This document shows positions 1 through 64,000 of a stretch of 64,000 bases of DNA, in pieces. A model generated the notes under the pieces. That model saw only the letters and a list, made by a program, of their open reading frames with translations. It did not search any database and was not told the origin of the DNA. The stretch is taken from positions 4,235,573-4,299,572 of the forward strand of contig CM026433.1 of the NCBI GenBank assembly GCA_014871385.1, in the 5' to 3' direction. A program made the position numbers and the translations under genes. Numbering within the stretch: the first letter of the stretch is position 1; each line of letters begins with the position of its first letter. This DNA comes from Ceratodon purpureus (taxonomy: Eukaryota > Streptophyta > Bryopsida > Pseudoditrichales > Ditrichaceae).

Positions 1-3000
1 TGGGCTTCGAGCACACCAGGTACTGAGGCGATGCGATGTTGCATAGTGGCTGTGTCGTGTAGAGAGAATTGTATAGGATGACTTGGAAGTGTGTGCTGGA
101 GTTGTGGAGATTGGTGGGCAGCGATAGTTGGCGAGTTGGATGAGTGTGGGGAAGCGTAGAGCATGTGATGAATATGTAATGGTTGATAGAGGGAGGATAT
201 GAAGATGAATATGCGTGACGTTTTGATCGTCACGGCTGAGTGGAGTTGTAACGAACGGTGTGTGTGGCAATGGATGTTGGGAGAAGGCGGGGCGCAGACA
301 GCAGGTCCGAGCTCGAAAGGAGGGGCAGATATCCAGCCAGTGCAGGTGGACGACACGGTTGGGTTCGAGCAGATCGGGGGGTTGGCACACTACATCGACC
401 AACTGAAGGAGATGGTATTCTTCCCGCTGCTGTATCCGGATTTCTTCGCCAAGTATCACATCACCCCGCCTCGAGGGGTTCTGCTTTCGGGCCCACCGGG
501 GACGGGGAAGACGCTGATTGCTCGGGCGATGGCGAGTGCAGCGTCGAGGGCGGGGCAGAAGGTGAACTTCTACATGCGGAAGGGAGCGGATGTGCTTTCG
601 AAGTAAGTGATCCGACGCAATGGATGGTGGTTGAAGTCGGTGAGAGATGCATGTGGTGGGTTGAGTTTGGAGCATGTAGGAGCATTGGCGTTGGAGTGAC
701 GTTGATGTGTGTCCGGGTTGCAGGTGGGTGGGGGAGGCGGAGAGGCAGCTGCGTATGCTGTTCGAAGAAGCGCAGCGGTGCCAGCCGTCGATCATATTCT
801 TCGACGAGATAGATGGGTTGGCTCCCGTACGGTCGAGCAAGCAGGAGCAGATCCACAACTCGATCGTGTCGACGCTGCTGGCCCTGATGGATGGGCTGGA
901 TTCGCGCGGTCAGGTGGTGGTGATCGGTGCGACGAACAGGATAGATGCGATCGACGGAGCGCTGCGGCGACCGGGGCGGTTCGACAGGGAACTGATATTG
1001 AACCACCCGACGTTCGAGGCGCGAGTGGAGATTCTGGACATCCACACGCGGAAGTGGCAGAAGCCTCCGTCGGAGGAGCTGCGGAGGGAGCTGGCAGCGT
1101 CGTGTGTGGGGTACTGCGGAGCAGATTTAAAGGCGCTGTGTACGGAGGCAGCCATTCGAGCGTTCCGGCGGAAGTATCCGCAAGTGTACAGGTATTGGTG
1201 CGGGGGCTTGTTGGTGGGATAGTTGCGTGTGTCGTGCTCGGGTTTTGGGACACTGCGTTCGGTGTGTGCCATTGTGCGGTCTTTTGTTGGCCTAGTTTGA
1301 GAAGTGGTGTCAAGTCGGAGGTATGTTGAATGAGGCGCGAGAGGGGAGCGCTGTGTTGGTTGCGGGCTCGTCCGAGAACTGTTGTAGGATTGTTGGATTG
1401 GTGGAATCGGTGTGTGAGTGGATGAGTGGCATTTGGAGTTGGAGGGATTCTGAGGTGGAGGAATGGGAGGGGTTTTGCAGGAGCGACGAGCAGTTTGTGA
1501 TCGACGTAGAGTCTGTGGACGTGGAGAGGCGGCACTTCTTGGAGGCGGTGTCTGCGATCACGCCTGCGTCCCATCGGGGGGCCGTGACGTATGCAAGGCC
1601 ATTCTCAGCCGTGATCGCACCGTGTCTGGAAGGGCATCTGCAAGCGATCATGAAGAAGCTGTCGGACATCTTTCCGGTGATGAAGGGGGACGTATCGAGC
1701 AGTAACCAGTCAGACAGCGAGGAGGATGAGAGCCCGGAGCAGCTGGCTCGGCTGTTCGGATTGGGGTGCAGCGCGCCTCTGGTGTACAGACCGAAGTTTC
1801 TTCTGTGTGGGAGGGAAGGTGCTGGCCTGGTGAGTGTGGCACTTGCGGATGGGTGTAGTGGAAGTGGGTGTTTGATGGTTGTTACCCTTATATTGGTAGT
1901 AGAGTCATGCGCTGATGGGCAGTATGTGTGGATGATTTGATTGAGTTTATGTGCGGGTTGTTGATGAGAGGAGTGTTGAGAAGACTTGTCGAGCGGAATG
2001 GATGGCAATGTCGTGTTGTTGGCACGAAGTAAGGCCGTTTTGAGAGCCGCGAGGGTATCCAGAGTGGTGATCTGATTGGCCTCGATCGTGATGAGTGTGT
2101 TGGGGCCCGTGGCTGGAGGTTGTGGAGTGAGAGGATCGTTGGGTTTGCGAGGTAAGGCACTGACTGGGTGGATATGGCTGTGGGTGCAGGACCATGTGGG
2201 ACCAGCGGTGTTGCACGAGTTGGAACAGTTCCCGGTCCATTCGTTGGGGCTGCCGTCACTTCTGTCGGACCCGAGTGCGAAGAGCCCTGAGGAGGCATTG
2301 GTTCATATCTTTGGGGAGGCCCGCAGGAACACACCGTCGATACTATACTTGCCTCAGCTTCACCTGTGGTGGGAGACGGTATGTTTTTGTGGTTCGCAGT
2401 CTGTGATATGGATGACTGGTGCGTCCGTTTAAGGGGTCGAAGTTGGTAGATATTGTTACGGGTTGAAAATGAGCGATGTGCAGGCAGGAGATGGCGAGAT
2501 TCTGGATTCGGATGTTGTCGTAGTGGGTGGTGATCACATGATAAGCTTGACAGTGGTTGGGAACGGAATGAGTCGTGTATTGTGGTTGCTGAGGGGAGGT
2601 CGCGACGGAGTGAAATGAGGGGTGTCTGCACTGCTGGTGGTTGCAATGTAGTGGTTGTACGTTGCACGGGGTTGTGAAGCGAATGAAATGCGGTGTGGCG
2701 GTTGTGGTTTTGACAGTCGTTGTTGGACGTTGGCAGGCTCACGAACAACTGCGAGCTGTATTGAAGATGCTGCTGGGTGACCTGCCTTCCGATCTTCCGG
2801 TTCTGTTTGTGGGCACTGCTTCGGTGTGTGGAAAGGATCTGGACGAGGAGATACGTGCGTTGTTTGGGCACAACTGGTGAGTCGTTGAGCAAGGAGAGTG
2901 GTTTTGTAGTGGTTGTGGGAAATGTAGCGGGAAGGTTAGTAGGGCGTGCAGTCATGCGTGTCGCGGAGGTGGGCTTGAGTATGGATAGTCGGATTGGCGG

Positions 3001-5277
3001 TGCATAGCATGCGTGGAATGGGACGGTAATGGTTGGGTTGGGTGTGGCGCAGTTATGAAGTGAAGTTACCGAGCACGGAAGCGAGGTCGAAGTTCTTCTC
3101 GCAGCTGGTTGATGCGGCAGTCGCGGTTCCGAGGAGACGAGCAGTGAGTGGGAGTAAGCAGAAGGAGGTGCTTCCTGAGTTGCCGAAGGCGCCGAAAGTG
3201 GTGAAAGGACCAAGCGAGGCAGAACTTCGGGAGCGGGCGGAAGTGGAGGAGAACCACCTGAGGCGATTGCGGATGTGCTTTCGTGACATCTGTAACAGGT
3301 GCGAGCTACGGAATATGTGTCGTATGAGTTACTTTGATGGTCGTTGTTGGAACACCTTCGTCTTTTGAGCTGTTTTGCAGGAGTATGAGGGAGGTTTGGT
3401 CTAGTGTGTTGCAGTTGATGCAGCTGTGTGGTGTGTGGGAGGTCCTTGTGTCCTGGTGGTGACTGGTCTTTTTTGGGGGTGGGGTGATTGGCAATGACAG
3501 GCTTTTGTGCGAGAGACGGTTCAGTATATTCCACTATCCAGTGATGGACGACGAGGCTCCTGACTATCGAAACGTTGTGCACAATCCGATGGATGTGGCG
3601 ACGTTGCTGCAACGTGTGGATAGTGGACAATATCTGACGAAGAGGGCTTTCCTGGGCGACGTGGACTTGATTCCTGCGAATGCTCAGGTATGTGGTTTTG
3701 TGTGATGGTGTTGTGATGGTTTGTTTTGTGTTGATGAGTTGGAGGATTTGGCGTGGGCGTGTGGTGGTTGTGTAGGTGGAGATTGTTGTGAGTGTGCAAC
3801 ACATGGAAAGGTAGTTATGCGGGAGGAGTGAGTGTTTTTGGTTGAGTTTGAGGGTTCGACTTGCTGACGAGAGGGCGTGATGTTTTGCAGGAGTATAATG
3901 GGGATGACTATCAAGGAGGTCGGATTGTGAGTAAAGCATGTGCTTTGCGCGATGCGGTATGTTTTGTTGCTGGAGTCCAGTCATTCACCTGGAATATGGT
4001 GTTCGTGCGGGAGTTTTCTTTAATTCAGTTAATTGTATAGTGGGCATGCCCGGAAAATACTCTTCGAAATCATCAGCACCTAAGTTGTTTCTGACAGCCT
4101 TGTGCAATTGGCTTCTGAGGGTCTTATACTTTAGCAGTAGTTGTTTTTGTGTAGAATTCGACTTTATCCATGTCTCAGTTGACTCGTGGCAGTCTTTTGA
4201 CTTCTGGGAGTAGTCTGGCACTAGGACTAATGATGTAAATGTGTGGGACGAGCAGGTGCTGGGCATGGTGTCGTCAATAGATCCTGCATTGGTGAAGATT
4301 TGCGATGAGATAGCGGCCCGCGGAGGGCCTCCGCAGCTACCCGGAGTGCCGAGCGGTGTGTTATGTCCAGTTCCTACAGCTCCTCCAGTTGTTCGAGCGA
4401 GCGCAAGGCTGAGAGGGTTTCAACCAGAATTGGATGCTTTAAAGAACTCGGAAGGAATTGCTCGGCGCACACGGAGGAGCAGTGATCCTGGTATGATGTG
4501 TGTTGGTGACGTGTTGCATAATATGTGGTCTTTTTTGTGGCTGGAAACTTGATCTGAAACTGGTTCTCGAGGTGGCCGTAAGTGCCTTGGGACCGTACGG
4601 TCACGTTGAGGCCTATAGTTTTATCACTTTCTTGTTCTTTAAGGGTATAGGATTTGGGGAGAGTCTGCGACTGTGGTGTATTTAGAGACTCTATTCGCTC
4701 GCGATTTGTGGGGTGTATGGTTTGATTAGTGGGATTGGATTTCTGTCCACATTTGTATGCTTTATGATGTGGTGTTGGGTTGACAGCAGGTGAAGGAACA
4801 AATGGGAACTGCTCAGAAGATCCCGACGCATTGGAGGAGGCGCCAACGGAGGCCGTGGAGATGACCGTCGACAGGCAGGCCTCGCCAGGGGCAGAGACAT
4901 GTGATGATGCAAGACCCGACGTCGAGGATGAAGAGGATGGGAACGTCAACCAAGTGGCGGCGGAGCGGATCAGTCACAGGCAGGACCTTCGTGACGAGCA
5001 AAGAAAGGTGTCTCGTGAGCCGTCAAGGGAGTGCGAAGACGGTGGTGAGAAGAAGGATTCTTATGCGAAGGACTCAGAAGTTTTGGAGTCCCTGAAGCCA
5101 AGAATTGAGGCTGTAAAGCAGAAGCTTGTCCAGGATACAAAGGGATTTGGAGTGTTTCGGCTTGAGATGCTTCATGCCAGCATATGCAGGCTGCTCCGGC
5201 AGGTACATGGCGATTCGTGCGTCTTGAGATTGGGTTCTCTGGAGGCATTCATCGCGGACGAGTCGAACTTGCTATGA
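1..5277 (+). CDS. BRAT1: BRAT1/ATAD2-like bromodomain AAA ATPase, copy 1 (5' end outside window)
   Basis: Chromatin AAA+ ATPase of the ATAD2/Yta7 family, closest in memory to Arabidopsis At1g05910 (BRAT1), a nuclear protein reported to oppose transcriptional silencing. Visible exons: 1-19, 284-602, 724-1191, 1481-1829, 2190-2378, 2737-2876, 3053-3298, 3501-3687, 3891-3956, 4256-4490 and 4787 (or 4790)-5277; phases agree throughout. The first AAA domain has Walker A GPPGTGKT, Walker B IIFFDEID, sensor GATNR and arginine-finger region RRPGRFDRE, so it should hydrolyse ATP. The second AAA-like domain has lost its P-loop (GREGAGL), as is usual in the family. The bromodomain runs from about 3240 to 3956 and keeps the acetyl-lysine-binding Asn in YNGDD. 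An inverted second copy lies at 33411-42072. The N-terminal basic and acidic exons are beyond the left edge. The last two exons are clearly diverged from copy 2 but open, so the gene looks functional. Confidence 0.9.
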
Positions 5278-6556
5278 GAAGACGCGAAGAGTAGATATAA
5301 GGAGGCTACTTACATGTGCACTCGACATCCGGATAGTGTATGCGCGTATGAGCAGGGCGAGGCTTTCTAGACTGCGGCTGGCCGTGTTGGGTTCCTGGTG
5401 TTGGCAGTTCAATGGACCAAGTCGTCTAGAAACAAAACTGGTCTGAGATGGCCGAGTGTCGAGCAGCACATGAGCCATATTTGGCAGATCTTGTGACTTC
5501 AACGAACCTGAGCGTGGCGGAAGTTGGATTTGCATAAGTTTTCATAGGTGGAATACGGATCGGACATGGTGCTACTAATTTGTTAGGATGGTTCGTTGAC
5601 GAATATCTGGGTTTGGAATGGAGCTGAATTGGTGGGATACGGCGAATGAAAAATTTGAGCTGGACAAGGTGCTCGTTTAGGGAGACATTTATGAATACGA
5701 TGGATCAGGGCATTAGTTTTTATCCAGTTTACTGCAGTGATAGAAGGCCGTGTGAGAGGCCCAATATGTAAAGTTGTTCCTTCTGATGATCTGCAGAATT
5801 TTGAGATTTTGGATAAAACTTGTTTGTTTTGGTATGGTTGGTATGGTTGAGATGTAATGAATGTGTTGTTTAGTTTAGTCGTTGAACGAGGTGATTAGTG
5901 CAGATCTTGTTGTTCCTGTGCTGTGATGCACAGTTTGGTCCCGCCGATAGTCTCTACCTATGTTTCCAAAGCATTTTAACTGGGATTCGGATTAACTGGG
6001 TTTGAGTCATCCATTCACTGAACCAATCCTTCTGTATGCAGACCCTTCAAATCTTCACAACAACTGAAAGCATGGCTTCTGTTATTGACTGCACATGCAT
6101 GCCTGCATTCGAAATCCCACAGTTTGGATTATCAGTAATAGACTGAAAACTCTTTCTATACATGAGTATTAGTTTTGTTGGCCACGCACAGAAGGTCTTA
6201 TAATGAGTTGTCCCTTCCGCAGGGGTAGCAAGAGATAATTCCATCCAAATAATGCTCTACAATGACAGTCACGTAGGCACCAACGTAACCAATCTGGTCA
6301 GCATGAATAATCAGCCGCGCAAAAAAATGAGTTACAAGAGGAAGTGAAGCATTGATAAGCCGCCATATGGACTAGTGACCTACATTCTCCAAGGTGACTC
6401 ACGATCATCATCCAACACCTCATAAGTTCCAAGTCAACAAAGCAGTGTGGGTCATTCGGGCATAATATGCATAATCCATCCACGGCGTATGATGGCAGTC
6501 TCACTTGCCAAGACGGAACTGCTGCAACTCGTGCTCAAGATCATCCGAACGGTGCT
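5278..6556. other. Intergenic DNA between convergent BRAT1 copy 1 and HEI10
   Basis: No coding exon is seen. Up to about 5870 the sequence is the diverged counterpart of about 32870-33410 in the right arm; for example, a block around 5700-5815 with a duplicated CTGCAG context matches 32880-33000 inverted. This part is probably the BRAT1 3' UTR and downstream DNA. From about 5950 to 6540 I see no match in the right arm. The ATR3 gene present at the equivalent right-arm position is missing here. Confidence 0.55.
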
Positions 6557-8853
6557 TCAGAAACCCCGTGGACGGCCCTGGTGTCGTCTTGTGCCGGGGG
6601 AACGAAGTAGGTTGCGGAAAGTGTCTGAGGGCTGAGCATCAGCAGATGTATTGAACGGGGAGTGTCGAGTAGTGTTAAACATGGTGGGAGATCCGCCCGA
6701 AAATGGTTGGGGAAGACTGTTCCCAGAACCTTGCCTCTGCGTGCGCATTGTCTGAGGTACACTGGGCATGTCAAAAGGGCCTGGCTGGGCAGCTTGCCGA
6801 GGAGGCCAGAAGTCACCAGTACCTGCCGGGGAATTCGTAGGCATCCCTGCATCCGCCACCTCCCCACTAGCTGGATGAGCATCATGTATCTGCTTTGCTA
6901 AACTGTACTTCTATTCAACGAGAATTGAACGATCATGACCAGAGTCACCATTCGTAACGGAAGACACAAATGGTTACTGATAATTAAAGCCACAGAAAGA
7001 ACGCAAATCTTACCAGATAACCCTGGACCCTGGGGTCTGAGGTCATCAAACCCTTTGAACGTCGGAGCGAAAGCATACGGATTGGGCCGGGGTACCACGG
7101 CTTGATTGTTGGGTGCAGGAGATGCAACTGACCGCTTCAACAGCTCATGCTCCTTCCTCAGGGCATCATACATCTCTTCCAGCTTCCTCTTCTGCCTGTC
7201 ATCATACTCACGACACGCATTACACGCAACAATAAACAATTGACCAAACAACCTCAACCCAGCGGTCGTGCCATGGACGCCTAAGCATTGTTAACACCCT
7301 ATCGTACTCGTCCTCAATTTCAAGAGAACTAACATCAGAAGGGCACAGAAGCCACAACCCTTGCAGCCGTACGCTACAGTTCCTTCTTAGTATTAACAAC
7401 TCCTGGGATAAACAAGTGCTCATGCTGAGCACATATCATATCTAGCTTAGGTGAGCAAAAAGCTGACACAATGTTACCTCGACTTCTCTGTGTATTTCTC
7501 TTGTATCTCCTTCTTGTCTTTCAGCATGGCCTCCCTCTCGTGTTCCATGCCCTGGATCCTCTTCATGGCTTTCTGGTATCCCGCATGTACTTGCTGCAGC
7601 TTTCCAGTGTACGCTTCCTCCACCTGGCTTATCTTCTGAGAGTAGGCGGCCTGCATCTGCTCACATTTCTGTCGAAAGTGCACAGCCTTGTTCACAGACA
7701 GCTGAACTTCCACGTCCTTCTGTCCGATCCAGAAGATCACTCCCTTGAACGCGCTTTTCATGACTACAATCTGTCAAGTGTTCCACAATTGCGCCCGTGT
7801 CATGCATCGACCAAACTATCAAAGCAGGTGCCTAAGTACCCAAGACCAGATATGGTGGAATACAGAATCAGCGCCAGAAACAAAAGATTGAGGATACTGC
7901 TCTGAGGTGCCACGCCAGCCATCACCATCTGAGCACAAGCAAGCTTCTCGTAAGTACTCTCAAGCTCCGCTTAGGTTGAGTCGTCGAGGTCTAATGTTTC
8001 TTATTTTACCACATCTAAGCTCATGATCGTGGCAAGTATGAACACGAAGCAGAGGTTGACATGCATTTTCATTTTGTTGCATCAGGTTTCGACATCAGAC
8101 AAAGCGGATATACTTTCTTCACGATCTCAACGACTCTTTAGCATATAATCACAATCTAAATCCACAATGCGTGGTACTACGATTGTGGTGCTCGTATTGT
8201 GCGCCTTCGCTACTCCTCCCAGACTTACAGCAAATTTCTGATTTGTTTGTGTTGAAAGCTATGTTTCGTTATGAGAGTACATTCAGTTTAAGCGTCCAAT
8301 TTCTGAGAATCCCCCAACATACAGCGATATCGTCCTCAATTTGATTACCAGCCCTAAGAGTACCCCTAGGACGAACATCGAGCACAGGTACTTACGTTGA
8401 TCCACTCGTCGCTTGGAGCCATGTCCACGGCCTTGATCTTGCTGCGGCCATGTCCACGGCCACACTCCAAACAGTTAGTGATACATTTGCCATGACTTGT
8501 AATCAGAACAGAGCTCATTGTCAAAGACTCATGAAAACACTGCATGCTCGCTCATTCTTAGCCAGCATCGAGGGGGAATCAAGAACTGCGAAAAGACCAT
8601 CACCTCTTCGACAGCATCTGCTCGCACAAGGGGCACGTAGCGTCCACGGAGCCCAAGATTTTCTGAGCATCCTCGGTACCTGAAGTTTACAGCGATCAAG
8701 GACTCCAACCACGACCGAGATGGACAACTAACATCCTGTCCGTCACTGATTCAATGATGATCTACTGATCGGCGATAGGATACAGAAAATATGTCCGCAT
8801 GTTGTGGCGACCGCGCGTCCCTCCAAGTTCTTCCAACATGAGTTGCACTTCAT
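6557..8853 (-). CDS. HEI10: HEI10 meiotic crossover RING E3 ligase
   Basis: Homologue of plant HEI10 (CCNB1IP1/Zip3 class), a SUMO/ubiquitin-type E3 ligase that marks class I crossover sites on meiotic chromosomes. Seven exons in transcript order: 8853-8784, 8679-8604, 8441-8396, 7928-7898, 7763-7478, 7195-7014, 6897-6557; 1032 bases, 343 aa (Arabidopsis about 304). The N-terminal RING has C3-C6, C19-H21-C24 and C39-C42 in place. MKSAFKGVIFWIGQKD matches the family block after the RING. Exons 5-6 encode a long coiled coil ending QKRKLEEMYDALRKEHELLK. The C-terminal tail has the conserved DFWPPRQ..GPFDMPS and FRNLLRSP motifs. The start gives the exact family N-terminus (MKCNSCW). All junction phases agree, and no break is seen. 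The right-arm copy at 27065 is broken, so this is probably the only working HEI10 in the window. Confidence 0.92.
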
Positions 8854-9348
8854 AATTCCTTCGGAAAATCCTATCCTCTACCTGACAAATCCTCCTCCGG
8901 ACACACGTGAACCAAGAATTACAATCAGCTCCTCCCGGACGAATCAAGAATTCCGAAGCGTGTCGTCGTATATGCTCGACCTTATTTCAGAATGTGAAAA
9001 CGAGAATGACACGACAGCGACTCGGTGATAAAACCTACCCTGCTGCAAGTTGTCACGGCAAACGAGCAAGACGAGCAGTAACAGCGGACAGTCACTAACT
9101 GCGATTCTTGGACAAGACGAGCATCATACATCTCGAATCACTTGCATTAGATGCATTACCTTACGCTATCTCATCTTGATCTGGTTTGGAGTTGCATCGA
9201 CCTCTGTAGGTAGCTCATACTCTAGAACAAGATTCCAACACTCTGACGCTATTCTCGAATCTCATCCTCGCTACGCGATCCTCCAATCCAACTAAAATGA
9301 AAACCCTAGCTACGGCGAACACTACACGCTGCAATCAAGCCGCGGGAC
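8854..9348 (-). promoter_or_regulatory. HEI10 upstream region with telo-box
   Basis: About 495 bases between the HEI10 start and the upstream microprotein ORF. The block is highly similar to 26578-27064 in the other arm. It holds a telo-box (AAACCCTA at 9301-9308; TAGGGTTT read on the gene strand), an element common near start sites of plant growth and cell-cycle genes. It may be HEI10 promoter, 5' leader, or both. I cannot place the transcription start. Confidence 0.4.
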
Positions 9349-9498
9349 TCATGAGAAGAATGTGAGCAACAGCGCGAGCACGAGAAGCAGGGTGACGACG
9401 GCGATGATCATGGTGGACGAGTTATCAGCGTCAAGTTCTTCCGCATGCGAGGAGCTCTCCCAATCGATCGCAGAGGGAGAAGAGCAGTGAGGATCCAT
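9349..9498 (-). CDS. Small single-pass membrane microprotein (49 aa), left-arm copy
   Basis: Short ORF starting MDPHCSSPSAIDWESSSH, Ser/Asp/Glu-rich in its first half, then one hydrophobic helix (MIIAVVTLLLVLALLLTFF) and a stop directly after it. The right-arm counterpart (26404-26577) keeps the frame, the acidic-serine head and the membrane helix although the two differ at several residues, which suggests selection on the protein. It lies on the same strand as HEI10, about 500 bases upstream, so it is either an independent tiny gene or an upstream ORF in a long HEI10 leader. The ATG context is gccATGG. I recognise no named family. Confidence 0.5.
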   Translation of the reverse strand: MDPHCSSPSAIDWESSSHAEELDADNSSTMIIAVVTLLLVLALLLTFFS

Positions 9499-9649
9499 GG
9501 CGGCAAGTGTGGAGCAAGATGAGGCAGCGGAGGCGAAACTAAGGCAAATGTTAGCGCATGCACATGGCCGAATGCAGGGTTTGTTGCGTTTGCTTGAGGC
9601 TGTGTCCGCGGAAGTTGAGGATGAAGGGTTTTAAACAAGTTTACGACAA

Positions 9650-12600
9650 TTTTGTTGCATTTTCTGGACAGAAATCAGAAGACCTGTTTTTGATTTAAAT
9701 ATGTCATAAAATTTGTACAACAAAAGCATTCAACTTGTTACAAAGGTGTTTTAGAAGTTGTGTTATAAAAATGTCACAAAAAAAAGATAAAACGGATTTA
9801 TGATATTTTTTATTCCCTTTTAACGTTATTCTTACATGTGCTAGAACAATTTTGCAGAAATGTAGTCATGTTGGGATAAGAAAAATGTGTCATTTTTTAT
9901 TATATATATTCATCTATTACGATCAAATAAAAATCATATGATTTTTTATTTTATTGCAACTTTGTAGGAGTTTTCAAGTTCTATTGTGAATATAAAAGTA
10001 AACTTTACATTAGTTTGGATACAATTTTATTATTTAGCATTGTAGAATTTTCAAGTATTTTAGCATTGCATGAATACATATCCATAATAAACTATCAATA
10101 AATCTTACTCACATTTTCCTTTACATAATTGTTAAAATTTATTAATTTTGTATCATGTATGTTATTGCTCTTAAGTACATCTATATAGGATTATGAAGAT
10201 CATGATCATAAATGTGATCTATTCTTAACAAGAAGAAGTTTTACTTTTAAATTATTTTTCTTGATTTGTATTAACATGTAGTTAAAATATAAACATTTAT
10301 TACATCTTTAATACATCTTATATTCAAATTTGGTCTTTATAAATTCACATTCATCTATGAAACTAAAGTTTTTGGACTACAAAGTGAAACTCACTAGTTA
10401 CAATCAAATTGATTTGCAAAAATCATATTCTTTTTACTAAATGATTCTACAAATCAAATTAAATTTATTGCCTAATTTCATATAAAAAATAATGAAGTTG
10501 TTACGTGATTTGAAATTTAACGTACATTTTGTAAGATCTTTTGGACAATCATTCAAAGTCTATAAATCTCTAGCATCAAAATTTTCAAACATATCTTGAA
10601 ATTCAGGATATTTCCTTTAAGGAGGTATCCTTCAACTATAATTCTTTCAGTGTCCTTTGTTTCACAAAAGTTTTAAGCGCTAATTTGATGTACCATTTGA
10701 TGTTCTTGTCCGTTGAAAAATAAAAAAAGAATTCCATTTGCAACAATACCATAACTACAGCAGCTTAGATTTCTCTAACTTATGCATAATTGTTGGTGAG
10801 ATTTCTCACTTGAACACCATATTCGTTAAATTGAGACTTTTCATAGTCTCAATTTAATGCTTAACTGTTGATTTTTCATTGATTTCTTGATTGATTCTAT
10901 ATTTGTCCAAAAAATTTGACTATATATGGGAAGATTATCCTTGAGCCAAGGATAATCTATAATTAGAAAGTCAAAAAAAAAGTTCAAATTGTTTCAAAAC
11001 AATTACTAAAATTGTAATAAAAAAAGTCTCAAAGTTCTAAAATTGTCTCAAAATAACAAATATGGTCATCTTGCACAAATGCCTTATGAATGTGGACAAT
11101 TGGATTATAGACTCTTTTACATGTAGAGTTATTAAATCTCAAATAACTTAAAAAGGTGAAGCCTAAGTATATTGTAAAGATCAATGACTTTAGTCCTGAA
11201 AACTTCTCTTGCTTGTTGAAGGCCTTGATAAGGGCAACTCCAAAATGTGAAGGTGCTCTTATATATAGAACTCAATCTTTTGATATTTTATATTTTTAAA
11301 TTTTTTTTTTCATTAACAGGATTTTTGTTTCCAATGAAATATTCAATCAATGATTTACAAACATTTTTGGTAATATGCATAGGATCAAGTAAGTAATGAA
11401 TCTTGTGCTAAAATATATTGTAAATAATTGAATGAGAATGTTTTGATCATATCTTTCTAGAAGACTCTTGCCCAAGTAGATTCATTTTGTAGAGCTGTTC
11501 AATTTGTTCAGATCCATAAAATATCGTGCAATATTTGATGCATACGTCTATTTTCATAAATGGTAAATTGACTAAAACCAACAATTTTTAGCCTCGAAGA
11601 ATGAAGAAGGAAAGGTGCTTTCATCGTGGAGCACTTTATCTTAAAAAATCTGCACATTTAATAATAAAAATAGATTTGTAAAATGCATTTTACTTTGCAA
11701 AAGTAAAAGTGATTTGTAAAAATGAAATTGATTAAGTAATTTTGAAATATTAGTGAAAAAATCAATCTATTTATTAATCATAATTGATTATTAAAGAAAA
11801 GAGGGGTTTTTACAAAAATTTAAGTGATTCCCGAAATAAAAGTGATTAGTAAGAATTGTACTGGTTGGAGTAAAATTTAAACACTTTCTCTAATTTAATA
11901 ATTTTAAACACTTTCTCTAATTAAATAATTTAAACACTTTCTCTATGTCTTTCAAGGAGGTTTTTTGAGGCTATTGAGTTGTACAAGAAAGTAGATTAGA
12001 ATCACAGGAATTTTGTTTTAATTTAAGACTTGTAGCAATAAAACAAATTAATATACAATATTCTAACCTCTTGTATTGGCCTTTCCAATTCTACTCTTGT
12101 CCTTTCATATTCTAAACTATGTACTTGAAGATGGTATGGTCCAGAAGGATGGCGGGTATGAGGAATAAAATTAATCATAGATCCATATTGAATATTGATA
12201 TGATGTTCAACTATATCATGTGCATGTTTATATAATCCTTTACAATCATTGCAATAGCATGAATAAAAACATTTATTTGATCGCTTTGATATATTGTTTT
12301 GTGAAGTGAAGTAACCTTGTCTTGTGGCGATAAGTTCACATCAACAAATTTAGATGCAGGTTCTAATAATTCAATAAACATATTACTATCAGAAAAACTA
12401 GCATCATTCATTTAAACTCTAGTGTGCATTATGCACCTTCCTAATAATCTCCAGTAATCATAAATTGATATTGTAGATGATTTAGAAATTATTTATCTGA
12501 AGATAATGAAATGTATCTGAAAAGTATACAAAAGCTTTCAGGATTCAAAATAAGGAAAACAATTGAACATGATTTAGAAGCTCAATCTTCACTACACCTC

Positions 12601-12770
12601 CTATGATAAACAATTGAAAAAATCACAATGATTCTTTTCTCTCTTTAGTCTTGAGCAATATAATACAAGTCTTTGATATAATGATAGAGTCTTTTACTTT
12701 ATCACTAAATTTTTTTAATGAGAAGATAATCTAACTAGACGTATTAATAAACACAGTCTTATGTTTTTGT
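9650..12770. other. A+T-rich gene-poor DNA
   Basis: Strongly A+T-rich with frequent stops in every frame; no exon-like stretch or recognisable element. A small triplet of roughly 27-base repeats (AAACACTTTCTCTAAT...) lies at about 11877-11945. Confidence 0.6.
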
Positions 12771-12779
12771 AATCTAACC

Positions 12780-13440
12780 AATCAGATCCTTATTATTTTA
12801 AGCAACTAGGAATTTTTAATTTAAGCAACTAGAAGTCTTTTGATTTAAGCAACAAAGAGTTTTTAATTTAAGCAACTAGAAGTCTATTACTTAAAACAAT
12901 TAGAAGTCTTCTATTCAAATAAACTAAGTCTTGTACTTTAAAACATATTGCAAGTTTTTGGACAAGACTTTAAGACATGGAATTTCACAATTCTCATATA
13001 CATCACCTAAACCTAGACCTAATTTATAGAACATGGCCTTTGAAAAAGTTCGGAAAGTCTGGAAAACGAATGAAGTGATAAGGAGTATTTTACTTTATGG
13101 TACTAGAAGTCTTTTACTTTAAGAAACTAAGAGTTGCTTACTTTAAGGAATATTGCAGGTTTTTTGATAAGGCTCTATGGCATAGAAGATAGGAAGTGAT
13201 TCTTTCACAATTCTCATTTACAGCATCTAAACGTGGACTTAATTTACAAAAGATACTTTCACAATGCGGCATAGAAGATAAGGAGTGATTCTTTCACAAT
13301 TCTCATCTATAGCACCTAAACATGGATCTAATTTACATAAGATACTTTCACAATTCTCATTCACAGCACCTAAACCTTGACGTAATTTACAGAAGAGGGC
13401 CTCTGGGAAAGTTGGAAAAGTTTGGAAAAGAAAAAGGAAC
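12780..13440. repeat. Degenerate composite repeats flanking the 24-bp array
   Basis: Two motifs alternate. One is a diverged form of the 24-bp unit (AAGCAACTAGAAGTCTTT...) at 12790-12970. The other is a longer block with TTTCACAATTCTCATT followed by an AGCACCTAAAC-like segment, seen near 12980-13060, 13195-13260, 13285-13345 and 13345-13420, and again after the array at about 14410-14560. Short open stretches here are by-products of the repeat. Confidence 0.6.
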
Positions 13441-13459
13441 AAATTTAGTGATATTAATT

Positions 13460-14378
13460 ATTTTACTTTATGCTATTAAGAGTCTTTTACTTTAAGAAAT
13501 TAAGAATCTTTTACTTTAAGAAACTAAGAGTCTTTTACTTTAAGAAACTAAGAGTCTTCTACTTTGAAAAATTAAGCTCTAGTCTTTTATTTTAGAAATA
13601 AAGAGTCTCTTACTTTACGAAATTAAGAGTCTTTTACTTTAAGAAATTAAGAGTCTTTTACTTTAAGAAACTAAAAGTCTTTTACTTTAAGAAACTAAGA
13701 GTCTTTTACTTTAAGAAACTAAGACTCTTCTACTTTGAAAAATTAAGCTCTAGTCTTTTATTTTAGAAATAAAGAGTCTCTTACTTTACGAAATTAAGAG
13801 TCTTTTACTTTAAGAAATTAAGAGTCTTTTACTTTAAGAAATTAAGAGTCTTTTACTTTAAGAAACTAAAAGTCTTTTACTTTAAGAAACTAAGAGTCTT
13901 TTACTTTAAGAAACTAAGAGTCTTCTACTTTGAAAAATTAAGCTCTAGTCTTTTATTTTAGAAATAAAGAGTCTCTTACTTTACGAAATTAAGAGTCTTT
14001 TACTTTAAGAAATTAAGAGTCTTTTACTTTAAGAAACTAAAAGTCTTTTACTTTAAGAAACTAAGAGTCTTTTACTTTAAGAAACTAAGACTCTTCTACT
14101 TTGAAAAATTAAGCTCTAGTCTTTTATTTTAGAAATAAAGAGTCTCTTACTTTACGAAATTAAGAGTCTTTTACTTTAAGAAATTAAGAGTCTTTTACTT
14201 TAAGAAACTAAGAGTCTTTTACTTTAAGAAACTAAGAGTCTTTTACTTTAAGAAACTAACAGTCTTTTACTTTAAGAAATTAAGAGTCTTTTACTTTAAG
14301 AAACTAAGAGTCTTTTACTTTAAGAAACTAAGACTCTTTTACTTTAAGAAACTGAGACTCTTTTACTTTAAGGAATAT
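13460..14378. repeat. 24-bp tandem array with higher-order organisation
   Basis: About 38 copies of a unit close to AAGAGTCTTTTACTTTAAGA plus AACT or AATT. Variant units (CTACTTTGAAAAATTAAGCT, then GTCTTTTATTTTAGAAATAA) recur at 13560, 13731, 13926 and 14097, with spacings of 171, 195 and 171 bases. The spacings differ by exactly one 24-base unit, giving seven- and eight-unit higher-order periods. Confidence 0.9.
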
Positions 14379-14795
14379 TGCGTGTTTTTGAATAAGACTC
14401 TGCGGCATAGAAGATAGGGAGTGTGTCTTGTACAATTCTCATTTACATCACCTTAACATGGACCTAATTTGTAGAACATACTTTCACAATTGTCATTTAC
14501 AGCACCTAAATCTGGACCCAATTAGAGAAGAAGGCCTTTGAAAAAGTTGGAAAAAGTCTAGAAAAGAAAAAGGAATGAATCAAGTGATAAGGAGTATTTG
14601 ATTTTATGTAACTATGAGTCTATTATTTTATGTAACTAAGAGTCTTATAGTTTATGGAACTAGGAGACTTTTATTTTATGTAACTAAGAGTCTTTCATCT
14701 TATATAACTAAGAGTCTTTTATTTTATGTAATTAAAAGTCTTTTATTTTAAACAACAAGAAGTCTCTTTCTTTAAGCAACTAGATGTCTTAAACC

Positions 14796-14821
14796 TTTTT
14801 TTTTTTTTTTTTTTTTTTTTT
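14796..14821 (+). repeat. Poly-T tract of 26 bases
   Basis: Unbroken run of T next to the degenerate end of the tandem array. It could be the tail of an antisense-oriented retroposed sequence or simple slippage; no element body is recognised. Confidence 0.6.
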
Positions 14822-17800
14822 CTTCATTTTAAAAAGCTTATGATGTTTAAATTTAATAATTGAACAATATTTTTCTTGTACTTTGTTCAAAATTTTACAT
14901 ATACATCATTTAAAAAAACTAAAATAGACATAATTTATACTTCAAAATTTATTCACGTGCAGCTTTAAATTCTTTTAGTAATTTTTTTAAAAATATGATT
15001 CATATTAGGTAAGAATTCAAACTTCTTTATTTAACATATTCCTTCCTCTTACAAAAACTCATTTGAAAATTTTGTTTCTTTGGAATTCATTTTTCAAGTT
15101 TTTGCAAATTTAAATTTTTTATGTACATTTTAAAAATAAAGTCACGTATCACATGAATTTTTTAAAAAAAAACATCAAAACCGTTAGGTGCACAAACTTT
15201 ACAAAATATCAAACCTCCCGTGGTAGTCATTTTGGAATCAATTCAGTGGTTTGTTTGACCTGATATCATTCATTTCTTCCTAGTCTGGAGGAGCTACCAA
15301 GTGTTCCTCTTCAAAAATCAGTACACCAGCTTATATCCAAATCAATTGGATAAAATATAATATTGAGAGTATTGATGATGCATGTATCTTTTCATATATA
15401 AAGTATACACTTCATTGTGATGGTATTGTATATAGCCTATTAGAATATTGATTTCAATGATCAAATTTTGATTTATTCATTAATCAAAATAAAAATAATA
15501 TAATGGCTTTGGGATTTTTGATATATGACATACAAAAATAACAAACAAAAAATTAACAAATAGTACGATTATTGAAAACAATCCTGTTAGATATTTAAAA
15601 ACATGTATGATTCAGTTTTTTTAAATCAAATATTAAGTTGTAATTATCAGAATCAATCAGTCCTAATTAGAAGGGTGATTGTACCAAATTAAATCTAACT
15701 ACAAAATTTATCTTATTTTTTGGAGAAAAAACTAAGTTGCATATTTGTGTAATGTTCAATTGCATCAACTTTGATTAAACATCTAAAAAACAAAAGTACT
15801 ACAACATTGACTAATTTTCAAAATTATAGAAGAGACAATGTTGTTTAAAATACATTACAAAAACAGAACAAACTTAGCACCAAAAAAACCTAATTGTTCA
15901 TGAAAGAAAACACATAATGGTGTGAAGAATATGTTAAAAACATGAAACAATTGTCATACAGAATTGATTGATATTCAACACCCTTATCATAAAATATTGT
16001 AACAAATTTGTGGAAGTAATTATTTAAATTATAACGTTTATTTTGGCTGGTATGAGTCAATGTTAATGCATGTCAAAAGCGTGAATTATAAAAAAGTTTT
16101 AAATCCATGCTACTGTAGTGGTGCCGACAACGAGAGTAGGTGTGTAGTGTAAGGAATTTAGTTACTTTGGATTGTAATTCCTAAGCTTTGTTTGTACACA
16201 ATTCATTATTTTTATTAATCGAGAGAAGATTGTGTCATATTTTGTAGGAAAGTTTTTCTAGACTAATCATAAATTATTCCAATGTAAATGTGACTGTAAA
16301 GTATATGATTTTAATATATTATATTAGAATTTAAATTTTGTACTCTTTATTTTTTCTACTTTAAAATAGATTGTATTTGTCTAATGAATAGTATTGAAGT
16401 AAAAAAATATATGGAAAGAATCAATATTGCCTTCTATATCTTATAGTTATTTTTAATACAATTTAAATTAAGTATAACTTGATTTAATTTAACATGTATA
16501 CATTGTATTTTTTCAATTGATATTAAATTGTGTATTCTTCAAATTTATTTTTATTGAAGTGGAATTTAAAAGATTAAAATCATATTTTATTTGATTTTGC
16601 AATTTTACCACATTCTGAAATGTTAATGATTATATTTAATTTTCATGGATGTTATTGGCGTTAATATTCATTGTTTTATTTAAAATGGAATTAATGTCAA
16701 TAATTTTATACAACATTAAAAGCATTGAAGTGCACAACATGCTCTCTAATCAATTGTAGATAGGCATAAGAGGAACATGTAAGTTATAAGGGAGCCTATG
16801 ACATTTCATGGAAGATATATTGTTTAATATACTTGAGTTGGGAGTGATGAAGGCTTTATGGAGGAAGGAATTCCATGACACATGTGATCAATTAGTAAAT
16901 TATATATTTGGCAAGTGATGGAAGAATATCATAGTCTTTTTAAAAAGAGTTGTTCATCAGTATTTACTATTACACATGTAATATTTGCCATGTAGAATTT
17001 GATGAAGAATAATTTTGAGAATTGGTATGAATAAGAATCATAAGATTATCTCAAAATTCATTGAGTAGTTTTCTATCAATTTCTACATTACATGCCTAGA
17101 TATTTATGTTAAAAATTTCTTTAACAAGATTTTTTAGATAATTAAATTTATCATATTTAATAATTAATTTTCATAGAAACATGATAAACCTTTAGTTTGG
17201 TGTTTTGAACATAGATAAATAGATCTAGTAAACATCCATGTAATTAGTTTTTAAGACTTTTTGACCAAATTAAAAAAATATGGGTGCTTGAAGTAAAGGT
17301 TTTTTTTTTAAAACCTTGCAATGTGGGATTGAGACACTTTGTTTCCACTTTAGAATGAGATTTTTGCAATAACGTGATTTGAGGAAATTTCACCAATTAA
17401 AATAAGACCACCTAACTTACTTCAACCTTGTTTTAGACATAAGTTCAGAACAAAGATGTGCAACATCTTAAAAGATAATTCCATTTGTAGAAGGTCTACA
17501 ATATAGCATATACACATTTTTTAATTCAAATCTTTGGAAAATCCTAGTTCAAACAAACAAAATACAAATTAATGCTTGCTTTTAAAATTAGAAAAGGAAG
17601 ACTAATTAAAATAAGTAAGGAAAAATGAAATGAACATGTTATGTTTACAAGTTTGTAGTGGTAATTAGGAGAAGGTACATTTACATGTTGATTTGATCAT
17701 TTCTTCAATTAAATTACCTATGAATAGAATATTATTATTATAAATAAAAATATGGGAAAAATAAAAAAAAACCAATTCACTATTCCTATTTAAATGTTAT

Positions 17801-19080
17801 TTTTTTATTCTTCAAATGTATTATTTATTTCATGATTTATCCACCAATATATTATACTTATTATAACTAGTGCAATAAAACTTATATTTTTAAATATAAG
17901 ATTCCATTGGTGTTCAAAATATTTACACTCTATTGCATTTATTTTTATATTTTAAGATATATTCAAACTTTGTTATCATATTTTAGATCATTTTTGAATA
18001 GAAAGCAAACTTTAGCTCATATCCGGGTAATGAATAGACTCTGAACTTTATGCTACGAAAAAGTTGAAAGGTTGATTCAAAATTTTAGACTAAATAAAGG
18101 TGAGACTTCAAACACTTGGGTTGAAAACTCAACACATCAAAATATATAAAGAGAAGCTTATGACTAATCATAGTGTGAACTCTGAAGCTCCAAAGGCCAA
18201 GTCCAAATGCCAAGATCCGTACACTCAATATTTGAAAGTTTGTAGAAAATTGAAGGAAATAAACTGATTTTCCTTTAAAAGATGGACAAATGTGTACTCA
18301 CTATCAACTGATGAAAAATATATGGAAAATATTTCAGCAATAAATTAATTATTATGACAAAGTTGTAACTAATTGAGATTTAACTCAATTTAATCAATAT
18401 AGTCTAATTATAAGCCAATAATTTTAAAGGATTAATTAATAAAAACATGAGAAGGTTTGTGGAGCATGAGTTATCCTAATTAGCCCCAAAACCTTCTCTT
18501 CTTATACATATTTTATTAAAAAAGATTGACAAATTTTAAAAAAAAATTTAACTCACTAAAAAATAGCACCCCTAGTTTTACTTAAAATACTGTCTTCTCC
18601 GTGCCAAACCTTTTTGAAAATGGACAATAGAAGGAGATAGACTTTGGGCTTTGATGTAAGAGAGGTTATACTTTCGATGTTATCACAATATGATGGATTG
18701 AAATTGAGGGGTTTTTAACTAACGGTCACACTATAAACTTGACTTAATAAATACGTAGCTAGTAGGCAAACAATATGAAAAAACTCTTGAAGTACATTCA
18801 ATTCCTCTAAAAAAATTGTACAAAACAATACCATAGCACCATAACAGTTTTATTAAAAAATAATCCCAAAAAAAAAAAATTAAAAATAAAATATGGAGAC
18901 AAAAAGATTGAAAATAGAATGAATTATCTTCAAAAACTCTAAATTATTTTTAAAAAATGTGAATTATTTCTAAGCCATTTGAGTTCATTCTTAATGACTT
19001 TCAGCTTAAAACGAATATAAAGTTACTCAATTTTGGAGAGACCAACCTTTGATATATTAAAAAGAAACAACTACTGTATT
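14822..19080. other. A+T-rich gene-poor DNA
   Basis: No exon, ORF of note, RNA gene or recognisable repeat. Composition stays A+T-rich until about 19050, where it shifts towards the GNAT gene island. Confidence 0.55.
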
Positions 19081-19091
19081 GTGTGTGGCAG

Positions 19092-19262
19092 GTGGTGAAA
19101 GCTGCTACAGAAGCACCTATCCAAATGAGCCTTTCGGAGGGGATGCGCAACAGTACCGAAAGGCAGAAAATTATGAAGGGATGCGTACTTGCTGACGCCA
19201 GACTCATGGCTCACGAAGACGTGCCTCCAACTTCCATGGTCAACAATCCATGCAGAGATTAG
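19092..19262 (+). CDS. Exon-like coding fragment of unknown origin
   Basis: After a good acceptor (TATTGTGTGTGGCAG) a frame stays open for 56 codons to a TAG, with ordinary amino-acid composition (for example ERQKIMKGCVLADARLMAHE). No upstream partner exon is seen in the A+T-rich DNA to the left. It may be the last exon of a decayed gene or a chance frame. The family is not recognised. Confidence 0.3.
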   Translation: MVKAATEAPIQMSLSEGMRNSTERQKIMKGCVLADARLMAHEDVPPTSMVNNPCRD

Positions 19263-20096
19263 CAAGCTGCTGCTGCTTCACTAGAGCTCTCTTGTAATTT
19301 GGACTCAACTGCACTCACCACATTTCACAAAGTTGCAGCAACTCTGCAGTTGGTTTGGAGGTGTTTCCATTCCAGCATCGACCGAACCAGTGTGGCTTGG
19401 AGCAGGTGTACTTGGATCAGGTACTGTCAAACTTTTCTTTTGATTGGAGTGGAGTGGTTAGCTGCAAGTTGGAGATCTAGAGTTTGTAGATGGGGTTCGG
19501 ACTGTGTGACTCTCTTGAAGGAGAGCATTGAGCCTCTGATTTCGTGGTGAAGTGTAGCAGGTGTGTAGTTTCATGTGTTTTCAGGCATTGAGGTCATTTG
19601 CTAGTTTTTGGAGGTGTTGTAGGGTTGGGCTATGTTGAGGTGATGTTGATTGGATTAGTTTATTAAGTGAGTTGACGTACCTAGAGATGTAGAAAGTTTT
19701 GGATGCTGGTTGGGTTGTTTTGAGTCGATTGTTTACAGATGCTCTGTTGTTGGGATAGTTTGCAAATCTTCTCCTATGTCTGATGTGGGTAGCAAATGTG
19801 GGGTTGAAGGACATGTATATTGAGCTGAAATGCAGATGAAGCTGGTTTAGAGAGCTGAGAACTTGGAAAGTTTAAGAGTGTGATGTTGGAAGAGCTTAGG
19901 TTTAGAGGATTTTTATATCAACACCAGATTAGGTGGAAATTTTCAATATTTGGAAGTTTCTAAAGCCAGATGCTTCGGTTGTTTGGAGTGGAATGTTTTC
20001 TGATGCTCTGAGACTGAGCTAATTTGCAGTTCTTTACTTTAATGTACGTTGTGTGCAGCGATTGCGGGAGGGCGAATTGGGTAGAAGTTGCTTGCC
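19263..20096 (+). promoter_or_regulatory. Upstream region of the GNAT gene
   Basis: Mixed-composition DNA with no convincing coding frame. An 83-codon frame around 19299-19550 begins without ATG and resembles nothing known. The region probably holds the promoter and 5' leader of the gene starting at 20097; an intron in the leader is possible, since TGTGTGCAG near 20050 is acceptor-like. Confidence 0.35.
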
Positions 20097-22301
20097 ATGG
20101 CGGCTTCTAGTGACAGAAACGGCTCCGCAGACATGTCTGGCGGATTTGAGGTGACTAAGGTGGGAGGAGTAAGAATCCGCCCTCTGCGTCCGGACGACGC
20201 CATGGCACTGGCACAGAGCTGTTTCGATTCTTTCACCGCTTTCAATAACAGCGTGAATATTCCACCGCATTTGGATTTCCCTAGTGTTGAGTTTACTCAT
20301 GGCGTTATTAAGCATCTGGCGACCGTACCGGGAATGTATGCAGTCGTTGCTGAGGAGGAGAGCTCTGGCGATTTGATGGGGGCAGGATTTATGACTTCAG
20401 GTTCCATACTCTTTCCGTTTCTATACAAGGCATTTCAAGTTGCAAGCAATGAAGTTTCTCCGTTGTTTAGTAACTTTGCCACTCCTCATTCGCTGAGTAA
20501 AAGTAGAGGTTTAAACCTAGGTGATGGAAACATTAGGTTCTGAGTCTATCCTAATATGTGCAGGAGATGCGTATGGAATTGGCCCCGTCTGGGCAGATAA
20601 TGCGTACAAGGGCAAAGGTGCTGGGAAAGCTGTGATGATCGCGTTGATTGCGAAGGCCAAGAGTGAGAATGCGAAATCTATTCGTTTGAACCAGGTAATC
20701 TTGTGCATTCGACATCGCTCAGTCACTTTCGAGACCCTTTGGAAACCAGTTGTTTATAGATACGTTTAAATGGGACAGGAGAGTGCGGCCTACTGTAATC
20801 ACATGTTTCGAAGAGAGAATGCATTCAAATGAAGTGACTGAGAAGTGTTGTTCATATGGACGTGTTGTGAAGATTTCTGCCAACGTTGTCAGTTTCAGCC
20901 TGTACGCAAGTTTGGGGTTCCTTCCAGTAGAGTGTTGGCAGGAGCTTGTGGGCTGTGTGACAGAGGAGAAATCTTTATCCGCAAGCCGCTCTGTTGGACT
21001 CCAGCCTCTCACAGGTACTGCTACACATCACTGTACTGAAACTACCAGTAGAGGGTAAGCTTACCTCGCAACTGATTTTTGCCAATGATTTCACACTTTA
21101 TTTAGAAGACGAGTAGCAAATCACTGATTGATTGATAGATCTTTGTGATAGCGCTTTCAGCATCAAGCATTTGCTTCTAAAGTGCTGATCAATCCCCTTT
21201 TGAATTCAGGAGTGCACGTTCGGAAAATGGAGGATGCAGATGTGAAAGTCTGCAACGAACTTCATGTAAAAGCTAACGGTTTGGGTCGAACAGAGGAAAT
21301 CGAAACGGCGATCCCAGCTGGTAATTCATGGGTTCTCGTACGAAACGAAGAAATCATGTACGTTTTATCACCGAGTTTGCTATTGCGAACGTCTCCACAT
21401 GGCTGTGATCCAGCAATGATCATAATAAAAATCAACTTAGTAACTAGTAAGCTGCTGTAATCTTTTAGATGCTAGATTGGCAGCATGATCACGTCATCTT
21501 GCATCTAAATGATGTACTTTTAAACAACCTACATTCGGACATGTTTCTATGATTGCAGAGCGTATACATTGGGCTTCGATCTAATGGGCCATACCGTGGC
21601 CCAGACAGAAGAAGCTCTTGTGTCCCTCTTCACGGGGGTCTGTCTCCAGCATCCTGACTCAAGTCCACATCCAACTTTGCATTTGCCTAGCAAGCTCTAT
21701 CCTCGCCTTCTGCACTGGGCACTTGCAGCCAAGCTCAAAGTGAGCAGGTGAGAAATGTTCTTAGCATCTTCATCACCCCGAAGCAATATTGCTTCCTGGT
21801 TTCTACTTCCTGTTTCGTTGTTTTGTATCTTGTTTCCTCTTCGGTTCTTGTAAATTTTTGCTGGATATTTTTGATCGTCTTTGAATCAACTCCCACTGGA
21901 TTCGCTGAAATCATTAGATCGTAATTGCTGTTGTCATCAGAACAAAGTTCCTTTATCCACAAAATCGCGCCAGTCTAACCTTGTCACAGCAGCTTGCAGA
22001 GTCTCAGGAAGTCATAAAGGTCTAGTGTTTACATGTGTTGGCATCTTGATCCTCACAGTTGAGAATCATAGAATCAGTTGTAGTCACCGGGTCTTTTGAG
22101 GTGTATTCACTCTACCTCCAGGATCGTTTCGTAGTACGCCACCTGGAAATTGTGGTGAATGGAGTTCCATTTAGGATGTGATGAATCCTTCTTTACTGTT
22201 TGTTGGTGTAATTTGATTGCAGGAGTTGTTGGCTCATGGTGATAGGCTTCTACCAATCGCCCCAGCACGACATGGTGTACTGTCCTGGCGTAACCCTCTA
22301 A
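20097..22301 (+). CDS. GNAT-family N-acetyltransferase, two-lobed (330 aa)
   Basis: Six exons: 20097-20400, 20564-20694, 20873-21014, 21210-21357, 21559-21747, 22223-22301; 993 bases with consistent phases. The start has a strong context (GCCATGG). The first lobe (about residues 20-165) begins VRIRPLRPDDAMALAQ, carries the acetyl-CoA pyrophosphate-binding loop as YKGKGAGKAVM, and ends with the typical NVVSFSLYASLGF strand. The second half (about residues 195-330) starts HVRKMEDADVKVCNELH and resembles a second GNAT fold without the R/Q-x-x-G-x-G loop, ending YQSPQHDMVYCPGVTL. Acyl transfer from acetyl-CoA is expected; the substrate cannot be told. Low-molecular-weight or protein amines are both possible. 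It stands alone between gene-poor blocks. Confidence 0.78.
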
Positions 22302-24994
22302 TGTGCTGTTGTCATTCCATCAAAGCAGGTGCCATTGCTTAGAGAATGCATCAACTCGGGATTGAAAACTACCTTGGCTATTGAATCAATAATGAACAGT
22401 ATAGAAACTTTTAACGTTATTCAGCTGGTGCAATCCAGACTGTAAAGCATACCAGGGTCTGATGTCTAGAAATATACCCACTGCACTGCAGAAGTGGTGA
22501 ATTTCACATGTGTGTAAACATGTGAAATAAGTGGTTAATTGTACACTCTGAGGTGGCGAGCTTCATGGTGCTCTCAGCAGCGTCTTCCCATCGCTTGTGA
22601 GGTGATTCAAAAGTACGATTGGTTTGAGCTGATATATCCTGAGTCATCGATTTCTTCAGTGACCGTTGTCTGTTCAGAGCCTAGAGGCTTATATCAGAAT
22701 ACGTGGGTGCATATTGAAAAGAACTCCCTGTGATGTATTTTGATGGCAATCTAAGAAACGCGTTGTGCCATTTGCAGAGGGAATAGTAACCGTCAATTTC
22801 TTTCATGTAAAGAGCTACCTATCTATGATTTTTATCCAGGCATCTCAATTATGTGCTCACCGCGGCCATAATTACTCTACGCGGCCATAATTACTCTAAG
22901 CCTTGCTGAAAAACAAGACTGTGTGGGGACAATGAGAATGTGCAGCATCTACAAGATGAAACGTTACATTACAAACGACTATTTGAGCCTAGCAAGCAAT
23001 CATCATCTTGCGCCTTACAAGTATTTCCACAGTCGGATGATCCTCCAGTTGGTTAATGTGTGAGATTTATCCACTGCACACAAATCCTGTCTTGCTTACC
23101 CAAAAGCCGTTAGCATGGGAAGGAGATGATTGACATGTGTTTGGCCTTTGAGTTGAAATAACGTACCATAGAAGAAGAACTCCGGCCCCAAACGAGCCGA
23201 TGTATGGAGCCGATGTGAATATAGTGTTTGTTCATTCTGCATCTACCATACTAAAGATGGCAAGTAGCATTGACGTCAAAGCTCGAGAATTTTCTTTTAC
23301 ATGAAGATTTACAATCCTGAAGTTTACATGTGTTACTTCAATGACGATTGAGAGACCAACCACAATGTAGATACAAAAAGTATGCATGACAACCTCTTGG
23401 CCTTCTAAATACCTCCAATCACAAGATTTGCACTTAAATCGGTAATCTCCGCACTCAATGCCGAGGTTACCTTGGTGATATTATATTCGGAGTCAAACGA
23501 ACTTGACTACTCCTCTGATTCGCGAAGAGCTCCGAGAGAGGTGAAGAAACCTCACAGGATTAGGGTTCCAAATGGTGTGGAGTGTGTCCCCGCTTTAAAT
23601 ACTAGTATTTCCGGTTTAAGTAATTCTAATTTCAACTTTCATCACACAAAACCTTTTGTGACAAATACTCTTGCTAATGCACACTAGATTTTATGGGATA
23701 TTGTTGGGTTGTCAAAGAATAACTATGATTAATGTTATGGACATAGAAAACTAATTGGATTTGATTGTATTTTTCCATTTGATTTATATTTAAGATGGAC
23801 TAATAAGTGTTTAAAATGCTCAAGGTCTACCAAAATTATTCAAGTACATAATAGTAAAGTACAAAAACTGGATTAATTTCTTTGCTTACTATGGCAATGT
23901 ATCTAAAGCATTGACATTCCATACTAGTTTTTATACTAATATGCAAAACTTTGCAAGTAATAAACTTTTGAATTAATCATAGAATTGAGTTTTGAAAGTA
24001 AATTTGAATTTATAACCATAGAAAAATTAACACTTGAAGTTGATTTAAAATGGACCAATTCCTTTGTCTATCTTATATTTATAAAATTCTAATCTAATAA
24101 TGCTTGGTTTATAATTGGCCCTACTTAAGATCTTTGCAAAATTCCAATACAATGGTAACTCTTAAAATAGGAATGCCTTTAATTCAAATTACTTAAAAAA
24201 AAAAAAATTCAAATTTTAAAAGAAATTATAAAAACTTTATAAATTTTTCAAACTATTTACATTTATAATATAGATATAATCATATGATTAAACTTTGAAC
24301 TCCAGAAGGGCGATGTGTGAATATAGTATTTCTTCGGTCTAATCATTACTCTAGAGCAAAAGATAATGATTCTAAAGCAACTTTTTTTTTTAAAAAGGTA
24401 AACATTTTTTCTACACCAAGTATCTTAGAGACAACAACATGTCATCCATCCTAAAGGTTTTAAACACATGTACAAAAAAGTCTCAAGATCCTCTACCATA
24501 ATTGGATGGACTATGGTAGTAAGCATCATGCTTGCATGGGAGTTTGATCTCACAACTACCTTACAAGTGTGCCATGACTCAAACCTCTAAACTAAAGCCG
24601 TAATGCTTCTAGGTATAATCAATGAATTGTATGACATTATTGATGATTATAAAATATGATAATTCAAATAATTTAAAATAGTTTAATTTTGAAATCAAGT
24701 ACAACACTTTATATTTTACTTCCACTTTTACAATTAATGCTACAATTTACTATCTCTAGACTTTTATTTTCCATTTCACAATATTTACTTTTACTTTTAC
24801 TTTTACATTATTTACTCTTATTTTTTATTCTACCTTTTGTATTGAATTAACTTTTTTTTCCACCTAAAAACATTATAAATCATTTCAAGAATATATATTA
24901 CATTTTTGTGGGTTGATTTTACCACACTACTAATATTCAATTATAAAATATTTTAATTAACGTAATTCCAAAAAAATAAAAATACATTGGTATC
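22302..24994. other. GNAT 3' region and A+T-rich spacer
   Basis: About 22302-22800 is probably 3' UTR and flank of the acetyltransferase gene. Two direct copies of CGCGGCCATAATTACTCTA lie at about 22862-22900. From about 23690 on the DNA is A+T-rich. Apart from the inverted-pair fragment described separately, no gene is seen. Confidence 0.5.
23430..23610 (+). repeat. Left member of an inverted pair of coding-derived fragments
   Basis: Matches the reverse complement of about 25825-25990. The shared core includes CCTCACAGGATTAGGGTTCC and CGAACTTGACTAC/AGAACTTGACTAC. In one frame both copies share peptide similarity (SES-ELDY and PHRIRVPNG), so the ancestor was probably protein-coding. Family unknown; both look like relics. 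Confidence 0.6.
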
Positions 24995-25366
24995 ATGGCA
25001 GCTCTGAAGTTTTTCTTTCTTTGTTTTCTAGTATTATTTGCCATGGGAAGTAGAGTTGATGCAAGTCGTCGTTTATCAATTGGCCCTCCAATTGTTTCTC
25101 CACCTAATCCTTTAGATGGCCACTCGATTGATATACAAGATCGCCTTCAAAGTGGCTCTCAAGATGGCCTTCTGCTTGCATCCACATCTAATTTTACATT
25201 TGAATATGCGCATATAGAAGACCTTCTGGATTTTTTTCCTCTTGATTGTGAAAAACCTAAAGATTTATGTTGTATAGAATATAATGGAGTTTTGTATTGT
25301 CGCAATCTTCCTACATCTTATGGCCAACCAATTGGCTCTCCAGTTAACCCTTCAACAAGACTTTGA
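24995..25366 (+). CDS. Small secreted cysteine-containing protein (123 aa)
   Basis: Single ORF opening with a textbook signal peptide (MAALKFFFLCFLVLFAMG), likely cut after VDA at about residue 24, followed by SRRLSIGPPIVSPPNPL. The mature part is short, with an acidic middle and a C-terminal block containing four cysteines (DCEKPKDLCCIEYNGVLYC). A basic SRR next to a proline-rich patch resembles processed plant signalling peptides, but I do not recognise a named family. It is embedded in A+T-rich DNA between the two members of the inverted fragment pair. A partial tandem duplicate follows directly. Role inferred only: apoplastic peptide or small secreted protein. Confidence 0.6.
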   Translation: MAALKFFFLCFLVLFAMGSRVDASRRLSIGPPIVSPPNPLDGHSIDIQDRLQSGSQDGLLLASTSNFTFEYAHIEDLLDFFPLDCEKPKDLCCIEYNGVLYCRNLPTSYGQPIGSPVNPSTRL

Positions 25367-25375
25367 ATTAATTCA

Positions 25376-25569
25376 CAAGTTAGCTTTCGAGTTGAACCTC
25401 CACATGGTTCTCCCCTAAGCCTTACATTCAACAACTAATTTTCCATTTGCATATGCAACTCTGGAAGTTCTTCTGCAATTTAATTCCTCTTTATTGTGAA
25501 AAAGATGAATATCTACATTGTACAAAATATAATGAAGTTTTGTATTGTCATTATCAAGCAAAAGATTAA
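25376..25569 (+). pseudogene. Broken tandem copy of the small secreted protein
   Basis: Starting ten bases after the stop of the upstream gene, the sequence repeats parts of it: a CCTCCA..GTTCTCC segment matches its proline-rich patch, and 25433-25569 matches its C-terminal block. At the peptide level TNFPFAYATLEVLLQF lines up with SNFTFEYAHIEDLLDF. After a frame change, CEKDEYLHCTKYNEVLYC lines up with CEKPKDLCCIEYNGVLYC. The signal peptide part is missing. This is a local duplicate that lost its frame, although the cysteine block itself is still open up to a TAA. Confidence 0.65.
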
Positions 25570-25824
25570 AATTTTAATAGTTTTAAAAAAATGTACATAA
25601 ACCAAATTTGTATATATGGATAAAAAATAAATTTTGATTCAAATGTTAAAGCGATTAAAATCCACTTTAAACAGCCTAGTGACCTCTAAAGCTGGATCAA
25701 AACTGTTCAATACAACTCAAAACAGTGTCCTATATATTTTAGTTTGACTGAACGAGATGCATGTGAACTGTTATTTTATTGAAATTTCTCATTGCTGGTT
25801 AAACCGAGAGTCCGGGTATATAAA

Positions 25825-25990
25825 GTAGGGACATACTCTCTACCATTTGGAACCCTAATCCTGTGAGGTCTCTCCACCACTCTTGGAGCTCACTGCAAAT
25901 CATAGCAGTAGTCAAGTTCTTTTGACTCTGAATTTGGAAACATCGAGGTAACTTTGGCATTGAGCGGGGACTACCGGTTTAATGGCTTGA
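25825..25990 (-). repeat. Right member of the inverted fragment pair
   Basis: Reverse-complement counterpart of 23430-23610, sharing PHRIRVPNG at the peptide level on the minus strand. Together the pair flanks about 2.2 kb containing the small secreted protein gene and its broken copy. No terminal motif or target duplication was recognised. Confidence 0.6.
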
Positions 25991-26403
25991 ACCATTCTAG
26001 CATTCCAAATTCCAGAAGATGCTCTGCATTCTTAACATATCATCAATAACAACAACATAATCATTTACCAATACTTCTTACATAAAAGTTCCCAAACAAG
26101 CTCTATTCCAAATTTATCCACATACCACAAACTTGGATCAATTACAAATCTCAATACTTCATCTTCAAAACTCATAAATAGTCCAGAAACTCTCACATTC
26201 TACATTTCCAAAAGCTAAGTCCATCCTCGCCTGCAAAGAATGGCATCTTCGGCCATGTCGCAAGAATCTTGCCCCTCGAAAGAGAATATTCGATCAACTA
26301 GGTGACTGATTTCCAAATACTACTACGCGGCAACGCTCGTTGCCGGACTCACATTTGCCTTAGTTTCGCCTCCGCTGCCTCATCTTGCTCCACACTTAGC
26401 GCC

Positions 26404-26577
26404 ATGGATCCTCAATCCTCTTCTCCCTCTGCGACCGATTCGGAGAGCTCCTCGCATGCGGAAGAACTTGACGCTGATATTAACTCGTGCATCATGATCA
26501 TCGGCGCCGTCGTCACCTGGCTTTTCGTGCTCGCGCTGTTGCTCACATTCTATCTTATCACGCATCCCAGGGCTTGA
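26404..26577 (+). CDS. Small single-pass membrane microprotein (57 aa), right-arm copy
   Basis: Right-arm version of the 9349-9498 ORF. It begins MDPQSSSPSATDSESSSH, keeps EELDAD before a hydrophobic helix (IIGAVVTWLFVLALLLTFYL), and is eight residues longer (ending ITHPRA). Two small insertions relative to the left copy keep the frame, which argues that the product matters. It lies about 490 bases upstream of the HEI10 relic on the same strand and may be translated from the same transcript or its own. Confidence 0.5.
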   Translation: MDPQSSSPSATDSESSSHAEELDADINSCIMIIGAVVTWLFVLALLLTFYLITHPRA

Positions 26578-27064
26578 TTTGCTAGTAGTGTTCGCCGTAG
26601 CTAGGGTTTTCATTTTAGTTGGATCGGAGGAACGCTTAGCGAGGATGAGATTCGAGAATAGCGTCGGGGTGTCGGAATTTTGCTTTGGAGCATGTGCTAC
26701 TTACCGAGGTCGATGCAACTCCAACCAGATCAGAATGAGATAGCGTAAGGTAATGTACACAATGGCCGTGATTCAAGATGTATGATGCTCGTCTTGTCCA
26801 AGAATCGCAGTAAGTGACTGTCCGCTGTTACTGCTCGTCTTGCTCGTCTTGCTCGTTTGCTGTGACAACTTGCAGCAGAGTAGGTTTTATCACCTAGTCG
26901 CTGTCGTGTCTTTCTCGCTTTCACATTCTGAAATAAGGACGAGCATATACGACGACACGCTTCGGAATTCTTGATTCGTCCGGGAGGAGCTGATTGTAAT
27001 TCTTGGTTCACGTGTGTCCGGAGGAGGATTTGTCAGGTAGAGGATAGGATTTTCCGAAGGAATT
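26578..27064 (+). promoter_or_regulatory. Upstream region of the HEI10 relic, with telo-box
   Basis: Counterpart of 8854-9348, including the telo-box (TAGGGTTT at 26602-26609). The high similarity to the left arm suggests this promoter/leader could still be active. Confidence 0.35.
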
Positions 27065-28450
27065 ATGAAGTGCAACTCATGTTGGAAGAACTTGGAGGGA
27101 CGCTCGGTCGCCACAACATGCGGACATATTTTCTGTATCCTATCGCCGATCAGTAGATCATCATTGAATCAGTGACGGACAGGATGTTAGTTGTTCCATC
27201 TCGGTCGTGGTCGGAGTCCTTGATCGCTGTAAACTTCAGGTACCGAGGATGCTCAGAAAATCTTGGGCTCTGTGGACGCTACGTGCCCCTTGTGCGAGCA
27301 GATGCTGTCGAAGAGGTGATGGTCTTTTCCGTCCCATGGCAGGGGAATTTTCGCAGTTCTTGATTCCCACTTGATGCTGGCTAGCAAAGAATGAGCGAGC
27401 ATGCAGTAATGAGCTCTGTTCTGGTTACAAGTCATGGCAAATGTATCACTAACTGTTTGGAGTGTGGCCGTGGACATGGCCGCAGCATGATCAAGGCCGT
27501 GGACATGGCTCCAAGCGACGAGTGGATCAACGTAAGTACCTGTGCTCGGTGTTCGTCCTGGTGGTACGCATAGTGCTGCCAAAAAGACCTGATAACGACA
27601 TCGCTGTAAGGGGATTCTCAGAAATTGAACGCTTAAACTGAATGAACTCTCATATCGAAACATAGCTTACAACACAAACAAATCAGAAAGTCGCTGTAAG
27701 CCTGGGAGGAGTAGCGAAGTCGCACGATACGAGCAACACAAATCGTAGTACCACGCATTTTGGATTGTGATTGCAATTTTGTGCTTAAGTGTCGTTGAGG
27801 AGTGAGGATTCTTTATCCGTGACTACATCTGATGTCTAAACCTGATGCAACAAAATGAAAATGCATGTCAACCTCTGGTTCGCGTTCATACTTGCCACTG
27901 CGATCATGAGCATAGATGTCGTGGTAACGTAAGTAACGTTAGTCCTCGATGACTCCACCTAAGCGGAGCTTGAGACAACTTACGAGAATGCTTGTGCTCA
28001 GATGGTGATGGCTGGCATGGCACCTCAGAGCAGTATCCTCAATCTTTTCGTTTCTGGCGCTGAACCTGTGTACCACCATCTCTGGTCTGTGGCTAGTAGG
28101 CGCTAGCTTTGATGGTTAGGTCGATGCTTAGTTACGGAAGAGAGTCCGAGCATTCTATCAGATGCATCTTGGTAATTTCTCTTGCGAAGAAGCGGTTGCA
28201 GGTTTGCCTCCGAATTCCGCATCGAGTACTGCGGACTTCTGGAATCCCCGTCAAGAATTCGTGCCTGGTCTGTTTGACATGCCCAGTGCACCTTAAACAT
28301 TGCCTGCCCAGAGGCCAGGTTCGCTGAACAGTCTTTTACAACCATTTCCTGGCGGATCTCCCACGAAGTTTAACACGACTCGTCACTCTCCGTTTAATAC
28401 GTCTGCTGATGCTCTGCCCTCAGACACTTTCCGCAACACAAGACGACACG
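27065..28450 (+). pseudogene. HEI10: Decayed HEI10 copy, still open as a RING-only frame
   Basis: Exons 1-4 are preserved with good splice sites: 27065-27134, 27240-27315, 27486-27531, 28002-28032. They encode the complete RING (C3-C6, C19-H21-C24, C39-C42) and the MIKAVDMAPSDEWIN linker. Exons 5 and 6, which make the coiled coil, are missing. If exon 4 reads on, the frame stops at 28106, giving a 98-aa RING-only product. A relic of the last exon lies at about 28195-28450 (DFWNPRQ, LFDMPSAP, FNTTRHSPFNTSADA) with an in-frame stop where the left copy has Gln. A full HEI10 cannot be made here; a truncated RING protein might be. Confidence 0.85.
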
Positions 28451-29057
28451 GTGCTAAATTGGTCATGGAACTTTTGAGAATTTAGATGATGATTGGTTGT
28501 CTGTAAATTCGACGTGGTCAATGTGCACATTCTTGATTATGGCAGGTCAAAGACGATTGGTTGTGGCTGGTGGGGGACAATGATGTGATTTTTGCTTGGT
28601 TCATGGCTCTTTAGTTTATTTTTTATCTAAGAGCATCCCCAGTAAGCCTGTAAGCCTGAGAACGTCGTTCTCCCAAACCTGAGTGTCAATCCGAAGCAAA
28701 ACATTCCAAAACCGTTTATAGGTTTGCCCCTAAAAAACCTTCCAAAACCAGGATTCAACGTATAAATTACAGACTTACAAGCTTGAATACGGGCTTTTCC
28801 CCTGCTGGCCTGAACCGCAATTCACGTACTTCCACTTCTTTCCGCTTTCAGGTTTCCAGTACAAGCCTTACTGGGGCTAAGGGTTAGTGTTGCAGATATT
28901 CTTATAACGCGCTGTTTGATGCAATTTTTATTTTTATTATTTATTTATTTATTTAAATTTATTTATTTATTTTAGTGCAAAAGGGAGAAGATATATAATT
29001 CGGAGCACATTCTACAAAATTGTCCAAAGCATCTCTCAAGAATCTTGAACACAAATA
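28451..29057. other. Spacer between the HEI10 relic and ATR3
   Basis: No gene seen. Contains the small inverted-terminal element at 28631-28877 and a TTTA microsatellite at about 28925-28973. The last part is probably the 3' UTR of the minus-strand ATR3 gene. Confidence 0.5.
28631..28877. mobile_element. Candidate MITE (about 247 bp)
   Basis: Begins GAGCATCCCCAGTAAGCCTG and ends, read inverted, GCCCCAGTAAGGCTTGTA, giving imperfect terminal inverted repeats of about 16 bases. The GAGCATCCCCAG start resembles ends of short non-autonomous DNA transposons in plants. No coding content. Target duplication not clear. Confidence 0.45.
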
Positions 29058-31287
29058 TCACGACCATGCCTCAACTACATACCGACCCTTGCGCTCAAGA
29101 TCTCTCAAATACTTCGAGACGGAATCGTGAGGCCATCCTGTCTCCTTGGCGATGACACTCTCAAAAGCTGACAATACATCAGCTGGCATCTTATCGGCAG
29201 ATCCCGCAACATAAATAGCTGCTCCAGACTGCATCATCTGCAAAACTTTTTTCCCCTGCTCTGTAATTTTATGCTGCACGTAAATCTTCTCCAGTTGATC
29301 TCTAGAAAAAGCAACAAAAAAGTCTCCACCGACTTCAACTGACAGGACATTTTGGCCTTGAGACCAAGCAGACCAATCTGCTCCGTACAACAAGTCTTTG
29401 GACTTATACCGACAGCCAAAGAAGAATAAAACTGGTGCCACCGCTTCTCCCTTGTTCAAGAGTGCTATTCGCTCTTGAATAAATGATCGGAAAGGAGCGC
29501 AGCCGGTTCCAGGTCCAACAAGGATCAGCGGCACAGAAGGAGAAGGCAGAGATATAGCACCCTTTGTAAACCAAACAGGTAAGAAAACCTTCCCCTTCCC
29601 CTGCTTGGGATCAAGTGAGGCGAGCCACGAAGAGCAGAGACCTCTTCGTTTCCTCTTAAATGGAGTCGTCCACTCAACCACAGCTACTGTCAGGTGAGCT
29701 TCATTTGGATGTGCCAAAGGGGATGATGAGATGGAGAAGGAGCGCTGTTGAAGACGAGGCACAGTTTGCAGAAGCCATTCAAATGGTAACTGTAAGCAAC
29801 ACCTGAAGAGAGTTACGGAGGTTGAACCCAACACTTAAACAGATTCACGTATCAAGGAACAGCCGCTCTTCTTCAAGGAACATCCCTGAGCTGAGGGTTC
29901 AATTACTAGCAAAAACCGATGGAGGTCAAAAGTGATAACTCACCGATGAAATATATATGACATTTAATTATGACATAAACCGTAGACAAATACATAAATT
30001 GATACCTGCTAGCAGATCACACAACAACTTTCCGACAGAAAGCCAACTCACCTGAACAGACGGAAAGTCCTCTAATACTTCAAGAACTGTCCGTCGTTCT
30101 CTTTGATTATAGCGATACAAATCATCACGGCCTTCAGGAGTTGAAAAATACTGCAGTCGTTCCTTCTCATGTTCAGCTTCGGCGAAGTGGCTCATAACTT
30201 CAAAAAAATAACGGCGAGGGGAAGCAGAATCTATATCCATGAGAGCTTCGACAATTGTCCTAAGCGAAACCACTGTTTTTTCTGACATAAATTCAACGTC
30301 TACTGCCTGCGTAAGAGTGCAAACATCACTGTTTGCGGCTTCCACCGTAACCAAGGTATCTCCATCCAGGCCACAGCGACTTACGAATTTGTCAATAGAT
30401 GCTTGGTTTTGGCACGGCAACAAGGTCAATATATCCCCCGGTACATATCGAGTTCCCGAGCTTCCTAATTCCAGTTCAATGTGCCGAACGTCTTGGTCGT
30501 GATCTTCACTAGTGATCCGAGAATTCGTCAGCAGCTTAGCAAATACTGGCATGCTTGGGGGACCATACCCCGTGCTATTACTGTTGTGCTCCCTTGCATT
30601 TCCGAAAGGGTTACCCGCAGAGTCTACCATAGCCCGTGCTCTCCCATGTTCAATCCATCTTTCTACAATATCCGTCTTTGATCTTTCAGGCATAGCAGCT
30701 AGGTTAGACTCTGGCGCTCTGGAATCATAATAAGTGACCCTGTACTTGGGAGGATCCAGAATAATAATACCTGTTTCATCCGGTCTGCGGTCTTCAAGCC
30801 CAGCTGGGAGTGGAACATGCTGGCGCAACGCAACCCACAGCTCCGCTAACCAAGGGTCCAAACCGGCCTCGAAACCAGATGGGTGCTGATCATCTCCCAG
30901 CCCTCTGGGCACCACGGCCTGTCCACCCAAATCCAACAGCCTCCTGTCCAACTTCTTCCCGGTGACGTTATACTTCTGGTACCCAGAGTCGCCCAACCCG
31001 AACACGGCGAAGAGAGTCGACTCCAACCACCTGTGCCCCAAGCTTCTCCGTAACAACGACCTCCAAAACGCTCTCATCGACTGCGGCGGCTCCCCCTGTC
31101 CCGTCGTCGACACCACGAAGACGACCACACTCTCCTGAGGTAGCTCGTTCGCGTCATACAAGTGCATGGACTCTACCACAGGCTTGAAGTGATGGCGTGC
31201 CGCCTCTCGTCCCACGCGCTCCGCTACGTCCTGCGCGTTCCCAGTCTGGGTTGCGTACAGAACCAGCATCTTCTGCCGCTCCCCCAT
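29058..31287 (-). CDS. ATR3: NADPH-dependent diflavin oxidoreductase (ATR3/Tah18/NDOR1)
   Basis: Cytosolic diflavin reductase that passes electrons from NADPH through FAD and FMN to the Fe-S protein DRE2/CIAPIN1, at the head of cytosolic iron-sulphur assembly. Two exons, 31287-30052 and 29789-29058, joined in phase; 655 aa (Arabidopsis ATR3 about 623). N-terminal flavodoxin domain: LVLYATQTGNAQDVAERVG, VVSTTGQGEPP and FGLGDSGYQKYN. The FAD/NADPH module has SASPRRYFFEVM, RSFSISSSPLAHP, KGLCSSWLASL, VGPGTGCAPFRSF and the aromatic end VEAWS. The chosen start gives MGERQKMLV, matching the family; an in-frame ATG six codons upstream (31305) is the alternative. Usually an essential single-copy gene; here present only in the right arm of the inverted duplication. 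Confidence 0.95.
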
Positions 31288-31550
31288 CTCTCCCGACCCT
31301 CGCATTTCTCAATCACATACGATCGGAGACTTCACATAAAGTTTCTGGTACGTAATTATCTCTTGCCGAAAAGATTTATGAGCTACCACAGGAAATTGTG
31401 GAAGCAGAGGTGCTACCACCTCCACCCAAACCCTATTTCTTCAAACTTCCAACTCCCGCTTCCAGTTCGCTTGCCAAACGTGAACAGAACTAAGTTAAGA
31501 GAAGTGTGCAACTCGACGATGAATTCCCAAGCAGAAGTCGATACACTATC

Positions 31551-31965
31551 CTAAAACCAATGACTCGGATTAACTGCCATAAACCCAAATTTGGCAACCG
31601 CGTCCTGTCGAACCTCCTCCTTCAAATCCAAACTGGTACACCATTCAATATTCAGTAGTACTGTTATGTTAGTTGAGTCAGCCCAAGCACACTCCGGAAA
31701 TCTAACGCACGTCGACCTTGGAGCACGGAGAATTTGTAACCCCACTAGATTCCTCAACGCATCTGGAGGGGGTTCCAACTTCCTTCCCGTTTTCCACACA
31801 CGGAGCTCTTTCAACTGCGTCAGATTACCCACACTCTCTCTCGGGGACAGATGCTACTGCACACATACGGAGCTCATCCAATTGCACCAAATTGCCAAGC
31901 ACCTCGCTAAAAGCACCCGAAAGCTCCTTCATAGCCTCCCCATCATCATAGCCAGCTCCCCATCC
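31551..31965 (-). pseudogene. Leucine-rich-repeat fragment (resistance-protein type)
   Basis: The minus strand encodes LRR-like text in two adjoining frames: LSGAFSEVLGNLVQLDELRM, then SVGNLTQLKELRVWKTG and DALRNLVGLQILRA. The pattern (xLGNLxxLxxLx) is that of plant intracellular receptor or LRR proteins. A frameshift separates the parts, and no upstream domain is seen, so this is a gene fragment. It sits head to head with ATR3, about 260 bases from the ATR3 start. Confidence 0.6.
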
Positions 31966-33410
31966 ACCACCGTCATGCCCACTAACTTAACCCTCCCAAG
32001 ATAGCTTCTCCTCTCTCCAAGCCAGGGAGGGAGAAAGAGAGACAAACTTCGTCTCGGAAGAGACCCACGTGAATTAAGTGTCTCAAATGCGAAATTTTTG
32101 ACGACTCAGCTGTTGCAGCTCAGGATGAACATGGAGCTGTTTGAACTTCAGAATGGTGAATAATTGTACGAGTAGTTTGCTGGGTTATACTAGGGTCAAC
32201 CCTTTAGAAACTCATGCCCGGCCCCAAGTAGCCTTCTAGGATTTGTTGCTAACGTTCATGTTTTCAATAGTCGTCGTCGCTGCAGAACATATTAATACAT
32301 ACTACAAGGAAATATCCTATAGAAACAAGGAAATTCAGGCTCTAAATGAAACTTGTAATTACAACCAGGTCCTGATGCTTCCAACAACTTGCCATATGTA
32401 GTTGGTTTAATAAACTTGCTGAGGATAACCATGGCCTCAACCCTACAGTCTGAACTTGCGGTGGTCAATCAAATCACCATTACTAGTGGTCATAATTTAG
32501 AATAATGTTTCGTCACTGAACGTGATCAGTGTTATTGACCATTTGTATAGTGACTAAAAGCATAAGAGAATCTGAATTGTATAACTGAAAGAGAACAAAT
32601 TTCTATATATATTAATGATATATACATGTTTGACATTTGTGGGTTCTATCCCCCATTTCGCGTAGTCTAGTTTTGATGGAGCTTGTATTTTAATTTATGT
32701 GTCATCAATTTCATCTCTTTTAAGGTTGGAGATACGTACTATTTTAACTGTTTTTTGGAACTAGGCGGTATTTTGCACGGGACTTAAATGTGTTTCTTGC
32801 TCATCCTCATAGAAAGGAATTGTAAACGCAAGCATATAAAACGTAGACCTGAATTTGCTTCGTACTGGGTGTCAAGACACTGTATTTACCCGTATCAAAA
32901 AATGCTGCAGATCATCAGAAGGAGCATTTACACATTTTAACCCTTTCACAGCCTTCTATCACTGCAGTAACTGGATAAAAACTACTACCCTGATCATTCG
33001 TGCTCATAAATGTCTTTCTCAATTCCTCCAGTCGCCACATCCCATCGACCCGCACTTCAAACTCAATTGAGCTCAGACCTCTGTGATTCACAAGCCAGAA
33101 AATTTACGAGCACTATGTGGTTTTGTGTATGCCAAAATGAAAGAATAACCGCGACAATTCGTCTCCAACTTACCCCACGCTCAGATTCGAGATTAGTCTC
33201 TCAAGATACGCCCAATAAGCCTTGTGATCTGCACGACAACTCCGCTGATCCGAGGATGGTTTCAACTCCACAAGTTTGACACACCGGAAATGATCGCCAG
33301 AACCAGGGCCTCATCAGGCCAAGCCGATGTCTGAATAGTCCCACCCTCCTCTATGCGCACTATCTGACGCACAATTGTGCAAGCTCGTTTCATATGCTCA
33401 TGGCGTCTAC
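31966..33410. other. Spacer downstream of BRAT1 copy 2
   Basis: No gene recognised. About 32700-33410 is the diverged counterpart of 5278-5950 in the left arm and probably contains the BRAT1 3' UTR. The rest (about 32000-32650) has no left-arm match. Confidence 0.5.
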
Positions 33411-36400
33411 TCATAACAAGTTCAATTCCTCGTCGATGAATGTCTCCAGAAAACCCAACCTAGAGGTGCACGAATCACCATGGCCCTGCCGGAGCACCCT
33501 GCATATGCTGGCATGGAGCATCTCCAGTCGAAATACTCCAAATCCCTTCGTATCCTGGACAAGCTTCTGCTTTACAGCGTCGATTCTTGGCTTCAGGGAT
33601 GCCAATAGTTCCAAGTCTTTCTCAAATAAGTCCTTCTCGACACCATCTACAAACTTCGTTGACGGTTCACAAGACACCTTCCTATTTTCGTCACAAGGTT
33701 CTTGCCTGTGACTGATTGTCTCCGCTGCCACTTGGGTGGCCTTCCCACGCTGTTCGTCCTCACTGTCAGGTCTTGCATCGTCATATGTGTCAGGCCCCAA
33801 AGACGCCTGCCTGTCAACAACCATCTCCACAGCCTCTGCTTGCGCCTCTTCCAATCCAACGGGATCCTCCGAGCAGTTTCCATTTGCTCCTTCAACTGTT
33901 GTCAACCGAGCAACACACAATAAAGCATACTTGTGTGAACAGAAACATGATCCCGACAGACAGAAAAACCACATATGAACCAACTTGACAATTGTCTGCT
34001 TATCTATATACCCTCTCAATATACCGCAATTGCAGACTCCTTCTGCCTCTTAAAGAATAAATAAATAAAAAACTACAGGACTAAACGAGACCGAGTACTT
34101 GCATGCCCTTCCGACCATGTCGGCCACCATTTCCATAACCCATGTACAACAACCGAACACACCCTACGCATCATGTCACCCACACACATCATACCAGGAT
34201 CACTGCTCCTCCGTGTGCGCCGAGCGTTCCCTTCCGAACTCTTCGAAGCATCCACTTCTGGTTGAAATCCTCTCAGCCTTGCGCTCGCTCGAACCACTGG
34301 AGGGGCAGCAGCCACCGGACATAACACACCCGTAGGAACCCCGGGTAGCCGTGGAGGCCCTCCGCGGGCCGCTATTTCGTCGCAAATCTTGACCAATGCA
34401 GGATCTATTGTCGACACCATGCCAAGAACCTGCTTGTTGCAACCATTAACACCATTAGCCCAAGACAGGACAGAATAGTACTACCTCGAATGCTGCCTAA
34501 GCCACTCAAACATGTCAACAGACTCATAAGATCAAACAAAGACAAGGTTAAAGATCACGTTAAACACATAACAACAAACGCCATAACAGAGTGCTACCGT
34601 CAAAAACCTAAAGAAGCAAGATAAAAGACTCTGCCAAAACCTCGAACCCCGAAAGTGCATATCCAACATAAAAACAAAAGTCAGACAAGAAAACAACAAC
34701 CACTTAGCATTCCAAGAGCATTAATTCAATGACATATCCAAACCATTCCACAACAATGTCAAAATCCAATAGAAAAAATAATACGAGTCGGTCAAATGAC
34801 TCGACTGATTGAACGCAACATACCGCATCGCGCAAAGCACATGCTTTACTCACAATCCGACCTCCTTGATAGTCATCCCCATTATACTCCTGCAAAACAT
34901 CACGCCCTCTCGTCAGCAAGTCGAACCCTCAAACTCAACCAAAAACACTCACACTCCTCCCGCATAACTACCTTTCCAGGTGTTTCACACTCACAACGAT
35001 CTCCACCTACACAACCACCACACGCCCACGCCAAATCCTCCAACTCATCAACACAAAACAAACCATCACAACACCATCACACAAAACCACATACCTGAGC
35101 ATTCGCAGGAATCAAGTCCACGTCGCCCAGGAAAGCCCTCTTCGTCAGATATTGTCCACTATCCACACGTTGCAGCAACGTCGCCACATCCATCGGATTG
35201 TGCACAACGTTTCGATAGTCAGGAGCCTCGTCGTCCATCACTGGATAGTGGAATATACTGAACCGTCTCTCGCACAAAAGCCTGTCATTGCCAATCACCC
35301 CACCCCCAAAAAAGACCGCTCACCACAAGGACACAAATATCTCCCACACACTACACAGCTGCATCAACTGCGACACACTAAACCAAACCTCCCACTATCC
35401 AATAAACAGCTCAAAACAGAAGGTGTTCCAACAACGACCATCAAAATAACTCAGACGACACATAATCCGTAGCTCGCACCTGTTACAGATGTCACGAAAG
35501 CACATCCGCAATCGCCTCAGGTGGTTCTCCTCCACTTCCGCCCGCTCCCGCAGTTCTGCCTCGCTTGGTCCTTTCACCACTTTCGGCGCCTTCGGCAACT
35601 CAGGAAGCACCTCCTTCTGCTTACTCCCACTCACTGCTCGTCTCCTCGGAACGGCGACTGCCGCATCAACCAGCTGCGAGAAAAACTTCGACCTCGCTTC
35701 CGTGCTCGGTAACTTCACTTCATAACTGCGCCACACCCAACCCAACCATTACCGTCCCAATCCACGCATGCCATGCACCGCCAATCCGACTATCCATACT
35801 CCTGCACACTTGCGCAACACGCACAACTGCACGCCCTACTAACCTTCCCGCTACATTTCCCTCAACCACTACAAAACCACTCTCCTTGCTCAACGACTCA
35901 CCAGTTGTGCCCAAACAACGCACGTATCTCCTCGGCCAGATCCTTTCCACACACCGAAGCAGTGCCCACAAACAGAACCGGAAGATCGGAAGGCAGATCA
36001 CCCAGCAGCATCTTCAATACAGCTCGCAGTTGTTCGTGAGCCTGCCAACGTCCAACAACGACTGTCAAAACCACAACCGCCACACCGCATTTCATTCGCT
36101 TCACAACCCCGTGCAACGTACAACCACTACATTGCAACCACCAGCAGTGCAGACACCCCTCATTTCACTCCGTCGCCAGCTCCCCTGACCAACCACAATA
36201 CACAACTCATTCCGTTCCGAAACCACTATCAAGCCTACCATGTGACCACCACCCACTACGACAACATCCGAATCCAGAATCTCGCCATCTCCTGCCTGCA
36301 CATCGCTCATATTCAACCCGTCACAACATCTACCAACTTCGACCCCTTAAACGGACGCACCAGTCATCCATATCACAGACTGCGAACCACAAAAACATAC

Positions 36401-39400
36401 CGTCTCCCACCACAGGTGAAGCTGAGGCAAGTACAGTATCGACGGTGTGTTCCTGCGGGCCTCCCCAAAGATATGAACCAATGCCTCCTCAGGGCTCTTC
36501 GCACTCGGGTCCGACAGAAGTGACGGCAGCCCCAACGAATGGACCGGGAACTGTTCCAACTCGTGCAACACCGCTGGTCCCACATGATCCTGCATCCACA
36601 GCCATATCCACCCAGTCAGTGCCTTACCTCGCAAACCCAACGGTCCTCTCACTCCACAACCTCCAGGGACGGGCCCCAACACACTCATCACGATCGAGGC
36701 CAATCAGATCACCACTCTGGATACCCTCGCGGCTCTCAAAACGGCCTTACTTCGTGCCAACAACACGACATTGCCATCCATTCCGCTCGACAAGTCTTCT
36801 CAACACTCCTCTCATCAACAGCACACACATAAACTCAATCAAATCATCCACACATACCGCCCATCAGCGCATGACTCTACTACCAATATAAGGGTAACAA
36901 CCATCAAACACCCACTTCCACTACACCCATCCGCACGTGCCACACTCACCAGGCCAGCACCTTCCCTCCCACACAGAAGAAACTTCGGTCTGTACACCAG
37001 AGGCGCGCTGCACCCCAATCCGAACAGCCGAGCCAGCTGCTCCGGGCTCTCATCCTCCTCGCTGTCTGACTGGTTACTGCTCGATACGTCCCCCTTCATC
37101 ACCGGAAAGATGTCCGACAGCTTCTTCATGATCGCTTGCAGATGCCCTTCCAGACACGGTGCGATCACGGCTGAGAATGGCCTTGCATATGTCACGGCCC
37201 CCCGATGGGACGCAGGCGTGATCGCAGACACCGCCTCCAAGAAGTGCCGCCTCTCCACGTCCACAGACTCTACGTCGATCACAAACTGCTCGTCGCTCCT
37301 GCAAAACCCCTCCCATTCCTCCACCTCAGAATCCCTCCAACTCCAAATGCCACCCATCCACTCACACACCGATTCCACCAATCCAACAATCCTACAACAG
37401 TTCTCGGACGAGCCCGCAACCAACACAGCGCTCCCCTCTCGCGCCTCATTCAACATACCTCCGACTTGACACCACTTCTCAAACTAGGCCACCAAAGGAC
37501 CGCACAATGCCACATACCAAACACAGTGACCCAAAACCCGACCACAACACACGCAACTATCCCACCAACAAGCCCCCGCACACGTACCTGTACACTTGCG
37601 GATACTTCCGCCGGAACGCTCGAATGGCTGCCTCCGTACACAGCGCCTTCAAATCTGCTCCGCAGTACCCCACACACGACGCTGCCAGCTCCCTCCGCAG
37701 CTCCTCCGACGGAGGCTTCTGCCACTTCCGCGTGTGGATGTCCAGAATCTCCACTCGCGCCTCGAACGTCGGGTGGTTCAATATCAGTTCCCTGTCGAAC
37801 CGCCCCGGTCGCCGCAGCGCTCCGTCGATCGCATCTATCCTGTTCGTCGCGCCGATCACCACCACCTGACCGCGCGAATCCAGCCCATCCATCAGGGCCA
37901 GCAGCGTCGACACGATCGAGTTGTGGATCTGCTCCTGCTTGCTCGACCGTACGGGAGCCAACCCATCTATCTCGTCGAAGAATATGATCGACGGCTGGCA
38001 CCGCTGCGCTTCTTCGAACAGCATACGCAGCTGCCTCTCCGCCTCCCCCACCCACCTGCAACCCGGACACACATCAACGTCACTCCAACGCCAATGCTCC
38101 TACATGCTCCAAACTCAACCCACCACATGCATCCCTCACCGACTTCCACCACCATCCATTGCGTCGGATCACTTACTTCGAAAGCACATCCGCTCCCTTC
38201 CGCATGTAGAAGTTCACCTTCTGCCCCGCCCTCGACGCTGCACTCGCCATCGCCCGAGCAATCAGCGTCTTCCCCGTCCCCGGTGGGCCCGAAAGCAGAA
38301 CCCCTCGAGGCGGGGTGATGTGATACTTGGCGAAGAAATCCGGATACAGCAGCGGGAAGAATACCATCTCCTTCAGTTGGTCGATGTAGTGTGCCAACCC
38401 CCCGATCTGCTCGAACCCAACCGTGTCGTCCACCTGCACTGGCTGGATATCTGCCCCTCCTTTCGAGCTCGGACCTGCTGTCTGCGCCCCGCCTTCTCCC
38501 AACATCCATTGCCACACACACCGTTCGTTACAACTCCACTCAGCCGTGACGATCAAAACGTCACGCATATTCATCTTCATATCCTCCCTCTATCAACCAT
38601 TACATATGCATCACATGCTCTACGCTTCCCCACACTCATCCAACTCGCCAACTATCGCTGCCCACCAATCTCCACAACTCCAGCACACACTTCCAAGTCA
38701 TCCTATACAATTATCTCTACACGACACAGCCACTATATAACATCGCATCGCCTCAGTACCTGGTGTGCTCGAAGCCCAATGACTCCCAGCTTGACCCCAC
38801 CCGCTTGCAGCCATTCCCAAATTGCCCAAACCCGGCGTCTCCAGCCCCGGAGGTAGCCACGGATGAGACGGTCCCCGACCCATCCGCAACCACGGAGCCG
38901 CACCTTGGTCCTGCTCATCCACCAGCAATGAGTCGTCCGAATCATCGGCCCTCGACGACCGATGCCTTTTGTGTGACCTGCTCGCCGACCGCCGACTCTC
39001 CCGCCCACGCTTTGTGCCGCTCCCTGCAATTCAACGTCAAACCATCACACTCCGGATCATCAAACCGACTGCCTTATCAGCTACCTTCCGACCAACATAC
39101 ACAGGGCTACTCACAACTGCATTCTGCTCAATCAATCTCGCTTCCCACAAGCTTCTTGGCAGAAACACAAGAGACAGCCAGAACTACTCTAACATCAGAG
39201 AGGCTCGAACCCCTCTTGAATACACCTTCATCAGGGTGCAATGCAAGATCCCTCGGATAAAAGATCATTCAACCCCGTCTAACTCAGCACACTCCTCAAT
39301 ATCCTATTAGGCGATGATGAAATCCCCGAAGCAGACCCACCCTGTAAAAGCTCATATATCCAGATCGGGAGATCATCTCCCATTCCAACACCAAACAAGA

Positions 39401-42072
39401 CCCTCCAGCAAACTCGGTCCCTACTCCACCGGACCACACATTCACTGCAAGACCCGCCACTACTGACGACATCCCCGCCACACAGACCATCTACACACCA
39501 CCACAAACCATGACACTCACGCTCATCATGCATTCGCCTAGAAACAACCACACGCCACACCAACCTCCGTGGAACATCTTCCGAGGCGATCGTGCTCTCG
39601 GGGCCGCCCTCTCTTCCTTCCGAGGTGAAAACCGCTGGACGCCAGTCCGGTTTCGCAGGGCATAGCGCCGCCGACCTTCTCCCTCCTCTCCCTCCTCGTC
39701 TTCCTCTTCCTCCTCTTCTTCTTCCTCTTCTCCCTCTTCCTCTTCCTCTTCCTCCTCTTCTTCCCCCTCCCCACCTGCAACCAAGAGGTGAAAGCATGCC
39801 ACAAAGTCATACACACATTGCTGCTATGCCGTCAAAACCACATTACGTCGTTCTGCATTCCAGTATCACAACTCGGTGATCTACAAGCAACGGATCCGCC
39901 CCCAAACTCCAGACACAAAGTCTCCTTTCCAACCAGAAGGTCTCGCTTCACATCCCTCAGGCACGTTCGGTCCGCAGAATTAAACTGAACCAGCCCCTCG
40001 TTTTCCCTTCTCCCAAATCAACCTTCAGAAAACATCGGACATGTCCGCTTCTAACAACTCACAAGCGAGTCTAGACCATCGCAGACGCACGTTCATCACA
40101 TTCCCACACCTCCTCATGTAGCACGCATCCAGGCAAAGCCCAGACCACCACATCCAAACGAGCCTCATATCTAAGAGGTCAGCTATTCATCCTAGTCTCT
40201 AAAGTCCATCCACATACACACCCCGACTCGCTCCCACCCAAGTCGACCCCAAAAACACCTTCAACACACTGCATACCACTCTTGAAATCCCAGCCTCCCC
40301 TCCAAGGTTAACACATCCCCGGAAATCCAAAGGACCAGAGCATGAAGCAGCCAGCGTTATTCCCTCCATTACCTTTCGTATCCATTTTACTGTCGGATGA
40401 GTTCTGATCATCATCCTCGTAATCCTGCGATGACAGCTCCAGCCTCGGGGGCCTTATTCCCTGCCGCGGCCTCAATCCCTCCCTCCTCGGCGCCGCAGCA
40501 GAATCCGTGTTCTTCGCCTCCTCGGGCTCAGGACTCTCTTCTTCCTCCTCCGGGCTCGGCTCCGAAACCTTGGTCGTGTGGGTGGAAGAGTATCTATGCT
40601 TCGACACCTGCCCACCGTAACATCAATATCACTCATTCGACTCATCGACTCGCTCGCCGCGCAGTGACAATCGACCTCGACGACCAAACAACCAATCACC
40701 TCCCACCTAATTGAAGAGAGATATTGCGAACACGCCGGAGACTAGCGACTTTGCATCCAGTAAGAGATCCAAAACACTTGAGTTGTCCGAGCGGTCAACA
40801 TTCGCCAGTAACGGACAGTGGATTCGACACGACCAGTGCAATACGTACCCGGGTCGTTTGACTTCGATACATTTCCTGTTCACTATTGTCGGAGTAGTCC
40901 ACATGGACTAGCACACGCCTCTTCCTCGTGGAGCGTCGCAGGTTCCCAGCGTCAGCACCATGCTGCCACATACACACATCATCACATCAGAATCGCACCG
41001 AGACAAGGCCATTCAAACCAGACTCTCCGACGGCCAAACAGCCAGGGATGCGCCATGGCACGTCAGTGCGACAACCTCGGCTCAATGCTCGGCAACGAGC
41101 CAATTGCTCCGAGCAAGCCCCTCACGAAGCCCTACAAATCTATATACCGACGACTAGGTGGATACAAACCACACAAATGCCGGATGTTTGACACCCGCCA
41201 CAGGCTTCCCCAACCGTAGCAAACACGAACAGAATCCAAACCTCACACGCATCACCTCCGAACCCGGAAGTTCGCCCTACTTGCAGACACAGACCGACCA
41301 GCGTCATCGTCACAGGCATCACGATCCCCTGGTGGAGTCCACTGCACATGGCTTTGGCTACGCCGACACATATCAGAATGCCATTCCGGAGCTCGTGACC
41401 ACGACACAGCACATCAGACGGACCCTGCCACCCGGACATCACAATCAAGAGTATCGTGTAGAGCTGCGGACCTGATTGGCAACGTTATCGGATGGCATCG
41501 AGGGATCGGCTTCCGTCTCCAACGCCTGCCATGCGATCAATCAGACAACAAACAGACAGCGATCAGAAACACCGCACCCTCGCCAATTCCCTGCCCAGCC
41601 CTAAAATTCACGCAATTGACCCCACCTCCTCAGCGCACCAATTCACGACTCCTCACGCGCTCGCCAGAAACGCCCAGGTAGCAACACGCTCCGAACCAAA
41701 CCCAACACCCCCGACGCCATAACGCGACCAAAAAACATCGCTACTCCGCAAAGGTCAAATCCGAAAAAGTCACAAAACATACAACAAAACTGCAAAATCC
41801 ACGCAACCACTCACTGGCGGAGAGGAACTGGAATCGGGGACCGGATTGAGTCTCTTTCTGTCGTCGTTCGCGTGGCTTCTGCTCCTACCGTTAGCGTGTC
41901 TCCGTTTGGCGCTGCGACTGAGGCCCGCACTCTGGCGCAGGGCATTGGCTATGCGCATGCTGGCGGGCGAGCCCTGCAGGTTCTTGCGCTTGGACTTGGC
42001 AGCATTGCGCAGGAAGCGATCGTGCTTGACCTGGAGGCGCCGCGCCGGCCCATGGCCACGCCCTGCCTTCAT
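33411..42072 (-). CDS. BRAT1: BRAT1/ATAD2-like bromodomain AAA ATPase, copy 2 (complete)
   Basis: Complete mirror copy of the gene at the left edge: 15 exons, 3765 bases, 1254 aa (Arabidopsis At1g05910 about 1210). Exons in order: 42072-41815, 40962-40849, 40607-40373, 39774-39565, 39023-38760, 38495-38177, 38055-37588, 37298-36950, 36589-36401, 36041-35902, 35725-35480, 35281-35095, 34889-34824, 34429-34195, 33895-33411. Basic N-terminus, then RRSTRKRR, a Glu-rich tract (exon 4) and SDDSLLVDEQDQG, all matching the family. Walker A at about residues 430-437, Walker B DE near 494, pseudo-AAA2 at about 720-850, bromodomain at about 920-1015 with YNGDD. Introns are strikingly C/A-rich on the plus strand, so G/T-rich in the transcript. 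All phases agree and no break is seen. Expected to act in the nucleus, binding acetylated histones. Confidence 0.93.
39640..39770 (-). repeat. Glu-coding GAA/GAG simple repeat inside BRAT1 exon 4
   Basis: Purine-rich simple repeat on the coding strand that makes an almost pure Glu run with a few Gly and Asp residues. Acidic tracts are normal in the N-terminal half of ATAD2-family proteins; its length is likely variable by slippage. Confidence 0.8.
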
Positions 42073-42600
42073 AGAACCTCAACCCCTGCGTAAACCCTCG
42101 CCCCCCGCGCTCGCACCCCTCACCACCGCACCGCAACCCACTGCTGGTCCTCCATCGCCATGCCCGTGTCCGCTGGTGGCCATCACCTCGCCATCGCCTG
42201 CGTCGATTGCAGCCGTAAGCTGGGCATTTGAGTCGCTGTGGGCGTTGCGAGCTCCTTCGCCAACACCAGCCCAGCCCAGCTGCCTCCCCCTCCCTCCCTG
42301 CCCCCCGCCCCGACGAACAACCCCCCGACGTCGTCCGACGATGCTCCGCCCTCCGTCCCCTCCTCCGACGTCCTAACGTGGTCGTCCGGGCTCTTCGTGC
42401 GCCCGCTCGCCTTCTTACGTCAGTCCCGTCTTGCCGACGATTTCTGGTCCAACGTTTTTCGTCCTTGTGTGGGGTCGTCCCTGGGTGGGGGGTGTTGGGG
42501 CTGGGGATGCGTTATTTGGGAGAGGCAAGTGCATTTGGCCGAGTGAGTGGGTTGAGTTGAGGGTGAGTTGGTTGATGGAGTCTCTCTCGTCTGGGCGTCT
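42073..42600 (-). promoter_or_regulatory. BRAT1 copy 2 promoter / 5' leader with G-quadruplex motif
   Basis: GC-rich block directly upstream of the BRAT1 start. On the coding strand 42283-42312 reads as five or more runs of three to six G separated by one or two bases (plus strand CTCCCCCTCCCTCCCTGCC...), a strong G-quadruplex pattern. The transcription start cannot be fixed from sequence alone. Confidence 0.4.
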
Positions 42601-43794
42601 CAACTAACTATTTTTCTTCCCCTTCCCATGAAACTCAGCCTGCCCCTTTGGCCGAGTTACTCTGCCTTTCCCAACTCTGCGTCATCATCATGTCCAAGTC
42701 ATGCTCTCCCTTCTGCCACGGTGGATTTTCTATTCTTTACCCTATATGGATCTATGCAATCTTTGTTGTATTTGGTTACGGGGCCTAACTCATGGAGTCG
42801 TGTCGGAAGTCTTCATACTCAACCTCCGATCATGTGTGATTTATTATATCATTTTATGGATATCAATTTGTTTAGGTTCTGTAATTGTGATTGAGCAATT
42901 TGGCTATGTATCAAGTATTAGTTTATTTTTTTCAGTTGTAGTAGTTACTTTTGTTGGTAAATGATCGAAGTTCGATAGTAAAATTGGAATTTATATAGAG
43001 TCCTATATGTTTATAAAAAATCCAACATAAGATAGTAAATTAATAATAGTGTTGCATTTGCATTACATATAGATGTTCTGTATTTTTTAATCTTTCTCAT
43101 ATTAATACTTTCATCAAACAAATTCTCATAGTTCTGTGCATGGTTTGAATTTCATCGATTTTTCATAATTTACTAATTATCTACTTCTATCTTAGATTAA
43201 TTATTTATAGTTTCTACTTACAATCTTAATTCTTGTAATGAATAATGGGATGTAATTAGAATTTTTGAATCAAATGTTTCCAAATAAAATATATTATTAA
43301 GTGATTGTATTGAATTTTGGACTCTTGGTGATTAACATGGTGACTCACTACATGAAATAGTTATTTCAATCATGCTTATTATATGATGGGTGAATACAAA
43401 TTTTCACATGATAATAGTGAATCATAACTTGGATAAAATTTCAAATTAATTACATCAATGCACAATTTAATGTATAAATTCTTCATTTCTGAATGATTAA
43501 GAAGTTTTATAATGCTAAATAGACATCAATAGAAATTCTTTGAATGAATCAAAAAATGTTGTAAATGTATTAAATTCTGACATTATTGTATTGGATTTTA
43601 CTTTATTGATCAACATGAGATGAATGTACCAATTTAAGTATCAGTATTTATAAAAATGTCAATACTCAAGACCCTCTGTTCTTTGGTTTTTATTCAATAA
43701 AACATTCAAACGGTTTGTAATCATCAAACACACCACCCTGTTGATAAAGCTGCAACATGAATGTAACACGTTAAGTCATATTCCATATGGGGCC

Positions 43795-44050
43795 ACTCTC
43801 ACATGTTTGGATACATTATGAGACATGTGTCAAATGTTCATTGTTTGGTCACGTTATGAGACAGGTGTCAGATGTTTGATCACACAATGAGACAGGTGTC
43901 AGATGTTCATTGTTTGGTCATGTTATGAGACAGATGTCAGATGTTTGGTCACATAATGAGACAGGTGGACCAGATGTTAGGTCACGTTATGAGACAAGTG
44001 TCAGATGTTTAATCACATAATGAGATATGTGTCAAGTGGTCGGTCACTTT
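43795..44050. repeat. Minisatellite, unit about 31 bp
   Basis: About eight imperfect copies of a unit like TTATGAGACAGGTGTCAGAT followed by GTTTGGTCAC, with an occasional extra GTTCATT segment. Copies alternate between GTCACGTTATGAG and ATCACATAATGAG forms. Confidence 0.8.
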
Positions 44051-44107
44051 ATAAAACAAAATTTTGTAGTAGTATAAATTCCATCATAATATGATTTTAA
44101 AAAGTTG

Positions 44108-44335
44108 AATGTCCCCGCGGCCGTCCTCGCGATCTGACGGCCAAGATGCGGCCGCGTCGCGGGATTGGCCAGTTGGACGGTCGAAAACTGTTTACCCTCG
44201 CAGAATCTCGTTTCACCCTGGGGTGAAACCTGTTCGTTTGATTGTTTTTTTCAAAGTCATTGGACGTCCTACAGCGCTAGCGGACGTCCGAACGTCCCGA
44301 ACATCCTTGGACGCCCTGACAACCTGCTAGCCCAT
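44108..44335. other. GC-rich island in A+T-rich DNA
   Basis: Sharp GC-rich block (CCCCGCGGCCGTCCTCGCGA...) with two NotI-like GCGGCCGC contexts, a perfect 8-base-arm hairpin (TTTCACCCTGGGGTGAAA) at about 44211-44228, and repeated GGACGTCC-type words. An open frame of about 70 codons shows no family likeness. Origin unknown. Confidence 0.4.
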
Positions 44336-44651
44336 TACCCACCTAATCAGACAAACAATTCTACTTACATCCATCACTATACACCACTAATGGTATATAG
44401 TGTAATTATACACCTTAAACATTAATTAGTTGATGGTTCTTGTGAAGGGTGCCACATGGACCCCCTTTGAGGGACCATATGGCACTTATGAAACTAAGAC
44501 AATATGAATTAGTGCGTGTTGATGAATTAGTGTGGATTCATGAATTAGCATGCCAACCCAACACTCTTTCAAAATTCTTTGCCCACAAGTCCCACTCTAT
44601 ATACTTCCTCACCTCCTATGCATTCTCAAACAATATGGAATAAATCCCCAA

Positions 44652-44735
44652 TTCCATACCATACCATCGCCATGCCATGCCATCACCATGCCATACCATC
44701 ACCATGCCATACCCTACCATCACAATACCATACCT
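44652..44735. repeat. CCATACCATCACCATG microsatellite
   Basis: Imperfect repeats of CCATACCATCACCATGCCAT over about 85 bases. Confidence 0.75.
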
Positions 44736-45184
44736 GACCCCTTCACATCATTAATTAATTAATGCCGGGTGTCAGGCACATTTCAGTGCATTTCAGTGCA
44801 TAGTTACATCTATCACCGCTTGGGCACACAATAGTTTCACTCCTTTCAGATGGCAATAGTTGATGGGGTTGGACATGCTGGGAACATGAAGAGTGGTAAA
44901 CATTAATCCTTTATTATAATAGATGTTTTTAGATCACATAGCAAACATGAAAGAGACTAGCAGTGTGTCAATCATGATAGAAGACATATTTACTACTGTG
45001 AATAAAGGTTCTGCTAGGAGTTTGGTCCAAGGAAGACTCTGGAGCAGTCGATCAAATCGACCTGGAATGTTCAACTTGGGAACTGGAAACATACTATGGT
45101 TTCATAATTAATAGATATAACATGAAAATATAAGGTGTTTATAAAGGGAGTTTAGCGTCGTTCAAGATGCCACAATTTATATGA

Positions 45185-48100
45185 TCAGTACATCGCATGA
45201 TTAGGCCATCGTTGCTGATGATCATCCTCCACATTGAAATACTTCAGAGGATAAGACTCCAGCTTGCCATCTTTCAAACCAGAGTTGACATGGTCAGAGC
45301 AAAGCCAAGCGAGGGTGCCCCGTCTGTACTTCGGAGTGTCGCCCTCCGCGGTTGCTTTGTAGCGAACACGCTGCAGGCCGATACTGGCCAGAATGTTCAC
45401 TCCGTTCTTCTCCAATATATCGTTTCGAAACCACTCGGCTGCAGGACCTACAGCTCGCCTCAACTCGTCCACTTTTTCTTTGTCTTCAGTCAGGTTGATC
45501 AAGCTTCGATTGCCAATGTTGAAAGTTGGATCTAGGGCCCCCAAATCCCATCGTGCCTTTCCCATTCCCAAACTGGGCAAGGTAACAGATTTCAAATCAG
45601 TGACCTCGTTTGGGTCCAATGTGCTCATGGCCCTCGTCACAATCTGCAACCCAGACACAAGCAATGGTTGCACCTTCTCCGCTAATGACTCCCCAATCTG
45701 CTTATTGAATATTCTGCTCAGACCAGGGACACAATGCTCGTGACCTGGCTCCTCGCAAAGAAAAATGAAGCACACTCCCTTCATGGCGCCTTGAAGGCTC
45801 GTCAGTAATTCCCTTACTAATTCTCCGTCTTCCGTCTTCTTTGTAAAGAACAACCCATACCGAGGTCCTTGGCTTAAACTGGATTGCACTTTCATGGCAG
45901 CTTGCTCTTTTACCAATGTCCGCCTTCCCTTCAGCTTCTCATGTGTGGCGGCGAGGGCCTCCGCATCAGCTTCGGACATGTTCTCATGGGCGTCTTGTAG
46001 ACCCAGGATGATTCTCTCCAAGTTATCCAGCATTTCCAGCGAATTCTCTCTCAATTTCTGCCTCGCTTCCTTCGCTGCCGTCTTCTTTACCTTGATCCGT
46101 TTGGCAGTTTCACTAGCAATCTTGCGCTGAAGTTTCTCATCTTCGGATGCGTCCAAGCTGGGCCTCTCTGCCAATGAAAGTCTTTGAATTGACGATTGCA
46201 CCCTCGTCACTTCCAGATGAACATAGAATGCAACAAAAATGTGTCAGTTGAATTGAAATCTATCTACCACCAATCCACCTAAACATACAACCGCACAACA
46301 TATGAAACTAAGCAGCCTTGTTCTAGAGTTGAAATGAAGAATTGGCCATTGTGAAGAAAACCCCAATTGGTTAAGCAAACGTCATCGCATGTCAATGAAT
46401 GAATCTTATAAATTTCGGTTGTCAACATTTTTACCTGATGGTGGCCTTGAACTCGACGATGAAGTACTAGCTTCGAGCGCACTCCCAACTGGAAACTTGT
46501 CCAATAACTCTGAAATCATCTGAATCGCCTCGCTGTGATTGTCTCCGGTTCCATTCTCAATCACGATCTCATACTGTCCTATCCAGTTGCTCTCTTGTTC
46601 TCCAATGTCATCGATACAATCTGGATGTATGTCTACATCATCACAAAAGTTGCAATGATAAGACCACGAAAACCCAGCCGCATCACAGCACCAACACTTG
46701 AAGCTCTTTCGAAAGCACCGAAGGGAAAGTCGATGCGATTTGTTGCATGGACAGAGCGGGTTCCAGGTGAGAGTGGCACAAATTGGGTGCATGTGAAATG
46801 TACACTGTTTTAGTGTACAAGTGTAGCGCCAAGTGTGTTCTCTTATCTTGCCATTGCAACGTGTGCAAAGGAAGCTCTTGTTAGGTGGACACTGAACCAA
46901 GGTGAGGGTGTGTGAATGTTTGTTATACAATAAGTCCTTGCAATACTTGGCGCAGAGAGCATGCACGTCAAAGTCGCATTGTTCACATCTGTACACCCAT
47001 TCACAACCTTGTAACGGATCTAAACAAAAATGGCATACAGCATCGGGATTGTCGTGGTAATAGTCTTGGACAAGGAGATGAAGCGGATGATGGTGGTGGA
47101 AAAACACTTCAAGCTTATGTGACTTTATCTCTGCACACTCAGAGTGTGTATCGAACTGGCAGCTTTCACAGTGGTATACATGTGGCTCACACTGCTGCCA
47201 ATTTTCACAACAAATGTTGCAAAAGAAATCCGATCCATCATATGGTGATTGAGGGAGGAATTCCAATGCTCGTTTACAACTGGTACATGAGATGACTGAT
47301 ACAAGGTCAGTCTGATCGCTTTCCTCCTAAATGTCAAACAACCGCCAATAATTTTGTTAGTTCCATAACCATCTATCAATGTAGAATTCTGGACATCTGA
47401 GAGATTCCAATTTCTAATGAAAGGCGATTGAATTCGAAAAATGAAGTAATGTTGCTTAATCATTAGACTACTATATCTCAATCAGATAGAATCCAATTAC
47501 CTCAACTGTGAGGCTGGTGCTGTGAAATAGAACTTTTTGAAGAGATGATTGTTCTTCTATCTTTGTCTTGATGAAATCATCACCTGTTTCAAGCTGCACT
47601 TTCTCTGACGTCAAACCTCTCAGAATTTTATGTCGGAAGGTTTCAAGCCTTGTGCATATATCCATGAAAGTCGGTCGCTTACGAGGAATGGTGTTCCAAC
47701 AATCCTTCAAAAGTTCCACCAACTCTTGTGGGCAATCTGCAGGAAGCTTTGGTCTCACTCCATTCATAAGTGCATTGTACAATGCATCTTTTGTGTACGT
47801 CCCCTCCACGTCTTGAAAAGGTTTCTTCGAAGTCAAGACGTGTACGCATGTCATGGCGAAACTGAAAACATCCGCCTTGAACCAATTTGCTCGAAGTTTC
47901 AGTCGGTTTCCACGCGGTAAAACTTCTGGAGCTCGGTACACTGCAGTGCCAATTCCTTGATAAGTCATTGTATTGGACTTGGAGACTACCACTTGGGTCT
48001 TCGATGTCCCAAAGTCAACCAACTTGGCACAGTAACTTGGCTCAAGTAGGGGTAATGCATATGGTTGGAACACACTGGAAGATTTTTGGGGATAGGTCAG

Positions 48101-49219
48101 CGTGTTCACAACCACATTCTGGGGTTTCAGGTCGCGATGTGCAACACCTTGATCATGCAGATAGAGCATCCCATGTGCAATTTGCACGATCGTATCAAGT
48201 ACTACAGGAAAGGAAATATTCCCAGCCTTCTCTTCAATTAGATCGGAGAGACTCTTTTCCATAAGCTCCATGGCAATAAAACGATCCCCTCTTAACTCGC
48301 CGTTGCTGCAGCAAAGGAAATTGATGACGCATGGGTGCTTCAGATGAGCCATTATGCCTGCTTCTTTTAGGAATAGACTCTCATATTCCTTTACATGGAA
48401 CTCTTTTTTTGCGCAGGGCATGCCCAGCCATTCGGTGCGATAAACACCACCGTCAGTTGCTCCAACTCCTAGACAAGAGGATAAATTCCCCCACGTCCCC
48501 TCTGGTTCGTGATCCTTCTTCCACAAGATTGCACTGCCTGCGTCTAAAGCAGTGGCCTGAGATTGCTCAGAGGCACAGTCCATCGTCAGGAGTAAATATC
48601 TGGCAAGACACTGCGCCTTGAGAGCTACATTATCGGGCTGTTCACGACCCTCCAGGTTAGCGCCATTCGGATCATTAGCTAGCACTTCTAGCCTCTGTTG
48701 AATTTCTTGTTGGTCTTCCTGGACATCACTGGGGCTTGCGGGCACAAATACTGACACTGAAGGCTGCCGAAGGTCATCTGGGTGGACCTTATCCCATTCT
48801 TGACTGATGCTCTTGGCTTGCTCATAAATTGCGTTGTAACAGAGACCTACCTCCAACAATATCTCTCGAAAAGCATTCTGGTTGTGGCTCTGAGACACGG
48901 CCGCTACCCACCACTCTTTCTCCCCGCAGTTCTGCACGAGCAACTTGGCCTTCTCCAAATATCGGTACAAGTTTTCCAGAGCAGTTTGGAAGTGGTCGGC
49001 AGATGCTGATCCGCAGTGCAAAACAAGCTCTTGAATGTTGTGAGTGGCTTTGGAAAGCTTGGATAACAGATCCTGGCACTGCCTTTGGTTGAGGAATGTC
49101 CCACCGCTTGAAAGAGTCTCCTCTATACTGCGGACAGTTTTTTCGCAGAGATCCAAAAAGTTTGGTGGCTCATGTCCGAGCAGGGTGAACAGCTTGCTCA
49201 ACAAATCCTCTCCAGCCAT
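45185..49219 (-). CDS. HeLo/MLKL-like helical domain, protein kinase, DC1 zinc fingers, novel C-terminus
   Basis: Three exons (49219-47501, 47326-46435, 46209-45185), in phase, 1211 aa. Residues 1-150 are all-helical (LDLCEKTVRSIEETL, LLSKLSKATHNIQELV, WWVAAVSQSHNQNAFREI) and resemble the four-helix HeLo/MLKL N-terminal domain; this is inferred from pattern only. The kinase (about 255-550) looks active: GVGATDGGVY loop, AKKEF lysine, HRDLKPQNVVVN, DFGTSK, RAPEV. Exon 2 carries at least three DC1/C1-like units with paired CxxC and HxxPLxL patterns, starting at CTSCKRA. Exon 3 begins with a charged coiled coil, then a domain I do not recognise (GPRYGLFFTKK, GVCFIFLCEEPGHEHCVPG). The start at MAGEDLL is preferred; an in-frame ATG lies 19 codons upstream. 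Likely a membrane- or immunity-linked signalling kinase; the function is inference. Confidence 0.85.
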
Positions 49220-49892
49220 TTTTACGATGATTTGAAGTCTATCCAGACAACAATCGCTCCTGGATAAACAAAACAAATATCTGCAAACAAAAAACTCATA
49301 AGACCACGTAAGAAATCGGTCAATTGCAAATTCTTAAGCTGAAGCTGATTAGACGTTCGTGGTCACAGCTTATTCTGTTTATGGATCTTTCATCATCCAT
49401 GATGCCGGGCCGTCAGGGCTGGCGTGATCAATTATTAATTTCGAGAGAGGATCCGATAAGCTCCTACAAAATTTGTCCCTAAGTAGCAAAGACTCACTGG
49501 CAAACTGGAAATCAAATCATGGAGCTCAATCTACTACCGCGCAGTGATAGCTAATCACGATATACACATGCGCGGGTCATAATATAGTAACAGATCGAGA
49601 TGGTAGTGATTTGAAAATAAAGCTGCTAATTCTGAGCATATGAGCCACCAGCACTGGCCCCATTGAAAATTTCACCCAGCTGTGTTAGTCCCCCACGACC
49701 CTCGTGATGATTTGAGCCTGCTAAGGATTTACTATCAGTCCACTACAAAGGCATCCCAATCAAAATAGGAAAGCTTGATATTTCATGTACAATATTAGTG
49801 GTGCAAAGTCAAACACGGCCTACCACGTAAGTACTATACAAGCTTTGCAATCTTGTGATATAATACCTTTTAACAAAAATAAGTAAAGTACT

Positions 49893-50130
49893 GCGCCTTC
49901 GGCCAATCAGTTCTTTCCCGAAAAGCAACAGATCCTGGATCAGTTGTACGCCTTTATCCGAAGTCACATTTGAATCGGCATGATCTAGACGAGTCCAGAC
50001 TTTCTCATTCAGAAACTGCTAAATAAGATCAGCCACACTCTTGAAGATGCAAATTTTCGCTTGATATACAATATCTAGAGTTCCGCAGCAGCGCCCCAAA
50101 TGGTCCGTGTACTTGACATCTACAACCTGT
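49893..50130 (-). pseudogene. Decayed coding fragment of unknown family
   Basis: Minus-strand text reads VDVKYTDHLGRCCGTLDIVY and, further on, QFLNEKVWTRLDHADSNVTS and VQLIQDLLLFGKELIGRR, with protein-like composition but interrupted by a stop and with no neighbouring exons. It lies upstream of the kinase gene. Family not recognised. Confidence 0.4.
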
Positions 50131-52177
50131 TAATGAAGCCGCCACTTACATCCAAAATTGTTGTAACGATTCTTACGAACGGCTTCAACAAAGGTTGACA
50201 TGTACAAACAAACAAACTAATCGATCACAGTCACGAACACTAGTGTAAAGAATCGGTGCGTAAGCTAACGTCATAATATCAAAGAGAAGCTGTGTGTTAC
50301 GGCATACCAGCTCAAGCACCTTTCTTCGACTCTTTAGCACTCGATGAAGCTGTCCAGAGGTCTCTACGACAGAACTTTCACCACATTGCTCTACCAAAGG
50401 AAATCAAGATCACTCAAGAAACAAGTAGCTGATGTGGTCTGCGGGGAAGGAACCACTTGGCTAGCTTGTTCCAGGATAGTCTGATGCCTTGGCTTTATAG
50501 TTTGGTGCTGCAGGGGGGTGGACTACTGTTGGTCCTTGCGACCAAGGAACTCTCATTCTTTGACCGTGGATCTGCAGTGGAATATATTTTATTCAAATTT
50601 TGGTTGGTAATGTTCATGAATTTAACGCGGTATACAGTAGAATCACTTACCTCGAGATTCGAGAATCGGTAGCGTTAACAATAATATGCTTCAATTCAGA
50701 GGAGGTGCAGGTCCGCTTCGAGTGTCGCTTCTGTAGCATGACCATAAAATTTTGTTATAATGGCCACTTCCTCCTATTTTGGGCCTTGGCAGCTGGAAAT
50801 AGTATGACTTTGGTAAATCACTGAAAGCCCATGCAGGTGGCATAACTTTATGGTTGGTAAAATCATGTAAGAATTGAATATGAAATTGGAATGTGGCAAA
50901 TACAGTGGACCATTGAAGTGGAATACCGGGAAAGAAATTGACAATTTAAAGATTAAATAAAAACCGATATGAATTAGATGGCCGTAATTTGATCCACCCC
51001 TAGACCTATGTCCATGGGAGACAAATTACAGTTCGAACAACTTAGCGAAGCAAAGTACAACATTCTATAACAATGTCATGTGTGGAGGGCGGCTGGAAGT
51101 GAGAATCCTGTCATTCTTGAGCAGAAGGCGACTCGCGAGAAGGCAAGGAGTAGAGACCCAAGCAGAGCCATTACAAATAACTCAAATTGATTACGAATTA
51201 TTAGTTTGTTTTTTTCATTTTCAAAGTAGCTAAATTATTGAACATCAGAATAATTATAATACGAGGTGTGATTAGGATGCGGGAAATGCTTAAAACTTTT
51301 CTAGACTAATTCCTGGATTTCGCTGGCTGGTGTGATATTTGTACTATTAATTTGACAGTTACCATTTAACCCGGAAAAATACTTTTCTAAACTTGTGGAT
51401 TTCCTCGTCTTCAACCGCATGGTGGCAGCTTCTGCCTGATAAATAAATCTAGTCCGTCCATTCTCAGACTGTGTTGATAAGAGAGGTTTAATTTAAAAGA
51501 TATTTAACATCGATCATGAATATTCATCAGCAAATTTAGAAGAGAGGTTGTTGGAATTGGGTGAACACAAGTTACTGATTCAGATAAACGCGGGATTGGA
51601 AATCCGTTAATGTTGTATTGCTCTCAGAACTATCGCCAAGATCATAAGTTAATTTGTTGCTCTGAAAGCTTTCCTTGCAAGTCAGGATAACTACATGCAT
51701 GGCCCGCGCTGAGCAGGCATTGATTGTAACAGTTCTACAGTCTGCTGAGTTCTACAGTCTGCTGACGTCCAACGCCGGGGGCCAACTCCCGGCTCTCCTT
51801 AGGCAGTGAACAACCGATTCAGAACTGGTCCGGACCAAGAGGAATCCGACTGTTCAATTAAAACAGAGTCCCACGATGTTGCCGCATGGTGATTTCTGCT
51901 CAGTGCACCAGACTTGCTCTGGATATCAAAGCAAAGAAATTCAAGCAAGGACGGGTAAACAGCGTGTCCAAGTAACAATGACGAGTCTCTTAAGGTAGCC
52001 AAGTGCCTCGTCATCTAATTAGTGACGCGCACGAAAGGATAACGAGATTTCTACTGTACTCCCTATCGACTGTCTAGCGAAACCTGGAACGGGATTGGAA
52101 AAATCAGCGGGGAAAGAAGACCCTGTTGAGCTGAATGACTCTAGTCCGACTTTGCGAAATGACTTATTCAGCGGTGT

Positions 52178-52243
52178 AGAATCACTCTGCCAGGTTTGAA
52201 ATTTGGGACTAGAATCACTCTGACAGGTTTGAAAATTGGGACT
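52178..52243. repeat. Two tandem 33-bp copies
   Basis: Copies at 52178-52210 and 52211-52243 start AGAATCACTCTGCCAGGTTT and AGAATCACTCTGACAGGTTT and differ at only two positions. No function seen. Confidence 0.85.
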
Positions 52244-53205
52244 CTCATGAGGTTCGATACGTCCGTCAACAACCAATTTAGAATCATAGATCAACAGTTA
52301 CAGTTCCTTCAACAAAGATCAGGTGACAGCTTGTCGTTGCATTGTGTAGGGATCTTTTATGTTCTTGGTGAGTTGGAAACGCGCCGTAATGTGTCATTGC
52401 CGATTCTTCGCTCCAAACGAGGACGAAATAAGAACCACCATTTACTCAAACTATTGAACTGGCAGGCTAGTTTTTTGCACTATTGAATTCGACGGTTACC
52501 ATTTAACCTCAAAACTATACCATTTGAACATGACCACGAAAGCACTAGACATGCCTTTCAAGCAGACTTCAGCTCCATTCAAAGAGAACTGTAACATAAT
52601 ATGGTAGAGCCGGACCACGATGCACCAGAGATGCTTGCAGGCAAAGAGCACTGTAACATACGGTACAGCCATGCATATTCAACTTACTTTGGCCGAGCAG
52701 AGCCACAAATTTCAACACACGATGCATGATTCCGCTCCACTTGGCTGGAACAGATTCTCAATAAACGACGTACTCGTTGTAATGGTCATTTCCTGCTGAT
52801 TTTGCAGGCCTGATCAGTGTTCGGGAAGATTTTAGGACCTGATATATAATATTATGGTCCATGTGGTTCAGTGTAAGCACGAAAAAGTGGTCCAAAGAGT
52901 GATCCTTGAACCTGAAGGATGAAAATGCTTGTGGAAAGTGATGTTCTGTAACTTCTGTTACACACTTTACAGATCAATGATCATTGTATTATGAATTTGA
53001 ATGCATGTTCTAACATAGAAATGAGTTGGATATTAGATTTTATCATTTTAGTATGGAAAAGTCTTCTAAGAGTTATACGGTATTTTACTATTTTGTTTTA
53101 TTAATGATAGGATCTGTGGTCCTGTCAGATGTCTTGACAAAACTTGAAAGTGACTAAAAATGCAAGATGAATTGAGATTTTGATTGAAATTATTTTTACC
53201 TTGCC

Positions 53206-53663
53206 TTAGGCCCCCTTTAGACTAGAGGTGAAAGGCCGTGAGAAAATAATTTTTAGCCAATGACATGCCTAGAAATTGAGAGGACCAAGAAATGTCACTT
53301 TACATCCAAAATTTCAGCCCAAGGGACGAAATGAGGAGAGAATGACATGGACAACACTTTCATCCTTGGTGGCAACAAAAAGGCACATTTTTTAAGACCC
53401 CGGATTTTTAGTCTGGCCCACCTTTTAAGGTGGGCCTGACTAAAAATCTGGGGGGCCATTTGGCCATAATTCTCACAGCCAATCATTTTTTTTAAAAATA
53501 AATTTTCATAACCCTACATTAGAAAATGTATTAAAAATTTCAGCACATTGTTTGTAGGCCCCTTCTCATTTTACACTATATCTAAAGGACGTCAAAGAAA
53601 GGGTAGTGGCCCTTGGCTGATTTTCTTTACGACGTCTCGTTTCTAGTGCAAAGAGACCCTTAG
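53206..53663. mobile_element. Candidate foldback/MITE element A
   Basis: Ends TTAGGCCCCCTTTAGACTAG on the left and, read inverted, CTAAGGGTCTCTTTGCACTA on the right: imperfect terminal repeats around a non-coding 458-bp body. The middle carries a near-perfect 27-base-arm hairpin (53398-53453). Element B next to it has related ends. Probably a non-autonomous DNA element. Confidence 0.5.
53398..53453. repeat. Long hairpin, 27-base arms, 2-base loop
   Basis: Left arm CCCCGGATTTTTAGTCTGGC plus CCACCTT, right arm its reverse complement with two mismatches. Transcribed, it would form a stable stem close to small-RNA precursor size. Confidence 0.85.
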
Positions 53664-53767
53664 ATACATCCACAAGTAATATTCATTAACAACTTCATGA
53701 TAACAACTTCATGATAGAAGTTCTTTTTTAAATAGAAATAATATCTTCTCAAATCCTAAAATCCACT

Positions 53768-53983
53768 CTTAGGGTCATTTTACACTAGGAACGAAGGTCA
53801 TATTTAGGCCAATGATCACTTTCTATCAATGAGTTGCAAAAACATGATCCAAAGTTTAGCTTCTTAGCCTTCACACTAAAGTCTAAAATTTAGAGGCCAT
53901 CCTCTCTCTTTAAACCTACATAACATTTTTTGGGAGTTTTAGCGCCAAGACGATGCACTCTAATGTAAAACTTGGTCATTTAA
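53768..53983. mobile_element. Candidate MITE element B
   Basis: Starts CTTAGGGTCATTTTACACTA. Its right end (CACTCTAATGTAAAACTTGG) is the approximate inverse of that. The start resembles the inverted right end of element A (GGGTC..TTT..CACTAG). Non-coding, about 216 bp. Confidence 0.4.
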
Positions 53984-54539
53984 TTTTAAATGACCTAAAC
54001 TTCCCAAGAGATACTGTAGATTATTTTCAATGAAATATGCAGATTGAGAAGACAATGGTCTTAAGGTACTAAGGACTAGCCATGGTCCACAAGCCTTGTC
54101 ATGCCATATATTATGGGTTTCAAACCTGAACCAATTTTGTGAGAGATAAATTCATGGCTTTGTGACAAAACCTCCACGAAATACACATTCAACAGGAGGC
54201 CACAATACTACACATTCGTCATACCAGGATACATGATAAGCCGTTATTCCAATACGGCACCATGAATATGAGAGATGAGACCATGGAGCTTTGAGTGCAC
54301 AAGTTCCTTCACAAGAGTTGCTACACTTGACACCATGACTCGACGATCATGGGTAAATCCTCTCAGTTCCGTTCCAGACATGATTGTAGATATCAAAGTA
54401 GCAGCAGAGCTGAATGCCTCATGATGTGCAACACACATAACATAGAATGGCCATTTTAATGAACATGGCGTTGCTAGTACTGTTACAGGGTCCATTTTTT
54501 TGGAATCCATCAGTTTTGGATCAATCAGTGCATGCTTTA

Positions 54540-57500
54540 TTAAGCACTTTTATGTGTATGTTGAGCAACAACAGCGAGAACTCGGTCAATGTGCTGTGGG
54601 CTCCTCTGGTGGTCACGAACACTGCAGAGAACTTCCTCTAATATCTCAGGTTTTTTCACAGCACAAGCCTCCATTACTTTGCACACACCCTCCTGCATTG
54701 TGAAAGAAAATAATTCCCTGTGATTTAATGTTATTTATCCCTGATATGGTCGAGAAATCCTTTCAATAGTTTGATGACCTTGGAAAGCGTATAGTATATT
54801 ACACAAGCTCAACCATATGTTAGTTAAGCTCAAGTTTTTCCTCAGAACGAAGAGCTCAATTGATGTGAAATTTAGCTGGTTTTTCCAGCATACCTGTATG
54901 TGAGGATGCTCGTCATTCATATGAACGACAAGAAATGAAAGAAAATCTCGCACCTGATCACATTCATACAAGTATTAAAGATCTATCAAAACTATTAATA
55001 GAACAAGAATGAATTTTAAAGTTCTTATTTCGATGTTTAGCTAGTGCTTTACTGAATTATTTGCTTTCATACTGGTGTCTTCTGTCTTATGGCTGCCAGC
55101 ATTTTCAAACAACTCAACCTTGACTACTGATTTGCAACATAACAATCATGAAAGCAAGGTTCCTGGTGCTTGTATCTGGGAGCTATAGCCGTTGGATGTG
55201 CGAGCTGAAGACACTTACTTCAGAGTCGCTGAAAGTGGTAGGCATAGTGGTGAAGAACATCGCCACCGCTGGCAAGATGGCTCTGCGAATGAGGTTACTG
55301 CTGTCGTCCATACGCTTCATGAGAACTTTGATGAGCTTCGTTCTGTCTTCATCTGTGAAAAACATCTACCGATGAGACAAAACTACTTAAACTCTAGTGA
55401 AGATATCACATTGGATTCAAGGTGATTTTTAGATTCTGAATATTGCTACGAACCCGACTTGAACTGCAAGCAAATCCAAGATAAGAAAAGCTGAATATCT
55501 TGATAGCGGAGGGAATGAGGTTGTTGAAAACCAGGACAGTAAGAAATTACCACTCAATATGGGACCAGAAACTCGAAAAATCTGGTACATCACGTGAGTA
55601 GTTGCCCGTCGCACATCCAAAAAAAAATCCTCATCTATGCATGTCGTTACAACAGGCAGAAGACCTTCGGGCATTTGCATGATTTCTTGCATGTGTTCCT
55701 GCCATTTCAAAGGCGAGCAGTTGTCAGTTGACAATTGCATAATTGTCTAGTCAATTTCACAAATTTTGTGCATGATCCATTTATCTTAAAAAAAGCGTAT
55801 CTTGCAGAAATTAGTTGAAGTTTGCAAGAGTTCTACCAAGTCTGCTTATGATGCTGTAAAAGTTTACAATGATCCTTGTAAGTAACATGTTTTGCTTTCA
55901 CTATTTGAAAGTTCTCGCTCTAAAATGCATCGGAAAACTACAAATTATACTCAGTATCTAGTGCTTTGTAGAGGTGGAATTATGATGCCAAGGCAGGGGC
56001 GTATTCAACAAACCTGGCTGCACAAGCCTCTTCTTAGAAATGTCCCTAATGCCACCATTGCACCATATCGTACAGAAGCTTCAGTCTGATACAGGTTTCG
56101 CAAGAAAAACGACTCTGATAAGCACACCCCTTACAGAAGCAAGAAGAGAATATTCAATGGAAATCACTTTGTTATCCATTTAATTTCGACAAGTGAGTTC
56201 TACCTTGCTTGCACGCCAAACACCACAAGGTATCAGAAGTTTGCCAATAACGTCCGGAGCAAGAGGTGCCCATGATGATTCCAACTCTTGCTTCTCAAAT
56301 AACTCGTCCAGGAGCTGCTCCAACAGCAGTCACTAAATTAATCTCCTTCATGGACTACCGAGTCGGGAGATTGACCCAGGTGCTACATTTCGATTGAGAT
56401 ATCAGATGACTTCCCAGATTTGTAAAGAAATTATTTTGAGGTCCACAGACTCGTGCACATACCTGCAAGAAGCTGATACGAAGAGCAGGATCTTGATCGT
56501 CTTGCAAGCATACACTAAATAACGGCATCAGTGACTCCAAATGAGGACCTACCTGCAGATCGTATTTCTTCATTTGCTGAGAAGGGTCCATTGATCAGGA
56601 TTGGAGAATGAAGCGTCCAGAATGTAGATTTTAGATAGCGGACGTGATTTGGATTGCAAGGATGTTACGTACAGTTTCGTTGGCATTTCGCATAAAAGTT
56701 TGAAACACACGTTTCTCTGGCAAGCTTGGAGAGCAGCCTGTGTGACCAGCAGTAACGATGTCCAACATGCTCTGAACGTGCTGCACATAAAGGTCTCGAG
56801 AGGATTCCATTCCCAACGCTTGCGCAAGATCTTCAAGAACCTGACCTGATCTCTTTTGGAGTTCTGCATCCCCTTCAACACTTTGAAGCTGCAATCGCCA
56901 AAAAGTTTAACAAACATAAATTTCTGAAAAAGGATGATAAGAACATAAAGGATATAGGTAAAGACATAAAAGAAACTGGTTACCTGAAGGAGCAAAATGA
57001 AGATCTTGAAGGATGAGGTCTTGCACAACGCTCCAGCAACTTGAATCAAATTAGTCACCACTGAAAGAAGCTGCCACGTAAACGAACTATATCATATGTA
57101 AATTCTGCAACTTCTCAGTTACTGCCTCAGGATAGGCAATTATCAGAATTGGTAAGACAGGTAAGGACGAATGGTTGACAATCAGCAATAAATTTTTCCA
57201 GCAGAAGTTGCAAGCCCTATTATTATTTCAAATAATCGTTATAACGAAAGATGGTCAATAGGCAATGTGATTTTCCAAGGCCTGGAGACTTAGGAAAACA
57301 AATTCTTAGTGTGACGTACTGTCCAGAGGCTTACATTCAATTAAGTTGTAAGAACGCAGATCTTTTCACTAGTGATTAACTATACCTATACTGACAATAC
57401 CCAAGATTGAAGCATAAGAGAGGAACATTAAAGCGCATCAAAGCAGTACTACAGCACAAGTTTGTACAAATAATTAGTTAATCTACCTGATTCTGAACAG

Positions 57501-60500
57501 CAGAATGGTCACTGCAGCATACTTCTTTTTCGTAGAGCTTATCACAAATCTGTGCATCCAAAAACTTGCACATGTTCATTCATAGCCCAGGATGAGTTCA
57601 ATGCACTTCTATGTGGCGATGAGTTTGAGGCAACAGAAAGGGATTCTTATAAGAGTAGGATATCCCGTAAGCATTGGAGAAAAACATCAGCAAGTCACTC
57701 TCAAAATTTTAGACATGCATTTTAAGTAGTGGAGTGATACTGATGAACTATGGTGATAGCGAACCTTCACAACATGCTTCTCCTCTATTGCTTTACGAGG
57801 CGTGCCATACAGAAATGCAGCAGTAACAACAAGCGCATTTGCTCTCTGTAAAACAAACAAAAAAACAATCAAGAGGGCAGAAACTGCATCACAGACAGTG
57901 TTGAAACGTGAATGAGTCTAAAATTTAGAGGTGCAGTTATGACTTTGCATTATAAGCATCTTGGTGATTAAAATACCTGTGCTTGACTTGTTTTTGTGTT
58001 ACCCAAAGGTTTTAAAACCAAAGCCAGCCATTTTCTTGGAGGCACATAAAACCCGACAATATGTATGGTAGCAACAACTCGTTTTGCAACTTTTACATCA
58101 TCATCCCCTACTGCACTGCACTGACGCACCAAAATTATCAGATCACGTGTCATTTGAATCTTACAAGGTCGTTTGCGGCAAGTAACTGTGAGACATTAGT
58201 GCAAAATACATGTCTACGAGACCTTGAAAAAAAGCATACCGTCTTACACAGCATAGAAACGATTCTCTCAAAATGCTTCTATCAAAAGAGATTTATATAA
58301 CAAGCATAAAACCAGACATTTCCAAGAGATAATGGGAGACCTGAAGAAGGCTGGAACCAGTATATCAAGATTATCCTTTGCGAGTACCTCTGCCAATACC
58401 TGTAGATTCACAAATAAGACGGGATTCAGGAAGAACTCAAAATGAGAATTGATAAGTGCTCACTGCCTACTCTCAGACACACCTGATAAGGGAAAGATAA
58501 CGAACCATAAGAGTGTGAAGCATACGAGCGGCACATAATCGAGTTGGGGTAGTCCATTGCTTAAGCTCTTTTAGGACTGGTTCAATCATTGGTCTCAAGA
58601 ACGCCTGTCAACGCAACCCAAGTGCAGCAAGTCAGGCCCTTGGAGAGTCTTTCAGACGATAATTAACTTGCAGTGAAAGTGCTGAAATTGAGTACCTTAG
58701 GATTAAAAGCAATTACAGGCATATTCAAAAACAGCACAAGAATTGTATCCAAGCTGAACACGTGTGCTAGATGTAATGTCTTAAACGCTTATCAAGAAAA
58801 TCTCGAGAAAGCAAGTTGAAAATACGCATGCAAGAACAAATATGAACATCCATAGGAGTAGATACCTCAACCATGAGCCGACACCCAGCGCTGGGTCTGC
58901 CTTGGTAAGGCTTCGGCAGCTGGAGTGTCTCCTCACCTGCATCCCCACTATCCAGCTTTTTTACCGCTCCTTCATCCGTAATCTCACTCGTACCCTTCTT
59001 CTGATCTTCCTTTGGAGATGGACTTACAGTGCTTTCTGTAATCCCACCCTCGTTTCCCTTGAGTTCCTGATTGGTTAAGATATGCAAGCCACTAGCGCCA
59101 CTTGCTCCTCCTTCTGTTGAATGTTCTCCCTTGCTGTCCACGGCCTCAATTCTTGTTCCAGGAGCATTAATCCCAAGTTGTGCGTCTGAGAGGACAGTGG
59201 ATTCCAACACCTTATTTTCAGGCCTGGGTTGAGACTCTTCGACTGGTAGAACCGAGACACAACCTTCGTTCTTCGTGGTTTCTTCAGTATCCACACTTAA
59301 TGTATGAGGCGAAATATGTGGTTGGTCCGAATCAGAATCTAGTGCCTCATTATCAGGTTCTCTACAGTCGTTGGAGAGCTGCAAATCAGTGTCACCTATC
59401 TCCTCCGCTGACGTACTTCCCTCAGCCATCTCTTTCTCCATCCAACCGGTTTGTGACCTCAGTGATTGATAAAGGGAGATTTCTGGAGAAGAACGTAAAC
59501 AATAGGAGACGGAAAATTATGAGAAAAGTGATTCTGATGAACTAAGATTGAGAATCCACAGAATTTTATTTTTTCCACTGAGTGCCAACTTTCTGTCATT
59601 ATGGTGCGCAGTAGAAGCTTCCTTTGTTGTTTACCTTGCGAGGTGCTGCTAGACAAGGTGGGCTTTCTAGTATCGTTATCTGTTTGGGACCTTCGTTGTT
59701 CTTCCTGCTGTTTTTCGCGCATCTCTCTTTCGTACCTCTCTTGACATTTCCTATCCTCCTCCATTACCTTTTCCATGATCTTTGCATCCTCTTCTGCGGT
59801 ATTATAGCGTTTGCCTCCAGGTCCCTGACGCAAGAAGAAGACAGCATCATGAATTACTTTCCTTCACAGGTGGACTGAACATACCTGAACCCATCTGTTT
59901 ATAATATATAAACTTACGAAACCTATATTTCTAAAACCATTAGCATTATGAATATGAATCCAGAAACACTTTTCGTCACATCCACACATACCTGTCTAAC
60001 CCTGGTATCTAGATGATCAATGAATTTCTTATAAATCTCGCCTATGCCTTCAAGTTTCTCATAAGTTGATGTGGCTATGTCAAGGCAGTCATCTGTTACG
60101 CCCAGCAAGAGAAGAGGAAGAAGTTCGGGGAGGTGGAAGCGCGGAATTTTTCCAGAGAGAACGGCTTGATGAATCTCCTCACCACTCATCGCTCTCAACT
60201 TGTAATTAAGCCAGTTAGCAACACTGGCAAAATATAGCTGCACCATAAACCGAACTACAAATATATCAGTTTTTGGGTAAATACTACTCCCTCCATTTTA
60301 AGGCTACCTTCGATAACAGGTGTGATCATTATTCACCAGGTCACTTGGCATGTCAGTTCTTGTGTCCTCCAAGCTACATGCATCCGACTGCTTGAAGTGA
60401 AAATGGCAGGGAAAATGATTATTTGTTGAGAGACTTCTGGCAGCCAAAGCAATGTTTTTGAATTAAACCTAATGGATAAGTTAAACTTCGCAGACCAAGA

Positions 60501-62597
60501 TGGGATAGAGAACAGGTAAAGAACAAATACCTCTCTGACCGCAGCGGTATGGTCAAATGCCAAGGACTTGGTTCCAGGTCCTAGCTGCTGAGCCACTAAA
60601 CCTTTAGTAAGCCCGCATTGCATCATGGCATCTATCGCTTGGAAAACTGCAATTCGAACCTGTAAAAAGGAAAATGTCGGAATGTGATCCAAAATCAATG
60701 CATACGTCGAGGAATATCGATTCAACAAACAGACACGAGGCTTTACTGCCTTTTCATCAAACGACTACCAGAAGCTCGACAGCCAATAATAGCGCCAAAA
60801 TACACAAAATGTGCAAAGTTTACCATACTCGAGAGTGAGAATGACTAAGGCAGGGAACGAGAGCTTTTAGAAAGATCCCTGTCTTGTTTCCGAAAACTTC
60901 TGGATCGCGGTTTGCCATTGTGACGATAACGCTGCAAGCTCTCTTTTGCACCTCATGAAAATGATCGAAAAGGGTTACAGCCACTATCTGTGGCATCACC
61001 GAACATCGTCAAAGAACCGGCATCAACAAATGCCCAAAGTGTCCGTTCTAAAGGTCGAAAATATACATGTAGACATGATACCAGGGATGGGCCATTGCAG
61101 CCCGGTAAATAAACAAGGAGCACGGATAGCTTCAACAGCCACATGAGCACATACTGTAGGTGTACTATGAATCGAGGAGATTCAAACCCTGTGGAGAGGA
61201 TCAACGATGGTTTGCAGTGTCGGAAGCTCGCACTCAGGAAGCAAGGCGTCAATCAACAGTGAATACAGCTGCAAGCGTATCTCCTCGGAACTTTCTAAGA
61301 CTTCTTCCTGTCCTGCAGCATTGTAACCAGAAAATTTGTTACTTAACGACAACAATTAACTTGAGTATGAGAAATGAATAATTATTTCCTTCTATTGAGC
61401 TCGAGTTAGCCTTGATCCTGATTCATATGCAGAGGATTCCAGAAATAAAAAAGAACATTTGACTATTACCCATCCTTTCTGCCATGACTTTGACAGTTTC
61501 CTTCAGGGTGTGGTCTACCTGCAACAAACAGAAGCACCTGTGAATATGGTTCCACCCACAACAACTGCATTACAGGGAGTAAGTGCATTTTTGAAGGACT
61601 ACACGCACAAAGCATTCAAAGTTATAACTATTGGACTTCGTTCATTGTTGACCTCGGATTTCAAAGTTCTAATTTGAGGTCTACTTCAACCGTCCACAAT
61701 GACCTTGGCAATCCAAAGGAATTGTAACAAAATAAACCTTTTAAAAATATCTTGTACAAATCGATTCACCTCTGTGAGTGACTGAGCTACTTCTCGAATG
61801 AGGTTGATAGCGAGCTCCCTGCATTTCTCTGTTGGATCACTCACACAACGCAGCACTTTCTCCAAAATAACTTCATCCCACGCTGCCTGGATGCAACAAG
61901 GATTTGATTATCCAAAACAATTCAAAACTGTGACTGAAATTTCAGTGGCGCTGACCTCACTGTCAAAACAACCGAATACCTGAAGAACGTCCATTGGGGG
62001 CAATGATCCCGCTCCGTCATCTTTCAGCAAACACACGTGAAGTCTTTCAATTGCATTTCGTCGTGATTGTTGCTCTTCGGCTGATAAGCAATTCAAAGGT
62101 CTTTGAATAGTCTGCAAGATGAGTTACAATACAGATCCGAATGCAAGGGGCTTTTAGTGTGATTCATAAGTGGTTTCATAAAAATCTCTTCAAATCGAAC
62201 GAACATCTAAAAATTAGGCAATTGTTCACATACTAGCCCTGATGAAATTGATCCTTATCTCATCAAACCACCTAATCATCACAATGGGGTGAGTTTTCTC
62301 GTGCAACCTAATGTCTCATTACGTCTGCATGATTTGTGGAACTAACTAGTGATCGGTTGATCAATTAAGCAAACATGACTCTCTACGTTCAAAACAACAG
62401 AATTCATGATAATGGTTGCATTGATAATCCACCACTTTACTGCAAAAATTCACACAACTCGAGCATACAGGTGAGGCCAGTTCAAAAACTCGAAAGAGAT
62501 CCACAGAGATGTTATTTACTACCTGGAGAAATGCAGACACCACTTCCTGCTTTGTGATTTCTCTCGGATACCCAAGCTCATCAGTTAACTCCGCCAT
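54540..62597 (-). CDS. DNAAF5: DNAAF5/HEATR2-like axonemal dynein assembly factor
   Basis: HEAT-repeat cytoplasmic factor for pre-assembly of axonemal dynein arms. 23 exons: 62597-62523, 62111-61980, 61886-61770, 61518-61470, 61312-61188, 60987-60829, 60659-60531, 60237-59992, 59824-59635, 59482-58866, 58604-58506 (or 58483), 58399-58341, 58115-57977, 57845-57765, 57549-57487, 57070-56984, 56888-56673, 56576-56463, 56317-56204, 55698-55551, 55352-55219, 54953-54894, 54692-54540; about 1100 aa. Matches recalled human HEATR2 at VLRCVSDPTEKCRELAINLI, QVRIAVFQAIDAMMQCG, LIKVLMKRMDDSSNLIRRA and the C-terminus. Exon 10 inserts about 205 acidic, low-complexity residues, preceded by a charged coiled coil. 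The exon 11 donor is uncertain: the outer GT breaks phase, an inner GTTCGT keeps it. In plants this gene implies flagellated sperm. Confidence 0.88.
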
Positions 62598-63652
62598 CGC
62601 CACTGCTTCTGCACTCTCGATCACCACTCCAACCAACAACTCACAAACTCAAACACCTGTAACACGAATACCACTTGTTGTCACAATGTTCAAACAAGAG
62701 AAACTCTGCAACTACGCCTTCAACTGGTACCCACGTTCATGCAATTGCACACAAACCCTAATTAGAGATTTTGGTGGATACAGATGTAGTTCATTTTGAA
62801 AGGACATCGCTCAAAACTACATTCTGCTAGACTCATACAGGTCGAATGATGATGTTATCACAGTGAGGTACAGGAGCTGGTAGGTTACGAAGGGAAGCCA
62901 TGGCCGCATAATGTCACAAACATTTCACAATTCTGTAGACACCATCAAGAGATCCAGAATAGCCAGAGACGTGAAAATCTGACAAGATGCCATATCTTAC
63001 ATGTCAAAGAATGCGATGTCTTACATGTCCAAGTAACAACATAGCCTCCATTCCCACAACCACAACTGAGAAACGAACCCCCCTTGGTTACAAGAATCCA
63101 CCCAAGCTAACAAACGAGAAAAAAACGTTGAGAACAATGGCAGTTACCCACATCAATCATCCTCTGAATGCACAACTTCGAAACATGGGGCAGATTGATT
63201 CCACGGACTAAACTTAGGCCCAAGTCTCACCATGATGCATCCCTCCCATGAAATTGAGGACCGAGGCAAGCATGATGAAAACAGAGCCTAGACATCGGAT
63301 GCCGACTCAACATATGCATCAACGAGGTAGCAACCATTGCAATTCCCCATAAATGCGAAAAACCTGAAAATTACCCGACATAAACTGCAGAATTGATCCC
63401 CTGATTCCTTCCTCGACTCAGTCCTGTCCATTTTAACTGATAGCATTTTTTTTTATCATATCCCACTGATGCCCACCCGGATACCAGCCACCACCATTCA
63501 TTGCTTCCTCCAACTTTCCCCAGACCAGCCAGCATTCCAAGTCTGGGGACTACGACTCCTCCGATCGGCCCATCTGCATCTATCAATTCGTCTCGAAATG
63601 CTGGAATCACCATGAAGAGATGATCTGATTCTCTTGCAACAGCACACATTTC
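62598..63652. other. DNAAF5 upstream region
   Basis: No exon is supported. Probably the DNAAF5 promoter near 62600-62900 and the 3' flank of a gene to the right. A 92-codon minus-strand frame at 63371-63649 begins without ATG and looks like chance or 3' UTR. A direct repeat with ATGCCATATCTTACATGTC / TGCGATGTCTTACATGTC lies at about 62987-63030. Confidence 0.45.
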
Positions 63653-63892
63653 TTACTTCCTGCCCAATCTCACAAACCGTCTGCCGGCCTCTGTCGCCGG
63701 CCTGCTCACTGTCCTTTCAATCTTCTCGTCTCGATCCCTCGACTGGAAACGGTTCCACGTTGTAGCTTCTTCCCAACCACCTTCTTCTCGGTAATGTTTC
63801 CAGTCATGTTGCAGACAAACAATTCTCTTCTGAAATGTTGTCAGAGCCTCCTGAATTGTGTTTTGGTTTTGCAGGATTTCGTTTAGCTGATT
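63653..63892 (-). CDS. Possible 3'-terminal exon of a gene running off the right edge
   Basis: After a CAACAG acceptor, a frame of 79 codons runs to a stop. It starts with a Gln/Asn-rich coiled-coil-like stretch (NQLNEILQNQNTIQEALTTF) and ends basic (EAGRRFVRLGRK). Composition is protein-like, but no family is recognised and no partner exon is visible before the window ends. Confidence 0.35.
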   Translation of the reverse strand, partial: NQLNEILQNQNTIQEALTTFQKRIVCLQHDWKHYREEGGWEEATTWNRFQSRDRDEKIERTVSRPATEAGRRFVRLGRK

Positions 63893-64000
63893 CTGTTGCA
63901 ATGAGATTTAGTGTGTTGGATAAAGGCATAAGTCCCACTTTTCCATGATGCTCTGGCAGCTTAACAATAGCAAAAGTGTGGTTTCGGTTCATTCATTCAT

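Follow-up and report, generated by a model that had tools for sequence, protein, structure and literature searches.

Arms of several ages in a BRAT1–HEI10 inverted duplication of Ceratodon purpureus: probable gene conversion between mirror-image repeats at an apparently autosomal locus

How can the two arms of one inverted duplication be nearly identical along part of their length and strongly diverged on both sides of it? This question is raised by the window analyzed here, a 64,000-nucleotide stretch of the Ceratodon purpureus genome (KC19 assembly, C13:4235573-4299572). A BLASTN comparison of the window with itself confirmed the gene-bearing inverted duplication proposed by a sequence-only reading, with BRAT1, HEI10, and a microprotein in mirror order. 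The left flank was joined to the window to give a 124-kb stretch, and negative coordinates denote positions to the left of the window. Two long inverted arms flank a non-palindromic spacer: the left arm (+) extends from about -5446 (C13:4230126) to 9556 and the inverted right arm (-) from 26348 to 44104, as delimited by BLASTN and a weaker in-register outer match. The arms are 15.0 and 17.8 kb in size, and the palindrome spans 49.6 kb including the spacer, which is larger than previously estimated. The two-arm layout stands, but not its limits: the inner ends lie at 9556 and 26348 rather than at 9650 and 26300, the spacer (9557-26347) measures 16.8 kb instead of 16.6 kb, and position 38779, given as the end of the right arm, is the mirror of the window edge.

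Within the window, the longest inverted match is 1-3963/38778-34817 (97.8%), and its coordinate sums of 38779-38780 agree with the description of the outer part as nearly gap-free. The inner matches are 4227-4520/34458-34165 (86%), 4740-5291/33945-33397 (81%), 5683-5802/33015-32899 (84%), 6611-6856/28437-28192 (80%), and 7804-9554/28127-26348 (88%). The register shifts in the inner arms, with coordinate sums of 38685 and then of 35048 and 35931. As had been expected, the arms run beyond the left edge of the window: the match continues to -4119/42900 and, more weakly but in register, to about -5446/44104. The outer end of the right arm (42890-44104, minus strand) is old and diverged, with a K80 of 0.41. 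The mixed ages of the arms, the inner change of register, the diflavin gene found only on the right, and the truncated right HEI10 are additions to the earlier description.

C13 (16.46 Mb) is probably chromosome 12, an autosome. The UV chromosomes are reported to make up about 30% of the Ceratodon genome (PMC13120521). C6, which at 110.5 Mb accounts for 30% of the genome, is presumed to be the sex chromosome, and the palindrome on C13 would therefore not be sex-linked.

Both arms carry an intact BRAT1 gene encoding a chromatin-binding AAA ATPase with a bromodomain. According to our hand-made models, BRAT1-L (plus strand; ATG at -3307, stop at 5277, 1-5277 in the window) has 16 exons and encodes 1267 aa, whereas BRAT1-R (33411-42072, minus strand) has 16 exons and encodes 1265 aa; each reading frame has a single terminal stop. 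The last ~240 residues contain 54 of the 69 differences between the proteins. The two genes are thus both open and nearly identical in the part encoding the ATPase and bromodomain core, but they differ in the C-terminal tail. None of the 120 BRAT1 protein matches listed is named as a moss protein, and neither the BRAT1 and HEI10 proteins of the window nor their Ceratodon counterparts are among the protein matches listed.

The near-identity of the arms is confined to a tract of about 8.0 kb, which the best two-rate segmentation (log-likelihood gain of 588) places at -4014 to 3963 on the left (plus strand; 1-3963 inside the window) and at 34817 to 42794 on the right (minus strand). It begins in the BRAT1 promoter, about 0.7 kb upstream of the ATG, extends through the bromodomain exons, and makes up about half of the left arm. 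Here the arms are 97.2% alike (7728 of 7950 sites); the remaining 222 sites (2.8%) compare with 507 differing among the 1521 sites aligned immediately beyond the tract. The noncoding K80 is 0.034 in the tract (4239 sites), as against 0.414 outward of it (1151 sites, taken as noncoding) and 0.450 just inward of it (774 sites). Coding regions show the same step: dS is 0.023 over 1026 tract codons and 0.521 over the 239 inner codons, which belong to the last two BRAT1 exons. The oldest parts of the arms are 62-69% alike. By BIC, two states describe the noncoding sites of the arms inside the window better than one (2577 vs. 3030), and a third state is worse (2594 vs. 2577). The moss substitution rate is about 9e-9 per site per year, from which the arms would presumably be roughly 22-24 million years old and the tract under 2 million.

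The two ends of the tract differ. The inner end is sharp and falls in a BRAT1-L intron (3957-4255, plus strand) that has no convincing alignment to its right counterpart (34430-34823), so the tract stops where the arms are non-homologous. The outer edge fades, with a K80 of 0.11 at -4108 to -3379, which suggests that several events rather than one long event may lie behind the tract. GC3 is 0.69 in the tract vs. 0.56 and 0.52 in the inner exons, although these values compare different parts of the gene.

A second, shorter tract was found in HEI10, whose product is a homologue of the RING-type crossover E3 ligase. HEI10-L (6557-8853, minus strand; seven exons read by eye) has an open frame of 343 aa. 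HEI10-R (27065-28458, plus strand) is a pseudogene: its coil exons are missing, leaving no match to left residues of about 80-240, and its last exon contains an in-frame stop. The tract covers the 5' region and exons 1-3, at 8403-9115 on the left (minus strand) and 26794-27525 on the right (plus strand). Its noncoding differences number 11 of 507, compared to 121 of 970 in the flanks (Fisher p = 5e-13), and an identical noncoding run of 200 sites in HEI10 was equalled in none of 10,000 shuffles. Smaller patches of high similarity surround the tract. The rest of the HEI10 block has K80 values of 0.10-0.15 (0.24 in the last exon), which lie between the old and young values; this could reflect earlier conversion, which is not proved. 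Further inward, a small membrane-type ORF lies at 9349-9498 (49 aa, minus strand), at the spacer-facing end of the left arm, and its right counterpart lies at 26404-26577 (57 aa, plus strand); both were read by eye.

Within tracts embedded in older homology, the arms are thus too similar for the age of the duplication. Judging from this one genome, an old inverted duplication of the BRAT1–HEI10–microprotein block with later non-reciprocal gene conversion from arm to arm, on what appears to be an autosome, is by far the most probable explanation. In its favor, the same arm shows different ages in register (0.414, 0.034, and 0.450). The block would first have been duplicated tail-to-tail; the arms, lying inverted to each other, would then have paired within a chromatid or between chromatids, and a break in one arm would have been repaired from the other. 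The most recent conversion on a large scale, in one tract or several, would have rewritten about 8.0 kb of BRAT1 and halted at the non-homologous intron. The last two BRAT1 exons would have escaped and continued to diverge, and a shorter tract would have formed in HEI10 even though its right copy is a pseudogene. The pattern of the main tract is directly visible in the alignment, and conversion is its probable cause. Two tracts of high similarity, each lying between stretches of more diverged in-register arm sequence, bear out the earlier remark that such palindromes are prone to conversion.

A second recent inverted duplication or a template switch (one-step break-induced copying) that overwrote the BRAT1 core of one arm would account for a main tract that is long, nearly gap-free, and sharply bounded on its inner side. 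It fits poorly with the tract being in register with the older sequence that flanks it on either side, with the gradual fading of its outer edge, and with the separate HEI10 tract and its surrounding patches, and we regard it as improbable.

Inverted repeats are known to cause misassembly, and assembly error had been raised as a possibility for this locus. However, it is very unlikely here that the arms were wrongly joined in inverted orientation or derive from a read folded back on itself: the arms are separated by a 16.8-kb non-palindromic spacer, differ by a K80 of about 0.4 beside the tract and by indels, and are distinguished by a one-arm gene, a one-arm MITE-like repeat, and an exon deletion, and there are no N bases in the window or in the joined 124-kb stretch. 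A foldback artefact would typically show almost perfect identity and a minimal or absent spacer, neither of which is seen. The reading of the arms as wrongly joined alleles or homoeologues was also rejected; the moss plant lives mainly as a haploid, and since its gametophytes are haploid, the arms are not two alleles.

Strong selection on the BRAT1 core agrees with coding sites differing least in the tract (1.1%), but can be dismissed almost entirely, as noncoding tract sites differ by only 3.3% against 31-33% adjoining on both sides, and selection on the protein cannot explain the HEI10 tract because HEI10-R is missing its coil exons and contains an in-frame stop.

A 1.1-kb BRAT1 fragment on C8, introns included, provides a relative date. 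Its K80 to the arms is 0.085 and 0.077, compared with 0.045 between the arms over the same region; the odd sites number 59 for C8, 27 for the left arm, and 19 for the right. Because it is farther from the arms than they are from each other there, the fragment was copied after the arms split (~0.45) and before their last homogenization. When polarized by this fragment, the changes comprise 19 AT-to-GC and 13 GC-to-AT substitutions, counts that do not establish a GC bias such as that reported for primate X palindromes (PMC8981503).

Two elements are present only in the right arm. One is an intron-bearing diflavin oxidoreductase gene (29058-31305, minus strand) with flavodoxin and FAD- and NAD-binding domains, which we take to be ATR3/TAH18. 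A tblastn search of positions 1-26000 revealed no remnants of it at an E-value of 1. The three other long copies in the genome have no intron, and no poly(A) run was found beside them. A recent retrocopy inserted into the right arm was rejected, as the right-arm copy has an intron. Since this copy is intron-bearing and the three others are intronless, the gene was more probably lost from the left arm than gained by the right, though this is not proven. The other element is a MITE-like dispersed repeat (28617-28876), which accounted for 41 of the 52 matches listed genome-wide for one query.

Phenomena of this kind are already known. The first report of large palindromes on a plant sex chromosome came from willow, in 2020 (PMC7023750). 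Like the Ceratodon locus, the W palindromes of Salix purpurea are nuclear, have gene-bearing arms, and show conversion in part of the arms, with identity varying along them (PMC7023750). However, they lie on a sex chromosome, and their arm identity is reported to average >99% within the shared part and to be 96-99% across most of the remainder (PMC7023750), whereas the present locus is apparently autosomal, with a tract 97% alike and oldest parts at 62-69%, and does not reach the >99% identity along most of the arms that marks sex-chromosome palindromes. The human Y palindrome P6 shares the inverted arms and conversion tracts of several kb; its tracts have a mean minimum of 2.1 kb and reach 9 kb (PMC3723533), compared to about 8.0 kb here, perhaps a sum of events. 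Human Y palindrome arms are >99.9% alike, with GC bias in P6 (PMC3723533), whereas about half of each arm is homogenized here and the polarized changes are those given above. Inverted gene pairs of C. elegans, which are divergent or convergent, are likewise old and more alike than their age predicts, but they have spacers of 126 and 414 bp as against 16.8 kb, and they were dated by comparing them with other species (PMC1803023) rather than by old flanking homology in one genome. Among the titles and abstract openings listed in the literature searches, none dealt with a nuclear palindrome in a moss, which does not prove absence.

The probable autosomal location and the mosaic of ages make the locus notable. 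It looks like a clear case of mirror-image repeats copying from each other, apparently outside the sex chromosome, where conversion could be studied without that chromosome's lack of recombination. The BRAT1 pair makes it possible to test conversion against selection in keeping duplicated chromatin proteins alike, and to ask whether conversion tracts are bounded by non-homologous introns. HEI10 dosage is reported to control crossovers in Arabidopsis (PMC5358726), which adds interest to a HEI10 pseudogene facing a working copy. The transcribed strand of BRAT1 is unusually G-rich, with introns of about 41% G and 11% C. We tentatively offer one further idea, which is rather unlikely as it stands: the palindrome might act as a partial concerted-evolution device, in which two BRAT1 anti-silencing proteins are kept to a common ATPase and bromodomain core by conversion and, behind the heterologous intron, the last two exons escape it, giving one core and two diverging tails, maybe with divided targets or partners. 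The G-rich strand might favor R-loops and the breaks that start conversion.

The spacer has a GC content of about 23-28% from 10 to 19 kb. In a genome search with positions 9700-19700, the 39 candidates scored out of 765 all matched one dispersed repeat, and the window itself was not among the matches listed. A six-frame Pfam search of 9700-26300 gave one weak GNAT match at about 20.6 kb, below the cut-off, in a GNAT-like gene region (about 20042-22454) with an 85% relative on C2. No tRNAs were detected in the window, and the sole match in an RNA-family search of it was an LSU rRNA fragment. The spacer also contains dispersed repeats (about 10800-11078, 23434-23620, and 25799-25983) and a 24-bp tandem array at 13461-14376.

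The comparison of the arms was extended beyond the window by 40 kb of left flank and 20 kb of right flank (negative coordinates lie to the left of the window start). From end to end the palindrome measures 49.6 kb: the left arm is 15.0 kb long, the spacer 16.8 kb and the right arm 17.8 kb. A single alignment at 96.5% pairs positions -4119 to 3963 with 42900 to 34817. Further out, an in-register match (62% over 1279 columns) continues as far as -5304/44055, and the outermost overlapping piece (69%) ends at -5446/44104; short tandem repeats are located at the outer arm ends on both sides. The spacer is partly repeated rather than wholly single-copy: the region 20042-22454, which has a weak match to a GNAT acetyltransferase, has an 85% relative on contig C2 (C2:10122747-10125200), and dispersed repeats, each about 185-260 bp long, occur at about 10800-11078, 23434-23620 and 25799-25983. 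With 39 of 765 candidates scored, the ~260-bp repeat at 10800-11078 has 39 listed matches, of which 25 fall on contig C6, the putative sex chromosome.

Both arms carry a BRAT1 gene with AAA, AAA lid and bromodomain domains. In Arabidopsis, BRAT1 is described as binding acetylated H4 and preventing silencing (PMC4899616). The hand-made models of BRAT1-L (plus strand, ATG at -3307, stop at 5277; 1267 aa) and BRAT1-R (minus strand, 42072 to 33411; 1265 aa) each have 16 exons and one terminal stop. GT/AG at the internal splice sites was printed by script for the last ten exons in both arms and for the first six in the left arm; the first six exons of BRAT1-R were positioned by eye. The closest relative among the best 120 of 7978 comes from Marchantia paleacea, at 73% over the 701 residues used as query. 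No moss-named protein is present among these 120, many rows of which are nameless, whereas the HEI10 search does return Physcomitrium and Sphagnum; annotation of moss BRAT1 may be poor, or the listing of that protein collection may lack it. A genome search with an 887-residue query, in which 51 of 126 candidates were scored, gave 31 matches. Away from this locus, the top match among those scored is at C1:25443276 (58% over residues 39-258); a fragment on contig C8 and weaker AAA matches are also listed.

The divergence of the arms changes along BRAT1. Over 1151 sites outside the BRAT1 core, K80 between the arms is 0.414; it is 0.110 along the outer edge of the core (-4108 to -3379, all 726 sites), 0.034 inside it (4239 noncoding sites) and 0.450 just inward of it (774 noncoding sites). 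The best single segment, -4014 to 3963 of the left arm, has 222 differing sites of 7950, versus 507 of 1521 in the adjoining aligned stretches. The coding sequence is consistent with this noncoding pattern: dN and dS are 0.0075 and 0.023 over the 1026 codons of the tract, versus 0.121 and 0.521 over the 239 codons after it. In the proteins, 69 of the 1267 alignment columns differ: 15 of these lie within the first 1027 columns and the other 54 within the final 240. A young tract flanked on both sides by old homology of similar age is, as a sequence pattern, the signature of gene conversion in an old duplication, and from this one genome we infer arm-to-arm conversion at the palindrome.

The C8 fragment, a BRAT1 piece of 1.1 kb with introns (C8:5169499-5170627), provides a third sequence for comparison. 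Over it, K80 is 0.045 between the arms, 0.085 between the left arm and C8, and 0.077 between the right arm and C8; among 1100 ungapped sites, C8 alone differs at 59, the left arm alone at 27, the right arm alone at 19, and all three differ at 2. Without exchange since a split at about 0.45, one arm would be expected to resemble C8 more closely than it resembles the other arm, so the closeness of the arms argues for exchange. In two exon stretches the C8 piece has gaps, of 14 and 4 bases, which suggest that it is a non-functional fragment.

An extreme excess of G over C is observed on the BRAT1 coding strand (-4000 to 5000 and 33400 to 42400), peaking in the introns; those of the left-arm tract have 51.7% GC and a skew of 0.59 (about 41% G and 11% C). 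An absolute GC skew of at least 0.35 is reached in five of nine one-kb windows in each BRAT1 gene, in none of 99 in the other counted parts of the joined C13 stretch, and in two of 138 in the other fetched loci (50 of these 138 being the same C13 flanks), both where the C8 fragment lies. Being common to both genes and the C8 fragment stretch and to no other window counted, the skew looks like an inherited property of BRAT1. GC3 is 0.69 in the tract versus 0.56/0.52 after it, which fits GC-biased conversion and, equally, a gradient along BRAT1. Polarised by the C8 fragment, the changes number 19 from AT to GC and 13 from GC to AT.

Divergence is patchy in the HEI10 block (7804-9556) too. K80 over all sites is 0.139 in 7804-8402, 0.0145 in 8403-8560, 0.022 in 8560-9115, 0.145 in 9116-9300 and 0.096 in 9300-9556, and noncoding differences number 11 of 507 within the second tract (8403-9115) versus 74 of 532 and 47 of 438 in its two flanks. 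HEI10-L is open (343-aa model), while in HEI10-R nothing matches residues about 80-240 of the HEI10-L protein and there is an in-frame stop; thus, the tract is not due to selection on the HEI10-R protein. Outside the tract, values are intermediate between the old and young ones, which earlier conversion would explain. Separately, a HEI10-derived fragment lies inside a dispersed repeat at loci L023, L024 (C7), L025 (C6) and L026 (C9); at three of these loci its matches fall in two different frames. The repeat is 97-99.96% alike between loci over 2.6-4.8 kb, and the fragment possibly reflects capture of the gene by a mobile element that was active recently.

An intron-bearing diflavin reductase gene (29058-31305) and a MITE-like dispersed repeat (28617-28876) are present in the right arm only; for the former, tblastn over 1-26000 gave no match. 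On the simplest reading, the order before duplication was BRAT1, diflavin gene, HEI10, and the middle gene was then lost from the left arm; insertion into the right arm is a less simple reading. Three further long copies, L035, L036 (C9) and L037 (C4), have no intron and 93-98% protein identity to the right-arm gene over the part searched, and therefore look like processed retrocopies, with the right-arm gene like their parent. The C9 copies lie within reading frames that stay open for 660 and 668 aa, and the C4 copy is split over two frames; a poly(A) run adjoining the three was looked for and not found. The matches listed also include a weaker one on C9 (76%) and one of 286 bp on C2.

The genome searched comprises 362 Mb in 151 contigs, the window being C13:4235573-4299572. 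Judging from numbering order, C13 (16.46 Mb) would be chromosome 12; C6 (110.5 Mb) is presumed to be the sex chromosome. The 67% identity of HEI10-L to its Physcomitrium homologue agrees with a moss origin. The Ceratodon palindrome resembles those on the sex chromosomes of mammals and on the willow W in that its arms appear to exchange sequence by conversion. Unlike that class, it apparently lies off the sex chromosome, and its near-identity covers about half of each arm at 97%, instead of over 99%. We place it in a broader category, that of inverted gene duplications with conversion between the arms.

Elsewhere in the window, 51624-52056 matches a fragment of eukaryotic LSU rRNA (model positions 1914-2341 of 3401, 138 bits). 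Neighbouring ORFs at 46406-49333 encode C1_2 (DC1-type) domains and a protein kinase, whose MLKL-type N-terminal match is weak and below the cut-off; these ORFs are related to proteins listed from Ceratodon.
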